A DNA stretch of 64,000 nt from Flavobacterium keumense (GTDB taxonomy: Bacteria > Bacteroidota > Bacteroidia > Flavobacteriales > Flavobacteriaceae). The DNA lies in NCBI RefSeq assembly GCF_029866485.1, contig NZ_CP092332.1, positions 62,001 through 126,000 on the forward strand, read 5' to 3'. This document shows positions 1-64,000 of this stretch, in pieces. The position numbers and the translations under genes are program-made. A model generated the notes under the pieces. It worked only from the letters and a program-made list of their open reading frames with translations, was not told where the DNA came from and did not search any database. Within the stretch, counting starts at the first letter, position 1. Each line of letters opens with the position of its first letter.

Positions 1-526
1 TAATCGCTCCTGAATTGGTTTCGTTAAATTTTCCTGTAGGTAGTTTCAATCCACCGTCCATTTGCCAAGTGTGAACCAAATAAGTGCTGTCTTTGTGGGT
101 TTGATACAAACGGTACATCGCTAAAAGTGTAACATCCCCTAATCCACTAATAGCCTGATTTCCTGTTGCTGTTACTCTATTGTGTGAATGATACGGAAGT
201 AAAACCGACACTTGAAGATTCTCCCTCACAGGAATTCTTGCCCAGACTTGAGTGGTATTAAAGTTTTCGGTATACCAAAGCGAATTACTATACAAACCAT
301 CCGTTGATTTATAGTTCTGATTGAAATAGCGGATTCCAATAAAATTAGAATTTAACATTGAAGCAAAACCCATACTGCCCCCACTTGCAGAACACCCACA
401 AGCATCACAATCGTCTTCCAGAAAATCATGAAATTTTGCAAACGGGCTTCTAAACTGTAAACTATCTTTTTCGGTGGCGTTTGCCAATTGAAAAAGCAAG
501 ATAAAAAAGAGTATTATTTTTTTCAT
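1..526 (-). CDS. Cys-rich outer-membrane transporter-like protein (partial, C-terminus off window)
   Basis: The ATG is at 526 and the frame stays open to the left edge, so about 175 codons are visible and the C-terminus is missing. Residues 1-17 form a signal peptide ending LANA. A cysteine cluster C-D-A-C-G-C at residues 40-45 follows two aspartates. The rest alternates aromatic and polar residues in short strands, as in an outer-membrane beta barrel. It starts 10 bp after the MbnH-like gene, so it is probably the last visible gene of the copper operon. From context I infer an outer-membrane protein linked to copper; the Cys cluster could be a metal site, but the substrate is not shown by the sequence. 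Confidence 0.75.
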   Translation of the reverse strand, partial: MKKIILFFILLFQLANATEKDSLQFRSPFAKFHDFLEDDCDACGCSASGGSMGFASMLNSNFIGIRYFNQNYKSTDGLYSNSLWYTENFNTTQVWARIPVRENLQVSVLLPYHSHNRVTATGNQAISGLGDVTLLAMYRLYQTHKDSTYLVHTWQMDGGLKLPTGKFNETNSGAI

Positions 527-536
527 TTACATAAAA

Positions 537-1577
537 TTAATATTCAGAAAAACGTTTATCTGTCAAATACTGAGTATCCGTTAACGTTTTCAAAAAGGCA
601 ATCAATTGTGTTTTTTCAACAGCAGTTAATGCAATTCCTAATCGGCCATTTCTGTTGAGAATTGGGTCAAGTGTCGCCGAATTTTCAACGCCTGAATCAT
701 AATGATCCAAAACCGCTTCCAAAGTATATAATCGACCGTCATGCATATAAGGTGCTGTTTTTTCAACATTGCGCAAACTTGGCACTTTAAATTTATGCAA
801 ATCTTGCGGCAATTCAGTAACTCTAAATCGACCTACATCATTTAATGCAGGATTTACTGGCAATCCATTATTTCGAAAGGAATTATCCGTAAACAAATCC
901 GTAGCGTGACAGCTTGCACATTTTTGGTTAAAAATAGCATACCCATCTAGCTCTTGTTGGGATAGAGTACCTCCTGCTTCATTGCGTCGGTATTTATCAA
1001 AACGAGAATTGGACGAAGTTACCATTACCATAAATTGTCCTAATGCTTTAAGCATGTTTTCTGAATTGATTTGCCCATCGGAAAAAGCCAATTGAAATAA
1101 TTTTCTATACTCAGCATCTCCTTTCATCATAGCAATAGCTTTACTAAAATCGCCATTCATTTCTACCGGATTTGTAAAAGGTAAAATCGCTTGCAAATCC
1201 AAATGAGTCACTGCACCATCCCACATAAATGCGGTTTGATAGCCTAAATTCTGAATTGACGGTGTGTTTCTTGTGCCAACTAAATTATCAACTCCATGAC
1301 TAAAAGTGTGTCCATGATGCGTAAAAGCATCTTCTTGTAAATGACAAAACCCACAGGAAACGATTCCATCTGAAGCCAAACGTCCTTCATAAAATAGTTT
1401 TTTGCCCAATTCAAATCCTTTTTGAGTAGGAGGGTTATTGGCAAGATTATACACCAGTGGAGGAAAATTGGATGGTACTTTGAACTCTAACGGAATATTT
1501 TGATACACATCGTCTTGATCATTAGAACAATTCCAAAATAATGGTAAAATGAGTAACAACAGTATTTTTGTTTTCAT
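537..1577 (-). CDS. MbnH-like di-heme cytochrome c peroxidase family lipoprotein
   Basis: A 346-residue periplasmic di-heme protein. The N-terminus is a lipoprotein signal with the lipid cysteine at residue 17. Two haem c motifs are visible: C-G-F-C-H at 75-79 and C-A-S-C-H at 220-224, the pattern of the bacterial cytochrome c peroxidase/MauG superfamily. The adjacent upstream gene encodes an MbnP-like protein. In characterised MbnP/MbnH pairs the di-heme enzyme oxidises a tryptophan of MbnP to kynurenine, which creates a copper site. I infer that role from the pairing; a plain peroxide-reducing CcpA cannot be excluded on motifs alone. The gene sits between a hairpin (1592-1627) and the downstream outer-membrane gene. 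Confidence 0.88.
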   Translation of the reverse strand: MKTKILLLLILPLFWNCSNDQDDVYQNIPLEFKVPSNFPPLVYNLANNPPTQKGFELGKKLFYEGRLASDGIVSCGFCHLQEDAFTHHGHTFSHGVDNLVGTRNTPSIQNLGYQTAFMWDGAVTHLDLQAILPFTNPVEMNGDFSKAIAMMKGDAEYRKLFQLAFSDGQINSENMLKALGQFMVMVTSSNSRFDKYRRNEAGGTLSQQELDGYAIFNQKCASCHATDLFTDNSFRNNGLPVNPALNDVGRFRVTELPQDLHKFKVPSLRNVEKTAPYMHDGRLYTLEAVLDHYDSGVENSATLDPILNRNGRLGIALTAVEKTQLIAFLKTLTDTQYLTDKRFSEY

Positions 1578-1591
1578 TTTTAAAAAAATTT

Positions 1592-1627
1592 AAAAAAGCG
1601 GCTAGTGGCTAGACCAACCGCTTTTTA
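1592..1627 (-). terminator. hairpin between the MbnP-like and MbnH-like genes
   Basis: Arms AAAAAGCGG and CCGCTTTTT (about 1593-1601 and 1618-1626) enclose a loop of about 16 nt and are followed by T-rich sequence on both strands. It lies between two genes that look like one operon, so it may be a partial terminator that lowers expression of the peroxidase relative to MbnP. Confidence 0.6.
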
Positions 1628-1693
1628 ATTGAATTTAGTCGTTATGAACGTGATCAATAGTAAACATTGAAGCCAGATTAGCTGTAACTAAAG

Positions 1694-2428
1694 CTAAGCG
1701 TGCCCCCCCATTATATCGGCTGTTGTTCCTTCAGAAAGTACAATTTTGTTGGTCCCATCTATTACTTTTTTAGCATCAGCCAAAATATGAACTTGTGGGG
1801 TTATTGTTGTTCTAACCTTTGCAATACTTGGAAAAGTAATAGCTATTTCGGCGTAATTATAATTTTCTACATTATTTACCATTGTCTTCCCAGTATGAAC
1901 TCTATAATTTCTAGCAGTTGTAACCGTAGGAGAAGTAAATGAACCTTCGAAATTAACAAATTTATATCCACCTGTCCAGTTCCACATCATTGACGCAGTT
2001 TGAGCGGTCGCTAAAAAATCACCTTGACCTGTAGCACCCAACTCCCATTGTGCTCTATCTACACCTATACCAAATTTTACTCCTACATAGTCTCCCGCTG
2101 GTATAGCAGATAAATTTAGAATCTGACTTGCTAATGTAGCTTCGTCAACAATAAAATAACTACTCGATTTTGGATACGTAAATGTAGTCCCATCTGCTTT
2201 GGTCAATACAATGTTACTCACAATATACTTTAGTTGTGTTGCTTTAATTTTTTCTCCATTAGAATTAGTATACTCTGTGTTAAAAGCAAAATTTGCCGTA
2301 CCATAGGTATTATCAAATTCTAATTTTAAATTCCCTTCCCCTGTGATTATTTCTTCATTATTTGAACAAGAGAATAAGCTAATTGCGATTACAACAACCG
2401 CTACGATTTTTTTTAATTGAAATTTCAT
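1694..2428 (-). CDS. MbnP-like copper-binding lipoprotein
   Basis: 244 residues with a lipoprotein signal (lipid cysteine at residue 21). The body shows the MbnP family pattern: a YIVSNI-like strand, an acidic segment, and a conserved MMWNWTGGYKF-type stretch with tryptophans at 149 and 151. In the MbnP/CorA family a tryptophan converted to kynurenine helps bind one copper ion; which tryptophan would be used here is not shown. It stands directly upstream of its likely modifying enzyme, the MbnH-like di-heme protein. An 18-bp perfect dyad lies about 45 bp upstream of the start and may be an operator. Likely role: periplasmic copper capture or buffering. Confidence 0.85.
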   Translation of the reverse strand: MKFQLKKIVAVVVIAISLFSCSNNEEIITGEGNLKLEFDNTYGTANFAFNTEYTNSNGEKIKATQLKYIVSNIVLTKADGTTFTYPKSSSYFIVDEATLASQILNLSAIPAGDYVGVKFGIGVDRAQWELGATGQGDFLATAQTASMMWNWTGGYKFVNFEGSFTSPTVTTARNYRVHTGKTMVNNVENYNYAEIAITFPSIAKVRTTITPQVHILADAKKVIDGTNKIVLSEGTTADIMGGHA

Positions 2429-2471
2429 TTCTTAAATTTTATGTAAATACTAAATACTAGTAGTCTGTTCG

Positions 2472-2489
2472 TTTTAGATCAATCTAAAA
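2472..2489. promoter_or_regulatory. 18-bp perfect dyad upstream of the MbnP-like gene
   Basis: TTTTAGAT and ATCTAAAA flank a 2-base spacer. The site lies 44-61 bp upstream of the MbnP start codon, in the short gap between the Cys-rich small protein and MbnP. The position and symmetry fit a homodimeric regulator site; the regulator is unknown. Confidence 0.4.
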
Positions 2490-2551
2490 TAAACACACTG
2501 ATTGACACTCGTATGTATACGAATGAAAGGCAACTCAATGCCAACTTAAAT

Positions 2552-2926
2552 TTAAGAAAGGATTGTAGGTGGATGAAATTCAGAACTTGAATTCAAATAC
2601 GAATACAAATTCAAATAAGTAAATCTGTTCTTGGTTTGTTTAGAACAACCGCAAGAAACAATATTAAATGATTTAATTTTTTTGAAAAATAAGACTTCTT
2701 GGATTGGTGAAAAGGATTTTTTATCTGAAGATTTTGGATTTTCTGTTTCAGCGGCTTTCGCCAATTCTTTCATCAAATGACACTTTCCATTACATTTCAA
2801 TTTAGGCTTGTCTTTATTCTCACAGAGCACCTTACTAATGTATTCATAATTAACAACATAATCTATAACCGGAAGGATTGGCTTTAGAAATAAGGCGATT
2901 AATAGTATGAATATCATTTTTTTCAC
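2552..2926 (-). CDS. small Cys-rich membrane-anchored or secreted protein, possibly copper-linked
   Basis: 124 residues from a GTG start at 2926; an ATG four codons further in (2917) is an alternative. It has a hydrophobic N-terminus, then a cluster LCENKDKPKLKCNGKCHLMK with three cysteines, a histidine and a methionine at about residues 34-53, and a second C-G-C group near residue 92. A TAATTTTG -7-like motif lies at 2931-2938, so close that the internal ATG may be the real start. It is the first gene of the operon leading to MbnP and MbnH. I infer a role in binding or sensing copper from the cysteine groups and the neighbours. I do not recognise a named family. Confidence 0.65.
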   Translation of the reverse strand: MKKMIFILLIALFLKPILPVIDYVVNYEYISKVLCENKDKPKLKCNGKCHLMKELAKAAETENPKSSDKKSFSPIQEVLFFKKIKSFNIVSCGCSKQTKNRFTYLNLYSYLNSSSEFHPPTILS

Positions 2927-3069
2927 TACGCAAAATTAATCAATAATCCATTTATATTGTACTTTACTGTTCATTATTTTTTAGAAATTGGTTTGCTAAA
3001 CTTTTGTTAAGACTTAAACCTTTTGGAAATCATCAAGTCTTACCCGTATAACTTTAAAAAATTATAACC

Positions 3070-3513
3070 ATGAAAAAAGTATTTATTGTAGCCGTTTTAG
3101 CTCTTGGATTAAACAGTTTTGCTCAAGACCGAAAAGAAAGGCCTTCAAGAGAAAAAATGGAACAAATGACTCCTGAACAACGCAACCAATTACTAGTTAA
3201 AAAAATGACTTTAGATTTGGATTTGAATGCCAAACAACAAGAACAAGTAGGTGAAATTATTGCGGAACAAAGTGCCAAAAGAGAAGCTATGAAGACAGAA
3301 CGAAAAGCTAAAATGGAAGCCGCTAAAGCAGAGCGCTTAGAAATGAAAAACAAAATGCTCGACAATCAAATTGAAATGAAGAACAAAATGAAAAGTATTC
3401 TATCCGCTGATCAATTTGCAAAATGGGAATCTCAAAGAGAAAAAAACAGAGAGAAAATGGGTGAAAGAATGGAAAATTGGAGAGAAAAACGCAAAAGTGA
3501 AAAAAGAGAGTAA
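3070..3513 (+). CDS. Spy/CpxP-like periplasmic protein
   Basis: 147 residues with a signal peptide ending NSFAQ, then an almost wholly helical, highly charged sequence rich in Lys, Glu and Met (KREAMKTERKAKMEA and similar). Sequences of this type with an MTPEQRNQLLVKKMTLDLDL-like segment belong to the Spy/LTXXQ-related periplasmic helical proteins of Bacteroidota, which act as chaperones or metal-stress proteins in other bacteria. It is divergently transcribed from the copper operon and ends at a strong terminator. The role here is inferred. Confidence 0.75.
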   Translation: MKKVFIVAVLALGLNSFAQDRKERPSREKMEQMTPEQRNQLLVKKMTLDLDLNAKQQEQVGEIIAEQSAKREAMKTERKAKMEAAKAERLEMKNKMLDNQIEMKNKMKSILSADQFAKWESQREKNREKMGERMENWREKRKSEKRE

Positions 3514-3521
3514 TTCAAACA

Positions 3522-3552
3522 AAAACTTCCGGTTATAAGCCGGAAGTTTTTT
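3522..3552. terminator. bidirectional intrinsic terminator
   Basis: Perfect 11-bp stem AAAACTTCCGG/CCGGAAGTTTT with a 7-nt loop, followed by a T run. It separates the convergent Spy-like gene and hemL. Confidence 0.9.
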
Positions 3553-3563
3553 ATTTAGATATT

Positions 3564-4850
3564 TTATAATGTTTTAGCTACTTTATCAATTGCCTGAATC
3601 GTAAAATCTAAATCCTCATAGGTCAACGCATCCGTAATGAACCACGTTTCATAAGCCGATGGGGCAATGTAAATTCCTTCTCGCAACAAACCATGAAAGA
3701 ATTTTTTAAAGGTTTCATTATCGCCTTTTGCGGCCGATTGAAAATCAACCACAGGATCAGCATCAAAATGAACCGAAATCATAGAACCTACTCGGTTAAT
3801 GGTAAACACAACATTATTAGCAGTTAAAACACGATCAATTCCTGCTTCTAAATACGCTGTTTTTTCTTCCAATCGTTGAAAAATAGTGGCATCATCGTTC
3901 AATGCTTGTAACATAGCTAATCCAGCTGCCATAGCCAACGGATTTCCAGACAAAGTTCCAGCTTGATACACAGGCCCTAAAGGTGTCAAATGATTCATAA
4001 TTGCTGATCGAGCAGCAAAAGCTCCCACTGGCAAACCGCCTCCGATTACTTTTCCGAAACAAACAATATCCGCTTGAATTCCAAATAATTCTTGAACTCC
4101 ACCTTTTGCCAAACGAAAACCAGTCATTACTTCGTCAAAAATTAACTGAATTCCATTATCCGTACACAATTGGCGCAAGCCCTCTAAAAATCCTTTTTGT
4201 GGAGGAATACACCCCATATTACCAGCTACTGGCTCCACAATAATGGCTGCAATTTCATTTTTATTAGCTTCAATTAAAGTAGCTACATTCTCTAAATCAT
4301 TGTAACGAGCCAATAAGGTATCTTTTGCTGTCCCTGCAGTTACACCCGGACTATTAGGTGACCCAAAAGTAATAGCACCACTACCCGCTTGTATCAAAAA
4401 CGAATCTGAATGACCGTGATAACACCCTGCAAATTTGATGATTTTATCTCTTTTTGTATACCCGCGCGCTAATCGGATAGCACTCATACACGCTTCTGTT
4501 CCTGAATTTACAAAACGGATTTTATCAATATTAGGCACCATAGAAACGGCTAAAGCCGCAATTTGAGTTTCTAATTCGGTTGGCATTCCAAAAGAAGTTC
4601 CTAATTTGGTTTTTGCCACAACAGCCTCTACAACAGGCTCAAAAGCATGTCCCAAAACCATTGGGCCCCAAGAATTAATATAATCAATTAATCGGTTGCC
4701 ATCTTCATCATACAAATAAGCCCCTTTGGCGCTTTTTACAAAAATGGGTGTTCCCCCTACTGCTTTGAAGGCTCTAACTGGCGAATTCACTCCTCCTGGA
4801 ATTACTTTTTCGGCTTCAGCAAACAGCTGACTGCTTCTTTGGTATATCAT
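3564..4850 (-). CDS. hemL: glutamate-1-semialdehyde 2,1-aminomutase
   Basis: 428 residues, the normal length for HemL. It converts glutamate-1-semialdehyde to 5-aminolevulinate in the C5 route of tetrapyrrole synthesis. The class-III aminotransferase fold is clear: [10 protein letters not shown] at the N-terminus, the VNSGTEA phosphate-binding segment at 115-120, the YHGHSD motif, the [10 protein letters not shown] segment, and the PLP-binding lysine at 267 in [13 protein letters not shown]. The ATG lies 19 bp after the glucosaminidase stop, so the three genes from the desulfhydrase-like gene to hemL form one minus-strand operon. Confidence 0.97.
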
Positions 4851-4869
4851 TGTTATTCTAATTTAATAG

Positions 4870-5676
4870 TTACTTTAAGCGAAGTTTTTGCCCCACATAA
4901 AGCGTGTTATCTATCATGTTATTTTTTTGTTTTACGTCTTCTAAATTCAAATTGAATTTTTTTGCAATAGAAAACAAAGTATCTCCTTTTTGCACTTCAT
5001 AGTACCCTTGAGATTGATTTTCAGCCAAAACGGGAGTTTCTATTTTCTTTTTATTAATTACATATTTCTTGCCTAAAACCTGACTATCGTATTGATACAA
5101 CTCATACTTTTCAATATACGAAATCAATTTTTCGGGATAATTGGGGTCAGTTGCATAACCTGCTAAACGCAAACCTCTAGCCCAAGCTTCATAATCATCT
5201 TTGGGCAAATCAAACAAACTTGCATAGCGATTTCTACCCGTCAAAAATGTAGCGTGATCTTTAAATGAGTCCGCTGGATCGTTGTATTTTCTAAAACATT
5301 CTTGTGCCGCATCGTCATCTTTCAAAACGGTTTCACCCGTCCAATCATTATGACATTTGATTCCGAAATGATTATTAGCCGTCATGGCTAAAGTACCTCT
5401 ACCTGCTCCCGATTCTAAAATTCCTTGTGCCAAAATAATACTGGCAGGGATGCCATAATTTTTCATGTTGTTCATGGCAACCTCTTTGTAATTGGCAATA
5501 TAATCATTGACCACCACACTTGTAGAGGCAGGTCTTGAAGATGATGACCCCGTATTTCTCTTGTATTTACTTGAAGAATTGTATCGGTCGTCTTTTTTTG
5601 TCACAATCACCGATTTTTTGGCGTGGCAACCTACAAACAGAAACAAAACAAAAACAAGTACACTCTTTTTAATCAT
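4870..5676 (-). CDS. N-acetylglucosaminidase lipoprotein with LysM domain
   Basis: 268 residues. The signal VLFLFVGC gives a lipid cysteine at residue 17. A Ser/Lys-rich linker follows, then a glucosaminidase (FlgJ/LytG-like) domain with the catalytic glutamate in AQGILESGAGRG, the NNHFGIKC segment and GYATDPNYPEKL. A C-terminal LysM domain (YYEVQKGDTLFSIA) binds peptidoglycan. It is likely an envelope-anchored cell-wall hydrolase. Its start overlaps the stop of the upstream PLP enzyme gene by 4 bp, which suggests translational coupling. Confidence 0.93.
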   Translation of the reverse strand: MIKKSVLVFVLFLFVGCHAKKSVIVTKKDDRYNSSSKYKRNTGSSSSRPASTSVVVNDYIANYKEVAMNNMKNYGIPASIILAQGILESGAGRGTLAMTANNHFGIKCHNDWTGETVLKDDDAAQECFRKYNDPADSFKDHATFLTGRNRYASLFDLPKDDYEAWARGLRLAGYATDPNYPEKLISYIEKYELYQYDSQVLGKKYVINKKKIETPVLAENQSQGYYEVQKGDTLFSIAKKFNLNLEDVKQKNNMIDNTLYVGQKLRLK

Positions 5677-6566
5677 AAGGTATTTATTGTTGGTAAACCT
5701 TTATTTTTCAAATTTAAATTCATCCCTTGAATCCCTTGAAGGCCACCAGTATGAATTACTAAAATCTTAGCGTTTTCAGGAAAATAATTTCTCTTAATTA
5801 AATCTACTATCCCAAAAACCATTTTCCCTGTATAAACCGGATCTAACGGAATTTGAGTTTGTTCGAAAAACCAATTAATAAAATCAATCAATCCTGCATT
5901 TACTTTTCCATATCCTCCAAAATGATAATCGGTAATCAATTCCCAATTTTCATTTTGCACAAAATTACAAATTTCATCTTGTAAAAAGTCGCCTTTTAGC
6001 GCAGGAAATCCTAAAACTTTTTGATGGGGTAATGCACTATTTATAATTCCCGATATTGTCCCACCTGTTCCAATAGCACAACCTATATAATCAAAGAATG
6101 CATCTTCATTGGTTAGAATTTCTTCGCAACCTTGAATAGCAAGTGCATTTGTTCCGCCTTCAGGAACGAGATAAAACGAACCGTATTTTTTTCCCAATTG
6201 TTCCAAAAAAAACGCTTCAGTTTTCAAACGATAATTCTCTCTTGAAATAAATTCCAACTGCATGCCGCATTCTTGAGCAAATTTTAAAGTAGGATTACTT
6301 TCTATTTTAGTTCCCAATTCTTCGCCCCGAATAATTCCAATCGTTTGAAAACCGTGCTCTTTACCTGCATACGCCACTGCAGCAATATGATTAGAAAAAG
6401 CCCCTCCGAAAGTCAACAAGCAACTTTGGTTTTCGGCTTTTGCTTGCAGTAAATTATACTTCAATTTTCTGAACTTATTTCCAGAAACAAAAGGATGAAT
6501 CAAATCTTCTCTTTTAATGACAAGTGAAATCCCTTTAGGAAAATGTATTGCAACCGATTGATTCAA
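5673..6566 (-). CDS. PLP-dependent D-cysteine desulfhydrase / ACC-deaminase family protein
   Basis: 297 residues of the tryptophan-synthase-beta fold type. The PLP lysine is in VSGNKFRKLKYNL near residue 31. The TFGGAFSNHIAA segment and the GTGGTISGI phosphate loop are present. Members of this family desulfurate D-cysteine or deaminate 1-aminocyclopropane-1-carboxylate. The sequence does not decide between them; D-cysteine desulfhydrase is the safer guess. It is the first gene of the operon with the glucosaminidase and hemL. Confidence 0.88.
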   Translation of the reverse strand: MNQSVAIHFPKGISLVIKREDLIHPFVSGNKFRKLKYNLLQAKAENQSCLLTFGGAFSNHIAAVAYAGKEHGFQTIGIIRGEELGTKIESNPTLKFAQECGMQLEFISRENYRLKTEAFFLEQLGKKYGSFYLVPEGGTNALAIQGCEEILTNEDAFFDYIGCAIGTGGTISGIINSALPHQKVLGFPALKGDFLQDEICNFVQNENWELITDYHFGGYGKVNAGLIDFINWFFEQTQIPLDPVYTGKMVFGIVDLIKRNYFPENAKILVIHTGGLQGIQGMNLNLKNKGLPTINTL

Positions 6567-6628
6567 TGAAGATTAGTATAAAATGTTAAATATTTAGTAA
6601 GGAATACGAATACCCGCTATTAAATTTC

Positions 6629-6636
6629 TAAATTTG
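6629..6636 (+). promoter_or_regulatory. Bacteroidota -7 box before the DUF5522 gene
   Basis: TAAATTTG matches TAnnTTTG and lies 35 bp upstream of the ATG at 6671. No clear -33 TTG is seen at the usual distance. Confidence 0.4.
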
Positions 6637-6667
6637 TTAGAGAACAAGTTACTGTTCTTAAAAATGA

Positions 6668-6850
<183 letters not shown>

Positions 6851-6915
6851 AATTTAGGCATACTAATTGATTACCAAAATAGAACTTAATTTCCAACTCT
6901 TAAAATTTTAAAAAT

Positions 6916-7455
6916 ATGAAAGTAATTCAATTTTTATTTGCATCCCTATTCTTCACAATGGTTTCGTGTGGACCAATGATTAGCAACAATGCAGATTATG
7001 ACAAAAATGTAGATTTTTCTGCTTATAAAACCTATGCTTACTATAAAACAGGCATTGATAAAGTGGAAATATCTGATTTGGACAAACGCAGAATCTTAAA
7101 TGCCATTGATCAACAAATGCTAGCCAAAGGATTTACTAAAAGTGACAATCCAGATTTATTAATTAATTTGTTTACCAAATCGAGAGAACAAGTAAACGTA
7201 AACCAATTCAATGCGGGTTGGGGATACGGCTGGGGTTGGGGATGGAATCCTTTTATGATGGGAGGTCATCAAACTACAGTAACTACTTCAACTGAAGGCA
7301 CTCTATATATCGACTTAATAGATGCAAAAAAGAAAGAAATGATTTGGCAAGGAGAAGGTACTGGAGTGTTAACTAAAAATACCAATAAAAAAGAAGAACG
7401 AATTAATGAATTTGTCTCCCAAATTTTATCGCAATATCCTCCAACTAAAAAATAA
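6916..7455 (+). CDS. DUF4136 lipoprotein
   Basis: 179 residues with a lipoprotein signal (lipid cysteine at residue 19). The DUF4136 pattern is seen: VDFSAYKTYAYYK, then DKRRILNAIDQQMLAKGF, a Gly/Trp-rich turn (GWGYGWGWGWNPF) and a C-terminal GTLYIDLIDAKKKEMIWQG strand. It ends just before a strong terminator and appears monocistronic. Envelope-located, function unknown. Confidence 0.9.
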   Translation: MKVIQFLFASLFFTMVSCGPMISNNADYDKNVDFSAYKTYAYYKTGIDKVEISDLDKRRILNAIDQQMLAKGFTKSDNPDLLINLFTKSREQVNVNQFNAGWGYGWGWGWNPFMMGGHQTTVTTSTEGTLYIDLIDAKKKEMIWQGEGTGVLTKNTNKKEERINEFVSQILSQYPPTKK

Positions 7456-7460
7456 AAGCA

Positions 7461-7489
7461 AAAACCTCCTTTAAAGGAGGTTTTTTTAT
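7461..7489 (+). terminator. intrinsic terminator after the DUF4136 gene
   Basis: AAAACCTCC and GGAGGTTTT pair around TTTAAA, followed by a T run. Confidence 0.9.
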
Positions 7490-7547
7490 TAAAAACACAA
7501 CCAACTGAAAGAAACAAATCGTATTTTTGAATAAAAAATAATAAAAT

Positions 7548-8792
7548 ATGAATCTTTTTAAGGATGCCATAATCGCTAAAAATCAGTTACAAGGAGTTGT
7601 TTCTCCAACTCCATTAACCGAAAACACGAATCTTTCTAACGAATTTAACGCCACTATTTTATTAAAAAGAGAAGATTTACATATTGTTCGTTCGTATAAA
7701 ATTAGAGGTGCCTACAACAAAATAAGCTCTCTAACCGATGCAGAAAAGCAACAAGGAATTGTTTGTGCAAGTGCAGGAAATCATGCACAAGGAGTTGCTT
7801 TTTCTTGTAATTTACTGCAAATAAAAGGCAAAATCTACATGCCTAAAACCACTCCAAAACAAAAAATTAAACAAGTTCAATTATTTGGAAAATCATTTGT
7901 AGCAATTGAACTAATTGGAGATACTTTTGACGATGCGTACGCTCAAGCTGTTGCCGATGCAAAAGAAAATAACAAAATATTCATTCACCCCTTTGACGAT
8001 CTAAAAGTAATTGCTGGTCAAGCTACCGTAGGTTTAGAAATTTTAGAATCGTATCACCCACCTATTGACTATGTTTTTGTTCCTATTGGTGGTGGTGGTT
8101 TAGCCGCTGGATTGGCAACTGTTTTCAAAGAATTAAGTCCAAATACTAAAATCATCGGAGTTGAACCAGAAGGCGCACCTACCATGAAAACAGCTATAGC
8201 TGTTGGAAATAATGCACCTCTTGAAAGTATTGACAAGTTTGTGGATGGAGCTGCTGTGAAACAAGTAGGAAATCTTACTTTTGAAATTTGCCGACATCTT
8301 TTAGACGATATCATTCTAGTGCCAGAAGGTAAAGTGTGTACTACTATTTTACGTTTGTACAATGAAGAGGCCATGGTGGTAGAACCAGCAGGAGCTTTAA
8401 CTATTGCTGCTTTGGATTTTTATAAAGATAAAATCAAAGGTAAAAATGTGGTTTGTATCGTCAGCGGAAGTAATAACGACATTGAACGTACCGCCGAGAT
8501 TAAAGAACGTTCCCTTTTGTACGAAGGATTAATGCATTACTTTATCATCCAATTTCCTCAAAGACCCGGTTCACTAAAAGAATTTGTGAACGAAATTCTA
8601 GGACCTGATGATGATATTACCTATTTTCAATTTACCAAAAAGAACAATCGCGAATCAGCTCCTGTTGTGGTGGGTCTAGAATTGAAAAACAAAAACGACA
8701 TCAATCCTATTAAAACAAAGATGACTGAAAGAGGTTTTCAGTACAATTACATCAACGAAAAGCAAGATTTATTCAATCAATTAATTGGATAA
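7548..8792 (+). CDS. ilvA: threonine dehydratase (biosynthetic, IlvA)
   Basis: 414 residues. It deaminates threonine to 2-oxobutanoate, the first step to isoleucine. The PLP lysine is K51 in RSYKIRGA; CASAGNHAQG and the GGGGLAAG phosphate loop are present. A single ACT-like regulatory segment follows after about residue 325 (FPQRPGSLKEFVNEIL), so it is of the short IlvA type. It is monocistronic, and its stop codon touches the stop codon of the convergent GSCFA gene with no spacer. Confidence 0.95.
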   Translation: MNLFKDAIIAKNQLQGVVSPTPLTENTNLSNEFNATILLKREDLHIVRSYKIRGAYNKISSLTDAEKQQGIVCASAGNHAQGVAFSCNLLQIKGKIYMPKTTPKQKIKQVQLFGKSFVAIELIGDTFDDAYAQAVADAKENNKIFIHPFDDLKVIAGQATVGLEILESYHPPIDYVFVPIGGGGLAAGLATVFKELSPNTKIIGVEPEGAPTMKTAIAVGNNAPLESIDKFVDGAAVKQVGNLTFEICRHLLDDIILVPEGKVCTTILRLYNEEAMVVEPAGALTIAALDFYKDKIKGKNVVCIVSGSNNDIERTAEIKERSLLYEGLMHYFIIQFPQRPGSLKEFVNEILGPDDDITYFQFTKKNNRESAPVVVGLELKNKNDINPIKTKMTERGFQYNYINEKQDLFNQLIG

Positions 8793-9746
8793 TTAAAACC
8801 GAATAAAAGGATAGTCTTCGTGTAATTTCTTGATTTTTTCCTGCAATTTAAATTGGAACTTTTGGTGACTTTCAGAATTTGAATTGAAGGGCTTATGCAA
8901 CAAGCTTTTCTGAATTGCATCTACTTCATCTAAGGTAGAAGCTATAGTTTGTGAAATCGTAGTCTCTCTAAAACGTTGCCAGATATAATCAATCGCCATA
9001 GTACTTGGATGCAATAAATCATCTCCATAAAAACGGTAGTCCCGTAATTCGTCCATCATGATTTCATAGGCTGGAAAGTAATTGGCTTTGTCCAACAAAT
9101 GACCAGACAGTAAATTTTGCAAAGCCGTTATTAAATGAGCTTTACTTTGCTGATTTTCTACAAAACCGTCTTTGATATGGCGCACAGGGGAAATTGTAAA
9201 TACAAAAGCACAATTGGAATTCAATTGCCGAATCGCATCTACCGTATTTTGAATGGAAGCTTCAATAATTGCTACAGGCAGAATATGTTTATCAAAATGC
9301 GATTGAGACATTTTATGACAATTAGCCACAACAGCACCATTATTTTTTTCTCGATATACCCAAGAGGTTCCATAAGTAATCAAAAAATGAGTCGCCTCTT
9401 TTATTTTTTGATGAGTCGATTCAACCAATGCATTGAGGCTATCTAGAAATTCTTGCTTATTGCCCCAACTCAAATCAGAATGTACTTCGTAACAATGAAA
9501 GCGTTCATTGTGAAAAAAGATGTCCTCCTCTGTAAACTTTTTTAAATTTACCGCGCGCACTACTAACTTTTCAATAGACACCGGATTAAAAATAATCCCA
9601 AACGGATTGGTTGTATTTTGGAATTTAAAATAATCGAACTTATCTCCCATATTCAAGGCAAAACACGATCCTAAAGAGACTATTTTAGCACTGTAGTCTA
9701 TAGGATGATTTGAATTTGGAATAGGTACGAGAGTGGTAAACTTCAT
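8793..9746 (-). CDS. GSCFA domain protein
   Basis: 317 residues. The family signature GSCFA is seen at about residues 27-31 (VSLGSCFALNMG). Other SGNH-like features are a TYGTSWVYR strand and the DDLLHPS block near residue 240 that can supply Asp and His of a hydrolase triad. The GSCFA family occurs in Bacteroidota and proteobacteria and is thought to be an SGNH-type esterase; substrate unknown. It is convergent with ilvA and ends at its stop codon. Confidence 0.9.
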   Translation of the reverse strand: MKFTTLVPIPNSNHPIDYSAKIVSLGSCFALNMGDKFDYFKFQNTTNPFGIIFNPVSIEKLVVRAVNLKKFTEEDIFFHNERFHCYEVHSDLSWGNKQEFLDSLNALVESTHQKIKEATHFLITYGTSWVYREKNNGAVVANCHKMSQSHFDKHILPVAIIEASIQNTVDAIRQLNSNCAFVFTISPVRHIKDGFVENQQSKAHLITALQNLLSGHLLDKANYFPAYEIMMDELRDYRFYGDDLLHPSTMAIDYIWQRFRETTISQTIASTLDEVDAIQKSLLHKPFNSNSESHQKFQFKLQEKIKKLHEDYPFIRF

Positions 9747-9825
9747 TTTCTTTATTTTGCTACTACAAATTACGATTATTTTAAAAATAAATGGTCATTC
9801 ATAAAGTTAATTTTTTACTTCATAA

Positions 9826-9862
9826 CAAAGCCCTTAAAAAGCATTACTTTAAAAGGGCTTCA
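9826..9862 (-). terminator. terminator after alaS
   Basis: AAGCCCTT (9828-9835) and AAGGGCTT (9853-9860) form an 8-bp stem in the gap between alaS and the GSCFA gene; A/T-rich flanks. It may act in the alaS direction. Confidence 0.6.
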
Positions 9863-9880
9863 ATAAACTATTATAGTGTA

Positions 9881-12517
9881 TTATTTTATAAAATCGACGG
9901 CTTTGGTTAAGGCTTCAGCAATTCCAGCAACATTCTTTCCGCCAGCGGTAGCAAAGAACGGCTGTCCTCCTCCTCCTCCTTGAATATACTTCCCTAATTC
10001 ACGAACTACTTGTCCTGCATTTAGGCCTTTAGTAGCTACTAATTCTTTAGAGATAAAGCAGGTTAACATCGGTTTATCTTCCTCGGCTGTAGCCAAAACT
10101 AAAAATAAATTAGTTCCTAAATTCCCTAATTCATAAGCCAAATCTTTAGCTCCTTCTGGATTCAAATCGACTTGTGTAGCCAAGAATTGAATACCATTCA
10201 CCTCTTGTATTTGTACAGCTAAACTTGCTTTCAAATTTTTCACTTTGTCTTTCATCAAAGCCTCAATTTGTTTTGCCAACTTAGCGTTTTCTTCTTGTAA
10301 ATTATGAACGGCTTTCAAAATATCTTGTGGATTTTTCAAAGCACCTTTAATCTCATTCAAAGTAGTTTCATATGAAGCAAAATGCGCTTTTACAGCATCA
10401 CTTGTAATGGCCTCGATACGACGAATTCCAGCCGCCACCGCGCCTTCGGATACAATTTTGAAATGCCAGATTTCAGCCGTATTTTTCACGTGAATTCCAC
10501 CACACAATTCCATGCTTTCACCAAATTTAATCGCACGAACGTTATCTCCATATTTCTCACCAAACAAGGCCATAGCCCCTTCGTCTAAAGCTTGTTGAAT
10601 TGGAATACTTCTTCTTTCTATCAAAGGCAATTGCTCTTGAATTCGTGCATTTACAAAATCTTCAACTGCTTGTAATTCTTCTTCTGTCATTTTAGAAAAA
10701 TGAGAAAAGTCAAAACGCAAATAATTCGGGTTAACCAAAGATCCTTTTTGCTCCACATGAGTTCCTAAAATACTTCTCAAGGCTTGATGCATCAAGTGTG
10801 TAGCCGAGTGATTGCGAGACGATAAGGTTCTTAAATCGGTATTTACTTTTGCCACAAAACTAGCCGTTACATTTTCGGGCAATTGCTTCGCTAAATGCAA
10901 AATCAAATTGTTTTCTTTTTTAGTATCGATGATTTCTATAGTCTCATTCGCCGAAACCAAAGTTCCTTTGTCTCCTACTTGCCCTCCACCTTCTGGATAA
11001 AATGGTGTACTATCTAAAACGATTTGGTACAAAACCCCATCTTTTTTACTGTCAATTTTTCTGATTCTCGAAATTTTAACTTCATTTTCTGTTTGGTCGT
11101 AACCCACAAAAGTTTCTACATTTCCAGGGATCAGAACCGACCAATCTTCGGTTGAAACTTCTGAAGCAGCACGCGAACGGGATTTTTGTTCTTGCATGGC
11201 TTTTTCAAAACCAACTTCGTCTAATTGGTAGCCTCTTTCTCTTAGAATCAAAGCAGTTAAGTCAATTGGAAATCCGAAAGTATCGTATAATTCAAATGCT
11301 TTTTCTCCTGAAATTTCAGTCCCAGTAGTTTGATTCATTACATTTTCTAATAACTGTAATCCTTGATCCAAGGTTCTTAAAAATGATGCTTCCTCTTCGC
11401 GAATCACATTGGTAACCAAGGTTTGTTGCGATTTGATTTCTGGAAAAAACTCACTTAATTGATTCGACAATACCGCAACCAATTGATAAATAAATGGTTC
11501 TTTCGTATTCAAAAATGTAAATCCGTAACGGATGGCACGACGCAAAATACGACGAATAACATAACCCGCACCAGTATTCGATGGCAATTGACCATCCGCA
11601 ATAGCAAAAGCTACCGCACGAACGTGATCTGCCACCACACGAATAGCAATATTGATTTTATTTTGTTCTTCCGAAATGTTTTGAATTTCGTTTGAAGTGT
11701 ATTGTAAACCTGTAATTTGTTCAACTTTTTCAATTAGCGGTGAAAAAACATCCGTATCGTAATTCGAAGTTTTTCCTTGTAATGCCATACACAAACGCTC
11801 AAATCCCATTCCGGTATCGACGTGTTGCGCTGGTAATTTTTCTAGAGAACCATCAGCTTTACGGTTGAATTCCATAAATACGTTGTTCCAAATTTCAACC
11901 ACTTGTGGATGATCGTTATTCACCAAACTTTTACCAGAAACTAACGCTTTCTCCTCTGCTGAACGCAAATCCACGTGAATTTCAGAACAAGGTCCACAAG
12001 GCCCTTGGTCACCCATTTCCCAGAAATTGTCTTTTTTATTTCCTAAAATAATGCGGTCTTCATCAATCAATTCCTTCCATAAATCCCAAGCCTCTTGATC
12101 AAAAGGTACATTTTCGTCTGGATTTCCTTCAAAAACAGAAACGTACAAATTTTCTTTTGGAATTTTATACACTTCAGTCAATAATTCCCAAGCCCAGTTG
12201 ATGGCTTCTTTCTTGAAATAATCACCAAAAGACCAGTTCCCTAACATTTCAAACATAGTGTGGTGGTAGGTATCAAAACCTACATCCTCTAAATCGTTAT
12301 GTTTTCCAGAAACACGAAGACATTTTTGCGTATCGGCTATACGTTGACTTTTTGGGGTTCCATTACCTAAAAAGTATTCTTTGAACTGCGCCATTCCTGA
12401 ATTATTAAACATCAGGGTAGGATCGTCCTTTAGAACGATAGGTGCTGAAGGAACTATTAAGTGTCCTTTGCTTTGAAAAAAGTCCAAAAATTGTTTACGT
12501 ACGTCGTGTGATTTCAT
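9881..12517 (-). CDS. alaS: alanyl-tRNA synthetase
   Basis: 878 residues, the usual bacterial AlaS length. It charges tRNA-Ala and edits mischarged Ser and Gly. The class II core begins with [14 protein letters not shown] and [12 protein letters not shown]. The editing domain has the zinc and editing residues in [13 protein letters not shown] and CGGIHVKNT. The C-terminal oligomerisation part ends with the [14 protein letters not shown] motif. It is divergent from the M23 peptidase gene across a 173-bp gap. Confidence 0.98.
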
Positions 12518-12690
12518 TTGTATTGTTTATTCGTTTATTAGGTTAATGTTTAATTGGTTTTCGTATAAACGAATAACCAAATCGACACATCAACTTTTTT
12601 ATTATCAAAAAAGAAGCGAACCAATGAAACATTTATTAAATTTGTTCGTCTAACTTTTTTACGAAGTGCAAAAATAGGGTATTTTAAAAT

Positions 12691-13668
12691 ATGTCGAAAG
12701 TAAAATATTATTACGATTCTGAAAATCTGGCGTATCGAAAAATAAAAACAAAAAAAGCGAAGAAAATTGGCGTTGTTTTATTGTTTTTAGTTGCTTCGGC
12801 CTTGTTTGGATTTTTGATGTTTGTGATTTTATTGAACACTCCTTATTTTGAAACTCCAAAAGACCGTTTACAGGCTCGTGAAATTGACAATTTGAAATTG
12901 CATTATGCCATTTTAAATAAAAAAATAGACGAATTAAATGCTGTCACAGCAGCTATTGAAGATCGCGACAACAATTTATACCGTACGTATTTCAACACCG
13001 CACCTATTTCTGATGAAGAAAGAAAAGCGGGTTTTAAAAGCAAAAACAAGTATGCCGAATTGGAAGGTTTTGACAATTCAGCATTGGTAAAAAACACAAC
13101 AGAACGCGTAGATATTTTGTCAAAAGCATTGGCTATTCAATCAAAATCTTTAGATGAAATATTACAGTTAGCTAAAGCAAAAGACCATTTATTGAGTGCC
13201 ATTCCTGCCATTCAGCCTGTCAAAAATGAAAATTTAAAACGAATGGCGTCAGGTTTTGGCTACCGTTCTGATCCGTTTACGAAAGTGCGAAAAATGCACG
13301 AAGGAATGGACTTTACTGCCAAAACAGGCACCCCAATTTATGCCACCGGTGATGGTGTCGTGGCTAAAGCTGACAACACGGCCTCTGGTTTTGGGAATCA
13401 TATTGTGATTCGGCACGGTTATGGTTATGAAACCTTGTATGCGCATTTAAGCAAATACAAAGCGCGTGCGGGACAAAGAGTGAAAAGAGGAGACATCATC
13501 GGGTATGTGGGTAGCACTGGACGATCGGAAGCGCCTCACCTACATTATGAAGTTCATAAAAATAATAAAGCTGTGAATCCGCTCAATTTTTATTATGGAA
13601 ATATCTCGGCAGTGGAATATGTTGCCATTTCAAAAGTGGCTAATCAAGAAAATCAATCATTAGACTAA
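12691..13668 (+). CDS. M23 family metallopeptidase, membrane-anchored
   Basis: 325 residues. Basic N-terminus, then one membrane helix at about residues 25-48, a periplasmic coiled-coil region to about 150, and a C-terminal LytM/M23 domain. Zinc ligands are visible: H and D in HEGMD, and H-L-H in APHLHYEVH. M23 enzymes of this form cut peptidoglycan cross-links or act as regulators of other hydrolases. The stop codon overlaps the ATG of the MerR gene (TAATG), so the pair is translationally coupled. Confidence 0.94.
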   Translation: MSKVKYYYDSENLAYRKIKTKKAKKIGVVLLFLVASALFGFLMFVILLNTPYFETPKDRLQAREIDNLKLHYAILNKKIDELNAVTAAIEDRDNNLYRTYFNTAPISDEERKAGFKSKNKYAELEGFDNSALVKNTTERVDILSKALAIQSKSLDEILQLAKAKDHLLSAIPAIQPVKNENLKRMASGFGYRSDPFTKVRKMHEGMDFTAKTGTPIYATGDGVVAKADNTASGFGNHIVIRHGYGYETLYAHLSKYKARAGQRVKRGDIIGYVGSTGRSEAPHLHYEVHKNNKAVNPLNFYYGNISAVEYVAISKVANQENQSLD

Positions 13669-14000
13669 TGCACATCAATTTATCAGCAGACAAAAGGTAT
13701 TACAGCATTGGCGAAGTAGCCAAAGCTTTTGGAGTAAATGCATCACTTATTCGTTTTTGGGATAGTGAATTTGACATTTTAAAACCCAAGAAAAATGCCA
13801 AAGGCAATCGAATGTTTACCCCAGAAGATGTCAAAAACCTCCAACTAATTTTTCATTTGGTCAAAGAAAGAGGCTTTACTTTAGAAGGTGCTAAAACCCA
13901 TTTGAAAGAAGGCCAAAAGAAAACTTTAGACAAATTTGACATCATCAATAAACTAGAAACCATTAAGGCACAATTATTGAGTATCAAAAACGAACTGTAA
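13668..14000 (+). CDS. MerR family transcriptional regulator
   Basis: 110 residues. The N-terminal MerR winged helix is clear: YYSIGEVAKAFGVNASLIRFWDSEF, then MFTPEDVKNLQLIFHLVKERGFTLEGAK. There is no C-terminal effector domain and no cysteine metal site. It overlaps the M23 gene by 1 bp and precedes the LemA-TPM operon. Its target is not shown by the sequence. Confidence 0.92.
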   Translation: MHINLSADKRYYSIGEVAKAFGVNASLIRFWDSEFDILKPKKNAKGNRMFTPEDVKNLQLIFHLVKERGFTLEGAKTHLKEGQKKTLDKFDIINKLETIKAQLLSIKNEL

Positions 14001-14052
14001 AAATCAATTTTAAAAACAACAAATAAACAATCAACCTTAAACTAAATTAAAA

Positions 14053-14646
14053 ATGGACTTTAAAAAATTCTTACCTTGGATTATAGCAGCTGTAGTAGTA
14101 TTTGGAATCTACGGTTGGGTAAAAGGAATCAACAACACCGCAGTAACTTACGAGCAAGATATCCACGAGGCTTGGGGTAATGTTCAAACTTCATATCAAA
14201 GAAGAAATGATTTGATTGGCAACTTAGTGAATACCGTAAAAGGCGCTGCTGATTTTGAAAAAAGCACGTTGACTGCTGTCATTTCGGCAAGAGCCAAAGC
14301 TACTTCTGTAACTGTTGACCCAACGAACATTAGCCCAGAACAATTAGCCGCTTTCAACTCAGCACAAAGTGGCGTAAGCAGCTCTTTATCTCGATTATTA
14401 GTTTCAGTGGAAAAATACCCTGACTTGAAAGCCAATGAAAACTTCTTGAAACTACAAGACGAATTAGCAAGCACTGAAAACCAAATCTTAACGGCTAGAA
14501 CGCGTTTTAATGAGGCGGTAAAACCATACAATACCCATATCAAAACGTTTCCAAATTCAATCTTTGCAGGAATGTTTGGTTTTAAAGAAAAACCGTATTT
14601 TGAGGCCTCTACTGGAGCTGATAAACCTGTAGAAGTAAAATTCTAA
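14053..14646 (+). CDS. LemA family protein
   Basis: 197 residues with one N-terminal membrane segment (LPWIIAAVVVFGIYGWVKG) and then a helical LemA domain (WGNVQTSYQRRNDLIGNLVNTVKG). It is followed at 18 bp by two TPM-domain genes, the standard LemA-TPM arrangement. LemA proteins are of unknown function, thought to be membrane or envelope associated. Confidence 0.93.
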   Translation: MDFKKFLPWIIAAVVVFGIYGWVKGINNTAVTYEQDIHEAWGNVQTSYQRRNDLIGNLVNTVKGAADFEKSTLTAVISARAKATSVTVDPTNISPEQLAAFNSAQSGVSSSLSRLLVSVEKYPDLKANENFLKLQDELASTENQILTARTRFNEAVKPYNTHIKTFPNSIFAGMFGFKEKPYFEASTGADKPVEVKF

Positions 14647-14664
14647 TTCAATCCTGTTCCTCTT

Positions 14665-15102
14665 ATGCAACCAGATACTATTTTTTTAACCCAGGAAGAC
14701 GAAAACGAAATTGTGGAAGCCATCCGCTTGGCCGAAAAAAACACTTCTGGCGAAATACGAGTACATATAGAACAAACGACTTCCAAAGTCCCTTTTGATA
14801 GGGCTTTGGAAGTTTTTTATGAATTAAAAATGAATGAAACGCAATTGCAAAACGGCGTTTTGATTTATTTGGCTGTTGCCGACAAACAGTTTGTCATCTG
14901 CGGAGACAAAGGAATCAATGAGGTGGTAGCTCCTGATTTTTGGGAGAGTACCAAAGAAATTATGGCGGCTCAATTCAAACAAGGTAACTTCAAACAAGGA
15001 TTAATTGATGGGATTACCAAAGCCGGCGAACAGCTAAAAACCTATTTCCCTTGGCAAATTGACGATACTAACGAATTATCAAACGAAATCTCAAAAGGAT
15101 AA
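14665..15102 (+). CDS. TPM domain protein (soluble)
   Basis: 145 residues with the TPM (TLP18.3/Psb32/MOLO-1) fold: EIVEAIRLAEKNTSGEIRVHIE near the start and GVLIYLAVADKQFVICGDKGI in the middle. No signal peptide or membrane helix, so it is probably cytoplasmic. Its stop overlaps the ATG of the next gene by 1 bp (TAATG). TPM proteins usually accompany LemA; function not established. Confidence 0.9.
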   Translation: MQPDTIFLTQEDENEIVEAIRLAEKNTSGEIRVHIEQTTSKVPFDRALEVFYELKMNETQLQNGVLIYLAVADKQFVICGDKGINEVVAPDFWESTKEIMAAQFKQGNFKQGLIDGITKAGEQLKTYFPWQIDDTNELSNEISKG

Positions 15103-15902
15103 TGAAAGCGACACAACCTACTCCTACTTTCTTGAAATTGCTCGTTTGTTTTTTTATCACACAAATTGGTTTTGCCCAGTTTATCATTCCAGAAAAACCT
15201 GAGTTTCAAACTTCGGTGTATGATTATGCCCAAGTACTTAACGCCAATGAAAAAGCGCAGTTAGAAGAAAAATTAGTTCGCTATTCGGATTCTACCTCAA
15301 CTCAAATTGTTGTCATTACCATTGAAAGCCTAAAAGGCGAAGACGTGAGCCAATTAGCAACCAACTGGGCACAAACTTGGGGAATTGGTCAAGCCAAAGA
15401 AGACAATGGGGTGATTATTTTATTGGCCAAAGCCGAAAAGAAAATAGCTATCAATCCGGGTTATGGCTTGGAAGATCGATTAACCGCAGGAACTGGTGGA
15501 GAAATCATTAGAAATATAATCATTCCCGAATTCAAAGCAGGAAGTTATTATAACGGATTAGATAAAGGAACAACTGCAATCATTGATGTTTTCAAAGGAA
15601 AATACAAAGGAACCCGAAAGCATAATAAAGGAGAAAATTTTCCGCTACTCCCTTTTATAGTCATCATAGTTATTGTCTTGATTTTATTCTCAAGAAATAA
15701 AAGAGGAGGCAGTAATTCAGGAGGTTCTGGTGGTTTTGGCGGAGGCCCAAGCCTATTAGACATTCTTGTTTTAAGCAGCCTTGGCAGAAGTGGTGGTGGT
15801 AGTTTTGGAAGTTCGTCAGATGGTGGATTTGGTGGCGGAGGCTTCGGAGGAGGTTTTGGCGGAGGCGGATTCTCTGGAGGAGGTTCCAGCGGAAGTTGGT
15901 AA
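15102..15902 (+). CDS. TPM domain protein, membrane-anchored with Gly-rich tail
   Basis: 266 residues. Signal peptide, periplasmic TPM domain (VYDYAQVLNANEKAQLEEKL, NGVIILLAKAEKKIAINPG), a membrane helix near residues 183-197 (LPFIVIIVIVLILF), and a long cytoplasmic Gly/Ser/Phe-rich tail. This is the YgcG-type layout and it forms one operon with LemA and the soluble TPM protein. Likely envelope quality-control or stress role, as inferred from family and context. Confidence 0.93.
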   Translation: MKATQPTPTFLKLLVCFFITQIGFAQFIIPEKPEFQTSVYDYAQVLNANEKAQLEEKLVRYSDSTSTQIVVITIESLKGEDVSQLATNWAQTWGIGQAKEDNGVIILLAKAEKKIAINPGYGLEDRLTAGTGGEIIRNIIIPEFKAGSYYNGLDKGTTAIIDVFKGKYKGTRKHNKGENFPLLPFIVIIVIVLILFSRNKRGGSNSGGSGGFGGGPSLLDILVLSSLGRSGGGSFGSSSDGGFGGGGFGGGFGGGGFSGGGSSGSW

Positions 15903-15908
15903 TTTATT

Positions 15909-15937
15909 TTGATTTCTAATCAATTGAATTATATTTG
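15909..15937 (+). promoter_or_regulatory. promoter of the Rrf2 gene
   Basis: TTG at 15909-15911 and TATATTTG at 15930-15937 with an 18-bp spacer match the Bacteroidota sigma-A consensus. The ATG at 15958 is 20 bp further on. Confidence 0.75.
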
Positions 15938-15955
15938 TATCAATAACTGTAGCAG

Positions 15956-16369
15956 ATGCTTTCACATAAAACTAAATACGCACTTAAAGCCTTATTGTTT
16001 CTTGCCCAACAAGAACCAGGTTACATTGCGCGTACTATAGAAATTGCAGATACAGCTGCAATACCCAAAAAGTTTCTAGAGCAAATTTTATTAGATTTAA
16101 AAAGAGGTCATTTTGTAGGTAGCAAGCAAGGAAAATTTGGCGGCTATTACCTCATTAAATCATCTGATGAAATCACATTAGCTGATATTCATCGCTTATT
16201 TGATGGAGCCATTGCACTACTTCCGTGTGCTTCTTTGAATTTTTACGAACCTTGTTCTGATTGCAAAAGTGAGTCAGAATGCGCCTTACGACACGGTTTA
16301 ATTGCTATTCGCGAAGAAACTTTAAAAGCCATGCAAGGCATTACTATCGCCTCTTTAGTAAAAAAATAA
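15956..16369 (+). CDS. Rrf2 family transcriptional regulator
   Basis: 137 residues. The N-terminal winged helix is typical of Rrf2 (MLSHKTKYALKALLFLAQQE, IPKKFLEQILLDLKRGHFV, GKFGGYYL). The C-terminal part holds four cysteines (C-A-S-L-N-F-Y-E-P-C-S-D-C-K and C-A-L-R), a site that holds an Fe-S cluster in IscR/NsrR types. The spacing differs from classical IscR, so the ligand is uncertain. It is directly upstream of a duplicated operator-like sequence and a TonB receptor, which I take as its likely targets. Confidence 0.9.
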   Translation: MLSHKTKYALKALLFLAQQEPGYIARTIEIADTAAIPKKFLEQILLDLKRGHFVGSKQGKFGGYYLIKSSDEITLADIHRLFDGAIALLPCASLNFYEPCSDCKSESECALRHGLIAIREETLKAMQGITIASLVKK

Positions 16370-16384
16370 AAAAATATTTTTTAA

Positions 16385-16407
16385 ACTCTACTATTTTTAT
16401 AGAATTA
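16385..16407. promoter_or_regulatory. operator-like repeat, copy a
   Basis: A 23-bp sequence starting ACTCTACTATTTTTATAG matches a second site at 16564-16586 in 19 of 23 positions. The inner CTATTTTTATAG is a near-dyad. It overlaps the place where a -33 element would lie for the -7 box at 16412, so a bound regulator (most likely the adjacent Rrf2 protein) would control that promoter. Confidence 0.5.
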
Positions 16408-16411
16408 ATTA

Positions 16412-16419
16412 TATATTTG
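16412..16419 (+). promoter_or_regulatory. -7 box upstream of the 32-codon ORF
   Basis: TATATTTG followed by CAC matches the Bacteroidota -7 consensus; no good TTG is seen 19 bp upstream, consistent with regulator-dependent use. Confidence 0.6.
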
Positions 16420-16444
16420 CACTCGTAAATAAAAAATGTAAATC

Positions 16445-16543
16445 ATGAAAACGAATTCAATTCAGTTTAGTACAGCCAAACCTCTACAACAATTTAGTCA
16501 AGTAAAAAACTCTTTTCATTATACGTACATGCGTATGTGCTAG
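16445..16543 (+). CDS. 32-residue possible leader peptide
   Basis: ATG at 16445, stop TAG at 16541-16543. It follows the -7 box at 16412 with a normal leader length. The C-terminal end is Tyr-Thr-Tyr-Met-Arg-Met-Cys, which would suit sulfur-amino-acid sensing by ribosome stalling, but no attenuator hairpin is seen between it and the TonB gene. It may also be the remnant of a longer protein. The 14.6-kb duplication boundary falls inside this ORF (16532), so the second copy lacks its start. Confidence 0.45.
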   Translation: MKTNSIQFSTAKPLQQFSQVKNSFHYTYMRMC

Positions 16544-16563
16544 TTAAAAAAAATAAATTTAAA

Positions 16564-16586
16564 ACTCGACTATTTACATATAATTA
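16564..16586. promoter_or_regulatory. operator-like repeat, copy b
   Basis: ACTCGACTATTTACATAT-type 23-bp sequence, 19 of 23 identical to the site at 16385-16407, ending 13 bp before the TonB receptor ATG. A pair of sites bracketing the 32-codon ORF fits control by the neighbouring Rrf2 regulator. Confidence 0.45.
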
Positions 16587-16599
16587 AAATACAATAAAA

Positions 16600-19164
16600 A
16601 TGACTCTATTACACAAAACAATTACAAGTTTACTATTACTAATCACAACTACTTTATTTGCCCAAACAGATGTAGAAGGAGTTGTTAAGGATAAAAACAA
16701 CCAGCCTTTAGAATTAGCGAATGTACTTCTTAAAGGCACAAAATACCATGCATTAACGGATGCTAATGGAAAGTTTACAATTGATACACGAGAAAAATTA
16801 CCTTTCACATTAATTGTACAATTTGTAGGTCACCAAACAGCAGAATTACGATTTACAAGCTTGCCTACTAATCCCATTGAAATCGTTTTAAAAAGCGAAA
16901 ATCAACTGAATGATGTTGTCATCACCTCTAGACGTAGAATTGAAAAAGCACAAAATGTACCTATTCCAATCTCAGTTGTCGGAGGAAGACAAGCAGAACA
17001 AGCGGGTGCGTTTAATGTAAACCGTTTAAAAGAATTAGTACCTTCAGTACAATTGTATTCATCTAATCCAAGAAACACGACCATCAACATTAGAGGACTA
17101 GGTTCTACCTTTGGTTTGACCAATGATGGAATTGATCCTGGAGTAGGCTTTTATGTAGACGGAGTGTATTATGCGCGTCCTGCTGCAACCACTCTTGATT
17201 TTGTAGATGTGGATCAAATTGAAGTTTTACGCGGACCTCAAGGAACTCTTTTTGGCAAAAACACTACTGCAGGAGCTTTTAACGTAACGAGTAGAAAAGC
17301 TAGCTTCACATCGGGCGCTAATCTTGAATTAAGTTATGGAAATTACGGTTTCATTCAAGCAAAAGCCTCCATTACGGGAGCTTTAAGCAAAAAAATTGCA
17401 GCTAGATTATCGTTTTCTGGAACACAACGCGACGGATTAATTGAGAATATAGTTACAGGCAAAAAAGTTAACGATTTAAACAACCAAGGAGTGCGTGGAC
17501 AGTTGTTGTATACACCTACCGAAAATACGGATATTACCTTAGCAGTTGATTATTCTAAACAAAGACCTGATGGCTATGCTCAAGTTATTGCGGGTGTGGT
17601 TCAAACTAATAGAGCAGCTTACAGACAATTCAACAACATCATCAATTCATTAGGATATAGTTTGCCTAGCACTAATCCATTTGATAGAAAAATTGATCAC
17701 GATACTCCGTGGCGTTCAGGACAAGATTTAGGTGGCGCTTCATTGAACATTAATAGTAAAATTGGAAATGGAAAACTTACAGCCACCTCAGCTTGGCGTT
17801 TTTGGAATTGGGATCCATCTAATGACAGGGATTTTACTGGACTATCTGTTTTACGACTATCTCAAGCTACTTCAAAACACCAACAATGGTCACAAGAAAT
17901 TCGTTATGCTGGGACATTTTTACCAAAAGTAACAGGAGTTGTAGGGATATTTGGGATTGGACAAGATTTAAAAACCGATCCATATCATATTGAAGAGTCA
18001 GGCTCCGCACAATGGCGTTTTTCACAAGACTCAACTGATCCGCTATGGCAAACTCCCGGATTATTTGACGGCTATGGTATAAAAACTAAATCTACTTTAA
18101 ACACGTTTAGTGGAGCAGTTTTTGGACAAACCGACTGGGCAATTACCGATAAATTACACGTATTAACTGGCTTACGTTACAACTATGACAAGAAAAAAAT
18201 AGATTATAATAGAACCACTTACGGAGGTCTTCAAACAACAAATACTGCATTGTTAGCCTTAAAGAAAAAAGTATATTCTGATCAAGCCTTTAAAGTGGAT
18301 GTAGAAGACACTAACTTTTCCGGAAATGTAACTCTAGCCTATAAAGTTTCAGAAAAAATCAACACTTTTGCCACTTTTGCTAATAGTTATAAACCAGTAG
18401 GAATTAATCTTGGAGGCATTCCATCAGATGCCAATGGTCCAATTATAGCTTTGGCTAAAATTAAACCTGAAAAAGTAAATCATTATGAAATCGGTATCAA
18501 ATCAACCCCATTTAATAGTACTACAATTAATCTAACCATTTTTAATACCGATATTGATAACTACCAAACCTTAGTTCAAAGTGAAGATCCTACTTTAAAT
18601 CGTGGCTATCTTGCCAATGCTGAAAAAGTAAGAGTACGAGGTTTTGAAGCCGATTCAAGAATAACAATTAACCAATATCTATCCTTTAACGCAGCAATAA
18701 CGTATAATGAGGGTAAATACATTAGCTTTAAAAACGCTCCTCTACCATTAGAAGAGACCGGATTAAAAGTAAATGGTGTCTCTATTTATTCTAAAGATGT
18801 ATCTGGCGGAACCTTACCTGGAATTTCAAAATGGGCAGGGACTTTAGGAGGAGATCTATCTAAAGAAGGACAGTTTTTTGGTAACAAAGGAAGGTTTTTT
18901 ATTGCTATTGATTCCTATTCAAGATCAAGCTTTTCATCAAGTGCAACTCCTTCAAAATACTTAAATATCCAAGGATACAGTATTTTTAATGGACGTGTTG
19001 GATTTAGAGCTTCGGAAGGCTTATCGGTCTATCTTTGGGGACGTAACTTATTAGACAAAAATTACTTTGAGCAATTGTTACCAGCCTCTGGAAATGCAGG
19101 ACACTATGCTGGAGTTTTAGGAGATCAAAGGACCTATGGAATTACTTTGAGATACAATCTTTAA
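16600..19164 (+). CDS. TonB-dependent receptor
   Basis: 854 residues. Signal peptide (LLLLITTTLFAQ), an N-terminal CarboxypepD-regulatory-like domain (VEGVVKDKNNQPLELANVLL, residues about 25-105), a plug domain with the NPRNTTINIRGLGS and GFYVDGVYYARP segments, and a 22-strand barrel ending GITLRYNL. No SusC-type signature and no SusD neighbour, so a siderophore, metal complex or small-molecule substrate is more likely than a glycan. It follows an Rrf2 regulator and two operator-like repeats. A near-identical but frameshifted copy lies at 31231-33800. Confidence 0.93.
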   Translation: MTLLHKTITSLLLLITTTLFAQTDVEGVVKDKNNQPLELANVLLKGTKYHALTDANGKFTIDTREKLPFTLIVQFVGHQTAELRFTSLPTNPIEIVLKSENQLNDVVITSRRRIEKAQNVPIPISVVGGRQAEQAGAFNVNRLKELVPSVQLYSSNPRNTTINIRGLGSTFGLTNDGIDPGVGFYVDGVYYARPAATTLDFVDVDQIEVLRGPQGTLFGKNTTAGAFNVTSRKASFTSGANLELSYGNYGFIQAKASITGALSKKIAARLSFSGTQRDGLIENIVTGKKVNDLNNQGVRGQLLYTPTENTDITLAVDYSKQRPDGYAQVIAGVVQTNRAAYRQFNNIINSLGYSLPSTNPFDRKIDHDTPWRSGQDLGGASLNINSKIGNGKLTATSAWRFWNWDPSNDRDFTGLSVLRLSQATSKHQQWSQEIRYAGTFLPKVTGVVGIFGIGQDLKTDPYHIEESGSAQWRFSQDSTDPLWQTPGLFDGYGIKTKSTLNTFSGAVFGQTDWAITDKLHVLTGLRYNYDKKKIDYNRTTYGGLQTTNTALLALKKKVYSDQAFKVDVEDTNFSGNVTLAYKVSEKINTFATFANSYKPVGINLGGIPSDANGPIIALAKIKPEKVNHYEIGIKSTPFNSTTINLTIFNTDIDNYQTLVQSEDPTLNRGYLANAEKVRVRGFEADSRITINQYLSFNAAITYNEGKYISFKNAPLPLEETGLKVNGVSIYSKDVSGGTLPGISKWAGTLGGDLSKEGQFFGNKGRFFIAIDSYSRSSFSSSATPSKYLNIQGYSIFNGRVGFRASEGLSVYLWGRNLLDKNYFEQLLPASGNAGHYAGVLGDQRTYGITLRYNL

Positions 19165-19177
19165 TATCCTCCTATTT

Positions 19178-19220
19178 AAAAAAACACCACATCCAACTCA
19201 TTGAATGGGGTGTTTTTTTT
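19178..19220 (+). terminator. terminator after the TonB receptor
   Basis: AAAAAACACC and GGTGTTTTTT arms around a 20-nt loop, followed by T residues. Confidence 0.8.
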
Positions 19221-19265
19221 CATTATGGACTATATTTGTAAACTATCATATTCAAATTTACTGCA

Positions 19266-19790
19266 ATGAAAAAATCACCATTATTAATTTTATTACTATT
19301 TACAATACTATTTACAATACTATTTTCATTGAATGCAACAGCCCAAAATGAAAAAGAAACTTTTCCTAAAATTACGGGGTTTATTGCTATTCTTCACCCT
19401 TTGGTGACTTTTTCAGCTAACGAAACAACCACAAATTTTAACGATTATTATGCTGTTGGAATGCCAATAGGTTTAAATCTTTGGAAAAATGAAAAAATAG
19501 GCTTCTCATTTGAAATTGTACCTACAATAAAAAGTGATAACCAAATAAGTAAAGTTAGTAACATTCTAATCCATCCAGGTTTATTAGTTCGATTGAAAAA
19601 AGGATATACTTTTGCTGGTAGATTGGCTTTTGAAACATCAGGACGCTATGGGTTTACTCCCGTAATAGCTAAAGTAATAAAAAAACATACCGACCACAAT
19701 TATTATGTTTCCATGCCTTTTCCTGTTCGATTTGGCAACAATCATGATGCCTCTATTAGTGTTGGAATACAATTTGGAATTGCATTTTAA
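19266..19790 (+). CDS. small outer-membrane beta-barrel-like protein
   Basis: 174 residues. Signal peptide with a duplicated FTILFTILF segment ending NATAQ; then short amphipathic strands (GLNLWKNEKIGFSFEIVP, LLVRLKKGYTFAGRLAFE) and a final IQFGIAF with terminal Phe, as in outer-membrane proteins. It stands between the TonB receptor terminator and the der terminator, so it is transcribed alone. No named family recognised. Confidence 0.75.
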   Translation: MKKSPLLILLLFTILFTILFSLNATAQNEKETFPKITGFIAILHPLVTFSANETTTNFNDYYAVGMPIGLNLWKNEKIGFSFEIVPTIKSDNQISKVSNILIHPGLLVRLKKGYTFAGRLAFETSGRYGFTPVIAKVIKKHTDHNYYVSMPFPVRFGNNHDASISVGIQFGIAF

Positions 19791-19845
19791 AATTTCCAAA
19801 AACTTTACTATTTTGATTTAAAATACTAACTCCATTACAACAACA

Positions 19846-19873
19846 AAAAGTCCCGATTTCTCGGGACTTTTTT
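19846..19873. terminator. strong bidirectional terminator
   Basis: AAAAAGTCCCGA/TCGGGACTTTTT, 12-bp perfect stem with a 4-nt loop, between the convergent outer-membrane gene and der. Confidence 0.92.
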
Positions 19874-19874
19874 A

Positions 19875-21185
19875 TTATTTCTCTCTAATATAAATATCGA
19901 TTGGCACTCCAGAGAAGTCCCATTTTTCTCTTATTTTGTTTTCCAAATACCTTTTATAAGGTTCTTTTACATATTGCGGCAAGTTAGCAAAGAATACAAA
20001 CTGTGGCGTTTGTGTTGGCAATTGCATACAATATTTAATTTTTACATACTTCCCTTTAGTAGCTGGTGGCGGATACGCTTCAATTACTTTCAACATGAAT
20101 TCATTGAATTTAGATGTTGGAATACGTTGTTGTCTATTATCAAACACTCTAACCGTTGCTTCCAATGCCTTCAATAATCGCTGTTTAGTTAAAGCCGATA
20201 CAAATAAAATTGGCACATCCGTAAATGGCATTAACTCTTTTTTAATTTTTTCTTCGTAATCGCGGGTGGACATGGTATCTTTTTCGACCAAATCCCATTT
20301 GTTTACCAAAATCACCAGTCCTTTACGGTTTTTCTCAGCCAACCAAAAAATACTTTGGTCTTGCCCTTCAAATCCACGGGTAGCATCAATAACTAATATA
20401 CAAACATCGGCATGTTCAATCGCTCGTACAGAACGCATTACCGAATAAAATTCTAAATCTTCTTTTACTTTTGCTTTACGACGAATCCCTGCTGTATCTA
20501 CCAAGTTGAATTCAAAACCAAAACGGTCAAATTTAGTATCAATCGCATCTCGTGTAGTTCCAGCAATATCAGTCACCATGAAGCGATCTTGCCCAATTAG
20601 AGCATTAATAAAACTCGATTTACCTGCATTGGGTCTTCCTACCACAGCAAAACGAGGCAATTCTTTATCTTCTTCTTTTGGTTCTGGTTTTTCAGGAAAA
20701 GCATCAATTAAAGCATCTAACAAATCTCCCGTTCCACTTCCTGAAATACTCGCAAAAGTGAAATAATCGCCTAAACCAAGATTATAAAACTCTACTGCAT
20801 CCTTCTCACGCATGGCATTGTCCACCTTATTTACAGCTAACAAAACCGGTTTAGTAACTTTGCGTAATAACTTGGCTACCGTTTCGTCCATAGGCGTAAT
20901 CCCTTCTTCCACATCAACCACAAAGATGATTACATCAGCCTCATCGATTGCTAATTCTACTTGTTTACGAATCTCACCCTCGAATACATCATCCGATCCA
21001 CGCACATATCCTCCTGTATCGATAACAGAAAACTCTTTTCCGTTCCACTCACTTTTTCCGTAGTTTCTATCTCGGGTTACCCCTGAAACTGAATCTACAA
21101 TAGCTTCTCTTCGTTGAATTAAACGATTAAAAAGAGTTGATTTTCCTACATTAGGTCTTCCTACTATGGCTACTATGTTGTTCAT
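19875..21185 (-). CDS. der: ribosome-assembly GTPase Der
   Basis: 436 residues with two tandem G domains: GRPNVGKST near residue 8 and GRPNAGKSS near residue 182, each with its DTAG/DTGG and NKxD motifs, and a C-terminal KH-like domain. Der (EngA) acts in 50S subunit maturation and is essential. A TACCTTTG -7 box lies at 21207-21214. This copy has the full-length C-terminus; the second copy at 34471-35820 is frameshifted in its last codons. Confidence 0.97.
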
Positions 21186-21206
21186 AATCTAATTTGAAAT
21201 ATTTTG

Positions 21207-21214
21207 CAAAGGTA
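21207..21214 (-). promoter_or_regulatory. der -7 box
   Basis: On the minus strand TACCTTTG matches TAnnTTTG, 22 bp upstream of the der ATG. Confidence 0.55.
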
Positions 21215-21236
21215 CACTATTATTTTTAAGCTACTC

Positions 21237-21342
21237 GCGTGTGCGTGAAGGATAGTAGTAGAAATCCTTTTTAAGTTGCCTTCGAGAACCTCAGTCAACT
21301 TAAAAAGATTGAAACGGATAGCCTGACCCTTGTGGTCACGCC
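21237..21342. repeat. structured intergenic repeat-like element between era and der
   Basis: Two nested helices: outer GCGTGA (21243-21248) with TCACGC (21336-21341), inner CCTTTTTAAGTTG (21266-21278) with CAACTTAAAAAG (21296-21307). The bases around them (GAAGGATAG, GAAACGGATAGCCTGACCC) recall a family of structured intergenic repeats that I remember from Flavobacterium genomes. Second copy at 35872-35977 because of the large duplication. Function unknown; it may be a mobile repeat or an RNA. Confidence 0.6.
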
Positions 21343-21349
21343 AAGAAAA

Positions 21350-22231
21350 TTATTGATTGTACCCAAAACGTTTTAACATATTGGCATTGCTTCGCCAATT
21401 TTTATTGACTTTTACGTACAATTCAATATGAATTTGTTTGCCAAAAAACTGCTCTAAATCGGCGCGAGAATCCATTCCTACTTTTTTCAAAGCAGCACCT
21501 TTGTGACCAATGATAATTCCTTTTTGCGTATCGCGTTCCACCATAATCAATGAACGAATACGGATGATATTGTCGTCTTCTAGAAATTCTTCGGTAATGA
21601 CTTCTACTGCATACGGAATTTCTTTGCTGTAATTCAACAAGATTTTTTCGCGAATGGTTTCGTTCACAAAAAAACGTTCTGGTTTATCCGTCAATTGGTC
21701 TTTTGGGTAATAGGCTGGCGATTCTGGAAGCAATTCGATGATGCGTCCAAAAACTTCAGGCACATTAAAATTTTGCAATGCTGAGATTGGGAAAATTTCT
21801 GCATTAGGTACTTTAGCTGTCCAGAAAGCCACTTGTTCTTCCAATTGTTCTTGATTCGAATTATCGATTTTGTTCAACAATAACAAGACCGGAATTTTGG
21901 CGTGGATGATTTTATTAAAAAAGGCATCGTCTTTTAACTCTTGTTCACCTATTTCGACCATATAAATCAAAACATCAGCGTCTTCGAAGGCTGACTTCAC
22001 AAAGTTCATCATCGATTCCTGCATTTCATATGCGGGTTTGATGATTCCAGGTGTGTCTGACAAAACCAATTGAAAATCTTCTCCGTTTACAATACCCAAA
22101 ATTCTATGACGCGTGGTTTGCGCTTTAGACGTAATGATAGACAACCTTTCGCCAACGAAAGCATTCATTAAAGTTGATTTTCCTACGTTTGGATTTCCAA
22201 TGATGTTTACAAAACCTGCTTTGTGTGCCAT
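21350..22231 (-). CDS. era: GTPase Era
   Basis: 293 residues. G domain with GNPNVGKST near residue 12, DTPG at about 59, and NKID; C-terminal KH domain with GIIIGHKGAALKKVG that binds the 3' end of 16S rRNA. Era is needed for 30S maturation. A TACCTTTG -7 box lies at 22253-22260 on the minus strand. It is upstream of der on the same strand, with the structured repeat in between. Confidence 0.97.
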   Translation of the reverse strand: MAHKAGFVNIIGNPNVGKSTLMNAFVGERLSIITSKAQTTRHRILGIVNGEDFQLVLSDTPGIIKPAYEMQESMMNFVKSAFEDADVLIYMVEIGEQELKDDAFFNKIIHAKIPVLLLLNKIDNSNQEQLEEQVAFWTAKVPNAEIFPISALQNFNVPEVFGRIIELLPESPAYYPKDQLTDKPERFFVNETIREKILLNYSKEIPYAVEVITEEFLEDDNIIRIRSLIMVERDTQKGIIIGHKGAALKKVGMDSRADLEQFFGKQIHIELYVKVNKNWRSNANMLKRFGYNQ

Positions 22232-22252
22232 TTACTGCGTTTTAATTTTTGG

Positions 22253-22260
22253 CAAAGGTA
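22253..22260 (-). promoter_or_regulatory. era -7 box
   Basis: TACCTTTG on the minus strand, 22 bp upstream of the era ATG, the same layout as for der. Confidence 0.55.
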
Positions 22261-22307
22261 GTTATATCAAGCCAATAGAAGAAATAAAAGATTTTTTAAT
22301 TTTTTTG

Positions 22308-22337
22308 TTGCAATAGTCGAATTTCGTTGTATATTTG
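22308..22337 (+). promoter_or_regulatory. promoter of the initiator tRNA gene
   Basis: TTG at 22308-22310, 19-bp spacer, TATATTTG at 22330-22337: an exact match to the Bacteroidota consensus, 12 bp before the tRNA. Confidence 0.85.
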
Positions 22338-22349
22338 CACCCGAAACAT

Positions 22350-22423
22350 CGCGGGATAGAGCAGTAGGCAGCTCGTCGGGCTCATAACCCGAAGGTCACA
22401 GGTTCGAGTCCTGTTCCCGCTAC
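22350..22423 (+). tRNA. tRNA-fMet (initiator, anticodon CAT)
   Basis: Cloverleaf is complete: acceptor CGCGGGA with TCCCGCT leaving an unpaired first base pair, D arm GAGC/GCTC, anticodon stem with three G-C pairs (GGGCTCATAACCC) and T arm CAGGTTCGAGTCCTG. The unpaired 1-72 position and the GGG/CCC anticodon stem are initiator hallmarks. CCA is not encoded. A large serine recombinase gene lies directly downstream on the other strand. Confidence 0.95.
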
Positions 22424-22431
22424 TAAACAGG

Positions 22432-22460
22432 AACCATCTTCATTTTGAGGATGGTTTTTT
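22432..22460 (+). terminator. terminator after the initiator tRNA
   Basis: AACCATC/GATGGTT stem followed by eight T residues. It overlaps the last codons of the serine recombinase on the opposite strand. The T run is eight here and seven in the second copy, which changes the recombinase reading frame there. Confidence 0.7.
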
Positions 22461-24020
22461 TTCTTTTTTACCTCCGTATGTGCTTGAAAAACTGGCAGTT
22501 AACTCGAATAATTTACTTGTTTTTGAGGTTCGATAATTTCGATTTTTGATTGAATAAAGTAAACCTGTTGGAAACAGTAAAGATTGGAACCTTCTTTTTT
22601 TATTGTAATCTAAAGAAGTATAGAATTTACTGGGGTTCTCAGCGATTTTCAAAAAATATTTCATCCCTTTTTCAAGGTTCGATTTTTTTGAAGGCATAAA
22701 TTCTAAATCTTTTACTTTTTGGTCTATCTCTTCTTTTAGTTTTTTGCCTTGTCTATCAAAAATATCTTTTGAGATTTCATTCATAGCATAACGAAATTCC
22801 ATTTTATCATACGCTTCTTTCAAGTCATTTATATCTCTTGACAATACTCTTTTTCGCTCCGAAAGATTCGCCATATCATCTTCCATTATTTTCTTCAATT
22901 GGACAGAGAACAAATCGTGTAATTCTTTTGAAAAGGCCAACTGATTTAAAACATCATAAAACTGTTCATGCACCCCTTTGTTCAAAGAGCGATTAGATGT
23001 TTCAGCATTTAAAGTCTTATTGCAACAATTGCACTTATAATAATAAATTTGTTTTGACTTATTTAGGTACGATGTCATTGTATTATCGCAATCTGCACAC
23101 AATAGAAATTTAGGTGCTAATGGAGTAGCTTCCTTTCCTGAGAGTTTAGCAACACCTAATTGTTTTGACTGAGTTAAGAGTCGTTGCAATTGATTAAATT
23201 CTCTTAAAGTTATCAAAGGTTCCCAATTACCTTTTACTAATTTTCCTTCCAATAGCGAATTGGATATTCTTCCAGTATAAAATTGGTTTCTCCACATTTC
23301 AGAAATTCGTTGCTTTGAAATTTTTACTCCTTTAGAGTCCAACCATTTTATAATTTCCGAGTCAGGATAACCTTCATAAATTTTCTTCTTAAAGGCTTCC
23401 TTTAAATATCTCCCTTCTTCATTAATCTTTATTTCTTGAAAGGCCTGTACTTTGGTTGGATCAGTTACCCTAGGCCCGAAATGGTCATAACCTCTTGGAG
23501 TTCTCCCATATACTTTTCCATTCTCTAAAGCATTAATCAATCCAGGAATAATAGTATCTTGTCTGCTAAAGTTTTCTTTCTGTGCATATAACAATTGGGT
23601 AGAAAACTCATTCTCTGCCCTCTCATTAAATGTATGGTTATTTGTACTTACAGAATACAGATATACGTTGTAATCTTTTCTTAAACTTACAAATAATTGT
23701 ATATGTTCTGCCCCTGCCCTACCAAACCGACTGGGAGACCAAATTAAAATAATCTTAGGTCTTTTTGAGGCTGGAGTCTTTTTAATTTTCTCCATCAACT
23801 CACGGAGTGTACTCTGAGTATTGATCCGTTTTGAACTTTCATATTCAGCATCAAACTCTTCAGTAATAATCAGGTTATTCTCTTTAGCAAAAGATTTAAT
23901 TTTATTTACTTGAGTTTCTATACTTCCATTATTAACAAACTGGTCTTTTGTAGATACTCTAGTGTAAGACCAAACTATAGCGTTGTTAAAATCACTAAGT
24001 ATTAAATTCTTCTTTTTCAT
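22440..24020 (-). CDS. large serine recombinase
   Basis: 526 residues. Resolvase catalytic domain with the nucleophile S23 in YTRVSTKDQ and the WSPSRFGR arginine segment; recombinase domain (GLINALENGKVYGRTPRGYDHFG); zinc ribbon with two cysteine pairs (CADC and CNCC) near residues 310-335; then a coiled coil. This is the large serine integrase architecture used by phages and integrative elements. It starts 26 bp inside the small 63-codon gene, so the two are co-translated. It abuts the initiator tRNA, but I found no repeat of the tRNA end elsewhere in the window, so no att pair is proposed. Confidence 0.93.
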   Translation of the reverse strand: MKKKNLILSDFNNAIVWSYTRVSTKDQFVNNGSIETQVNKIKSFAKENNLIITEEFDAEYESSKRINTQSTLRELMEKIKKTPASKRPKIILIWSPSRFGRAGAEHIQLFVSLRKDYNVYLYSVSTNNHTFNERAENEFSTQLLYAQKENFSRQDTIIPGLINALENGKVYGRTPRGYDHFGPRVTDPTKVQAFQEIKINEEGRYLKEAFKKKIYEGYPDSEIIKWLDSKGVKISKQRISEMWRNQFYTGRISNSLLEGKLVKGNWEPLITLREFNQLQRLLTQSKQLGVAKLSGKEATPLAPKFLLCADCDNTMTSYLNKSKQIYYYKCNCCNKTLNAETSNRSLNKGVHEQFYDVLNQLAFSKELHDLFSVQLKKIMEDDMANLSERKRVLSRDINDLKEAYDKMEFRYAMNEISKDIFDRQGKKLKEEIDQKVKDLEFMPSKKSNLEKGMKYFLKIAENPSKFYTSLDYNKKRRFQSLLFPTGLLYSIKNRNYRTSKTSKLFELTASFSSTYGGKKEKKPSSK

Positions 24021-24186
24021 CTTTGTATTTTTCGTAAACTAATTTTGTCAATTGATATAACTGCTTTGAAAACTCAAAAGCAGTTTCTTTTGAAAGCACT
24101 GTTTGTAAATTTGGTGCGATTGCAATAATCGCGTCATAATCCAATAGAAACTCTAATTCACTAGATTGGAAATTTTGTTGGTCCAT
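23995..24186 (-). CDS. 63-residue protein co-transcribed with the serine recombinase
   Basis: Acidic helical protein starting MDQQNFQSSELEFLLDYD and ending KYKDEKEEFNT. It overlaps the recombinase start by 26 bp, so it may be a recombination directionality factor or a regulatory partner, but no helix-turn-helix is obvious. The start codon sits in a compact three-helix structure (24180-24225). Not recognised as a named family. Confidence 0.65.
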   Translation of the reverse strand: MDQQNFQSSELEFLLDYDAIIAIAPNLQTVLSKETAFEFSKQLYQLTKLVYEKYKDEKEEFNT

Positions 24187-24225
24187 ACCGTGTCGAGATA
24201 AACACGGGCTGAATTCTCAGGGACC
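24180..24225 (-). promoter_or_regulatory. compact three-helix structure enclosing the start of the 63-codon gene
   Basis: On the minus strand GGTCC (24225-24221) pairs with GGACC (24184-24180), enclosing a small CTGA/TCAG hairpin and a CCGTGT/ACACGG hairpin (24207-24202 with 24193-24188). The closing helix contains the G of the ATG. This could hide the start codon in RNA, or as DNA be a recombinase or regulator site. Confidence 0.5.
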
Positions 24226-24250
24226 GATTGAGTGCTACAATATACATATT

Positions 24251-25105
24251 CTATGCTTTAATAGTTACTTTAAAATTACCTTGAGCTCTAGTCTCAATTA
24301 AAATTTTGGCCCCTAAAGGCAATTTATTATTCAAGAAGAATTTAGCAAGCTCTTCCGCTTTTTTATGCTGTTCGGTTATCGTAAATACTTTAACATCTCC
24401 TTCTTTTTCTAACTCTATCTCTAGTAATTTAGGACGGTCGAAAAACAAAACCCTTCTTAATTGATTTTCTAATGATGATAAATAATCTAAATCAGCTTCT
24501 CTTTTCTGAATTTGAAATCCAACAATTTTTTCTAAAAGTGGAACCAAAGGGATTGAAATCAGCGTTTTTCTAAAACACAAATTATTCAAATCCGATGTAA
24601 GACTAACTGAATTTAGATTAAAAAAATGCTCTCCTGTTCTAGGGCAATAAATCAAAGAAATAATATTGCTTTTTTCAAAAAGACAAGTTTTAATTGCATT
24701 AGTAAAGGGGTTGATTTCTTTTCTAAAGACAGTATCCATAATAGGTTCAAATCCCAAGAAGTGTTTTATCCAATTCTTATCTAATTCGTGTAATTGTTTA
24801 TTATTATCTAATTCTCTTTTAAGCACCTTATCTGCATACTTTTCTTCCATTGGTTTTTTCCAAATATCAGATGCAAGTGTCGCTATACGTTTTGTATCTA
24901 AACCTATTTCCGCTAATTCATTTACAATTAATATCCATAATGCTTCTGGAATATTCAAGAATCCCTTTTGGTCTTTTTCTAAAAAAGGAATAATTTGCTT
25001 TGACTTCCAAAAACTGACCTGTTTTGAGGTCAATCCGATATTAGGAGCAAGAATGAATTTGTCACTCAAAATTTCTCCTAATCGAATATAATCGTTTCTT
25101 TTCAT
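24251..25105 (-). CDS. MerR-like helix-turn-helix protein
   Basis: 284 residues. Residues about 20-45 (LAPNIGLTSKQVSFWKSKQ) look like a MerR-type helix-turn-helix, followed by LNIPEALWILIVNELAEIGLDTKRI which fits the second helix and wing. The long C-terminal part has no recognised domain. It lies upstream of the 63-codon gene and the recombinase on the same strand, and may control them. AT content and a lone lineage suggest a mobile-element gene. Confidence 0.65.
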   Translation of the reverse strand: MKRNDYIRLGEILSDKFILAPNIGLTSKQVSFWKSKQIIPFLEKDQKGFLNIPEALWILIVNELAEIGLDTKRIATLASDIWKKPMEEKYADKVLKRELDNNKQLHELDKNWIKHFLGFEPIMDTVFRKEINPFTNAIKTCLFEKSNIISLIYCPRTGEHFFNLNSVSLTSDLNNLCFRKTLISIPLVPLLEKIVGFQIQKREADLDYLSSLENQLRRVLFFDRPKLLEIELEKEGDVKVFTITEQHKKAEELAKFFLNNKLPLGAKILIETRAQGNFKVTIKA

Positions 25106-25212
25106 ACTTTTAAAAATTTTTGTTAAAAAAAAATTTTTTGTTCCAACAAGTGCGAAGTTAGAAATAAATTTTAACTTTGCAATTAAATTTTAAAAATAAA
25201 ATTAAGATATCA

Positions 25213-25296
25213 ATGGAGGGCAATACAATGAAATCAGAAAACCTAAATCATTTAATCGGTAATTCAAAAATATACGAAGAACAAAATTCAACCTAA
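25213..25296 (+). CDS. 27-codon ORF of doubtful status
   Basis: ATG at 25213 (or 25228), stop TAA at 25294. It has no recognisable domain and lies in the divergent region before the ribbon-helix-helix gene. The AATGGAGGGCAATACAATG context is the only hint of translation. Confidence 0.2.
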   Translation: MEGNTMKSENLNHLIGNSKIYEEQNST

Positions 25297-25365
25297 AAAT
25301 AGGTTCAAAATTCATGCAGATTATAAGCAGAAGAGAGGTAAACATTAAATCTACCTGACGTAAAC

Positions 25366-25398
25366 CTTAAGTATACCTTAGGTATTTCTTAGGTATAC
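25366..25398. promoter_or_regulatory. three 11-bp tandem repeats, likely operator of the ribbon-helix-helix gene
   Basis: Units CTTAAGTATAC, CTTAGGTATTT and CTTAGGTATAC follow each other without a gap, so each is about one helix turn. They contain dyads TACCTTAGGTA (25374-25384) and AGGTATACCT (25391-25400). The site is 40 bp upstream of the start of the ribbon-helix-helix gene; such proteins bind tandem short sites as stacked dimers. Confidence 0.65.
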
Positions 25399-25437
25399 CT
25401 CAAAATAAATTAATACTACTAATAAAAAAAGAAAAAA

Positions 25438-25938
25438 ATGGAAAATTCAAATAACAGAAATATTACTTTAAGTACTAAAGTAACAGCAGAGCAAAAAGCA
25501 GAATTTACTAAAATTGCAGCAAAACATAATATCTCCTTATCAGAGTGGAGCGCTAGTCTATTAGAAATACACAAGGATTCATATGACAAAATTGGAGACC
25601 CAACCTTGAGAGAAATAAAACTTGAAGATGAACTGCAAAAAAAAGAACGCGAAATTAAACGACTAACTGCTAATTTAGAAAGTGCAGACTATAAAGCACA
25701 AGTTGAAATGAAAAGAGCTGACAATGCTATTAGAAGGAGAGACGTTGAAATATTAAAACATAAAGAAACAAAACTAGAAAAAGAAAAAATAGAGAATGAG
25801 ATTGAAAAAATGAACTTACTCCTTGCTCAAGTAAATACAACTAATTTAAAAGATTCTAGTTCCAATAAAATTCAATCCGCTCTACTTCCATTATCACTAG
25901 CAACAATAATAGGAGGAATATTTCTAGCAAAAAGATAA
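25438..25938 (+). CDS. ribbon-helix-helix, coiled-coil protein with C-terminal membrane anchor
   Basis: 166 residues. The N-terminus (ITLSTKVTAEQKAEFTKIA then ISLSEWSASLLE) fits a ribbon-helix-helix DNA-binding fold. Residues about 60-135 are a long charged coiled coil. The last about 20 residues (IQSALLPLSLATIIGG) form a membrane segment followed by Lys-Arg. Tandem 11-bp repeats precede it, so autoregulation is likely. A DNA-binding protein tethered to the membrane suggests relation to MobC/partition proteins; the exact job is unknown. Confidence 0.75.
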   Translation: MENSNNRNITLSTKVTAEQKAEFTKIAAKHNISLSEWSASLLEIHKDSYDKIGDPTLREIKLEDELQKKEREIKRLTANLESADYKAQVEMKRADNAIRRRDVEILKHKETKLEKEKIENEIEKMNLLLAQVNTTNLKDSSSNKIQSALLPLSLATIIGGIFLAKR

Positions 25939-26185
25939 TGTATATTTAACAAACTCTAAATTAAATGAATTCTTCCCAATATTGCTAAAATAAAATAACT
26001 GATTTTGTGAATGTTATAATTTCGATATAAAACAAAAGAAGGCTGTTTTTAGTAACTAATTAGAGAAATTTAAAATTATTTTTCATGATTATTCAAACTT
26101 TATTAGACTTCTTAGGTCTAAAAAAAAGACATCAGTTACAAAAAAGTATAATTAAAAACAATCTTAAATCTTAAATTTTAAAAAC
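25939..26185 (+). other. gap before the PepSY-like lipoprotein gene
   Basis: AT-rich. A 29-codon ORF at 26085-26174 (starting MIIQTLLDFLGL) may be spurious or a small amphipathic peptide; nothing else is recognised. Confidence 0.3.
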
Positions 26186-27394
26186 ATGAAAAATCAACAA
26201 AAATCAATTTTAGCTTTTGCATTATCTGTAATGCTTTTTAGTTGTTCTAATGATGAGCCTATTGGAACTGGGACTCAAGTAAGTGCTACGAACTCAACTT
26301 ATGAAGTAGTGGCAGCGGCAGCACTACCAACAGCAGCCTCAGCTTATATTTCTTCTAATTATGCTGGCGCCACTACTACCGAAGTAAATTTGAATTCGAA
26401 CGGGACTTATGCTGTATATATTACAAATACCTCTGGCACAACTGCAAAATCAACCGTTGCAACAGCAAATACGAAAAGTTTAATTCAACTAAATTTTACA
26501 GTTAAAGGAGCGTTTGTATCTGCTAAAACACAGACTTTAGTAGCTATTGTAGACTTATTACCTGCTATAACTACTTATATTTCTACGAATTATGCAGGAG
26601 CAGTGATTAATGCCGCACATGTTGAATCTGATGGAAGCTTTGATGTATTATTGACTGCTGCAGATGGGAGTAAGGTAAAATTAAATTTTAAATCAGACGG
26701 GGCTTTTGTATCGGCAAAAGCTTTAAAAGCCAACGGAAACCATAAACACAACCATAGTAATGGGCATACTCCTATAGCTATAGCAGATTTGGCTGATGCT
26801 ATTAAAACCTATATTACTACTAATTATAGTGGGGCTACAATAACATCTGCCCATAAAGAGTCGGATGGTACTTTTGATGTATTTATTACAACCGCTTCTG
26901 GAGCTAAATTAAATATTAATTTCTCTGCTTCAGGAGATTTTGTTTCAGTAAGTTCGGACGATATTCATCATTCAGATAATGGGACTGTAATTGCAATCAG
27001 TACTTTGTCCTCTGCAATTACTGCTTATATTAACACAAATTATGCAGGAGCTACTATTGTAAATGCAAAACAAGAAACAGATGGAAATGTTGAAGTTTAT
27101 ATCTTGACTGCAACAGGAATTAAATTAGAATTAAAATTTGATGCTTCGGGCAATTTTGTTTCTTTAAGTTCTAATAGTAATAATCATTTCCCATCAAATG
27201 AGGCACCAGTAGCTTTGGCTAATTTATTAGCAACTATTAAAACTTATATTACAACAAATTATATCGGCGCAACAATTAAAGAGGCCCATATAGAATCCGA
27301 TGGAACGTTTGATGTGGTTATTGTTACCTCTTCAGGAGTTCAAATCAAGTTAAAATTTAGTGCTACAGGAGCGTTCTTGAGAATCAAAAATTAA
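26186..27394 (+). CDS. lipoprotein with five PepSY-like repeats and His-rich linkers
   Basis: 402 residues with a lipoprotein signal (lipid cysteine at residue 20). Five repeats of about 65-80 residues share the core I-x-x-N-Y-x-G-A-x-I-x-x-A-x-x-E-x-D-G-x-F-D-V, the PepSY-like (BLIP-like) pattern of Bacteroidota periplasmic proteins. Linkers carry histidine clusters (NHKHNHSNGH after repeat 2; DDIHHSDN after repeat 3), which suggests metal binding. It is followed by a terminator and an ECF sigma gene. Function inferred only. Confidence 0.85.
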   Translation: MKNQQKSILAFALSVMLFSCSNDEPIGTGTQVSATNSTYEVVAAAALPTAASAYISSNYAGATTTEVNLNSNGTYAVYITNTSGTTAKSTVATANTKSLIQLNFTVKGAFVSAKTQTLVAIVDLLPAITTYISTNYAGAVINAAHVESDGSFDVLLTAADGSKVKLNFKSDGAFVSAKALKANGNHKHNHSNGHTPIAIADLADAIKTYITTNYSGATITSAHKESDGTFDVFITTASGAKLNINFSASGDFVSVSSDDIHHSDNGTVIAISTLSSAITAYINTNYAGATIVNAKQETDGNVEVYILTATGIKLELKFDASGNFVSLSSNSNNHFPSNEAPVALANLLATIKTYITTNYIGATIKEAHIESDGTFDVVIVTSSGVQIKLKFSATGAFLRIKN

Positions 27395-27420
27395 TAAAGA
27401 AAGTATCCCTTTTCAAAATG

Positions 27421-27454
27421 CAAAAAGGTTGCCTCCAATTGGGTAACCTTTTTG
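27421..27454 (+). terminator. terminator after the PepSY-like gene
   Basis: CAAAAAGGTT and AACCTTTTTG arms with further GG/CC pairing inside; T-rich tail. Confidence 0.85.
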
Positions 27455-27602
27455 TTTATAAATAACGATTATGTCATTATTTGTAGTTTGATAATATAAA
27501 GCATATTTTTATAATCATAAAAAAATATGTTAAACTAAATTGCATATAGAAGGTCTAATAGTTAAATGAAATTATTTTTTTAGTATTTTAAAACGGCTAA
27601 AA

Positions 27603-28172
27603 TTGAATAGCGAAGAAGATTTTATCAAAAAGCTGATTAGTAATAGTCAGAAAGATGCTGCTTTCAAGAAGTTACTGGACATGTATCAGGTTAAGTTGTA
27701 TTGGCTAATTCGAAAATTGGTAATTACGCATGATGACGCAAATGATGTTTTGCAAAACACATTTATAAGAGTGTATAAAGGGTTGCCTAAGTTCACACAG
27801 AATAGTTCTCTGTACACATGGATGCATAGAATAGCCTATAATGAAGCACTTCGGTTTATAGAACAAAATAAAAAAAAGCACCATGTTTCGATAGATGATG
27901 TAAATAGTAGTTATTTAGACACCTTAATGGAGGATTCTTTTTTTGAGGGTAATGAAATTCAGACAAAACTACAACGAATATTGGCAGGCTTGTCAAACAA
28001 ACAAAGAGAAATATTCAATATGAAGTATTATGATGATATGAAATTTAGAGAGATTGCAGCCCTTACAGGAATTAAGGAAGGAACACTCAAAACGTCCTAT
28101 TATAATACAGTAAGTTTGATTCAAAGTACAATTCAAAATATAGAAACAACACCTTTACAAAAGGCAGATTAA
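27603..28172 (+). CDS. ECF-type RNA polymerase sigma factor
   Basis: 189 residues from a TTG start at 27603. Region 2 (DANDVLQNTFIRVYKGLPKF, YTWMHRIAYNEALRFI) and region 4 (GLSNKQREIFNMKYYDDMKFREIAALTG, KEGTLKTSYY) are clear. The next gene, 36 bp downstream, is a single-pass membrane protein that fits an anti-sigma factor. Together with the Spy-like and outer-membrane genes it forms an envelope-response operon. Confidence 0.92.
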   Translation: MNSEEDFIKKLISNSQKDAAFKKLLDMYQVKLYWLIRKLVITHDDANDVLQNTFIRVYKGLPKFTQNSSLYTWMHRIAYNEALRFIEQNKKKHHVSIDDVNSSYLDTLMEDSFFEGNEIQTKLQRILAGLSNKQREIFNMKYYDDMKFREIAALTGIKEGTLKTSYYNTVSLIQSTIQNIETTPLQKAD

Positions 28173-28208
28173 AGATATTTATTAGTAAAATTTTAAATTA
28201 CACTTGAA

Positions 28209-28715
28209 ATGGAATTAGATAGAAAAGTTAAACGTCAATTAACTGATGAACAAATGAATAAGATTCATTTGGAAGATTTGGGATTTGATATACCAAAAAA
28301 TTATTTCGAGTTATCTAAAAATGAAATTTTAGAAATTACTATTAAGAGAGAAAAAGGAATTTTCAGATTGTTTTCTGAAAATAATCCGTTTTTAAAAATT
28401 GCAGCAAGTGTAGTCTTGCTCTTAGGGGCATTTATTTATATACAATTCGTTAAACCGCAAGTAATAACTAAAGAGAATGCGGTAGCGCAATTATATAAGG
28501 TAGATAAAACAACATCTTTAGGCGCCTTAGATTCAAATCAAACAAATGTTGTTAGGGCAGTAGAAATATCAAATAAAAACAAGTCAATTAAAAAGAAAAA
28601 AAAGAATGAAGAAGATGTAGTTCAAAATGAAAATGATATCTTAGTGAAATCATTATTTGTTGAAGAATCAGAAGTAAATCAATACATTGAAAATTCTATA
28701 TTAGAAGATATATAA
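28209..28715 (+). CDS. single-pass membrane protein, likely anti-sigma factor
   Basis: 168 residues. N-terminal about 60 residues are cytoplasmic and charged, one membrane helix lies at about 62-80 (LKIAASVVLLLGAFIYIQF), and the remainder is a Lys/Glu/Asn-rich periplasmic part. No zinc-binding HxxxCxxC motif, so it is not a ZAS protein. Position directly after an ECF sigma gene supports the anti-sigma role, as is usual in Bacteroidota. Confidence 0.75.
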   Translation: MELDRKVKRQLTDEQMNKIHLEDLGFDIPKNYFELSKNEILEITIKREKGIFRLFSENNPFLKIAASVVLLLGAFIYIQFVKPQVITKENAVAQLYKVDKTTSLGALDSNQTNVVRAVEISNKNKSIKKKKKNEEDVVQNENDILVKSLFVEESEVNQYIENSILEDI

Positions 28716-28740
28716 AAGATAGGCATTAAAAGAAAATCAG

Positions 28741-29166
28741 ATGAAACCAACAACTACAAAGATACTACTTGTTTTCACCTTTTTCATTGGAGTATCAACT
28801 GTCCAGGCGCAAGAAAAAGATCGTGCTACAACACTCACTATTGAACAGCAAAGACTATTACAAGAGCAACGAGATGTGGTAAAAGCCAATAGAGAAGCGT
28901 TTAAGGCATCCCTCACAGCGGAACAATTAGCAATACTGAAAGATAAATCATTGAATAAAGAGCAACAACAAGCTGCTCTTATAGCTACTTTAACTGAAAC
29001 GCAAAGAACTTTGTTAAATGAGAACAGAGAAAAAGCCAAAGTATTCAGAGAAGAGTTCAAAACCTCGCTTACTAAAGAACAACGGCAACAGTTACATTCT
29101 CAGAATGAAGGAAAAATTAGAGAGAAAGTAAATGAGATAAAAGAGAGAAGAATAAGAAGGAATTAA
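28741..29166 (+). CDS. Spy-like helical periplasmic protein
   Basis: 141 residues. Signal peptide ending TVQAQ, then helices with repeated motifs LTIEQQRLL, LTAEQLAIL, LTETQRTLL and LTKEQRQQL, which recall the LTxxQ pattern of Spy/CpxP. These proteins are periplasmic chaperones, often induced by metal or envelope stress. It follows the anti-sigma-like gene by 25 bp. Confidence 0.8.
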   Translation: MKPTTTKILLVFTFFIGVSTVQAQEKDRATTLTIEQQRLLQEQRDVVKANREAFKASLTAEQLAILKDKSLNKEQQQAALIATLTETQRTLLNENREKAKVFREEFKTSLTKEQRQQLHSQNEGKIREKVNEIKERRIRRN

Positions 29167-29238
29167 TTTTTTTTACTACCTTGTGCCTAAGTAAGTAGTT
29201 GATATTTCAATTGCTTACTTTTTTAATTTAATGAATAC

Positions 29239-30107
29239 GTGGAAAAATTTCTGACCCTAATTTTTTGTTTATCAGTAGTTTTTATAGCTTCCTCTCAAGA
29301 ATTATCCGATAAAGAAACAGATGATGTTATTGATGGTTTATTTGAGAATAGTAAAACCTTGGATGAGGTTTTAGCGTCTTTTACAAAGTATCAGTTTTTG
29401 TATCTTTCTATAAATTATAACGATAAAACCTTCTTTTCAGGAAGAGATATAGGAGTGAGTCAATTTAGTCTTACGCCAAAAATAAGTTACTTACATTATT
29501 CGGGTTTTTCTGCCACTGTATCTGGAGCGTATTATAATAAATTTGATCCAAAATGGGACTTAACCATTGTAAATATTGGTTATGGAAAGAGTTTAGGGAA
29601 AAATAGTAACCTTAAATATTATACTTCATACATGAGGTATTTTTATAACAATTGTCTTTCTAATTCATTTGAAAACGATATTACGGCTGGATTTGGGGTT
29701 AAAAACAAGAAAAAAACGTTAGGAACGCTACTATCAGGGTCTTATTTGTTCGGTAAAGACCATGCCTTACAGCTTGCTTCAACCACCTATGTATTATTTA
29801 AATTAGTCAAAACCCCACAATACAGATTGGATTTTAGACACAATTTAGTCTTATTGCAGGAGACCTAACGGTAGAGTTGTCACGAACGTATTTTCAGAAT
29901 GGTCGTATAGTAACAGATTATACCACAAATAAACAATTCTATTTGATTAATAAACAACTTAATTTGCCAATTCAATTTAGTACAAATTCTTTTGATTTTG
30001 AGTTGGGTTACAACATCAATTTCCCTTCTGCCATTGGTAGTGAGACCAATTTAAAAAACACGTGTTATTTTAATTTTTCGGCTGCTTATTTGTTTGATTT
30101 GAAATAA
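29239..30107 (+). pseudogene. outer-membrane protein gene, frameshifted in this copy
   Basis: Starts with GTG at 29239 and has a signal peptide ending ASSQ followed by beta-barrel strands. Loss of one C near 29840 (GACACAA here, GACCACAA in copy 2) breaks the frame after residue about 202; the rest continues in another frame to the stop at 30105-30107. A base change near 29654 gives Cys in place of Gly. The intact form, 289 residues, is at 43873-44742. The error lies close to the duplication junction and is probably a sequencing or assembly error. Confidence 0.85.
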
Positions 30108-30386
30108 AAAACCATAACTATCTAGATTAAAAGAAAATTGTGGTTTCAATAGTGAGTAATATTGATTAAACGGGTATAAATAATTGTTTTTCTAAAGGAC
30201 ATCAAGTGGATAAAAATAAAAAATTAAGTTCATTGGTAAAAAAATAAGTACAAACCAAACAGTTGTTTTTTCCAATCCGACAATTTAGCCAAATGGTTTT
30301 TAATCTTAATTTTATTGACTTTGCAAAAAGAAAAACAACTAAAACAAAAGTTGCTTAGATATCAATAAAATATAATTACAATATTT
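30108..30386 (+). other. gap before the Panacea pseudogene
   Basis: AT-rich (including a 30-bp A/T tract) without a supported gene, hairpin or promoter that I can recognise. Confidence 0.4.
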
Positions 30387-30840
30387 ATGGGTTATTCACC
30401 AATGACAATAGCGAACTACTTCATACAAGAAAAAGCCAAAATTGGCAAATTGACTTCAATGAAGTTAATCAAACTGGTTTATATTTCTCACGCTTGGTGT
30501 ATTACATTAAAAGTGAAAGAAAATCCATTAAAAACTTAAATACCAAGCTTGAATATGAACCAATTTTTCCTTCATTAGATAAAGTAATAAAGAGTGAAAG
30601 GACAATCGAAGTTGAAAAACCTTTACCAACCGACAAAGAAGATATTATCTCGAGTGATAATGCTGAATTTTTAGACTAGATTTGAAACTTATACGGAAAA
30701 TATAATGGTGTAGAGTGAGTGCATGACACATGCATAAAATACACCTTGGAGACAAGTTTATTGCAGAGATTGTAATTCAGAAATTCCAGATGATTTAATA
30801 ATTAATCACTATATCTCAAAAACTAAAATCTTATTCATAA
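30387..30840 (+). pseudogene. decayed Panacea (DUF4065) antitoxin gene
   Basis: ATG at 30387 opens a frame (MTIANYFIQEKAK and LTSMKLIKLVYISHAW) that matches the N-terminus of Panacea/DUF4065 proteins, but it stops after 50 codons at TAA. Downstream frames hold further pieces: a Lys/Glu-rich central part ending AEFLD at 30679, a LYGKYNGVE piece, and EIPDDLIINHYISKLK before the stop at 30838-30840. The frame must switch at least twice. The same decay is present in copy 2, apart from an extra stop here at 30677, so it is biological rather than a sequencing artefact. Confidence 0.7.
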
Positions 30841-30845
30841 GTGAT

Positions 30846-31161
30846 GATTTAAATAAATTACCAAATACCATTCCTGACAATTTCAAAGATGCAGATATTG
30901 CTAGAGCTATTTCCGATGTGAAAACGTAGAATAAAAATATTTCACCCGAAGAAGAGAGGTATCGTGGAAATACAATCCTGAGAGATAATTTAGCAAAGTT
31001 TTTTACTATTGTGATATTTTTGGTTAGTATTAGTTATTCTAATACTAGTCGGTAATAATTGTAACATTAATAATTTAAGTGACACGGTGTCAATAACTCT
31101 AATAACTACCACAAAAATACAAGTTTTAGGTTTGGTATATATCCTACTTAAAGACTTATTT
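30846..31161 (+). pseudogene. fragment of a small membrane-protein gene, cut by the duplication junction
   Basis: Frame with LPNTIPDNFKDADI, an in-frame TAG, then EERYRGNTILRDNLAKFF and a hydrophobic stretch, with a frameshift there. The C-terminal end is lost at 31161, where copy 2 begins. In copy 2 the matching frame continues through LKDLFPGKKRINFENK. Confidence 0.6.
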
Positions 31162-31194
31162 CGTATGTGCTAGTTAAAAAAATATAAATTTAAA

Positions 31195-31217
31195 ACTCGA
31201 CTATTTACATATAATTA
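31195..31217. promoter_or_regulatory. operator-like repeat b, second copy
   Basis: Same 23-bp sequence as 16564-16586, before the second TonB gene. The Rrf2 gene, first operator and -7 box are missing here because the repeat begins inside the 32-codon ORF. Confidence 0.4.
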
Positions 31218-31230
31218 AAATACAATAAAA

Positions 31231-33800
31231 ATGACTCTATTACACAAAACAATTACAAGTTTACTATTACTAATCACAACTACAACTTTATTTGCCCCAA
31301 ACAGGAATGTAGAAGGAGTTGTTAAGGATAAAAACAACCAGCCTTTAGAATTAGCGAATGTACTTCTTAAAGGCACAAAATACCATGCATTAACGGATGC
31401 TAATGGAAAGTTTACAATTGATACACGAGAAAAATTACCTTTCACATTAATTGTACAATTTGTAGGTCACCAAACAGCAGAATTACGATTTACAAGCTTG
31501 CCTACTAATCCCATTGAAATCGTTTTAAAAAGCGAAAATCAACTGAATGATGTTGTCATCACCTCTAGACGTAGAATTGAAAAAGCACAAAATGTACCTA
31601 TTCCAATCTCAGTTGTCGGAGGAAGACAAGCAGAACAAGCGGGTGCGTTTAATGTAAACCGTTTAAAAGAATTAGTACCTTCAGTACAATTGTATTCATC
31701 TAATCCAAGAAACACGACCATCAACATTAGAGGACTAGGTTCTACCTTTGGTTTGACCAATGATGGAATTGATCCTGGAGTAGGCTTTTATGTAGACGGA
31801 GTGTATTATGCGCGTCCTGCTGCAACCACTCTTGATTTTGTAGATGTGGATCAAATTGAAGTTTTACGCGGACCTCAAGGAACTCTTTTTGGCAAAAACA
31901 CTACTGCAGGAGCTTTTAACGTAACGAGTAGAAAAGCTAGCTTCACATCGGGCGCTAATCTTGAATTAAGTTATGGAAATTACGGTTTCATTCAAGCAAA
32001 AGCCTCCATTACGGGAGCTTTAAGCAAAAAAATTGCAGCTAGATTATCGTTTTCTGGAACACAACGCGACGGATTAATTGAGAATATAGTTACAGGCAAA
32101 AAAGTTAACGATTTAAACAACCAAGGAGTGCGTGGACAGTTGTTGTATACACCTACCGAAAATACGGATATTACCTTAGCAGTTGATTATTCTAAACAAA
32201 GACCTGATGGCTATGCTCAAGTTATTGCGGGTGTGGTTCAAACTAATAGAGCAGCTTACAGACAATTCAACAACATCATCAATTCATTAGGATATAGTTT
32301 GCCTAGCACTAATCCATTTGATAGAAAAATTGATCACGATACTCCGTGGCGTTCAGGACAAGATTTAGGTGGCGCTTCATTGAACATTAATAGTAAAATT
32401 GGAAATGGAAAACTTACAGCCACCTCAGCTTGGCGTTTTTGGAATTGGGATCCATCTAATGACAGGGATTTTACTGGACTATCTGTTTTACGACTATCTC
32501 AAGCTACTTCAAAACACCAACAATGGTCACAAGAAATTCGTTATGCTGGGACATTTTTACCAAAAGTAACAGGAGTTGTAGGGATATTTGGGATTGGACA
32601 AGATTTAAAAACCGATCCATATCATATTGAAGAGTCAGGCTCCGCACAATGGCGTTTTTCACAAGACTCAACTGATCCGCTATGGCAAACTCCGGATTAT
32701 TTGACGGCTATGGTATAAAAACTAAATCTACTTTAAACACGTTTAGTGGAGCAGTTTTTGGACAAAACCGACTGGGCAATTACCGATAAATTACACGTAT
32801 TAACTGGCTTACGTTACAACTATGACAAGAAAAAAATAGATTATAATAGAACCACTTACGGAGGTCTTCAAACAACAAATACTGCATTGTTAGCCTTAAA
32901 GAAAAAAGTATATTCTGATCAAGCCTTTAAAGTGGATGTAGAAGACACTAACTTTTCCGGAAATGTAACTCTAGCTATAAAGTTTCAGAAAAAATCAACA
33001 CTTTTGCCACTTTTGCTAATAGTTATAAACCAGTAGGAATTAATCTTGGAGGCATTCCATCAGATGCCAATGGTCCAATTATAGCTTTGGCTAAAATTAA
33101 ACCTGAAAAAGTAAATCATTATGAAATCGGTATCAAATCAACCCCATTTAATAGTACTACAATTAATCTAACCATTTTTAATACCGATATTGATAACTAC
33201 CAAACCTTAGTTCAAAGTGAAGATCCTACTTTAAATCGTGGCTATCTTGCCAATGCTGAAAAAGTAAGAGTACGAGGTTTTGAAGCCGATTCAAGAATAA
33301 CAATTAACCAATATCTATCCTTTAACGCAGCAATAACGTATAATGAGGGTAAATACATTAGCTTTAAAAACGCTCCTCTACCATTAGAAGAGACCGGATT
33401 AAAAGTAAATGGTGTCTCTATTTATTCTAAAGATGTATCTGGCGGAACCTTACCTGGAATTTCAAAATGGGCAGGGACTTTAGGAGGAGATCTATCTAAA
33501 GAAGGACAGTTTTTTGGTAACAAAGGAAGGTTTTTTATTGCTATTGATTCCTATTCAAGATCAAGCTTTTCATCAAGTGCAACTCCTTCAAAATACTTAA
33601 ATATCCAAGGATACAGTATTTTTAATGGACGTGTTGGATTTAGAGCTTCGGAAGGCTTATCGGTCTATCTTTGGGGACGTAACTTATTAGACAAAAATTA
33701 CTTTGAGCAATTGTTACCAGCCTCTGGAAATGCAGGACACTATGCTGGAGTTTTAGGAGATCAAAGGACCTATGGAATTACTTTGAGATACAATCTTTAA
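31231..33800 (+). pseudogene. TonB-dependent receptor, second copy with frameshifts
   Basis: Nearly identical to 16600-19164. Near the signal peptide six extra bases change LFAQTD to LFAPNRN without loss of frame. Single-base changes then break the frame: one C lost at about 32692, one A gained at about 32766, one C lost at about 32975. The open frames are 31231-32718, 32746-33036 and 33087-33800. All are homopolymer-type or one-base changes near the junction. Most likely this is the same gene as copy 1 seen through poor sequence. Confidence 0.9.
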
Positions 33801-33813
33801 TATCCTCCTATTT

Positions 33814-33856
33814 AAAAAAACACCACATCCAACTCATTGAATGGGGTGTTTTTTTT
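33814..33856 (+). terminator. terminator, second copy
   Basis: Identical to 19178-19220. Confidence 0.8.
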
Positions 33857-33901
33857 CATTATGGACTATATTTGTAAACTATCATATTCAAATTTACTGC
33901 A

Positions 33902-34426
33902 ATGAAAAAATCACCATTATTAATTTTATTACTATTTACAATACTATTTACAATACTATTTTCATTGAATGCAACAGCCCAAAATGAAAAAGAAACTTTT
34001 CCTAAAATTACGGGGTTTATTGCTATTCTTCACCCTTTGGTGACTTTTTCAGCTAACGAAACAACCACAAATTTTAACGATTATTATGCTGTTGGAATGC
34101 CAATAGGTTTAAATCTTTGGAAAAATGAAAAAATAGGCTTCTCATTTGAAATTGTACCTACAATAAAAAGTGATAACCAAATAAGTAAAGTTAGTAACAT
34201 TCTAATCCATCCAGGTTTATTAGTTCGATTGAAAAAAGGATATACTTTTGCTGGTAGATTGGCTTTTGAAACATCAGGACGCTATGGGTTTACTCCCGTA
34301 ATAGCTAAAGTAATAAAAAAACATACCGACCACAATTATTATGTTTCCATGCCTTTTCCTGTTCGATTTGGCAACAATCATGATGCCTCTATTAGTGTTG
34401 GAATACAATTTGGAATTGCATTTTAA
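33902..34426 (+). CDS. small outer-membrane protein, second copy
   Basis: 174 residues identical to 19266-19790: signal peptide, beta strands, terminal Phe. Part of the duplicated stretch. Confidence 0.75.
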   Translation: MKKSPLLILLLFTILFTILFSLNATAQNEKETFPKITGFIAILHPLVTFSANETTTNFNDYYAVGMPIGLNLWKNEKIGFSFEIVPTIKSDNQISKVSNILIHPGLLVRLKKGYTFAGRLAFETSGRYGFTPVIAKVIKKHTDHNYYVSMPFPVRFGNNHDASISVGIQFGIAF

Positions 34427-34470
34427 AATTTCCAAAAACTTTACTATTTTGATTTAAAATACTAACTCCA

Positions 34471-35820
34471 TTACAACAACAAAAAGTCCCGATTTCTCGG
34501 GACTTTTTTATTATTTCTCTCTAATATAAATATCGATTGGCACTCCAGAGAAGTCCATTTTTCTCTTATTTTGTTTTCCAAATACCTTTTATAAGGTTCT
34601 TTTACATATTGCGGCAAGTTAGCAAAGAATACAAACTGTGGCGTTTGTGTTGGCAATTGCATACAATATTTAATTTTTACATACTTCCCTTTAGTAGCTG
34701 GTGGCGGATACGCTTCAATTACTTTCAACATGAATTCATTGAATTTAGATGTTGGAATACGTTGTTGTCTATTATCAAACACTCTAACCGTTGCTTCCAA
34801 TGCCTTCAATAATCGCTGTTTAGTTAAAGCCGATACAAATAAAATTGGCACATCCGTAAATGGCATTAACTCTTTTTTAATTTTTTCTTCGTAATCGCGG
34901 GTGGACATGGTATCTTTTTCGACCAAATCCCATTTGTTTACCAAAATCACCAGTCCTTTACGGTTTTTCTCAGCCAACCAAAAAATACTTTGGTCTTGCC
35001 CTTCAAATCCACGGGTAGCATCAATAACTAATATACAAACATCGGCATGTTCAATCGCTCGTACAGAACGCATTACCGAATAAAATTCTAAATCTTCTTT
35101 TACTTTTGCTTTACGACGAATCCCTGCTGTATCTACCAAGTTGAATTCAAAACCAAAACGGTCAAATTTAGTATCAATCGCATCTCGTGTAGTTCCAGCA
35201 ATATCAGTCACCATGAAGCGATCTTGCCCAATTAGAGCATTAATAAAACTCGATTTACCTGCATTGGGTCTTCCTACCACAGCAAAACGAGGCAATTCTT
35301 TATCTTCTTCTTTTGGTTCTGGTTTTTCAGGAAAAGCATCAATTAAAGCATCTAACAAATCTCCCGTTCCACTTCCTGAAATACTCGCAAAAGTGAAATA
35401 ATCGCCTAAACCAAGATTATAAAACTCTACTGCATCCTTCTCACGCATGGCATTGTCCACCTTATTTACAGCTAACAAAACCGGTTTAGTAACTTTGCGT
35501 AATAACTTGGCTACCGTTTCGTCCATAGGCGTAATCCCTTCTTCCACATCAACCACAAAGATGATTACATCAGCCTCATCGATTGCTAATTCTACTTGTT
35601 TACGAATCTCACCCTCGAATACATCATCCGATCCACGCACATATCCTCCTGTATCGATAACAGAAAACTCTTTTCCGTTCCACTCACTTTTTCCGTAGTT
35701 TCTATCTCGGGTTACCCCTGAAACTGAATCTACAATAGCTTCTCTTCGTTGAATTAAACGATTAAAAAGAGTTGATTTTCCTACATTAGGTCTTCCTACT
35801 ATGGCTACTATGTTGTTCAT
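34471..35820 (-). pseudogene. der: Der GTPase, second copy with C-terminal frameshift
   Basis: Identical to 19875-21185 except that one C is missing at about 34555 (CCATTTTT against CCCATTTTT). The normal end [14 protein letters not shown] is replaced by a shifted tail and the frame runs on through the terminator to 449 residues. Der is essential and single copy in all bacteria I know; a second nearly identical copy points to an assembly duplicate. Confidence 0.85.
34482..34509. terminator. bidirectional terminator, second copy
   Basis: Identical to 19846-19873. Confidence 0.9.
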
Positions 35821-35841
35821 AATCTAATTTGAAATATTTTG

Positions 35842-35849
35842 CAAAGGTA
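35842..35849 (-). promoter_or_regulatory. der -7 box, second copy
   Basis: Same TACCTTTG as at 21207-21214. Confidence 0.5.
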
Positions 35850-35871
35850 CACTATTATTTTTAAGCTACTC

Positions 35872-35977
35872 GCGTGTGCGTGAAGGATAGTAGTAGAAAT
35901 CCTTTTTAAGTTGCCTTCGAGAACCTCAGTCAACTTAAAAAGATTGAAACGGATAGCCTGACCCTTGTGGTCACGCC
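35872..35977. repeat. structured intergenic element, second copy
   Basis: Identical to 21237-21342, with both nested helices. Confidence 0.6.
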
Positions 35978-35984
35978 AAGAAAA

Positions 35985-36866
35985 TTATTGATTGTACCCA
36001 AAACGTTTTAACATATTGGCATTGCTTCGCCAATTTTTATTGACTTTTACGTACAATTCAATATGAATTTGTTTGCCAAAAAACTGCTCTAAATCGGCGC
36101 GAGAATCCATTCCTACTTTTTTCAAAGCAGCACCTTTGTGACCAATGATAATTCCTTTTTGCGTATCGCGTTCCACCATAATCAATGAACGAATACGGAT
36201 GATATTGTCGTCTTCTAGAAATTCTTCGGTAATGACTTCTACTGCATACGGAATTTCTTTGCTGTAATTCAACAAGATTTTTTCGCGAATGGTTTCGTTC
36301 ACAAAAAAACGTTCTGGTTTATCCGTCAATTGGTCTTTTGGGTAATAGGCTGGCGATTCTGGAAGCAATTCGATGATGCGTCCAAAAACTTCAGGCACAT
36401 TAAAATTTTGCAATGCTGAGATTGGGAAAATTTCTGCATTAGGTACTTTAGCTGTCCAGAAAGCCACTTGTTCTTCCAATTGTTCTTGATTCGAATTATC
36501 GATTTTGTTCAACAATAACAAGACCGGAATTTTGGCGTGGATGATTTTATTAAAAAAGGCATCGTCTTTTAACTCTTGTTCACCTATTTCGACCATATAA
36601 ATCAAAACATCAGCGTCTTCGAAGGCTGACTTCACAAAGTTCATCATCGATTCCTGCATTTCATATGCGGGTTTGATGATTCCAGGTGTGTCTGACAAAA
36701 CCAATTGAAAATCTTCTCCGTTTACAATACCCAAAATTCTATGACGCGTGGTTTGCGCTTTAGACGTAATGATAGACAACCTTTCGCCAACGAAAGCATT
36801 CATTAAAGTTGATTTTCCTACGTTTGGATTTCCAATGATGTTTACAAAACCTGCTTTGTGTGCCAT
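35985..36866 (-). CDS. era: GTPase Era, second copy
   Basis: 293 residues identical to 21350-22231, with the G domain and KH domain intact. Its presence twice without any divergence argues for an assembly duplicate rather than gene duplication. Confidence 0.95.
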   Translation of the reverse strand: MAHKAGFVNIIGNPNVGKSTLMNAFVGERLSIITSKAQTTRHRILGIVNGEDFQLVLSDTPGIIKPAYEMQESMMNFVKSAFEDADVLIYMVEIGEQELKDDAFFNKIIHAKIPVLLLLNKIDNSNQEQLEEQVAFWTAKVPNAEIFPISALQNFNVPEVFGRIIELLPESPAYYPKDQLTDKPERFFVNETIREKILLNYSKEIPYAVEVITEEFLEDDNIIRIRSLIMVERDTQKGIIIGHKGAALKKVGMDSRADLEQFFGKQIHIELYVKVNKNWRSNANMLKRFGYNQ

Positions 36867-36942
36867 TTACTGCGTTTTAATTTTTGGCAAAGGTAGTTAT
36901 ATCAAGCCAATAGAAGAAATAAAAGATTTTTTAATTTTTTTG

Positions 36943-36972
36943 TTGCAATAGTCGAATTTCGTTGTATATTTG
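36943..36972 (+). promoter_or_regulatory. initiator tRNA promoter, second copy
   Basis: Same TTG-N19-TATATTTG as at 22308-22337. Confidence 0.8.
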
Positions 36973-36984
36973 CACCCGAAACAT

Positions 36985-37058
36985 CGCGGGATAGAGCAGT
37001 AGGCAGCTCGTCGGGCTCATAACCCGAAGGTCACAGGTTCGAGTCCTGTTCCCGCTAC
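36985..37058 (+). tRNA. tRNA-fMet, second copy
   Basis: Identical to 22350-22423. Confidence 0.93.
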
Positions 37059-37066
37059 TAAACAGG

Positions 37067-37094
37067 AACCATCTTCATTTTGAGGATGGTTTTT
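37067..37094 (+). terminator. terminator after the initiator tRNA, second copy
   Basis: Same stem as 22432-22460 but with seven T residues instead of eight. Confidence 0.65.
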
Positions 37095-38654
37095 TTCTTT
37101 TTTACCTCCGTATGTGCTTGAAAAACTGGCAGTTAACTCGAATAATTTACTTGTTTTTGAGGTTCGATAATTTCGATTTTTGATTGAATAAAGTAAACCT
37201 GTTGGAAACAGTAAAGATTGGAACCTTCTTTTTTTATTGTAATCTAAAGAAGTATAGAATTTACTGGGGTTCTCAGCGATTTTCAAAAAATATTTCATCC
37301 CTTTTTCAAGGTTCGATTTTTTTGAAGGCATAAATTCTAAATCTTTTACTTTTTGGTCTATCTCTTCTTTTAGTTTTTTGCCTTGTCTATCAAAAATATC
37401 TTTTGAGATTTCATTCATAGCATAACGAAATTCCATTTTATCATACGCTTCTTTCAAGTCATTTATATCTCTTGACAATACTCTTTTTCGCTCCGAAAGA
37501 TTCGCCATATCATCTTCCATTATTTTCTTCAATTGGACAGAGAACAAATCGTGTAATTCTTTTGAAAAGGCCAACTGATTTAAAACATCATAAAACTGTT
37601 CATGCACCCCTTTGTTCAAAGAGCGATTAGATGTTTCAGCATTTAAAGTCTTATTGCAACAATTGCACTTATAATAATAAATTTGTTTTGACTTATTTAG
37701 GTACGATGTCATTGTATTATCGCAATCTGCACACAATAGAAATTTAGGTGCTAATGGAGTAGCTTCCTTTCCTGAGAGTTTAGCAACACCTAATTGTTTT
37801 GACTGAGTTAAGAGTCGTTGCAATTGATTAAATTCTCTTAAAGTTATCAAAGGTTCCCAATTACCTTTTACTAATTTTCCTTCCAATAGCGAATTGGATA
37901 TTCTTCCAGTATAAAATTGGTTTCTCCACATTTCAGAAATTCGTTGCTTTGAAATTTTTACTCCTTTAGAGTCCAACCATTTTATAATTTCCGAGTCAGG
38001 ATAACCTTCATAAATTTTCTTCTTAAAGGCTTCCTTTAAATATCTCCCTTCTTCATTAATCTTTATTTCTTGAAAGGCCTGTACTTTGGTTGGATCAGTT
38101 ACCCTAGGCCCGAAATGGTCATAACCTCTTGGAGTTCTCCCATATACTTTTCCATTCTCTAAAGCATTAATCAATCCAGGAATAATAGTATCTTGTCTGC
38201 TAAAGTTTTCTTTCTGTGCATATAACAATTGGGTAGAAAACTCATTCTCTGCCCTCTCATTAAATGTATGGTTATTTGTACTTACAGAATACAGATATAC
38301 GTTGTAATCTTTTCTTAAACTTACAAATAATTGTATATGTTCTGCCCCTGCCCTACCAAACCGACTGGGAGACCAAATTAAAATAATCTTAGGTCTTTTT
38401 GAGGCTGGAGTCTTTTTAATTTTCTCCATCAACTCACGGAGTGTACTCTGAGTATTGATCCGTTTTGAACTTTCATATTCAGCATCAAACTCTTCAGTAA
38501 TAATCAGGTTATTCTCTTTAGCAAAAGATTTAATTTTATTTACTTGAGTTTCTATACTTCCATTATTAACAAACTGGTCTTTTGTAGATACTCTAGTGTA
38601 AGACCAAACTATAGCGTTGTTAAAATCACTAAGTATTAAATTCTTCTTTTTCAT
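37075..38654 (-). CDS. large serine recombinase, second copy
   Basis: Same as 22440-24020 up to the last codons. The poly-T tract at about 37090 is one base shorter, so the frame misses the normal stop and reads on to 37017, through the complement of the initiator tRNA, giving a 545-residue form ending GTGLEPVTFGL. That tail is the familiar artefact of translating tRNA-antisense sequence. I mark only the part that matches the normal 526-residue protein; the true end depends on the poly-T length. Confidence 0.85.
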
Positions 38655-38820
38655 CTTTGTATTTTTCGTAAACTAATTTTGTCAATTGATATAACTGCTT
38701 TGAAAACTCAAAAGCAGTTTCTTTTGAAAGCACTGTTTGTAAATTTGGTGCGATTGCAATAATCGCGTCATAATCCAATAGAAACTCTAATTCACTAGAT
38801 TGGAAATTTTGTTGGTCCAT
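38629..38820 (-). CDS. 63-residue protein, second copy
   Basis: Identical to 23995-24186, overlapping the recombinase start by 26 bp. Confidence 0.65.
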   Translation of the reverse strand: MDQQNFQSSELEFLLDYDAIIAIAPNLQTVLSKETAFEFSKQLYQLTKLVYEKYKDEKEEFNT

Positions 38821-38859
38821 ACCGTGTCGAGATAAACACGGGCTGAATTCTCAGGGACC
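38814..38859 (-). promoter_or_regulatory. three-helix structure, second copy
   Basis: Identical to 24180-24225. Confidence 0.5.
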
Positions 38860-38884
38860 GATTGAGTGCTACAATATACATATT

Positions 38885-39739
38885 CTATGCTTTAATAGTT
38901 ACTTTAAAATTACCTTGAGCTCTAGTCTCAATTAAAATTTTGGCCCCTAAAGGCAATTTATTATTCAAGAAGAATTTAGCAAGCTCTTCCGCTTTTTTAT
39001 GCTGTTCGGTTATCGTAAATACTTTAACATCTCCTTCTTTTTCTAACTCTATCTCTAGTAATTTAGGACGGTCGAAAAACAAAACCCTTCTTAATTGATT
39101 TTCTAATGATGATAAATAATCTAAATCAGCTTCTCTTTTCTGAATTTGAAATCCAACAATTTTTTCTAAAAGTGGAACCAAAGGGATTGAAATCAGCGTT
39201 TTTCTAAAACACAAATTATTCAAATCCGATGTAAGACTAACTGAATTTAGATTAAAAAAATGCTCTCCTGTTCTAGGGCAATAAATCAAAGAAATAATAT
39301 TGCTTTTTTCAAAAAGACAAGTTTTAATTGCATTAGTAAAGGGGTTGATTTCTTTTCTAAAGACAGTATCCATAATAGGTTCAAATCCCAAGAAGTGTTT
39401 TATCCAATTCTTATCTAATTCGTGTAATTGTTTATTATTATCTAATTCTCTTTTAAGCACCTTATCTGCATACTTTTCTTCCATTGGTTTTTTCCAAATA
39501 TCAGATGCAAGTGTCGCTATACGTTTTGTATCTAAACCTATTTCCGCTAATTCATTTACAATTAATATCCATAATGCTTCTGGAATATTCAAGAATCCCT
39601 TTTGGTCTTTTTCTAAAAAAGGAATAATTTGCTTTGACTTCCAAAAACTGACCTGTTTTGAGGTCAATCCGATATTAGGAGCAAGAATGAATTTGTCACT
39701 CAAAATTTCTCCTAATCGAATATAATCGTTTCTTTTCAT
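38885..39739 (-). CDS. MerR-like helix-turn-helix protein, second copy
   Basis: 284 residues identical to 24251-25105. Confidence 0.65.
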   Translation of the reverse strand: MKRNDYIRLGEILSDKFILAPNIGLTSKQVSFWKSKQIIPFLEKDQKGFLNIPEALWILIVNELAEIGLDTKRIATLASDIWKKPMEEKYADKVLKRELDNNKQLHELDKNWIKHFLGFEPIMDTVFRKEINPFTNAIKTCLFEKSNIISLIYCPRTGEHFFNLNSVSLTSDLNNLCFRKTLISIPLVPLLEKIVGFQIQKREADLDYLSSLENQLRRVLFFDRPKLLEIELEKEGDVKVFTITEQHKKAEELAKFFLNNKLPLGAKILIETRAQGNFKVTIKA

Positions 39740-39999
39740 ACTTTTAAAAATTTTTGTTAAAAAAAAATTTTTTGTTCCAACAAGTGCGAAGTTAGAAATA
39801 AATTTTAACTTTGCAATTAAATTTTAAAAATAAAATTAAGATATCAATGGAGGGCAATACAATGAAATCAGAAAACCTAAATCATTTAATCGGTAATTCA
39901 AAAATATACGAAGAACAAAATTCAACCTAAAAATAGGTTCAAAATTCATGCAGATTATAAGCAGAAGAGAGGTAAACATTAAATCTACCTGACGTAAAC

Positions 40000-40032
40000 C
40001 TTAAGTATACCTTAGGTATTTCTTAGGTATAC
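40000..40032. promoter_or_regulatory. three 11-bp tandem repeats, second copy
   Basis: Identical to 25366-25398. Confidence 0.6.
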
Positions 40033-40071
40033 CTCAAAATAAATTAATACTACTAATAAAAAAAGAAAAAA

Positions 40072-40572
40072 ATGGAAAATTCAAATAACAGAAATATTAC
40101 TTTAAGTACTAAAGTAACAGCAGAGCAAAAAGCAGAATTTACTAAAATTGCAGCAAAACATAATATCTCCTTATCAGAGTGGAGCGCTAGTCTATTAGAA
40201 ATACACAAGGATTCATATGACAAAATTGGAGACCCAACCTTGAGAGAAATAAAACTTGAAGATGAACTGCAAAAAAAAGAACGCGAAATTAAACGACTAA
40301 CTGCTAATTTAGAAAGTGCAGACTATAAAGCACAAGTTGAAATGAAAAGAGCTGACAATGCTATTAGAAGGAGAGACGTTGAAATATTAAAACATAAAGA
40401 AACAAAACTAGAAAAAGAAAAAATAGAGAATGAGATTGAAAAAATGAACTTACTCCTTGCTCAAGTAAATACAACTAATTTAAAAGATTCTAGTTCCAAT
40501 AAAATTCAATCCGCTCTACTTCCATTATCACTAGCAACAATAATAGGAGGAATATTTCTAGCAAAAAGATAA
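40072..40572 (+). CDS. ribbon-helix-helix, coiled-coil, membrane-anchored protein, second copy
   Basis: 166 residues identical to 25438-25938. Confidence 0.75.
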   Translation: MENSNNRNITLSTKVTAEQKAEFTKIAAKHNISLSEWSASLLEIHKDSYDKIGDPTLREIKLEDELQKKEREIKRLTANLESADYKAQVEMKRADNAIRRRDVEILKHKETKLEKEKIENEIEKMNLLLAQVNTTNLKDSSSNKIQSALLPLSLATIIGGIFLAKR

Positions 40573-40819
40573 TGTATATTTAACAAACTCTAAATTAAAT
40601 GAATTCTTCCCAATATTGCTAAAATAAAATAACTGATTTTGTGAATGTTATAATTTCGATATAAAACAAAAGAAGGCTGTTTTTAGTAACTAATTAGAGA
40701 AATTTAAAATTATTTTTCATGATTATTCAAACTTTATTAGACTTCTTAGGTCTAAAAAAAAGACATCAGTTACAAAAAAGTATAATTAAAAACAATCTTA
40801 AATCTTAAATTTTAAAAAC

Positions 40820-42028
40820 ATGAAAAATCAACAAAAATCAATTTTAGCTTTTGCATTATCTGTAATGCTTTTTAGTTGTTCTAATGATGAGCCTATTGGA
40901 ACTGGGACTCAAGTAAGTGCTACGAACTCAACTTATGAAGTAGTGGCAGCGGCAGCACTACCAACAGCAGCCTCAGCTTATATTTCTTCTAATTATGCTG
41001 GCGCCACTACTACCGAAGTAAATTTGAATTCGAACGGGACTTATGCTGTATATATTACAAATACCTCTGGCACAACTGCAAAATCAACCGTTGCAACAGC
41101 AAATACGAAAAGTTTAATTCAACTAAATTTTACAGTTAAAGGAGCGTTTGTATCTGCTAAAACACAGACTTTAGTAGCTATTGTAGACTTATTACCTGCT
41201 ATAACTACTTATATTTCTACGAATTATGCAGGAGCAGTGATTAATGCCGCACATGTTGAATCTGATGGAAGCTTTGATGTATTATTGACTGCTGCAGATG
41301 GGAGTAAGGTAAAATTAAATTTTAAATCAGACGGGGCTTTTGTATCGGCAAAAGCTTTAAAAGCCAACGGAAACCATAAACACAACCATAGTAATGGGCA
41401 TACTCCTATAGCTATAGCAGATTTGGCTGATGCTATTAAAACCTATATTACTACTAATTATAGTGGGGCTACAATAACATCTGCCCATAAAGAGTCGGAT
41501 GGTACTTTTGATGTATTTATTACAACCGCTTCTGGAGCTAAATTAAATATTAATTTCTCTGCTTCAGGAGATTTTGTTTCAGTAAGTTCGGACGATATTC
41601 ATCATTCAGATAATGGGACTGTAATTGCAATCAGTACTTTGTCCTCTGCAATTACTGCTTATATTAACACAAATTATGCAGGAGCTACTATTGTAAATGC
41701 AAAACAAGAAACAGATGGAAATGTTGAAGTTTATATCTTGACTGCAACAGGAATTAAATTAGAATTAAAATTTGATGCTTCGGGCAATTTTGTTTCTTTA
41801 AGTTCTAATAGTAATAATCATTTCCCATCAAATGAGGCACCAGTAGCTTTGGCTAATTTATTAGCAACTATTAAAACTTATATTACAACAAATTATATCG
41901 GCGCAACAATTAAAGAGGCCCATATAGAATCCGATGGAACGTTTGATGTGGTTATTGTTACCTCTTCAGGAGTTCAAATCAAGTTAAAATTTAGTGCTAC
42001 AGGAGCGTTCTTGAGAATCAAAAATTAA
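40820..42028 (+). CDS. PepSY-like repeat lipoprotein, second copy
   Basis: 402 residues identical to 26186-27394, with the lipid cysteine, five repeats and His-rich linkers. Confidence 0.85.
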   Translation: MKNQQKSILAFALSVMLFSCSNDEPIGTGTQVSATNSTYEVVAAAALPTAASAYISSNYAGATTTEVNLNSNGTYAVYITNTSGTTAKSTVATANTKSLIQLNFTVKGAFVSAKTQTLVAIVDLLPAITTYISTNYAGAVINAAHVESDGSFDVLLTAADGSKVKLNFKSDGAFVSAKALKANGNHKHNHSNGHTPIAIADLADAIKTYITTNYSGATITSAHKESDGTFDVFITTASGAKLNINFSASGDFVSVSSDDIHHSDNGTVIAISTLSSAITAYINTNYAGATIVNAKQETDGNVEVYILTATGIKLELKFDASGNFVSLSSNSNNHFPSNEAPVALANLLATIKTYITTNYIGATIKEAHIESDGTFDVVIVTSSGVQIKLKFSATGAFLRIKN

Positions 42029-42054
42029 TAAAGAAAGTATCCCTTTTCAAAATG

Positions 42055-42088
42055 CAAAAAGGTTGCCTCCAATTGGGTAACCTTTTTG
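42055..42088 (+). terminator. terminator after the PepSY-like gene, second copy
   Basis: Identical to 27421-27454. Confidence 0.85.
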
Positions 42089-42236
42089 TTTATAAATAAC
42101 GATTATGTCATTATTTGTAGTTTGATAATATAAAGCATATTTTTATAATCATAAAAAAATATGTTAAACTAAATTGCATATAGAAGGTCTAATAGTTAAA
42201 TGAAATTATTTTTTTAGTATTTTAAAACGGCTAAAA

Positions 42237-42806
42237 TTGAATAGCGAAGAAGATTTTATCAAAAAGCTGATTAGTAATAGTCAGAAAGATGCTGCTTTCA
42301 AGAAGTTACTGGACATGTATCAGGTTAAGTTGTATTGGCTAATTCGAAAATTGGTAATTACGCATGATGACGCAAATGATGTTTTGCAAAACACATTTAT
42401 AAGAGTGTATAAAGGGTTGCCTAAGTTCACACAGAATAGTTCTCTGTACACATGGATGCATAGAATAGCCTATAATGAAGCACTTCGGTTTATAGAACAA
42501 AATAAAAAAAAGCACCATGTTTCGATAGATGATGTAAATAGTAGTTATTTAGACACCTTAATGGAGGATTCTTTTTTTGAGGGTAATGAAATTCAGACAA
42601 AACTACAACGAATATTGGCAGGCTTGTCAAACAAACAAAGAGAAATATTCAATATGAAGTATTATGATGATATGAAATTTAGAGAGATTGCAGCCCTTAC
42701 AGGAATTAAGGAAGGAACACTCAAAACGTCCTATTATAATACAGTAAGTTTGATTCAAAGTACAATTCAAAATATAGAAACAACACCTTTACAAAAGGCA
42801 GATTAA
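42237..42806 (+). CDS. ECF sigma factor, second copy
   Basis: 189 residues identical to 27603-28172, TTG start. Confidence 0.9.
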   Translation: MNSEEDFIKKLISNSQKDAAFKKLLDMYQVKLYWLIRKLVITHDDANDVLQNTFIRVYKGLPKFTQNSSLYTWMHRIAYNEALRFIEQNKKKHHVSIDDVNSSYLDTLMEDSFFEGNEIQTKLQRILAGLSNKQREIFNMKYYDDMKFREIAALTGIKEGTLKTSYYNTVSLIQSTIQNIETTPLQKAD

Positions 42807-42842
42807 AGATATTTATTAGTAAAATTTTAAATTACACTTGAA

Positions 42843-43349
42843 ATGGAATTAGATAGAAAAGTTAAACGTCAATTAACTGATGAACAAATGAATAAGATTC
42901 ATTTGGAAGATTTGGGATTTGATATACCAAAAAATTATTTCGAGTTATCTAAAAATGAAATTTTAGAAATTACTATTAAGAGAGAAAAAGGAATTTTCAG
43001 ATTGTTTTCTGAAAATAATCCGTTTTTAAAAATTGCAGCAAGTGTAGTCTTGCTCTTAGGGGCATTTATTTATATACAATTCGTTAAACCGCAAGTAATA
43101 ACTAAAGAGAATGCGGTAGCGCAATTATATAAGGTAGATAAAACAACATCTTTAGGCGCCTTAGATTCAAATCAAACAAATGTTGTTAGGGCAGTAGAAA
43201 TATCAAATAAAAACAAGTCAATTAAAAAGAAAAAAAAGAATGAAGAAGATGTAGTTCAAAATGAAAATGATATCTTAGTGAAATCATTATTTGTTGAAGA
43301 ATCAGAAGTAAATCAATACATTGAAAATTCTATATTAGAAGATATATAA
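42843..43349 (+). CDS. anti-sigma-like membrane protein, second copy
   Basis: 168 residues identical to 28209-28715. Confidence 0.75.
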   Translation: MELDRKVKRQLTDEQMNKIHLEDLGFDIPKNYFELSKNEILEITIKREKGIFRLFSENNPFLKIAASVVLLLGAFIYIQFVKPQVITKENAVAQLYKVDKTTSLGALDSNQTNVVRAVEISNKNKSIKKKKKNEEDVVQNENDILVKSLFVEESEVNQYIENSILEDI

Positions 43350-43374
43350 AAGATAGGCATTAAAAGAAAATCAG

Positions 43375-43800
43375 ATGAAACCAACAACTACAAAGATACT
43401 ACTTGTTTTCACCTTTTTCATTGGAGTATCAACTGTCCAGGCGCAAGAAAAAGATCGTGCTACAACACTCACTATTGAACAGCAAAGACTATTACAAGAG
43501 CAACGAGATGTGGTAAAAGCCAATAGAGAAGCGTTTAAGGCATCCCTCACAGCGGAACAATTAGCAATACTGAAAGATAAATCATTGAATAAAGAGCAAC
43601 AACAAGCTGCTCTTATAGCTACTTTAACTGAAACGCAAAGAACTTTGTTAAATGAGAACAGAGAAAAAGCCAAAGTATTCAGAGAAGAGTTCAAAACCTC
43701 GCTTACTAAAGAACAACGGCAACAGTTACATTCTCAGAATGAAGGAAAAATTAGAGAGAAAGTAAATGAGATAAAAGAGAGAAGAATAAGAAGGAATTAA
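43375..43800 (+). CDS. Spy-like periplasmic protein, second copy
   Basis: 141 residues identical to 28741-29166. Confidence 0.8.
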   Translation: MKPTTTKILLVFTFFIGVSTVQAQEKDRATTLTIEQQRLLQEQRDVVKANREAFKASLTAEQLAILKDKSLNKEQQQAALIATLTETQRTLLNENREKAKVFREEFKTSLTKEQRQQLHSQNEGKIREKVNEIKERRIRRN

Positions 43801-43872
43801 TTTTTTTTACTACCTTGTGCCTAAGTAAGTAGTTGATATTTCAATTGCTTACTTTTTTAATTTAATGAATAC

Positions 43873-44742
43873 GTGGAAAAATTTCTGACCCTAATTTTTT
43901 GTTTATCAGTAGTTTTTATAGCTTCCTCTCAAGAATTATCCGATAAAGAAACAGATGATGTTATTGATGGTTTATTTGAGAATAGTAAAACCTTGGATGA
44001 GGTTTTAGCGTCTTTTACAAAGTATCAGTTTTTGTATCTTTCTATAAATTATAACGATAAAACCTTCTTTTCAGGAAGAGATATAGGAGTGAGTCAATTT
44101 AGTCTTACGCCAAAAATAAGTTACTTACATTATTCGGGTTTTTCTGCCACTGTATCTGGAGCGTATTATAATAAATTTGATCCAAAATGGGACTTAACCA
44201 TTGTAAATATTGGTTATGGAAAGAGTTTAGGGAAAAATAGTAACCTTAAATATTATACTTCATACATGAGGTATTTTTATAACAATGGTCTTTCTAATTC
44301 ATTTGAAAACGATATTACGGCTGGATTTGGGGTTAAAAACAAGAAAAAAACGTTAGGAACGCTACTATCAGGGTCTTATTTGTTCGGTAAAGACCATGCC
44401 TTACAGCTTGCTTCAACCACCTATGTATTATTTAAATTAGTCAAAACCCCACAATACAGATTGGATTTTAGACCACAATTTAGTCTTATTGCAGGAGACC
44501 TAACGGTAGAGTTGTCACGAACGTATTTTCAGAATGGTCGTATAGTAACAGATTATACCACAAATAAACAATTCTATTTGATTAATAAACAACTTAATTT
44601 GCCAATTCAATTTAGTACAAATTCTTTTGATTTTGAGTTGGGTTACAACATCAATTTCCCTTCTGCCATTGGTAGTGAGACCAATTTAAAAAACACGTGT
44701 TATTTTAATTTTTCGGCTGCTTATTTGTTTGATTTGAAATAA
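43873..44742 (+). CDS. outer-membrane beta-barrel protein (intact copy)
   Basis: 289 residues from a GTG start; the ATG 7 bp upstream is out of frame. Signal peptide ending ASSQ, then about ten short amphipathic strands and a final AAYLFDLK. The broken form at 29239-30107 lacks one base. It is the last gene after ECF sigma, anti-sigma-like and Spy-like genes, with a 72-bp gap that carries a weak AAGTAAG/CTTACTT hairpin. Possibly an outer-membrane target or output of that sigma system; no named family. Confidence 0.8.
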   Translation: MEKFLTLIFCLSVVFIASSQELSDKETDDVIDGLFENSKTLDEVLASFTKYQFLYLSINYNDKTFFSGRDIGVSQFSLTPKISYLHYSGFSATVSGAYYNKFDPKWDLTIVNIGYGKSLGKNSNLKYYTSYMRYFYNNGLSNSFENDITAGFGVKNKKKTLGTLLSGSYLFGKDHALQLASTTYVLFKLVKTPQYRLDFRPQFSLIAGDLTVELSRTYFQNGRIVTDYTTNKQFYLINKQLNLPIQFSTNSFDFELGYNINFPSAIGSETNLKNTCYFNFSAAYLFDLK

Positions 44743-45021
44743 AAAACCATAACTATCTAGATTAAAAGAAAATTGTGGTTTCAATAGTGAGTAATATTGA
44801 TTAAACGGGTATAAATAATTGTTTTTCTAAAGGACATCAAGTGGATAAAAATAAAAAATTAAGTTCATTGGTAAAAAAATAAGTACAAACCAAACAGTTG
44901 TTTTTTCCAATCCGACAATTTAGCCAAATGGTTTTTAATCTTAATTTTATTGACTTTGCAAAAAGAAAAACAACTAAAACAAAAGTTGCTTAGATATCAA
45001 TAAAATATAATTACAATATTT

Positions 45022-45474
45022 ATGGGTTATTCACCAATGACAATAGCGAACTACTTCATACAAGAAAAAGCCAAATTTGGCAAATTGACTTCAATGAAGT
45101 TAATCAAACTGGTTTATATTTCTCACGCTTGGTGTATTACATTAAAAGTGAAAGAAAATCCATTAAAAACTTAAATACCAAGCTTGAATATGAACCAATT
45201 TTTCCTTCATTAGATAAAGTAATAAAGAGTGAAAGGACAATCGAAGTTGAAAAACCTTTACCAACCGACAAAGAAGATATTATCTCGAGTGATAATGCTG
45301 AATTTTTAGACAAGATTTGAAACTTATACGGAAAATATAATGGTGTAGAGTGAGTGCATGACACATGCATAAAATACACCTTGGAGACAAGTTTATTGCA
45401 GAGATTGTAATTCAGAAATTCCAGATGATTTAATAATTAATCACTATATCTCAAAACTAAAATCTTATTCATAA
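45022..45474 (+). pseudogene. decayed Panacea (DUF4065) antitoxin gene, better copy
   Basis: The N-terminal 50 codons (ANYFIQEKAKFGKLTSMK, LVYISHAW) end at TAA; the frame shifts to a Lys/Glu-rich middle (45129-45320, ending FLDKI), and the C-terminal piece EIPDDLIINHYISKLK ends at TAA 45472-45474. Panacea proteins are hypervariable-partner antitoxins. Both copies of the repeat show the same breaks, so the gene is truly dead or a rare sequence-wide error. The next fragment may be its partner. Confidence 0.7.
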
Positions 45475-45477
45475 GTG

Positions 45478-45832
45478 ATTGATTTAAATAAATTACCAAA
45501 TACCATTCCTGACAATTTCAAAGATGCAGATATTGATAGAGCTATTTCCGATGTGAAAACGTAGAATAAAAATATTTCACCCGAAGAAGAGAGGTATCGT
45601 GGAAATACAATCCTGAGAGATAATTTAGCAAAGTTTTTTACTATTGTGATATTTTTGGTTAGTATTAGTTATTCTAATACTAGTCGGTAATAATTGTAAC
45701 ATTAATAATTTAAGTGACACGGTGTCAATAACTCTAATAACTACCACAAAAATACAAGTTTTAGGTTTGGTATATATCCTACTTAAAGACTTATTTCCAG
45801 GTAAAAAAAGAATAAATTTCGAAAACAAATAA
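45478..45832 (+). pseudogene. decayed small membrane protein next to the Panacea gene
   Basis: LPNTIPDNFKDADIDRAISD, in-frame TAG, then PEEERYRGNTILRDNLAKFF and a hydrophobic helix; after a frameshift the same helix continues as LVLVILILVGNN, then a second membrane segment (TKIQVLGLVYILLKDLF) to the stop at 45830-45832. Two membrane segments beside a Panacea antitoxin fit a membrane-acting toxin or an accessory protein, but that is inference. It crosses the right end of the duplication and stays coherent, which shows that the right boundary of copy 2 is native. Confidence 0.6.
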
Positions 45833-46029
45833 AATCTAAAATTATAGTAACATCCAAACATTTGTATTACAAGACACATAGTTTCTGCTTAATTTAAAAA
45901 TAAATTTTGCTCCGTTAAAGTTCCAGTAACAAACTAAATTTTAACGGTTTTTCGAGTTCTGCTACTTTCAAAGCCACAAAACGGTTAGCATTCAACTTAA
46001 CTTTGCTTAAATGTTTATTTTTATCAATC

Positions 46030-46680
46030 CCAAAAAAATCTTAGGCTGTACTAAGTAAAAGCAAACGTTTGGTAAACAAATCGACCTTCTATTAAGGCTT
46101 TTAATTGAGTACGGAGGCTCAGATTTCTTCTTTCAATTCTAACTGATTCTAAAAAGGATGACTCTATGAATAGTGTTGTGATTTTAAAATTTGTAGTGAA
46201 TCAACCCATCAGTATAAATTCTTTTGGGATTAGAAAGTACTACGGTTTTGATAACTTGATTAAGTGTTTTCTTGGATCTTGAACTAACTGCAAAACTGAT
46301 TATATTTTTGTTGATTTGGTCTAAATCATATACTTCCAAATTACCTTGCCTTTATGCCATAAAAAAGTTCTCATCTCATCTACTTCATAGGTTTGACCAG
46401 AATAAATGGGTGGCGATTGAACTTCTTTGGCAATGAATACTATACAAGTTTTAGTAAAGCTGTGGTAGAAGTACATAAAACTTGAGCCATACTTCTAATT
46501 CCCATTCCTTCTTTAATAAGCATTATGATATGAGAGTATTGATTTCTTTACGACATCCCTTACTTGTATAAAAATCAATATACCGTTTCGTACATGTTTT
46601 ACAATAAAATTGTTGCTTTTGATTAGCTGTAAACCCGTTTTTAATAAGTGTAGAAGCAGTAAAGTTAGAACAAATTTTAA
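46030..46680 (-). pseudogene. degenerate IS1-family transposase
   Basis: On the minus strand, pieces in several frames match IS1-type transposases: FTANQKQQFYCKTCTKRYIDF (zinc-finger start, about 46660-46560), then LIKEGMGIRS-like, YEVDEMRTF-like, KRIYTDGLIHY and SIKSLNRRSIC-like parts down to about 46040. Many stops and shifts intervene, so it is an old inactive remnant. No terminal inverted repeats could be assigned. Confidence 0.7.
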
Positions 46681-47066
46681 TATCACTAATTTTGACCCGA
46701 GCCCCAGCGAACAGAACAAAGTTATACTCGAAGAAGTAATAAAAGCAATTTTAAGCGTTTTCAAGAAAAAATAAAAGAAAACAAAAGGTAACCCTAATAA
46801 AATAAAATCAACTTAAGTATTGATTATCAGCATCTCAATTATAAAATTTGAATCATCCCTAATTTAAATACAAAACCCTTCTGCTTTTCTATTTTCAAGC
46901 ATGCTCTAAACTTTTCAACACTGCTGTTACAAGGAAAACAAATATAGGTTTAAAATTAAACTAAAGAAATAATTCCTTGATTCTGAAGAATAATTCACTA
47001 ATGTACACTACCATCTTAGCCATTTAAAATACATATTATACTATTGTAAAAAAAATCAAGCTGGTT
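46681..47066. other. AT-rich gap
   Basis: No gene, RNA or clear hairpin seen between the IS remnant and the next gene. Confidence 0.4.
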
Positions 47067-47585
47067 ATGGATTTAATAAAGTTAACGAAATGCTCAAAAA
47101 GTAATGTTTCTAAAATCACATCGATATTAGAGTATAATTGTATCGAGGCTTTCATTACAAAAAAAGCTTCCTCAAAGATTGAAATTAAAGTTTATCGAAA
47201 AGATTTTGTATATGCAAAGCTACTAACCGAAAAATTTCTAAGACAAGAAGAATTGTCTTACTTTGAGCCTATTCAAAATGCAGAACGGTTAAGAAAAATG
47301 CATCATCTAATCAGCACTCAAACAACAGAAACTCCAACATTATTTGCTAACAAATTAGGTTTAAGCCAGAGACAATTGAATGTCTTTTTGCAGCACTTAA
47401 AAAATCTAAATGCCAAAATTGGGTATGATAATGAAAAAAATAGTTACTATTATAAAAAACCATTTAGCTTAGTATTTCAATTTTCACTTTTGAGTATAAC
47501 AGATAATGATGTGGTTGAAATCATATGCACGTCTGAAGATGAATTAGATATGCAGTTTAAGAAAAAAATAGATTTTTTATTATAA
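47067..47585 (+). CDS. protein of unknown function with helix-turn-helix-like segment
   Basis: 172 residues. Residues about 77-125 (HHLISTQTTETPTLFANKLG, SQRQLNVFLQHLKNLNAKIG) resemble the HTH of Bacteroidota regulators in which a TGTP-like loop precedes the recognition helix, followed by YYYKKPFSLVFQF, a wing. The N-terminal about 65 residues have no recognised domain. No signal peptide, so probably cytoplasmic and DNA-binding. Neighbours give no clue. Confidence 0.6.
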   Translation: MDLIKLTKCSKSNVSKITSILEYNCIEAFITKKASSKIEIKVYRKDFVYAKLLTEKFLRQEELSYFEPIQNAERLRKMHHLISTQTTETPTLFANKLGLSQRQLNVFLQHLKNLNAKIGYDNEKNSYYYKKPFSLVFQFSLLSITDNDVVEIICTSEDELDMQFKKKIDFLL

Positions 47586-47776
47586 ATCAAACATAAGTTT
47601 AAATAATAACCAAAAGACGAAATAAATACTTTAAATCAAATAATCAATTCCAATTCTACAAAAAGATAATATCACTAGTTTTTATGAATATTTCACTGAT
47701 TTATTAGTTTCTCAAAATGTAAATTTTACACAATATCAAATTACATTATTCTTGTATTTTAAAAATTCTGATAAAT

Positions 47777-48691
47777 ATGAAACATACTTTGATTTTAATT
47801 TTATTATTGTTATTTGTCAAAGCCCATCCCTGTGTTCAAGACAGTATTAGAATAAAAGTAGATATTGTTAGAAACAGTTCATTTTCATCTGGATGGCTAG
47901 AGGGGTTTGGTATTAAAAAATATAAATTATTAGAATTTAAAATAAAAGATGGTAAAATAGATTTTTTTTTACCTAATTCAATTGAACCAGGAGTCTATCG
48001 TTTACATTTAGATACAGTCAATTCCAAACCTTATATTGATTTAATAGTTGATGGAAAAGAACCTTATATTAGTTTTAATCTCGATATATATGGTTTTGAT
48101 GTATATCCGTTTTTCTTTGAGTCTGTTGAAAATTCAAATTGGTACTTTTATTTAAATGAGTCCCAGATGATGGTTGCTCGATTAGATTCCTTATTTTGTC
48201 ATTTATCAATGTTTAATCCTAATTTGAATGAAGATAGATTAACGGTTCGTGTTTATCAAAAAGAGCGTAAAAAATATTATGCCTTATTTGATGCTTTTAT
48301 CAAAAAAAATGAAAATAGATGGTGTGCTTTACTTGTAAAGAATCGTCCTTATTATTATTCTGATTTAAATACAAAACCCGTCGAAAGAGACTTTGTTCGT
48401 AAAAATTTTTATTGGGAAGGTATCGACACAAATAATGACAAGTTGATTTTCACTCCTCTGTATGAAGAATTAATTGATATTTTTTTAAAAAAATATTACT
48501 TAAACCCTACTAATCAGTATACTATTAATCTAAATGAAAATTATTTAAAAAAGGATATAGAAGAAGTAATTAGTAAATTTTCTAATAATAGTAAAACTAA
48601 AGCATTTATTTATAATTATCTTAACACATATTTTAACAAACTAGAAAGGCACGACTTAATAAATTATATCAATAGCGTGAATAATAAATAA
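47777..48691 (+). CDS. secreted protein resembling the N-terminal part of DUF4369/thioredoxin-family proteins
   Basis: 304 residues with a signal peptide (LILILLLLFVKAHP). The DGKIDFFLPNSIEPGVYRL pattern recalls the DUF4369 N-terminal domain of Bacteroidota TlpA-like proteins, but no CxxC thioredoxin motif and no thioredoxin domain follows. Either a stand-alone relative or a truncated gene. It precedes a strong hairpin terminator by about 150 bp. Confidence 0.6.
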   Translation: MKHTLILILLLLFVKAHPCVQDSIRIKVDIVRNSSFSSGWLEGFGIKKYKLLEFKIKDGKIDFFLPNSIEPGVYRLHLDTVNSKPYIDLIVDGKEPYISFNLDIYGFDVYPFFFESVENSNWYFYLNESQMMVARLDSLFCHLSMFNPNLNEDRLTVRVYQKERKKYYALFDAFIKKNENRWCALLVKNRPYYYSDLNTKPVERDFVRKNFYWEGIDTNNDKLIFTPLYEELIDIFLKKYYLNPTNQYTINLNENYLKKDIEEVISKFSNNSKTKAFIYNYLNTYFNKLERHDLINYINSVNNK

Positions 48692-49486
48692 AAATTACGA
48701 TACAGATTGAGTTAATATTGTGGGGGCAATTTTACCTTATTATTACTTTACTTCTTTTAATAATAAGTGTTATTAACTCGATTATACCCTATTGATAATT
48801 TAATTATATTTGGAATATGTATAGTTATTTTTCAAAAAGGGGAAAACTGCAATTATACTGACCAAAAGTCAGTATAATTCAGTTTTTTTTAAAAGCTCAT
48901 TTTTGCCTTTAATAAAGTCTTTTCTTCAAATTCCAAGATGTTGACCAATGCTTTCTAGTACAAATTGATTGTTTTCTCCAATATTACAAAAGAATACGAC
49001 TAATAATTAAGAGATGAAAACTATATTTTAGAATCATAGTTGTTGATTTAGCTTTACTCTAGAATATTGCTTGAACAAACTTAGATTAACTCAAAAGTTT
49101 AAAAAATAAATTCGTTTTACAGTATCTAAAAAACAAGAAACCATCTAAATTGGTTACTCATTGAAAAATTGATAAAAATAGAACACTTCGAAAGATTTTG
49201 TTTTAATAATTTCGCTAGCTTTTTTAAATGTGGGATTAAAAAATTGCTTTCAGCGAAACGAATTAACTAAAGAATGGAACTAAATAAACAAGAGTAAAAT
49301 ATTTTGGTTGTAAAATTAGCCTAATGTTATTTTGATTTGTCTCTACATTAATTAGCTCAAAAATGGCACATGAACAACAAATTTTTATTTCATAATCAAG
49401 TCAAAAAGAACAAAATTAATCACTTCTCTATCTTATGCTTTTCTATGTGGTAAAAGTGAATTTATATAAATAACAAGTTTATTGAT
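48692..49486. other. gene-poor AT-rich stretch with one terminator
   Basis: Apart from the hairpin at 48844-48886 I see only scattered short frames with stops. It may hold decayed genes, but nothing can be matched to a family. Confidence 0.4.
48844..48886 (+). terminator. long intrinsic terminator
   Basis: AATTATACTGAC pairs with GTCAGTATAATT around a 5-nt loop, extended by AAACTG/CAGTTT with one bulged C, followed by a T run. It ends transcription of the gene at 47777. Confidence 0.85.
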
Positions 49487-49672
49487 ATGGACTTTAAAAA
49501 ACTTAAAATTAATATGTGGGTACAATCTAAGTACGATTTCAAACCATTATATAATGTATGTTGTATACTGATAACTATAACTGACAATGACAAAAGAGCA
49601 GTTTACACTACAATTAATGAAGCAAAATTGAAGCATATAAAAATTGTAGGCTGGCTAATTAAAACGAAATAA
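49487..49672 (+). CDS. 61-codon ORF of doubtful status
   Basis: Starts MDFKKLKINMWVQSKYDFK and has no recognised domain, signal or neighbour evidence. It lies alone in AT-rich sequence. Either a small protein or chance. Confidence 0.25.
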   Translation: MDFKKLKINMWVQSKYDFKPLYNVCCILITITDNDKRAVYTTINEAKLKHIKIVGWLIKTK

Positions 49673-50189
49673 AAGGCGTTATCAAACGTAACATGTTCAC
49701 GACAGACTCGTCACGTATAAACACAGATAAGATTGGTATTGATTAAAATAGTTTATTTAAGTTTACATATTCTAAATCATTAAACAACTTGGCTTAACAT
49801 AAGTAGACGCCTTTTTTAAAAGAGGCTAAATAATTTAAATAAAATGGACAACTACAGAAAATGCTATTTAAAAAAACAAGTGCCAAAATTAAAAATTAAT
49901 AAAAAAATATCTTAGAATTGTTAACTAAATACTTTTTAGGCTAGAATCCAATTTAGTGTGAAGACTTACAATTTAATGAATACTATTTTAATTATTCGGA
50001 TTAGAATTTGAATAAAAATAAATTCAATTGAAATCTAGATAAATTTTAAAAAGCACTTTTGTAATATTGAAATTAGGATGTTTCCGTCTGTATTTTAAAA
50101 GCGTGGCATAAAATCTAATAAATTCTATATTTTTAATTACTTTCTTATATATTTTTTTCATTGTAACTTGGTAATTTTTGAAATTAACT
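49673..50189. other. AT-rich gap before the PorP/SprF gene
   Basis: No supported gene or structured element; a 76-codon frame at 50024-50254 overlaps the end of the PorP gene and is judged spurious. Confidence 0.4.
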
Positions 50190-51182
50190 TTAATTATTTG
50201 GACAAGTGAAGCATTTCGGATACAAATTAAAACGATATAGTACAGAAAGTTCATATACTCCTCCTGTGCTTAATCCTTTTAAATGATTGAAATCATATGA
50301 GTAACCAAATTGTAAATGTTCATAATTTAGTCCTCCAAATAAACCATACGAATTAAAGATAGTCCTACCGCCTGAGGAATCTTGCAAATTTGAATTTGCA
50401 CTAATTCCAAAAAAATAATTTGAATAAATTAATGCTCCTCCTAAATCAATTCTCCTAAAACTACCTTGCTTTAAAAAGTTTGAGGTTAATTTTAGTTTTG
50501 CTTCATAAGGAAAAGAGATAATATCAAAATAATCAGCAATAGTAAATTGATATCCTAAATTGACAGAGAAAAACATATCTAATGGGACATCCCCATTAGA
50601 CAAGATCGAAACATTTGGTTTGTTAATATGCTTTAAAGAAGTGCCAATAAAAAAATTTTCATTGTTTAAAAGTATTCCTGTAGAAAAATCAAAATAATTA
50701 ATTTTTTCATTTAAAATTGAAACCTCAGATGAATTTTGATTTATTACACCATTCGAAATATCAATTTGGTCTTCTAAAACAATCCTTTTCGAATTAAATC
50801 CTCGTAAACCATATCCCAAAGCTATAGAGGGATGAAAAATCCAATTCTCTGTTAGTTGTACCTTATAAGCATAATTTATATTCACTTTGGTGAAATTATA
50901 ATTGGTAAAATTTTGTCTTTGATTAATTATACTAATACCTATTCCACTATTAATTCTGTCATTCCATGTATTTATAAATGCAAATTCTGAATCTAATTGC
51001 AAATTCAAATCCGGCCATTGTACTCTATGTAACAACCCCACACTATTAGACTCTGACAATCCCGTAAAAGCAGGATTCAATGTTTCTGGGAACAAAGAAT
51101 TTTGGGTAAACAATGGGTCTTGAGCCTTTGCCGTGCAGGTAGACATAATTAAAAAAATGAGTATTATTATGATTCTAATCAT
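50190..51182 (-). CDS. PorP/SprF family type IX secretion membrane protein
   Basis: 330 residues. Signal peptide ending AKAQ, then DPLFTQNSLFPETLNPAFTG, the hallmark start of PorP/SprF proteins, followed by outer-membrane strands and a C-terminal NLYPKCFTCPNN. In Flavobacterium gliding and T9SS systems the SprF-like partner is needed for export of the adhesin encoded next to it. Here it lies 4 bp after the large adhesin gene, so it is its likely dedicated partner. Confidence 0.93.
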   Translation of the reverse strand: MIRIIIILIFLIMSTCTAKAQDPLFTQNSLFPETLNPAFTGLSESNSVGLLHRVQWPDLNLQLDSEFAFINTWNDRINSGIGISIINQRQNFTNYNFTKVNINYAYKVQLTENWIFHPSIALGYGLRGFNSKRIVLEDQIDISNGVINQNSSEVSILNEKINYFDFSTGILLNNENFFIGTSLKHINKPNVSILSNGDVPLDMFFSVNLGYQFTIADYFDIISFPYEAKLKLTSNFLKQGSFRRIDLGGALIYSNYFFGISANSNLQDSSGGRTIFNSYGLFGGLNYEHLQFGYSYDFNHLKGLSTGGVYELSVLYRFNLYPKCFTCPNN

Positions 51183-51185
51183 TTA

Positions 51186-54100
51186 CTATCGTACTAAAAT
51201 AAATGGACCATTATATTCGACTTCATCTCCATAAAAAGTTGTAGCAATTACTTTGTAATAATAATTGCCACTTTCTACAAAACGGTTATTGATTTCCCCT
51301 GTCCATCCTTGTAATGAAGTCCCTTCTTCAGAATATAACAAACCTCCCCATTTGTTAAATACTTCAATTTTAATAGTACTCAACCCTTTAAAGACAGGTT
51401 TAAAATTATCATTCAATCGATTATTGTTGGGCGTAAATGCATTAGGAACAACTACTTCGTAGCCTTTATCAACTTTAATGGTTGTAGTGTACGAATAATT
51501 ACATCCAAAAGGATACTTTACTGTTTGTATTATAGTATATGTCCCTTCTTTTAAATAACTATGTTTAGGACTTGATTCGGTAGAAACACTCCCATCTCCA
51601 AAATCCCAAGTAACAGATTCAAAATCTCCTGTTGAGTTATCTACAAACTCAATTGGGTCTTTGATAGAATATATTCCATAAGTAGACAATCCAATTGAAC
51701 TAGTAGTAAAATTAGGATAACCCAAGATTGGTATTTTTAGATTTAAACTATAATTAGATTCACATCCTAAACCATCTTGTACTTTTAAAACCACAATTCC
51801 GTTTTGATTGGTAGTCATAATTTCATTATTCAATCTACTAACTTTGCCACTTAACCAATTATAGCTGAATGGTGGTATTCCTCCTGAAGCCTCCGCAACA
51901 AAAATCTGACTTACTAGTCTGTTTGTACAATCAAATTCGTTTTTTGTGTTAACTTTTATATCAATTGGATCTTGCCTCATAACACTGTAATATTCTTGCT
52001 TCACACATCCTCTACTATCCGTTACTGTTACACTATAATTTCCTGCTGATAAATCTGTTAGATCTTCTGTTTGGGCTCCATTAGACCATTGATATAAAAA
52101 AGGTGCAGTACCTCCTGCTACTAACAAATTAATAGAACCGCTGTTTGCGTTGGTGCAATCAAATGCATCAATAGTGTTTGCTGTCAAAACTAATTCTTGT
52201 GGGTCAACTAAAAGAAATGATTTAGTGAGGGTACATTTACTTGCATCCGTTACAGATACCTTATAGATACCGGGTTTCAAATTATTCCTGTCTTTGCCGG
52301 CTAAGGGGCTATCTTCCCAAACTAATTGTATTGGAGACTGTCCACCTATAATAGCTACAGTGATACTACCATTATTAGCTCCATGACAACTTATTTCTTT
52401 AACTGCTGTATCTATCCTGAATAATGGAGGTTCAGGAATAGTAATGGTAACATTCTTTATACAGTTCTTACTATCTGTAACACTTACCTGATACTCTCCT
52501 GCAGCAAGATTATCTTGAGAGACTCCTCCTCCCAAGTTGCTCCAAGTGGTTTGATAAGGAGCCGTTCCTCCTGTAATATTTAAAGCAATAGAAGCATTAT
52601 TAGTCCCTGAACATTTTATAGAAGAAGTAACCACATTTACTTTAATCTCTGGATTTACCGTTACTGTAAGCTTAAAATCAGCCCCTATACAACCCTTTGC
52701 ATTTGGTGTCACAGTATAGACTGCATTAGCTGAAGTTAATCCAGAATTAATTAAATTTTGTTGAAAATTTTCCTGTACGATTGATACCATCTGAGCGCCT
52801 GTAATATTAGTGCTACTTATTTGAGGATAGGTCCAAGTATAAGTTGTACCTGATGGAATAACATTTCCTGAACTCTCTGATGGAATAACCAAAATCTTTT
52901 CTCCGCTACAACTAATGGTTTCTATTGAACCAATGATTGGATAAGTACTCACAATTATTTGAGCGGTATTAGATGTAATTTTGTTACACCCACTATCTAG
53001 AAAAGAAATGACACAATAGTAATATTTCTTACCTAAAACATTAGATGGAGGTATAAAATTCGAATTGGTTGCTCCAGCTATTAGTATTCCTGACTCATTA
53101 GAATCTATAGTATTAGAATACCACTGATATTGAGGAGTGCCTGCTCCATTACTGTAGCTTACTTTCAAATCCTTAGCAATTGCATCTAAACATATACCCC
53201 CAGAAAGTGGTTGTTCTGAAATTGTTGGGGGCAAAACAATTTCAATTTTAGCCAGTTGTGAAATCACTTCACATCCTTTATTGATTTGAGTAATTGAACA
53301 ATAATAGTAGACTTCTCCTATATCTATGGTTGGGGGTATATAATTTTCAAACTCTTCGAAAGGGATCTTTCTTGCACCGGTTATAGAATTAGTCGTATTT
53401 TTATACCATTGGTATTGATAACTCGTTCCAGCCCCTCCACTAACACTAACTTTTAGTTCATGAGCGCCTGTATCTCTGCATAAAGTTTGAGCCAGCACGG
53501 GTTGGTTTGTAACTGATATATTATCCACAACTATTACTTCTGCTGGATTACTTCTAGCAATACCACAACCACTACTACTTAATGAAATAACAGCATAGTA
53601 ATAAAACTTGCCTACTGTAGTAAAAGCAGGAGGTGTATAACTTAATGTTGTGGCAGAAGGAATAAGTGTTCCTCCTATATTACTATTAATGGTATTAACA
53701 TACCATTGATATATTGGTGTACCAGCTCCCCCATTATAATCAACTTCTAATGGAGCTATAGTACCTCCAACGCAAATTGATTGGGTGGTTTTAGGTTGTT
53801 TTTTTATAGTAACTAAAGGATTTACATAAAAAGTTTTACTTGATTGACAACCCTTGTTATCAGTGTATATTATATCTGTACGTCCTACAGCAACGCTATT
53901 TATAAGTCCTGAATCAGAAATAGTAGCCACAGAAGTATCTGTAGAAGCCCAAGATGCAACTAAGGTGTTGACTGGATTAGTTTGTAACTGAACAGCTGTG
54001 CCTCCTAGACACATTTCTAAATCTCCTGTAATAGTTGTTATGGGATTGACAATAACTTCAACAGGTTTAAGTATAGAACATCCTGTGAGTTTATGAGTAG

Positions 54101-54446
54101 CTTTTATATAATATGTTCCTGAAACAGAAATTTGGTATGGTTTAACTAAAGAACTTGTTGCATTATTATCTTTCCAATACGTATAGTCCAAATTCGATTC
54201 TGAGCCTGTTGTCACTGAAGCATCTAATAAATCGACCACTTTAGGAGCACAAACTGGGCTTGGGTTTGTCACAACGAATGATGGGATGGGAGCTATGATT
54301 AGCTCTCTGTTTTCAGCTACTGCAATCCCACATTCATTTGTAATTGATAAAGAAATGATATAAGTCCCTGGAAGATAACTAACAGTAGGATTTTCGTCAG
54401 TTGAAGTGGCTGGAGTACCTCCTGGAAAACTCCAAGCATAGCTCAT
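51186..54446 (-). CDS. gliding/T9SS adhesin with PKD and SprB repeats, C-terminal part of a split gene
   Basis: 1086 residues in this frame. From the N-terminus: a PKD-like domain (YAWSFPGGTPATSTDENPT), Ig-like repeats with paired cysteines, SprB-type repeats (GGTAPYQTTWSN, GGQSPIQLVW), a PKD domain (VTWDFGDGSVSTESSPKH) and a CHU_C-type T9SS sorting domain (VVPNAFTPNNNRLNDNF, SGNYYYKVIATTFYG). The frame is open upstream without a signal peptide back to about 54540, where it meets the preceding gene. The ATG at 54446 is therefore probably not the true start; the joined protein of about 1,670 residues starts at 56193. Confidence 0.9.
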   Translation of the reverse strand: MSYAWSFPGGTPATSTDENPTVSYLPGTYIISLSITNECGIAVAENRELIIAPIPSFVVTNPSPVCAPKVVDLLDASVTTGSESNLDYTYWKDNNATSSLVKPYQISVSGTYYIKATHKLTGCSILKPVEVIVNPITTITGDLEMCLGGTAVQLQTNPVNTLVASWASTDTSVATISDSGLINSVAVGRTDIIYTDNKGCQSSKTFYVNPLVTIKKQPKTTQSICVGGTIAPLEVDYNGGAGTPIYQWYVNTINSNIGGTLIPSATTLSYTPPAFTTVGKFYYYAVISLSSSGCGIARSNPAEVIVVDNISVTNQPVLAQTLCRDTGAHELKVSVSGGAGTSYQYQWYKNTTNSITGARKIPFEEFENYIPPTIDIGEVYYYCSITQINKGCEVISQLAKIEIVLPPTISEQPLSGGICLDAIAKDLKVSYSNGAGTPQYQWYSNTIDSNESGILIAGATNSNFIPPSNVLGKKYYYCVISFLDSGCNKITSNTAQIIVSTYPIIGSIETISCSGEKILVIPSESSGNVIPSGTTYTWTYPQISSTNITGAQMVSIVQENFQQNLINSGLTSANAVYTVTPNAKGCIGADFKLTVTVNPEIKVNVVTSSIKCSGTNNASIALNITGGTAPYQTTWSNLGGGVSQDNLAAGEYQVSVTDSKNCIKNVTITIPEPPLFRIDTAVKEISCHGANNGSITVAIIGGQSPIQLVWEDSPLAGKDRNNLKPGIYKVSVTDASKCTLTKSFLLVDPQELVLTANTIDAFDCTNANSGSINLLVAGGTAPFLYQWSNGAQTEDLTDLSAGNYSVTVTDSRGCVKQEYYSVMRQDPIDIKVNTKNEFDCTNRLVSQIFVAEASGGIPPFSYNWLSGKVSRLNNEIMTTNQNGIVVLKVQDGLGCESNYSLNLKIPILGYPNFTTSSIGLSTYGIYSIKDPIEFVDNSTGDFESVTWDFGDGSVSTESSPKHSYLKEGTYTIIQTVKYPFGCNYSYTTTIKVDKGYEVVVPNAFTPNNNRLNDNFKPVFKGLSTIKIEVFNKWGGLLYSEEGTSLQGWTGEINNRFVESGNYYYKVIATTFYGDEVEYNGPFILVR

Positions 54447-54535
54447 GCTTCCCGTAGATGTACAATTATTTACAGTTGCAGTTGGATGTACTACTACAGC
54501 AACTCCTTCTTTTTCTTGACAAATAGAAGAAATAG

Positions 54536-54547
54536 AATTAATTAATT
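54536..54547. repeat. (AATT)3 tetranucleotide repeat at the break of the adhesin gene
   Basis: Three AATT units. Removal of one unit would fuse 54538-56193 and 51186-54446 in one frame (their frames differ by one base, and minus 4 restores it), reading VSINSISSICQEK across the join. Confidence 0.8.
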
Positions 54548-56193
54548 GAAACTTCTGGCTTTTTATTCACTTTAACTTCCTGTGATAAAGAAGTAACTTT
54601 ACCACAAACGTTAATTGCCGAAAGTTGTATGATATAAATACCTGAAGTTTCAAAGTTATAAGATGGATTTTTAGATTTATCATCAGTGGAGTTAGTATAA
54701 GACCACACTGGGGTTTCTATACCACAAATTCCTTTTGTATAGGATACTGTCCATAAATAAGAAGGTACAGCTGTTATATTCGTATTTAGAGTACTATTGG
54801 TAGCATTTAATGCTAACGGACTACATCCAACAGTTGTGTCTAAAGAAAAACTAGGAACCAAAGGAACATCAACTGTAATAGTTGTAGTTGTTTCTGAAAC
54901 ACCACACCGATTACCAACACGCATTTTTATAGTATAGGTTCCTGCAACGGTAAATGTAGGGCAAATAATAGCAGTACCTTTATCCCAAAGACCTATTATA
55001 TCAGACCCGTAATCTTTACCGAGTGTACTACCTGAGGGTAAAGTGTATCCAGTTGAAGGTGTAATGGTCCAAACTGTTGCTGGAGTTGAATTACAAGATG
55101 CATTTCCGCTGGTTACTTCTATTGAACCTATTGACGTATTTTGAATACAAATTGACTGATTCAAACAACTATTTGAATCTGCAGTAATTTTAGCCTTTGG
55201 GGGTGAAGAAACAAAAATAGGACCAACGCTAACCACAGCAGTACCACAAGGATTAATAGCCTTTACGGTACCCGAAAAAGAATTTGGTATAGACGACGAA
55301 CCACTAACATAAGTACTCCCACAGGAATTTTTATCAAATTTATGCGTAATTTGAGTAGGCAAATTAGCTTGCGTGTAGCGTTCAATATCAGTACCATCAC
55401 TGAAACTAACCTCATAGGTTGTACCAGGAGGATTATTTATAGTCCCCGATAAAGGAAATGACAGTGTTTGTCCAACACAAATATCTGCATTTAGAGCAGC
55501 TGTAAATCCTACAGCAGGATTACTCCCTAAAAAAACCTTATATGTTTGGGTTGCGGAACATCCAGCGCTATTAGTTACAGTATAAAGCAATGTATAATAC
55601 CCTACATTATAAGTGTGTTTTTTAGAAGTCCAAGAATTTAACGTTTCCGTTGTTCCATCTCCCCAGTCAATAGTATAAGATGTATTTGTACCTACCGTTG
55701 TAGATGCATTAACAAACTCAAACTCAGAAGCAGTATTTCCACAAATTTTAAATACTGTACTCCCGTCAAAATCAAACTTCCCTGTGCCATTGATTTGAGT
55801 ATTAGGAAAGGGTAATGGATTTACAGTAACAGTAGCCGATTCATTAACCGATGTTACTGTTCCAGCTGCATCAATATAAGAAAGCAATTTATAGACAAAC
55901 ACTCCTGCAACATCAGTAGGAACACCAACTGTCACAATAGCTGTGCTCGAAGACACAGTTAAAGCTGGCCCTCCATTAATCGTGTACACAAAATTTAACG
56001 GTAGATTAGCTGTCGAAGCCGTAAAAGTAACTATGGGTTGAGTTGCATTTAAACAAACTGAATTACTACTAACTACTATTGGGCTTGAAGGAGGAGGGAT
56101 TACTTGATTATAACTTTTACTAAAAGAATATGCTCTCATGATAGGGAAAAGCATAAAACATAGTGGAATTATAATCAAATTTACTTTATTCAT
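54538..56193 (-). CDS. PKD-domain surface protein, N-terminal part of the split adhesin
   Basis: 551 residues. The N-terminus has a hydrophobic signal (IIIPLCFMLFPIMRAYS), then Ig/PKD-like domains (YTIDWGDGTTETLN, FETSGIYIIQLSAINVCG) typical of the gliding adhesin family. No T9SS sorting domain, which is required for export, is present in this frame; it is found in the downstream part. This fits a single gene broken by a 4-bp unit at 54536-54547. Whether the break is real or a sequence error cannot be told here. Confidence 0.85.
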   Translation of the reverse strand: MNKVNLIIIPLCFMLFPIMRAYSFSKSYNQVIPPPSSPIVVSSNSVCLNATQPIVTFTASTANLPLNFVYTINGGPALTVSSSTAIVTVGVPTDVAGVFVYKLLSYIDAAGTVTSVNESATVTVNPLPFPNTQINGTGKFDFDGSTVFKICGNTASEFEFVNASTTVGTNTSYTIDWGDGTTETLNSWTSKKHTYNVGYYTLLYTVTNSAGCSATQTYKVFLGSNPAVGFTAALNADICVGQTLSFPLSGTINNPPGTTYEVSFSDGTDIERYTQANLPTQITHKFDKNSCGSTYVSGSSSIPNSFSGTVKAINPCGTAVVSVGPIFVSSPPKAKITADSNSCLNQSICIQNTSIGSIEVTSGNASCNSTPATVWTITPSTGYTLPSGSTLGKDYGSDIIGLWDKGTAIICPTFTVAGTYTIKMRVGNRCGVSETTTTITVDVPLVPSFSLDTTVGCSPLALNATNSTLNTNITAVPSYLWTVSYTKGICGIETPVWSYTNSTDDKSKNPSYNFETSGIYIIQLSAINVCGKVTSLSQEVKVNKKPEVSIN

Positions 56194-56218
56194 AAAAACA
56201 TTAAATTGTAATTGATTG

Positions 56219-56575
56219 CTATTTCAAAAATTGTTCTAAACAATTATGAAAGCTATTAATTATATTCCCTTTCCCTGACAAATCAACAACAGGATATTCC
56301 TGAATCAATTGAAAAGAACTAAATAGTCTTTTGTTAACCGTTCCAATTATTATTGATTTTGAAATTGGAGCTAATTTTACTAATTGTATAACATCTCTTG
56401 GCTCATAAATAACAACAAAAAAAACACTAGGTCTTATCAATTCTGTTTCAGCACACTTAAGAATAGAATTAACTGTTTCTATTGAAAACTTATTTTTTCT
56501 AAAGCCTTGAAACAAAAAAGAAAATTTATTTTTTTTATCTATCAAAAGTATATTCTGCCTATTTCCTTTAATCAT
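56219..56575 (-). CDS. small protein resembling a degenerate receiver domain
   Basis: 118 residues. The pattern QNILLIDKKNKFSFLFQG, SVFFVVIYEP, KSIIIGTVNK, EYPVVDLSGKG recalls alternating strands and helices of a response-regulator receiver, but the paired acidic residues and the phosphoryl-accepting Asp are not convincing. No signal peptide. It lies between the adhesin (25 bp) and the next small gene (15 bp) on the same strand, so it may be a regulator of the surface-protein operon. Speculative. Confidence 0.55.
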   Translation of the reverse strand: MIKGNRQNILLIDKKNKFSFLFQGFRKNKFSIETVNSILKCAETELIRPSVFFVVIYEPRDVIQLVKLAPISKSIIIGTVNKRLFSSFQLIQEYPVVDLSGKGNIINSFHNCLEQFLK

Positions 56576-56590
56576 AAAACTAGTATTGTG

Positions 56591-56824
56591 TTATAAATTA
56601 TTTAAATAATCCTGAATTATTTTACAATCTGATTCATTACTACTTAGCTGTAATGATTCGCTTTTTCCAAAACATTTTACTAAAAATAAATCTAAATCCG
56701 AATCATATGAAATAATCGCAAATCCTGCAGAAATTACATCTAAAGAAACATCACTATGAATAATATTAGTTTCAAATAGCAATACTTTTTTAGTTTTAGT
56801 GATACTGTACTTTACTAATTTCAT
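56591..56824 (-). CDS. small protein of unknown function
   Basis: 77 residues starting MKLVKYSITKTKKVLLFETN. No signal peptide, membrane segment or recognised motif. It is the first gene before the receiver-like gene and the adhesin. A perfect 11-bp hairpin lies 30 bp upstream. Confidence 0.55.
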   Translation of the reverse strand: MKLVKYSITKTKKVLLFETNIIHSDVSLDVISAGFAIISYDSDLDLFLVKCFGKSESLQLSSNESDCKIIQDYLNNL

Positions 56825-57228
56825 AAGTATAATTAATTTTATTAACTGAATTTATCCATACTGGCAAAGCCAGTATGGAATTCAGCCTTCAACACCCTAA
56901 TCACTAATGATTTTAAATATCCCTAATTACTCAAAACAAGAAATTAGAATGTCAAATAATTGAAAAACAGAAATTATTTTCAAAAAAAATTGAATAATTA
57001 ATACCCCCACAGATAAGTTTTTCAATATATCAAAAAATGAAAAAAATACACAGATTCCTAAAACACGAATACAATATTAATTTGAAAAAAAATAAACACA
57101 ATCATGAAATATAAAAAAGCTTATTTCAATGACTAATTTGTTAATAATAGTTACGTTTATAATAAAATAATTAATTTGGATACCATTTAAAGACAAATAA
57201 GTTTATATATTAAGCAATATAATTTGAT
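56825..57228. other. intergenic region between the fibre-like gene and the small genes
   Basis: AT-rich and without a gene. It contains a perfect hairpin at 56855-56879 and is otherwise featureless to me. Confidence 0.4.
56855..56879. terminator. perfect 11-bp hairpin
   Basis: TCCATACTGGC/GCCAGTATGGA with an AAA loop. No T run follows on either strand, so it is a poor intrinsic terminator. It may be an RNA structure upstream of the 77-residue gene or a protein site. Confidence 0.45.
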
Positions 57229-60200
57229 TTAATTCTTAGTTTTTGAGGATTCAATTACCCAATTTGCCCCATCACTAAACACTACCAAAATAGAATTTAT
57301 AACATCATTCGCAAAAGTGAAAACTGATAATTTATCGATCGTCTCTCCTGATTTAGCTTGAAAGACAACTATCTTCAAATCAGCAGTAAATACAAATCTT
57401 CTCCCTGGAATACCTACTGCAGATGGCAAAATCACACTTGTCCCACTTGTCAAAAATTTTATATAATGTGCATCGTCTGTAGCAACCTGATATGTACTAG
57501 CTGAAACTTCTTTATATCCTAAAGTTAATCCAGAAGTAAAAATAGAAGTTGCTGTAGCATTACCTAAACTTGGATTAATAAAAGTAGGACTATCATTAAG
57601 AACAACTTTACCACTTCCTGTTAGCTCAATTTCTTGAATTGATGTACTTGAACTACTAGTGTTCCCTAAAATTCTATTCGGACTTACATTTTGAATTTTA
57701 CTATATGTTACATTAGAGTCTAATAACTTACTTGTTATTATTTTATCATTAGCTATAGTCAAATTATCAAAGGTACTCCCTGTTAAATCTCCAGAAATTT
57801 TAACACCCCCAGTTGCAACATCTGTAGCATTTGGTATATTTATTGATAAAGAATTTGAGTCAACCCAACTAGGTGCTAGAGTACCATTCGACTTCAATAT
57901 TTGTCCCGTAGAACCAGATGGTATAAAACTTGTAGTACTCGGTTTAATTTGATAAAGAATCTCTCCGTCTAAACCACCATCAATATTTGTTGCTTTAGTT
58001 GAATTTGTTGCTGACTTAATATTAATTAAATTAGATCCGTCACCAAAGAAAAAATCGGCAGTTACATTCCCTGTAAATGTAGGATTATTTAAATTTGCTT
58101 TATTATCTAATGCACTTTGAGTTAAATCAGAAATAGGTTTATTTTTATCCGAAGTATTGTCAACATTTCCAAGAGTAATATCGCTAGGCGACAAAACAAC
58201 AGTACCTAACTTCCCATTAACTGATTTGACTGGAGAATCTGGAGTAACTAATTCTACCCAATTACTTAAAACTGTTGGATCTGAGCTTGCTAAAACATAA
58301 TTCTTTGTATTATCGGTTCTAATTGCAATACTCCCTTTGACAGCAGATGTTAAAGAAAGCATTTCTGATTCATCATTGACTACATTAACTGATGAAAATG
58401 AAATAGAAGGTATTTGAGAAAATGGAACTTTGCCAGAAGAGTCCAAACTAGCAGCTCCACCGCTAGCTCCTAATTTTGCTTTGTCTAATTTTAAATCTAA
58501 TGCATCAAAAACAGCATTTTGTGAGGGAGCTGAAGTAGTAACAGCATCAGTTATACCATTAACTACTTTTGAATCAGTATATACCTTTACTGCATTTTGT
58601 GTAGGAAATAATTTGTCACTTGCACCTAAATTAGAGTCGTTTGATTTATTGGCGGTGTCTTCTTTTAGTCCTATTGCGGTAACATTTGCTAATTCAGCAG
58701 CTCGAGCTGTAGCAGCCTCAGCTATAATGGCGTTGTTAAGCGTTGTTACATTCCCATCCACATAGGTTTTAACAGCATTTTGTGTAGGAAATAATTTGTC
58801 ACTTGCACCTAAATTAGAGTCGTTTGATTTATTGGCGGTGTCTTCTTTTAGTCCTATTGCGGTAACATTTGCTAATTCAGCAGCTCGAGCTGTAGCAGCC
58901 TCAGCTATAATGGCGTTGTTAAGCGTTGTTACATTCCCATCCACATAGGTTTTAACAGCATTTTGTGTAGGAAATAATTTGTCACTTGCACCTAAATTAG
59001 AGTCGTTTGATTTATTGGCGGTGTCTTCTTTTAGTCCTATTGCGGTAACATTTGCTAATTCAGCAGCTCGAGCTGTAGCAGCCTCAGCTATAATGGCGTT
59101 GTTAAGCGTTGTTACATTCCCATCCACATAGGTTTTAACAGCATTTTGTGTAGGAAATAATTTGTCACTTGCACCTAAATTAGAGTCGTTTGATTTATTG
59201 GCGGTGTCTTCTTTTAGTCCTATTGCGGTAACATTTGCTAATTCAGCAGCTCGAGCTGTAGCAGCCTCAGCTATAATGGCGTTGTTAAGCGTTGTTACAT
59301 TCCCATCCACATAGGTTTTAACAGCATTTTGTGTAGGAAATAATTTGTCACTTGCACCTAAATTAGAGTCGTTTGATTTATTGGCGGTGTCTTCTTTTAG
59401 TCCTATTGCGGTAACATTTGCTAATTCAGCAGCTCGAGCTGTAGCAGCCTCAGCTGTAATTGCGTTGTTAAGCGTTGTTACATTCCCATCCACATAGGTT
59501 TTAACAGCATTTTGTGTAGGAAATAATTTGTCACTTACACCTAAATTAGAATCGTTTGATTTATTGGCGGTGTCTTCTTTTAGTCCTATTGCGGTAACAT
59601 TTGCTAATTCAGCAGCTCGAGCTGTAGCAGCCTCAGCTATAATGGCGTTGTTAAGCGTTGTTACATTCCCATCCACATAGGTTTTAACAGCATTTTGTGT
59701 AGGAAATAATTTGTCACTTGCACCTAAATTAGAGTCGTTTGATTTATTGGCGGTGTCTTCTTTTAGTCCTATTGCGGTAACATTTGCTAATTCAGCAGCT
59801 CGAGCTGTAGCAGCCTCAGCTGTAATTGCGTTGTTAAGCGTTGTTACATTCCCATCCACATAGGTTTTAACAGCATTTTGTGTAGGAAATAATTTGTCAC
59901 TTGCACCTAAATTAGAGTCGTTTGATTTATTGGCGGTGTCTTCTTTTAGTCCTATTGCGGTAACATTTGCTAATTCAGCAGCTCGAGCTGTAGCAGCCTC
60001 AGCTGTAATTGCGTTGTTAAGCGTTGTTACATTCCCATCCACATAGGTTTTAACAGCATTTTGTGTAGGAAATAATTTGTCACTTACACCTAAATTAGAA
60101 TCGTTTGATTTATTGGCGGTGTCTTCTTTTAAATTTAATGCTGATTGAACAGAAGTAGAAATAGGTAAAGTTGAAAAAAAACTGATATCATCTTTTGCAA

Positions 60201-60876
60201 CCAATGCTCCTCTTGAAGGAAAAATTACATTTTCAATACCAATTTTTTGTCTTATAGTACTATCAGTTTCATCCCCTGTATTCACACCACTCAAATTACT
60301 AATTTTTTGCTTTTCACTCGATAAAAGAAAAAATTTATTTGGTGTTTCATTAATGTCTTCTGTTGTTGCTACTTCTCCTTTTAGCACTAGCCCTTTCTGA
60401 TCATAAGTGATTTTTGTTCCAGTTCCTGAAGTAATTAATGGATTAGAAACAACGCTATTCAAAGAAGAAAATGAATATGGTACAATAGAAAAAGGACCAC
60501 TACTAATCTCAATAAAATTTAAACACTCGTTTGAAATGTCTAATTCAACCTTCAAGATTTTATTTAAAACAGTCCAATCAATTAATTCAATTTTTTGACC
60601 TGAAAGAGTAGAAATTCCACTTCCAATTATAACATTTACAATGCCGTATCTATCCGTTTTTGTTTTGATTATTTCTTCATAATCAATATTTCCATTAGAA
60701 TAAATAGTAAATCGCAAACAGATTTCCTTATCAAGCAGAAAAGCATTAACATTATTTCGCCCTGGCAATTCTTCGTTGTCAGGATTCATAATAACAGCTT
60801 GATACGCTATCCCTCTTTGCGAATATACAGATGAACAAAACAAAAAAAGTAGAAAAAAATATACTTTCATATTCAT
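57229..60876 (-). CDS. large secreted tail-fibre-like protein with eight 61-residue repeats
   Basis: 1215 residues. Signal peptide (FFLLFLFCSSVYSQ), then AYQAVIMNPDNEELPGRN-like start typical of large Bacteroidota surface proteins. Residues about 245-760 are eight nearly identical 61-residue repeats plus one partial unit (ANKSNDSNLGASDKLFPTQN, then TYVDGNVTTLNNA). After these come phage-tail-fibre-like units (VNDESEMLSLTSAVKGSIAI, LGNVDNTSDKNKPIS, GDGSNLINI) and a final globular part. It is a likely exported filament or adhesin. It lies downstream of a second, related giant gene on the same strand. Confidence 0.85.
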   Translation of the reverse strand: MNMKVYFFLLFLFCSSVYSQRGIAYQAVIMNPDNEELPGRNNVNAFLLDKEICLRFTIYSNGNIDYEEIIKTKTDRYGIVNVIIGSGISTLSGQKIELIDWTVLNKILKVELDISNECLNFIEISSGPFSIVPYSFSSLNSVVSNPLITSGTGTKITYDQKGLVLKGEVATTEDINETPNKFFLLSSEKQKISNLSGVNTGDETDSTIRQKIGIENVIFPSRGALVAKDDISFFSTLPISTSVQSALNLKEDTANKSNDSNLGVSDKLFPTQNAVKTYVDGNVTTLNNAITAEAATARAAELANVTAIGLKEDTANKSNDSNLGASDKLFPTQNAVKTYVDGNVTTLNNAITAEAATARAAELANVTAIGLKEDTANKSNDSNLGASDKLFPTQNAVKTYVDGNVTTLNNAIIAEAATARAAELANVTAIGLKEDTANKSNDSNLGVSDKLFPTQNAVKTYVDGNVTTLNNAITAEAATARAAELANVTAIGLKEDTANKSNDSNLGASDKLFPTQNAVKTYVDGNVTTLNNAIIAEAATARAAELANVTAIGLKEDTANKSNDSNLGASDKLFPTQNAVKTYVDGNVTTLNNAIIAEAATARAAELANVTAIGLKEDTANKSNDSNLGASDKLFPTQNAVKTYVDGNVTTLNNAIIAEAATARAAELANVTAIGLKEDTANKSNDSNLGASDKLFPTQNAVKTYVDGNVTTLNNAIIAEAATARAAELANVTAIGLKEDTANKSNDSNLGASDKLFPTQNAVKVYTDSKVVNGITDAVTTSAPSQNAVFDALDLKLDKAKLGASGGAASLDSSGKVPFSQIPSISFSSVNVVNDESEMLSLTSAVKGSIAIRTDNTKNYVLASSDPTVLSNWVELVTPDSPVKSVNGKLGTVVLSPSDITLGNVDNTSDKNKPISDLTQSALDNKANLNNPTFTGNVTADFFFGDGSNLINIKSATNSTKATNIDGGLDGEILYQIKPSTTSFIPSGSTGQILKSNGTLAPSWVDSNSLSINIPNATDVATGGVKISGDLTGSTFDNLTIANDKIITSKLLDSNVTYSKIQNVSPNRILGNTSSSSTSIQEIELTGSGKVVLNDSPTFINPSLGNATATSIFTSGLTLGYKEVSASTYQVATDDAHYIKFLTSGTSVILPSAVGIPGRRFVFTADLKIVVFQAKSGETIDKLSVFTFANDVINSILVVFSDGANWVIESSKTKN
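58615..60131 (-). repeat. 183-bp tandem repeats within the fibre-like gene
   Basis: Unit starts fall at 58615, 58798, 58981, 59164, 59347, 59530, 59713, 59896 and 60079, exactly 183 bp apart. Units differ at a few positions only (Ala or Val before SDKLFP; Ile or Thr in AITAEAA). The order of variants in the coding direction is V-T, A-T, A-I, V-T, A-I, A-I, A-I, A-I, then a partial unit. That pattern suggests recent block duplication and gene conversion. Confidence 0.95.
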
Positions 60877-61031
60877 AAGAAAAAAGATTAGTAAAAGTTA
60901 ATTTAAAAATACCTTAGAGTATACTTTGGAACTAAATCTCCTAAGAATTTAAACTTTATTAAATCATAGGAAGAAATAAAAATATTTCTCACTATGATTT
61001 TAGTAACACAACTCAGTTATAACAAATATCA

Positions 61032-64000
61032 TTAAGGGACCGATTCAAAACCTGTTAAATAGACATTAGTGTCGTTCTTTAAATCAATATATCTAATAAT
61101 ACCTAAACCAGAAATAAGTTTCTTGCCCATTTTATTAACTTTAATTGTTCTTAAATCTTTATCATAACTCAAAGAAATTAAATAAAATGTTAAACTATCA
61201 GAATCATCTAAAGAAACTGGAACTTGAATATTAATATTTTCAGATGACTCTCTAATGTTAATATATATAAATCCAGAAGATACTTTATCTAGAGAAGAAT
61301 AAAACTTAAATCTTATTTGCTCATAAAAATCATTAATTATAGGCAAAGTTCTAGTAGCATTGCCAAATAGTCTTACTGAAGTAGTACCAGTAAATTTTAT
61401 ATTATTAGAAATACCTGTCAGTTTTTTGGCGTCTCCAACAAAAGATTTTGCAGATAACTCGCCTGATACTGGATTAATTTTGATTGAAGAAGATTTGTCA
61501 TAAACTGGTTTTACAGCAGTAACATCTATAATTCCTGTACCAGTTTGAAGCAGTAAAGGAGTGTAAGTAGCATCTTTAGTTGTAGAAACTTTTACAAATT
61601 CGGAGGTTTGTGAATTAATATTTGTTAAACCTGATCCATCTCCTACAAATTTAACTGCGTTAAAAGCCCTATTAGATGAATCATAAAAAACACTAGCTCT
61701 AATACCTATTGAACTTTGTGAATCTTTAGTAGCATCATTAGTCGCTATAAATGTTGGATAAATTTTTCCTGTAGTAAAATCAGTGGCTCCTGGAGCTAAA
61801 AGACCAGATTTAACTTTGACAGATTCAGCATTAACCGAAGTCAAACCAGAACCGTTTCCAATAAATTTACCAAGACCACTAATTAGAATGTCACCGTTAA
61901 TTGCTGCTATATTACCTCCTAAAGCATTGAAACTTTTGGCTTCAAGAGAATTAGTTTGTGGATTATAAGAAATTTCTTCAAATTCCTGTTTTTTTAAATC
62001 AATAAATGGATAGGTAGTGTAAAGGTCTGTATCACCAGCCGAATATGTTATACCATTGGCTTTTGAATAAACAGGGATAGTTAATCTTTTATATCTTATA
62101 TCACCAACTTCATAATTCTTAATATCTATGGGTTTCGCAGAAATTTTAATATTTTCGCTAGAAATTCCACTCAAAAACCCACCATAGCCAGTGAAACTTG
62201 GAGCAACTAAACTTAAATAATTTTCATTGCCTATTTTGGCCGTCCTAACACTAATTGGAGGTCCTGCTTCAGAACTTGCGACTGCCAAATTAGTCTTAAA
62301 TGGAGTGAGATTACCATCATCATAATGTCTCGTTAACATAGGAATTGTATATTGATACTTATCCATATCCTCTAAAGAAATTATTGATGAGCTAAGATTC
62401 CCAACATTTGTCAATCTAGACCCGTCACCTTCGAAATTTGTAGCTGTCAAGGTTCCTGTATTAGGTACTAAACTTAGTCTTTTACTCGCTACTTTTTGCG
62501 ATAAATTTCCTGATGTTTCAGTTACAAAGGTAGGATATACAGGTTTATCATAAATTGTATCATTAGTAATTGCTATTTTAGTTGCATCAAGAGCTGATAC
62601 ATTAGTCAATTTTGCCCCGTCACCTATGAAATTTGTAGCTGTCAAGGTTCCTGTTTTAGGTACAAAACTTAGTTTTGTACTTGCTATTTTTTGTGATAAA
62701 TTTCCTTTTACATCAGTTACGAAGGTAGGATATACATTTTTATCAATAGTTGTATCATCAGTAATTGCTATTTTAGATGCATCAACAGCCGATATATTTG
62801 TCAATTTAGACCCGTCACCTATGAAGATTTTAGCAGTTAAAGCTCCTGTTTTAGGTACAAAAGAAAGATTTTTTTCATCAGAAACATTTTGTTGTAAATT
62901 TCCTTTAACTCCTGATACAAAAACAGGAAAATATGTTTTGTCAGAAGTTATTTCTTGAGTAATAGTTGCACTTTTTGCAGAAGTTGCAACAACATCTGTT
63001 AAATTACTTCCATTACCTTTTAAATATTCTGCTTTTAGTGTCCCTGTAAATTCAGGATTATTTAAATCTGCCTTTTTGTTCAATGCCGCTTGAGTCGATG
63101 TTGAAATGGGTTTGCTTGTATCGCTTGTGTTGTCAACATTGCCTAAGCCTACTTTTGCCTTATCTATTCCTGTAGCTATCTTTTCATTGGTTATAGCATT
63201 ATTAGCTATCGCAGGTGCATCTGCAGTACCTGTTAAATCGCCTTTCAATTGAATTATTCCCTTGTTAACAGTTGTAGCATCTACTACATTTTCAATAACT
63301 TTAGTATCAACATAGTCTCTAACTGCTTTCACGCTAGGATATTTATCATTAGATGTAGGGTCTGTAGAAATATCAATACTCTTATTTGCTATACTCTCCT
63401 TTAACTCCAATGCCGTTTGAGTAGCTATAGATAAAGGTTTGCTTTCATCAGATGTATTATCTACATTACCTAAATTAATATCAGTAGCAGTTAACAATAT
63501 ATTACCTGTCTTAGCGTTAACAGTTTGAACAGGTGCGTCAGGGCTTAAAAATTGAACCCAATTACTCAAAATAGTAGAGTCTGGATTAGACAAAATAAAA
63601 TTTTTTGATAAATCTGTTCTAACCGCAATACTACCTACAACCAAATTTGGTAAAGCTAACATTTCTAACTCGCTATTAACTACGTTAACAGATGAGAATG
63701 AAACTGAAGGAATTTGTGAGGATGGAATCTTTCCTGTTGCATCCAAACTAGCTACACCGCCATTGGCCCCTAACTTATTAGAATCTAATTTTAAATTCAA
63801 TGCATTTTGAGTAGCTATAGATATAGGCTTGTATTCATCAGATGTATTGTCTACTTTATCTAATCCTACTTTTGACTTATCTATTCCAGTAGCTATTTTG
63901 GAATTGCTTACAGCACCATTGGCTATCATAGGAGCATCTGCAGTACCTGTTAAATCGCCTTTTAATTTAATTATTCCCTTGTTAACAGTTGTAGCATCTA
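61032..64000 (-). CDS. very large tail-fibre-like secreted protein (N-terminus off window)
   Basis: At least 989 codons; the frame is open to the right edge, so the start is outside and the ATG at 63929 is only internal. It consists of fibre-like units: LGNVDNTSDESKPLS, LKGDLTGTADAPAIANNAI, and GDGSKLTNISAVDASKIAIT repeated with variation. The C-terminus ends TGFESVP with no visible T9SS sorting domain. It shares whole blocks with the gene at 57229-60876, so the two are paralogues. Likely a surface or extracellular fibre; substrate unknown. Confidence 0.8.
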   Translation of the reverse strand, partial: DATTVNKGIIKLKGDLTGTADAPMIANGAVSNSKIATGIDKSKVGLDKVDNTSDEYKPISIATQNALNLKLDSNKLGANGGVASLDATGKIPSSQIPSVSFSSVNVVNSELEMLALPNLVVGSIAVRTDLSKNFILSNPDSTILSNWVQFLSPDAPVQTVNAKTGNILLTATDINLGNVDNTSDESKPLSIATQTALELKESIANKSIDISTDPTSNDKYPSVKAVRDYVDTKVIENVVDATTVNKGIIQLKGDLTGTADAPAIANNAITNEKIATGIDKAKVGLGNVDNTSDTSKPISTSTQAALNKKADLNNPEFTGTLKAEYLKGNGSNLTDVVATSAKSATITQEITSDKTYFPVFVSGVKGNLQQNVSDEKNLSFVPKTGALTAKIFIGDGSKLTNISAVDASKIAITDDTTIDKNVYPTFVTDVKGNLSQKIASTKLSFVPKTGTLTATNFIGDGAKLTNVSALDATKIAITNDTIYDKPVYPTFVTETSGNLSQKVASKRLSLVPNTGTLTATNFEGDGSRLTNVGNLSSSIISLEDMDKYQYTIPMLTRHYDDGNLTPFKTNLAVASSEAGPPISVRTAKIGNENYLSLVAPSFTGYGGFLSGISSENIKISAKPIDIKNYEVGDIRYKRLTIPVYSKANGITYSAGDTDLYTTYPFIDLKKQEFEEISYNPQTNSLEAKSFNALGGNIAAINGDILISGLGKFIGNGSGLTSVNAESVKVKSGLLAPGATDFTTGKIYPTFIATNDATKDSQSSIGIRASVFYDSSNRAFNAVKFVGDGSGLTNINSQTSEFVKVSTTKDATYTPLLLQTGTGIIDVTAVKPVYDKSSSIKINPVSGELSAKSFVGDAKKLTGISNNIKFTGTTSVRLFGNATRTLPIINDFYEQIRFKFYSSLDKVSSGFIYINIRESSENINIQVPVSLDDSDSLTFYLISLSYDKDLRTIKVNKMGKKLISGLGIIRYIDLKNDTNVYLTGFESVP

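Follow-up and report, generated by a model that had tools for sequence, protein, structure and literature searches.

The window analysed here, 64,000 nucleotides from Flavobacterium keumense (positions 62001–126000 of a single-contig genome of 2,538,339 bp), contains a 14.6 kb tandem repeat that is very probably an assembly artefact, produced when contig ends that shared 14.6 kb were joined with the overlap left in. A self-BLAST of the window aligns 31162–45797 with 16532–31162 at 99.87% identity over 14,641 columns, and the two copies stand head to tail on the forward strand. Copy 1 of the 14.63 kb unit occupies 16532–31161 and copy 2 occupies 31162–45797, and together they lie at genome positions 78.5–107.8 kb. 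The only novel joint, at 31161/31162, interrupts an open frame that runs on through 45797 in copy 2. One C is common to the unit start (31162) and the unit end (45797) and the position of the unit edge is therefore ambiguous by 1 bp. An earlier note on this DNA had described 16532–31161 and 31162–45796 as the same sequence, which is borne out here except that the true end lies one base further on, at 45797. Two near-identical copies of such length, kilobases each, arranged head to tail, are what overlapping contig ends are expected to leave behind.

The unit contains genes for a TonB-dependent receptor, Der, an era-like GTPase, tRNA-Met, a serine recombinase, a PepSY-like protein and a sigma factor, together with several unnamed genes. 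In the left part of the unit it is copy 1 that agrees with relatives. Its TonB-dependent receptor gene (16600–19164, + strand) is intact and encodes 854 residues; the counterpart in copy 2 (31231–33800, + strand) is split into three frames of 495, 96 and 237 residues. Among the best 80 of 435 loci, the closest to this receptor are Flavobacterium or Flavobacteria records, with 93–95% protein identity in Ww15 (L003), F. ammonificans GENT11 (L004) and GWA2_35_26 (L005). The gene der, which encodes the EngA GTPase, has 436 codons in copy 1 (19875–21185, − strand) and 449 in copy 2 (34471–35820, − strand), where the frame of the 3′ end is changed. The era-like GTPase gene with a KH domain (21350–22231 and 35985–36866, − strand) does not differ between the copies, and the tRNA-Met(CAT) gene lies at 22350–22423 and 36985–37058 (+ strand). 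In the right part of the unit the situation is reversed: a gene is intact in copy 2 (43873–44742, + strand, 289 residues) and reduced to a frame of 209 residues in copy 1 (29239–29868, + strand). The earlier observation that the left-hand genes are intact in copy 1 and broken in copy 2, with the reverse on the right, thus holds for the TonB receptor, der and the right-hand gene. The serine recombinase gene, which was absent from that list, is a fourth affected gene; it encodes 526 residues in copy 1 (22440–24020, − strand), with an exceptional T-run difference at 22455, and 545 residues in copy 2 (37017–38654, − strand).

In copy 2 the end of the recombinase gene extends 42 nt into the antisense strand of the tRNA-Met gene, and in copy 1 the T-run difference brings the stop before the tRNA. 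In all eight related loci (L105–L112, the recombinase matches among 12 loci fetched) the gene ends 42–50 nt inside a tRNA, which is tRNA-Met in two and tRNA-Leu(CAA) in six, and the tail of the recombinase looks as if it were written in the tRNA target of the enzyme. A search of the window for the 25-nt 3′ end of the tRNA, allowing up to three mismatches, gave the two tRNA copies and nothing else. A recombinase acting beside tRNA-Met was considered as the cause of the repeat and rejected, as it sits ∼5.9–7.5 kb inside the unit, away from the edges. At the right end of the unit, decayed reading frames cover 45022–45832 (+ strand), and the frame that is open where copy 2 ends runs across the boundary. 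The adjoining stretch (45800–47066) is likewise decayed and holds no reading frame of at least 90 residues; its translations resemble a broken transposase, and 46032–46787 matches the genome G107 at 84–88%. Further to the right, 58592–60131 is a tandem array of 8.4 copies of a 183 bp unit (99% matches) inside a reading frame of 1215 residues with a DUF5907 match, and weaker relatives of this unit are present nearby and elsewhere in the F. keumense genome.

Alignment of the two copies reveals 16 difference events: ten one-base indels, one indel each of 3 and 2 bp, and four substitutions, all of which are transversions by inspection of the copy alignment. Indels therefore make up the majority (12 of 16). 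The events fall into two groups, at unit positions 21, 119, 129, 138, 1524, 1596, 1807, 3388 and 5924 on the left and at 13122, 13307, 13910, 14146, 14287, 14313 and 14370 on the right. No difference lies between 5924 and 13122, and a gap as large as this 7.2 kb middle arises in ∼0.04% of simulations with 16 uniformly placed points. The earlier description of unevenly spread differences, mostly one-base indels, around an identical middle of about 7 kb is therefore accurate. Beside the joint, copy 2 has seven extra bases over 124 bp (31183–31306), and the final 260 bp of copy 1, adjoining the joint, contain none.

Relatives were used as judges of which copy had changed, and they decided the direction for 15 of the 16 events. 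For the events at 119, 129 and 138, the extra bases of copy 2 are absent from all four aligned relatives (L003–L006). For those at 1524, 1596, 1807 and 3388, the length is that of copy 1 in seven, nine, eight and nine relatives, respectively, of 12 tried for each, the remainder giving no match. At unit position 21, the one event outside this count, the relatives match copy 2 in length and differ from it in the base. The T-run event at 5924 (window position 22455) was assigned to copy 1, since in L105 and L106, relatives of the recombinase, the reading frame is that of copy 2. In the right part, copy 2 is supported at 13122 and 13307 by a protein of G017 with 62% identity, the former being a weak call that depends on a single codon in a single relative, the first base of that codon being compatible with copy 2; at the remaining five events (13910, 14146, 14287, 14313 and 14370) copy 2 agrees in every case with an 83% identical stretch of G167.

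The outcome is strongly asymmetric. Copy 2 carries seven changes; no decided event in the initial 3.4 kb of the unit belongs to copy 1, and these seven sit at most 3.4 kb to the right of the joint. Of the eight changes in copy 1, seven fall at most ∼1.5 kb to the left of the joint and make up every change in the last 1.5 kb of the unit; the eighth is 8.7 kb distant. The changes thus gather where copy 1 ends and copy 2 begins, the pattern expected of an overlap, with 22455 as the exception: in 14 of the 15 decided cases the change is on the joint-facing side, and none of these 14 is more than 3.4 kb from the joint. Treating events as independent, the probability that at least 14 of 15 changes would point towards the joint is ∼0.0005 by copy alone and 0.002 if the events at 119–138 are counted once; that of at least 14 of 15 falling within 3.4 kb of the joint is ∼1.6 × 10⁻⁸, for a limit that was set after seeing the data. 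In a biological duplication the differences would be expected to be independent of the distance to the joint, which is not what is observed. The proposal in the earlier note that errors cluster on both sides of the joint consequently stands for these 14 events and is weaker than stated in two details, which also count against an artefact: the T-run change in copy 1, so far from the joint, and the error-free last 260 bp of copy 1, which simple tapering of a contig end would not predict. The T-run is a homopolymer of seven to eight bases and in this respect is like the A-run of the single background candidate described below.

The outer edges of the repeat appear to be ancestral and the joint between the copies appears to be new. 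Five relatives (L003–L006 and L008) align across the left edge of copy 1 in one piece, and their match to copy 2 begins at its first bases (31163–31169); the 80 bases immediately to the left of the edge are poorly conserved. Gene order to the left of the unit, which the earlier note had proposed to compare with related genomes, agrees with them. On the right, G167 matches copy 2 across the edge into the flank, and copy 1 loses that frame at the joint. This right-edge evidence is short, because G167 is the sole relative found among 299 genomes of the genus and its match fades beyond about five bases. No second copy of 16300–22430, which includes the left 5.9 kb of the unit, was listed in the genomes of the same five relatives, with 40 candidates scored per genome, and the left 5.9 kb is single-copy in the genomes of the three closest (L003, L004 and L005, among the best 80 of 435). 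No repeat was found at 16532, 31161 or 45797 beyond the copies themselves by self-BLAST (word size 20, E 1e-5), which, together with the absence from the window of any further match to the tRNA 3′ end, speaks against a duplication driven by a mobile element. The earlier statement that the junction has no inverted repeats or target duplications and at most one shared base is in keeping with this search and with the 1 bp that is shared. Real duplications may likewise share very few bases at the joint, and the missing homology is therefore not decisive by itself.

The genome record is a single contig whose first base is the first base of the ATG of dnaA (the gene name coming from a reading of the protein). 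A contig that begins at dnaA points to a record that was closed and then rotated, and the scar of closure would therefore sit inside the record. Accordingly, as expected of a rotated record, comparison of its first and last 20 kb revealed no overlap, and an end-to-end overlap of the present record was rejected. For the background frequency of frame changes, 94 reading frames from the first 120 kb of GENT11 were compared with 166 kb of the F. keumense genome; 62 frames with matches of at least 60% identity were retained and weaker ones were dropped. Outside the repeat this control gave one frameshift candidate in 64,719 bp matched to conserved coding sequence. The candidate, an A-run near genome position 2070 (L083) in a gene whose frame is uninterrupted in GENT11, is either one more error at the base level or a genuine pseudogene. 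In copy 1 the automatic control found no frameshift candidate in 4,755 bp, and in copy 2 it covered 4,718 bp with two internal-stop matches in the TonB receptor gene. The automatic rule left these stops unflagged and missed the change near the end of der, so the breaks in both genes of copy 2 rest on the copy alignment, the frames and the relatives, and the control count may be low.

We propose that a circular Flavobacterium chromosome was assembled, probably from long reads, as one linear contig, both ends of which would have covered the same 14.63 kb. The ends would then have been joined with the overlap left in, a trimming step presumably being missed, and the closed sequence rotated to dnaA, which would have moved the scar to its present place. 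Copy 1 would be the 3′ end of the unrotated contig and copy 2 the 5′ end. The consensus would have been poor where each end tapered out, and thin read support at both ends would therefore have placed errors on both sides of the joint. The untrimmed contig-end overlap suggested earlier is thus well supported by the 14 joint-facing changes, the ancestral edges, the single-copy state of the left 5.9 kb in relatives and the start at dnaA. Near-identical overlaps at contig ends and the resetting of contigs to dnaA are described in the Circlator paper (PMC4699355), and an assembler benchmark (PMC6966772) reports overlap that runs to thousands of bases with some assemblers and correlates with read N50. 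The F. keumense repeat resembles the overlaps in these accounts in its length and near identity, in its changes near both inferred contig ends and in the dnaA start. It differs from them in that the overlap is inside the record, where a comparison of the first and last 20 kb finds nothing.

Bacterial chromosomal tandem duplications also consist of head-to-tail copies with one novel joint; in the present case, however, the differences are uneven, and which copy is changed depends on the distance to the joint. A real duplication of any form, whether fixed or carried by part of the cells, is unlikely. Transient tandem duplications are well known in bacteria, which counts in favour of a 14.6 kb duplication of the der–era–tRNA-Met and recombinase region present in part of the cells and joined without homology; an under-covered joint with a poor consensus would also place errors around the joint. 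We nevertheless regard this as very unlikely, as the assembler would have had to pick the minor form and no edge repeat was seen that might drive the duplication. Still harder to defend is a recent tandem duplication by illegitimate joining that became fixed in the strain, with the differences representing later decay of spare copies. The single novel joint is that of a simple tandem duplication, its 1 bp is compatible with end joining and all four affected genes retain one longer version, but mutation has no reason to fall mainly in copy 2 in the left part and exclusively in copy 1 in the right part, to leave the 7.2 kb middle untouched or to face the joint in all but one decided case, and the density of extra bases at the start of copy 2 resembles that of read errors. 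A mis-join of two separate contigs sharing 14.6 kb, instead of the closure of one circle, would give rise to the same pattern of errors and is scarcely credible, given that a single contig starting at dnaA fits closure better and that gene order to the left of the unit agrees with relatives.

If the repeat is indeed an untrimmed closure overlap, its signature, in which relatives identify the altered copy and the side of the joint on which the alteration lies, offers a search for closure scars that does not need reads and that suits rotated public genomes, in which the two ends of a record show nothing when compared. For F. keumense the result is a correction. The finished chromosome would be ∼14.6 kb too long, and the duplicated der, era, tRNA-Met, TonB receptor, recombinase and sigma-factor genes, together with the broken copies, would not be biology. 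Because the error pattern almost certainly points to an untrimmed overlap, no credence should be given to the additional gene copies.
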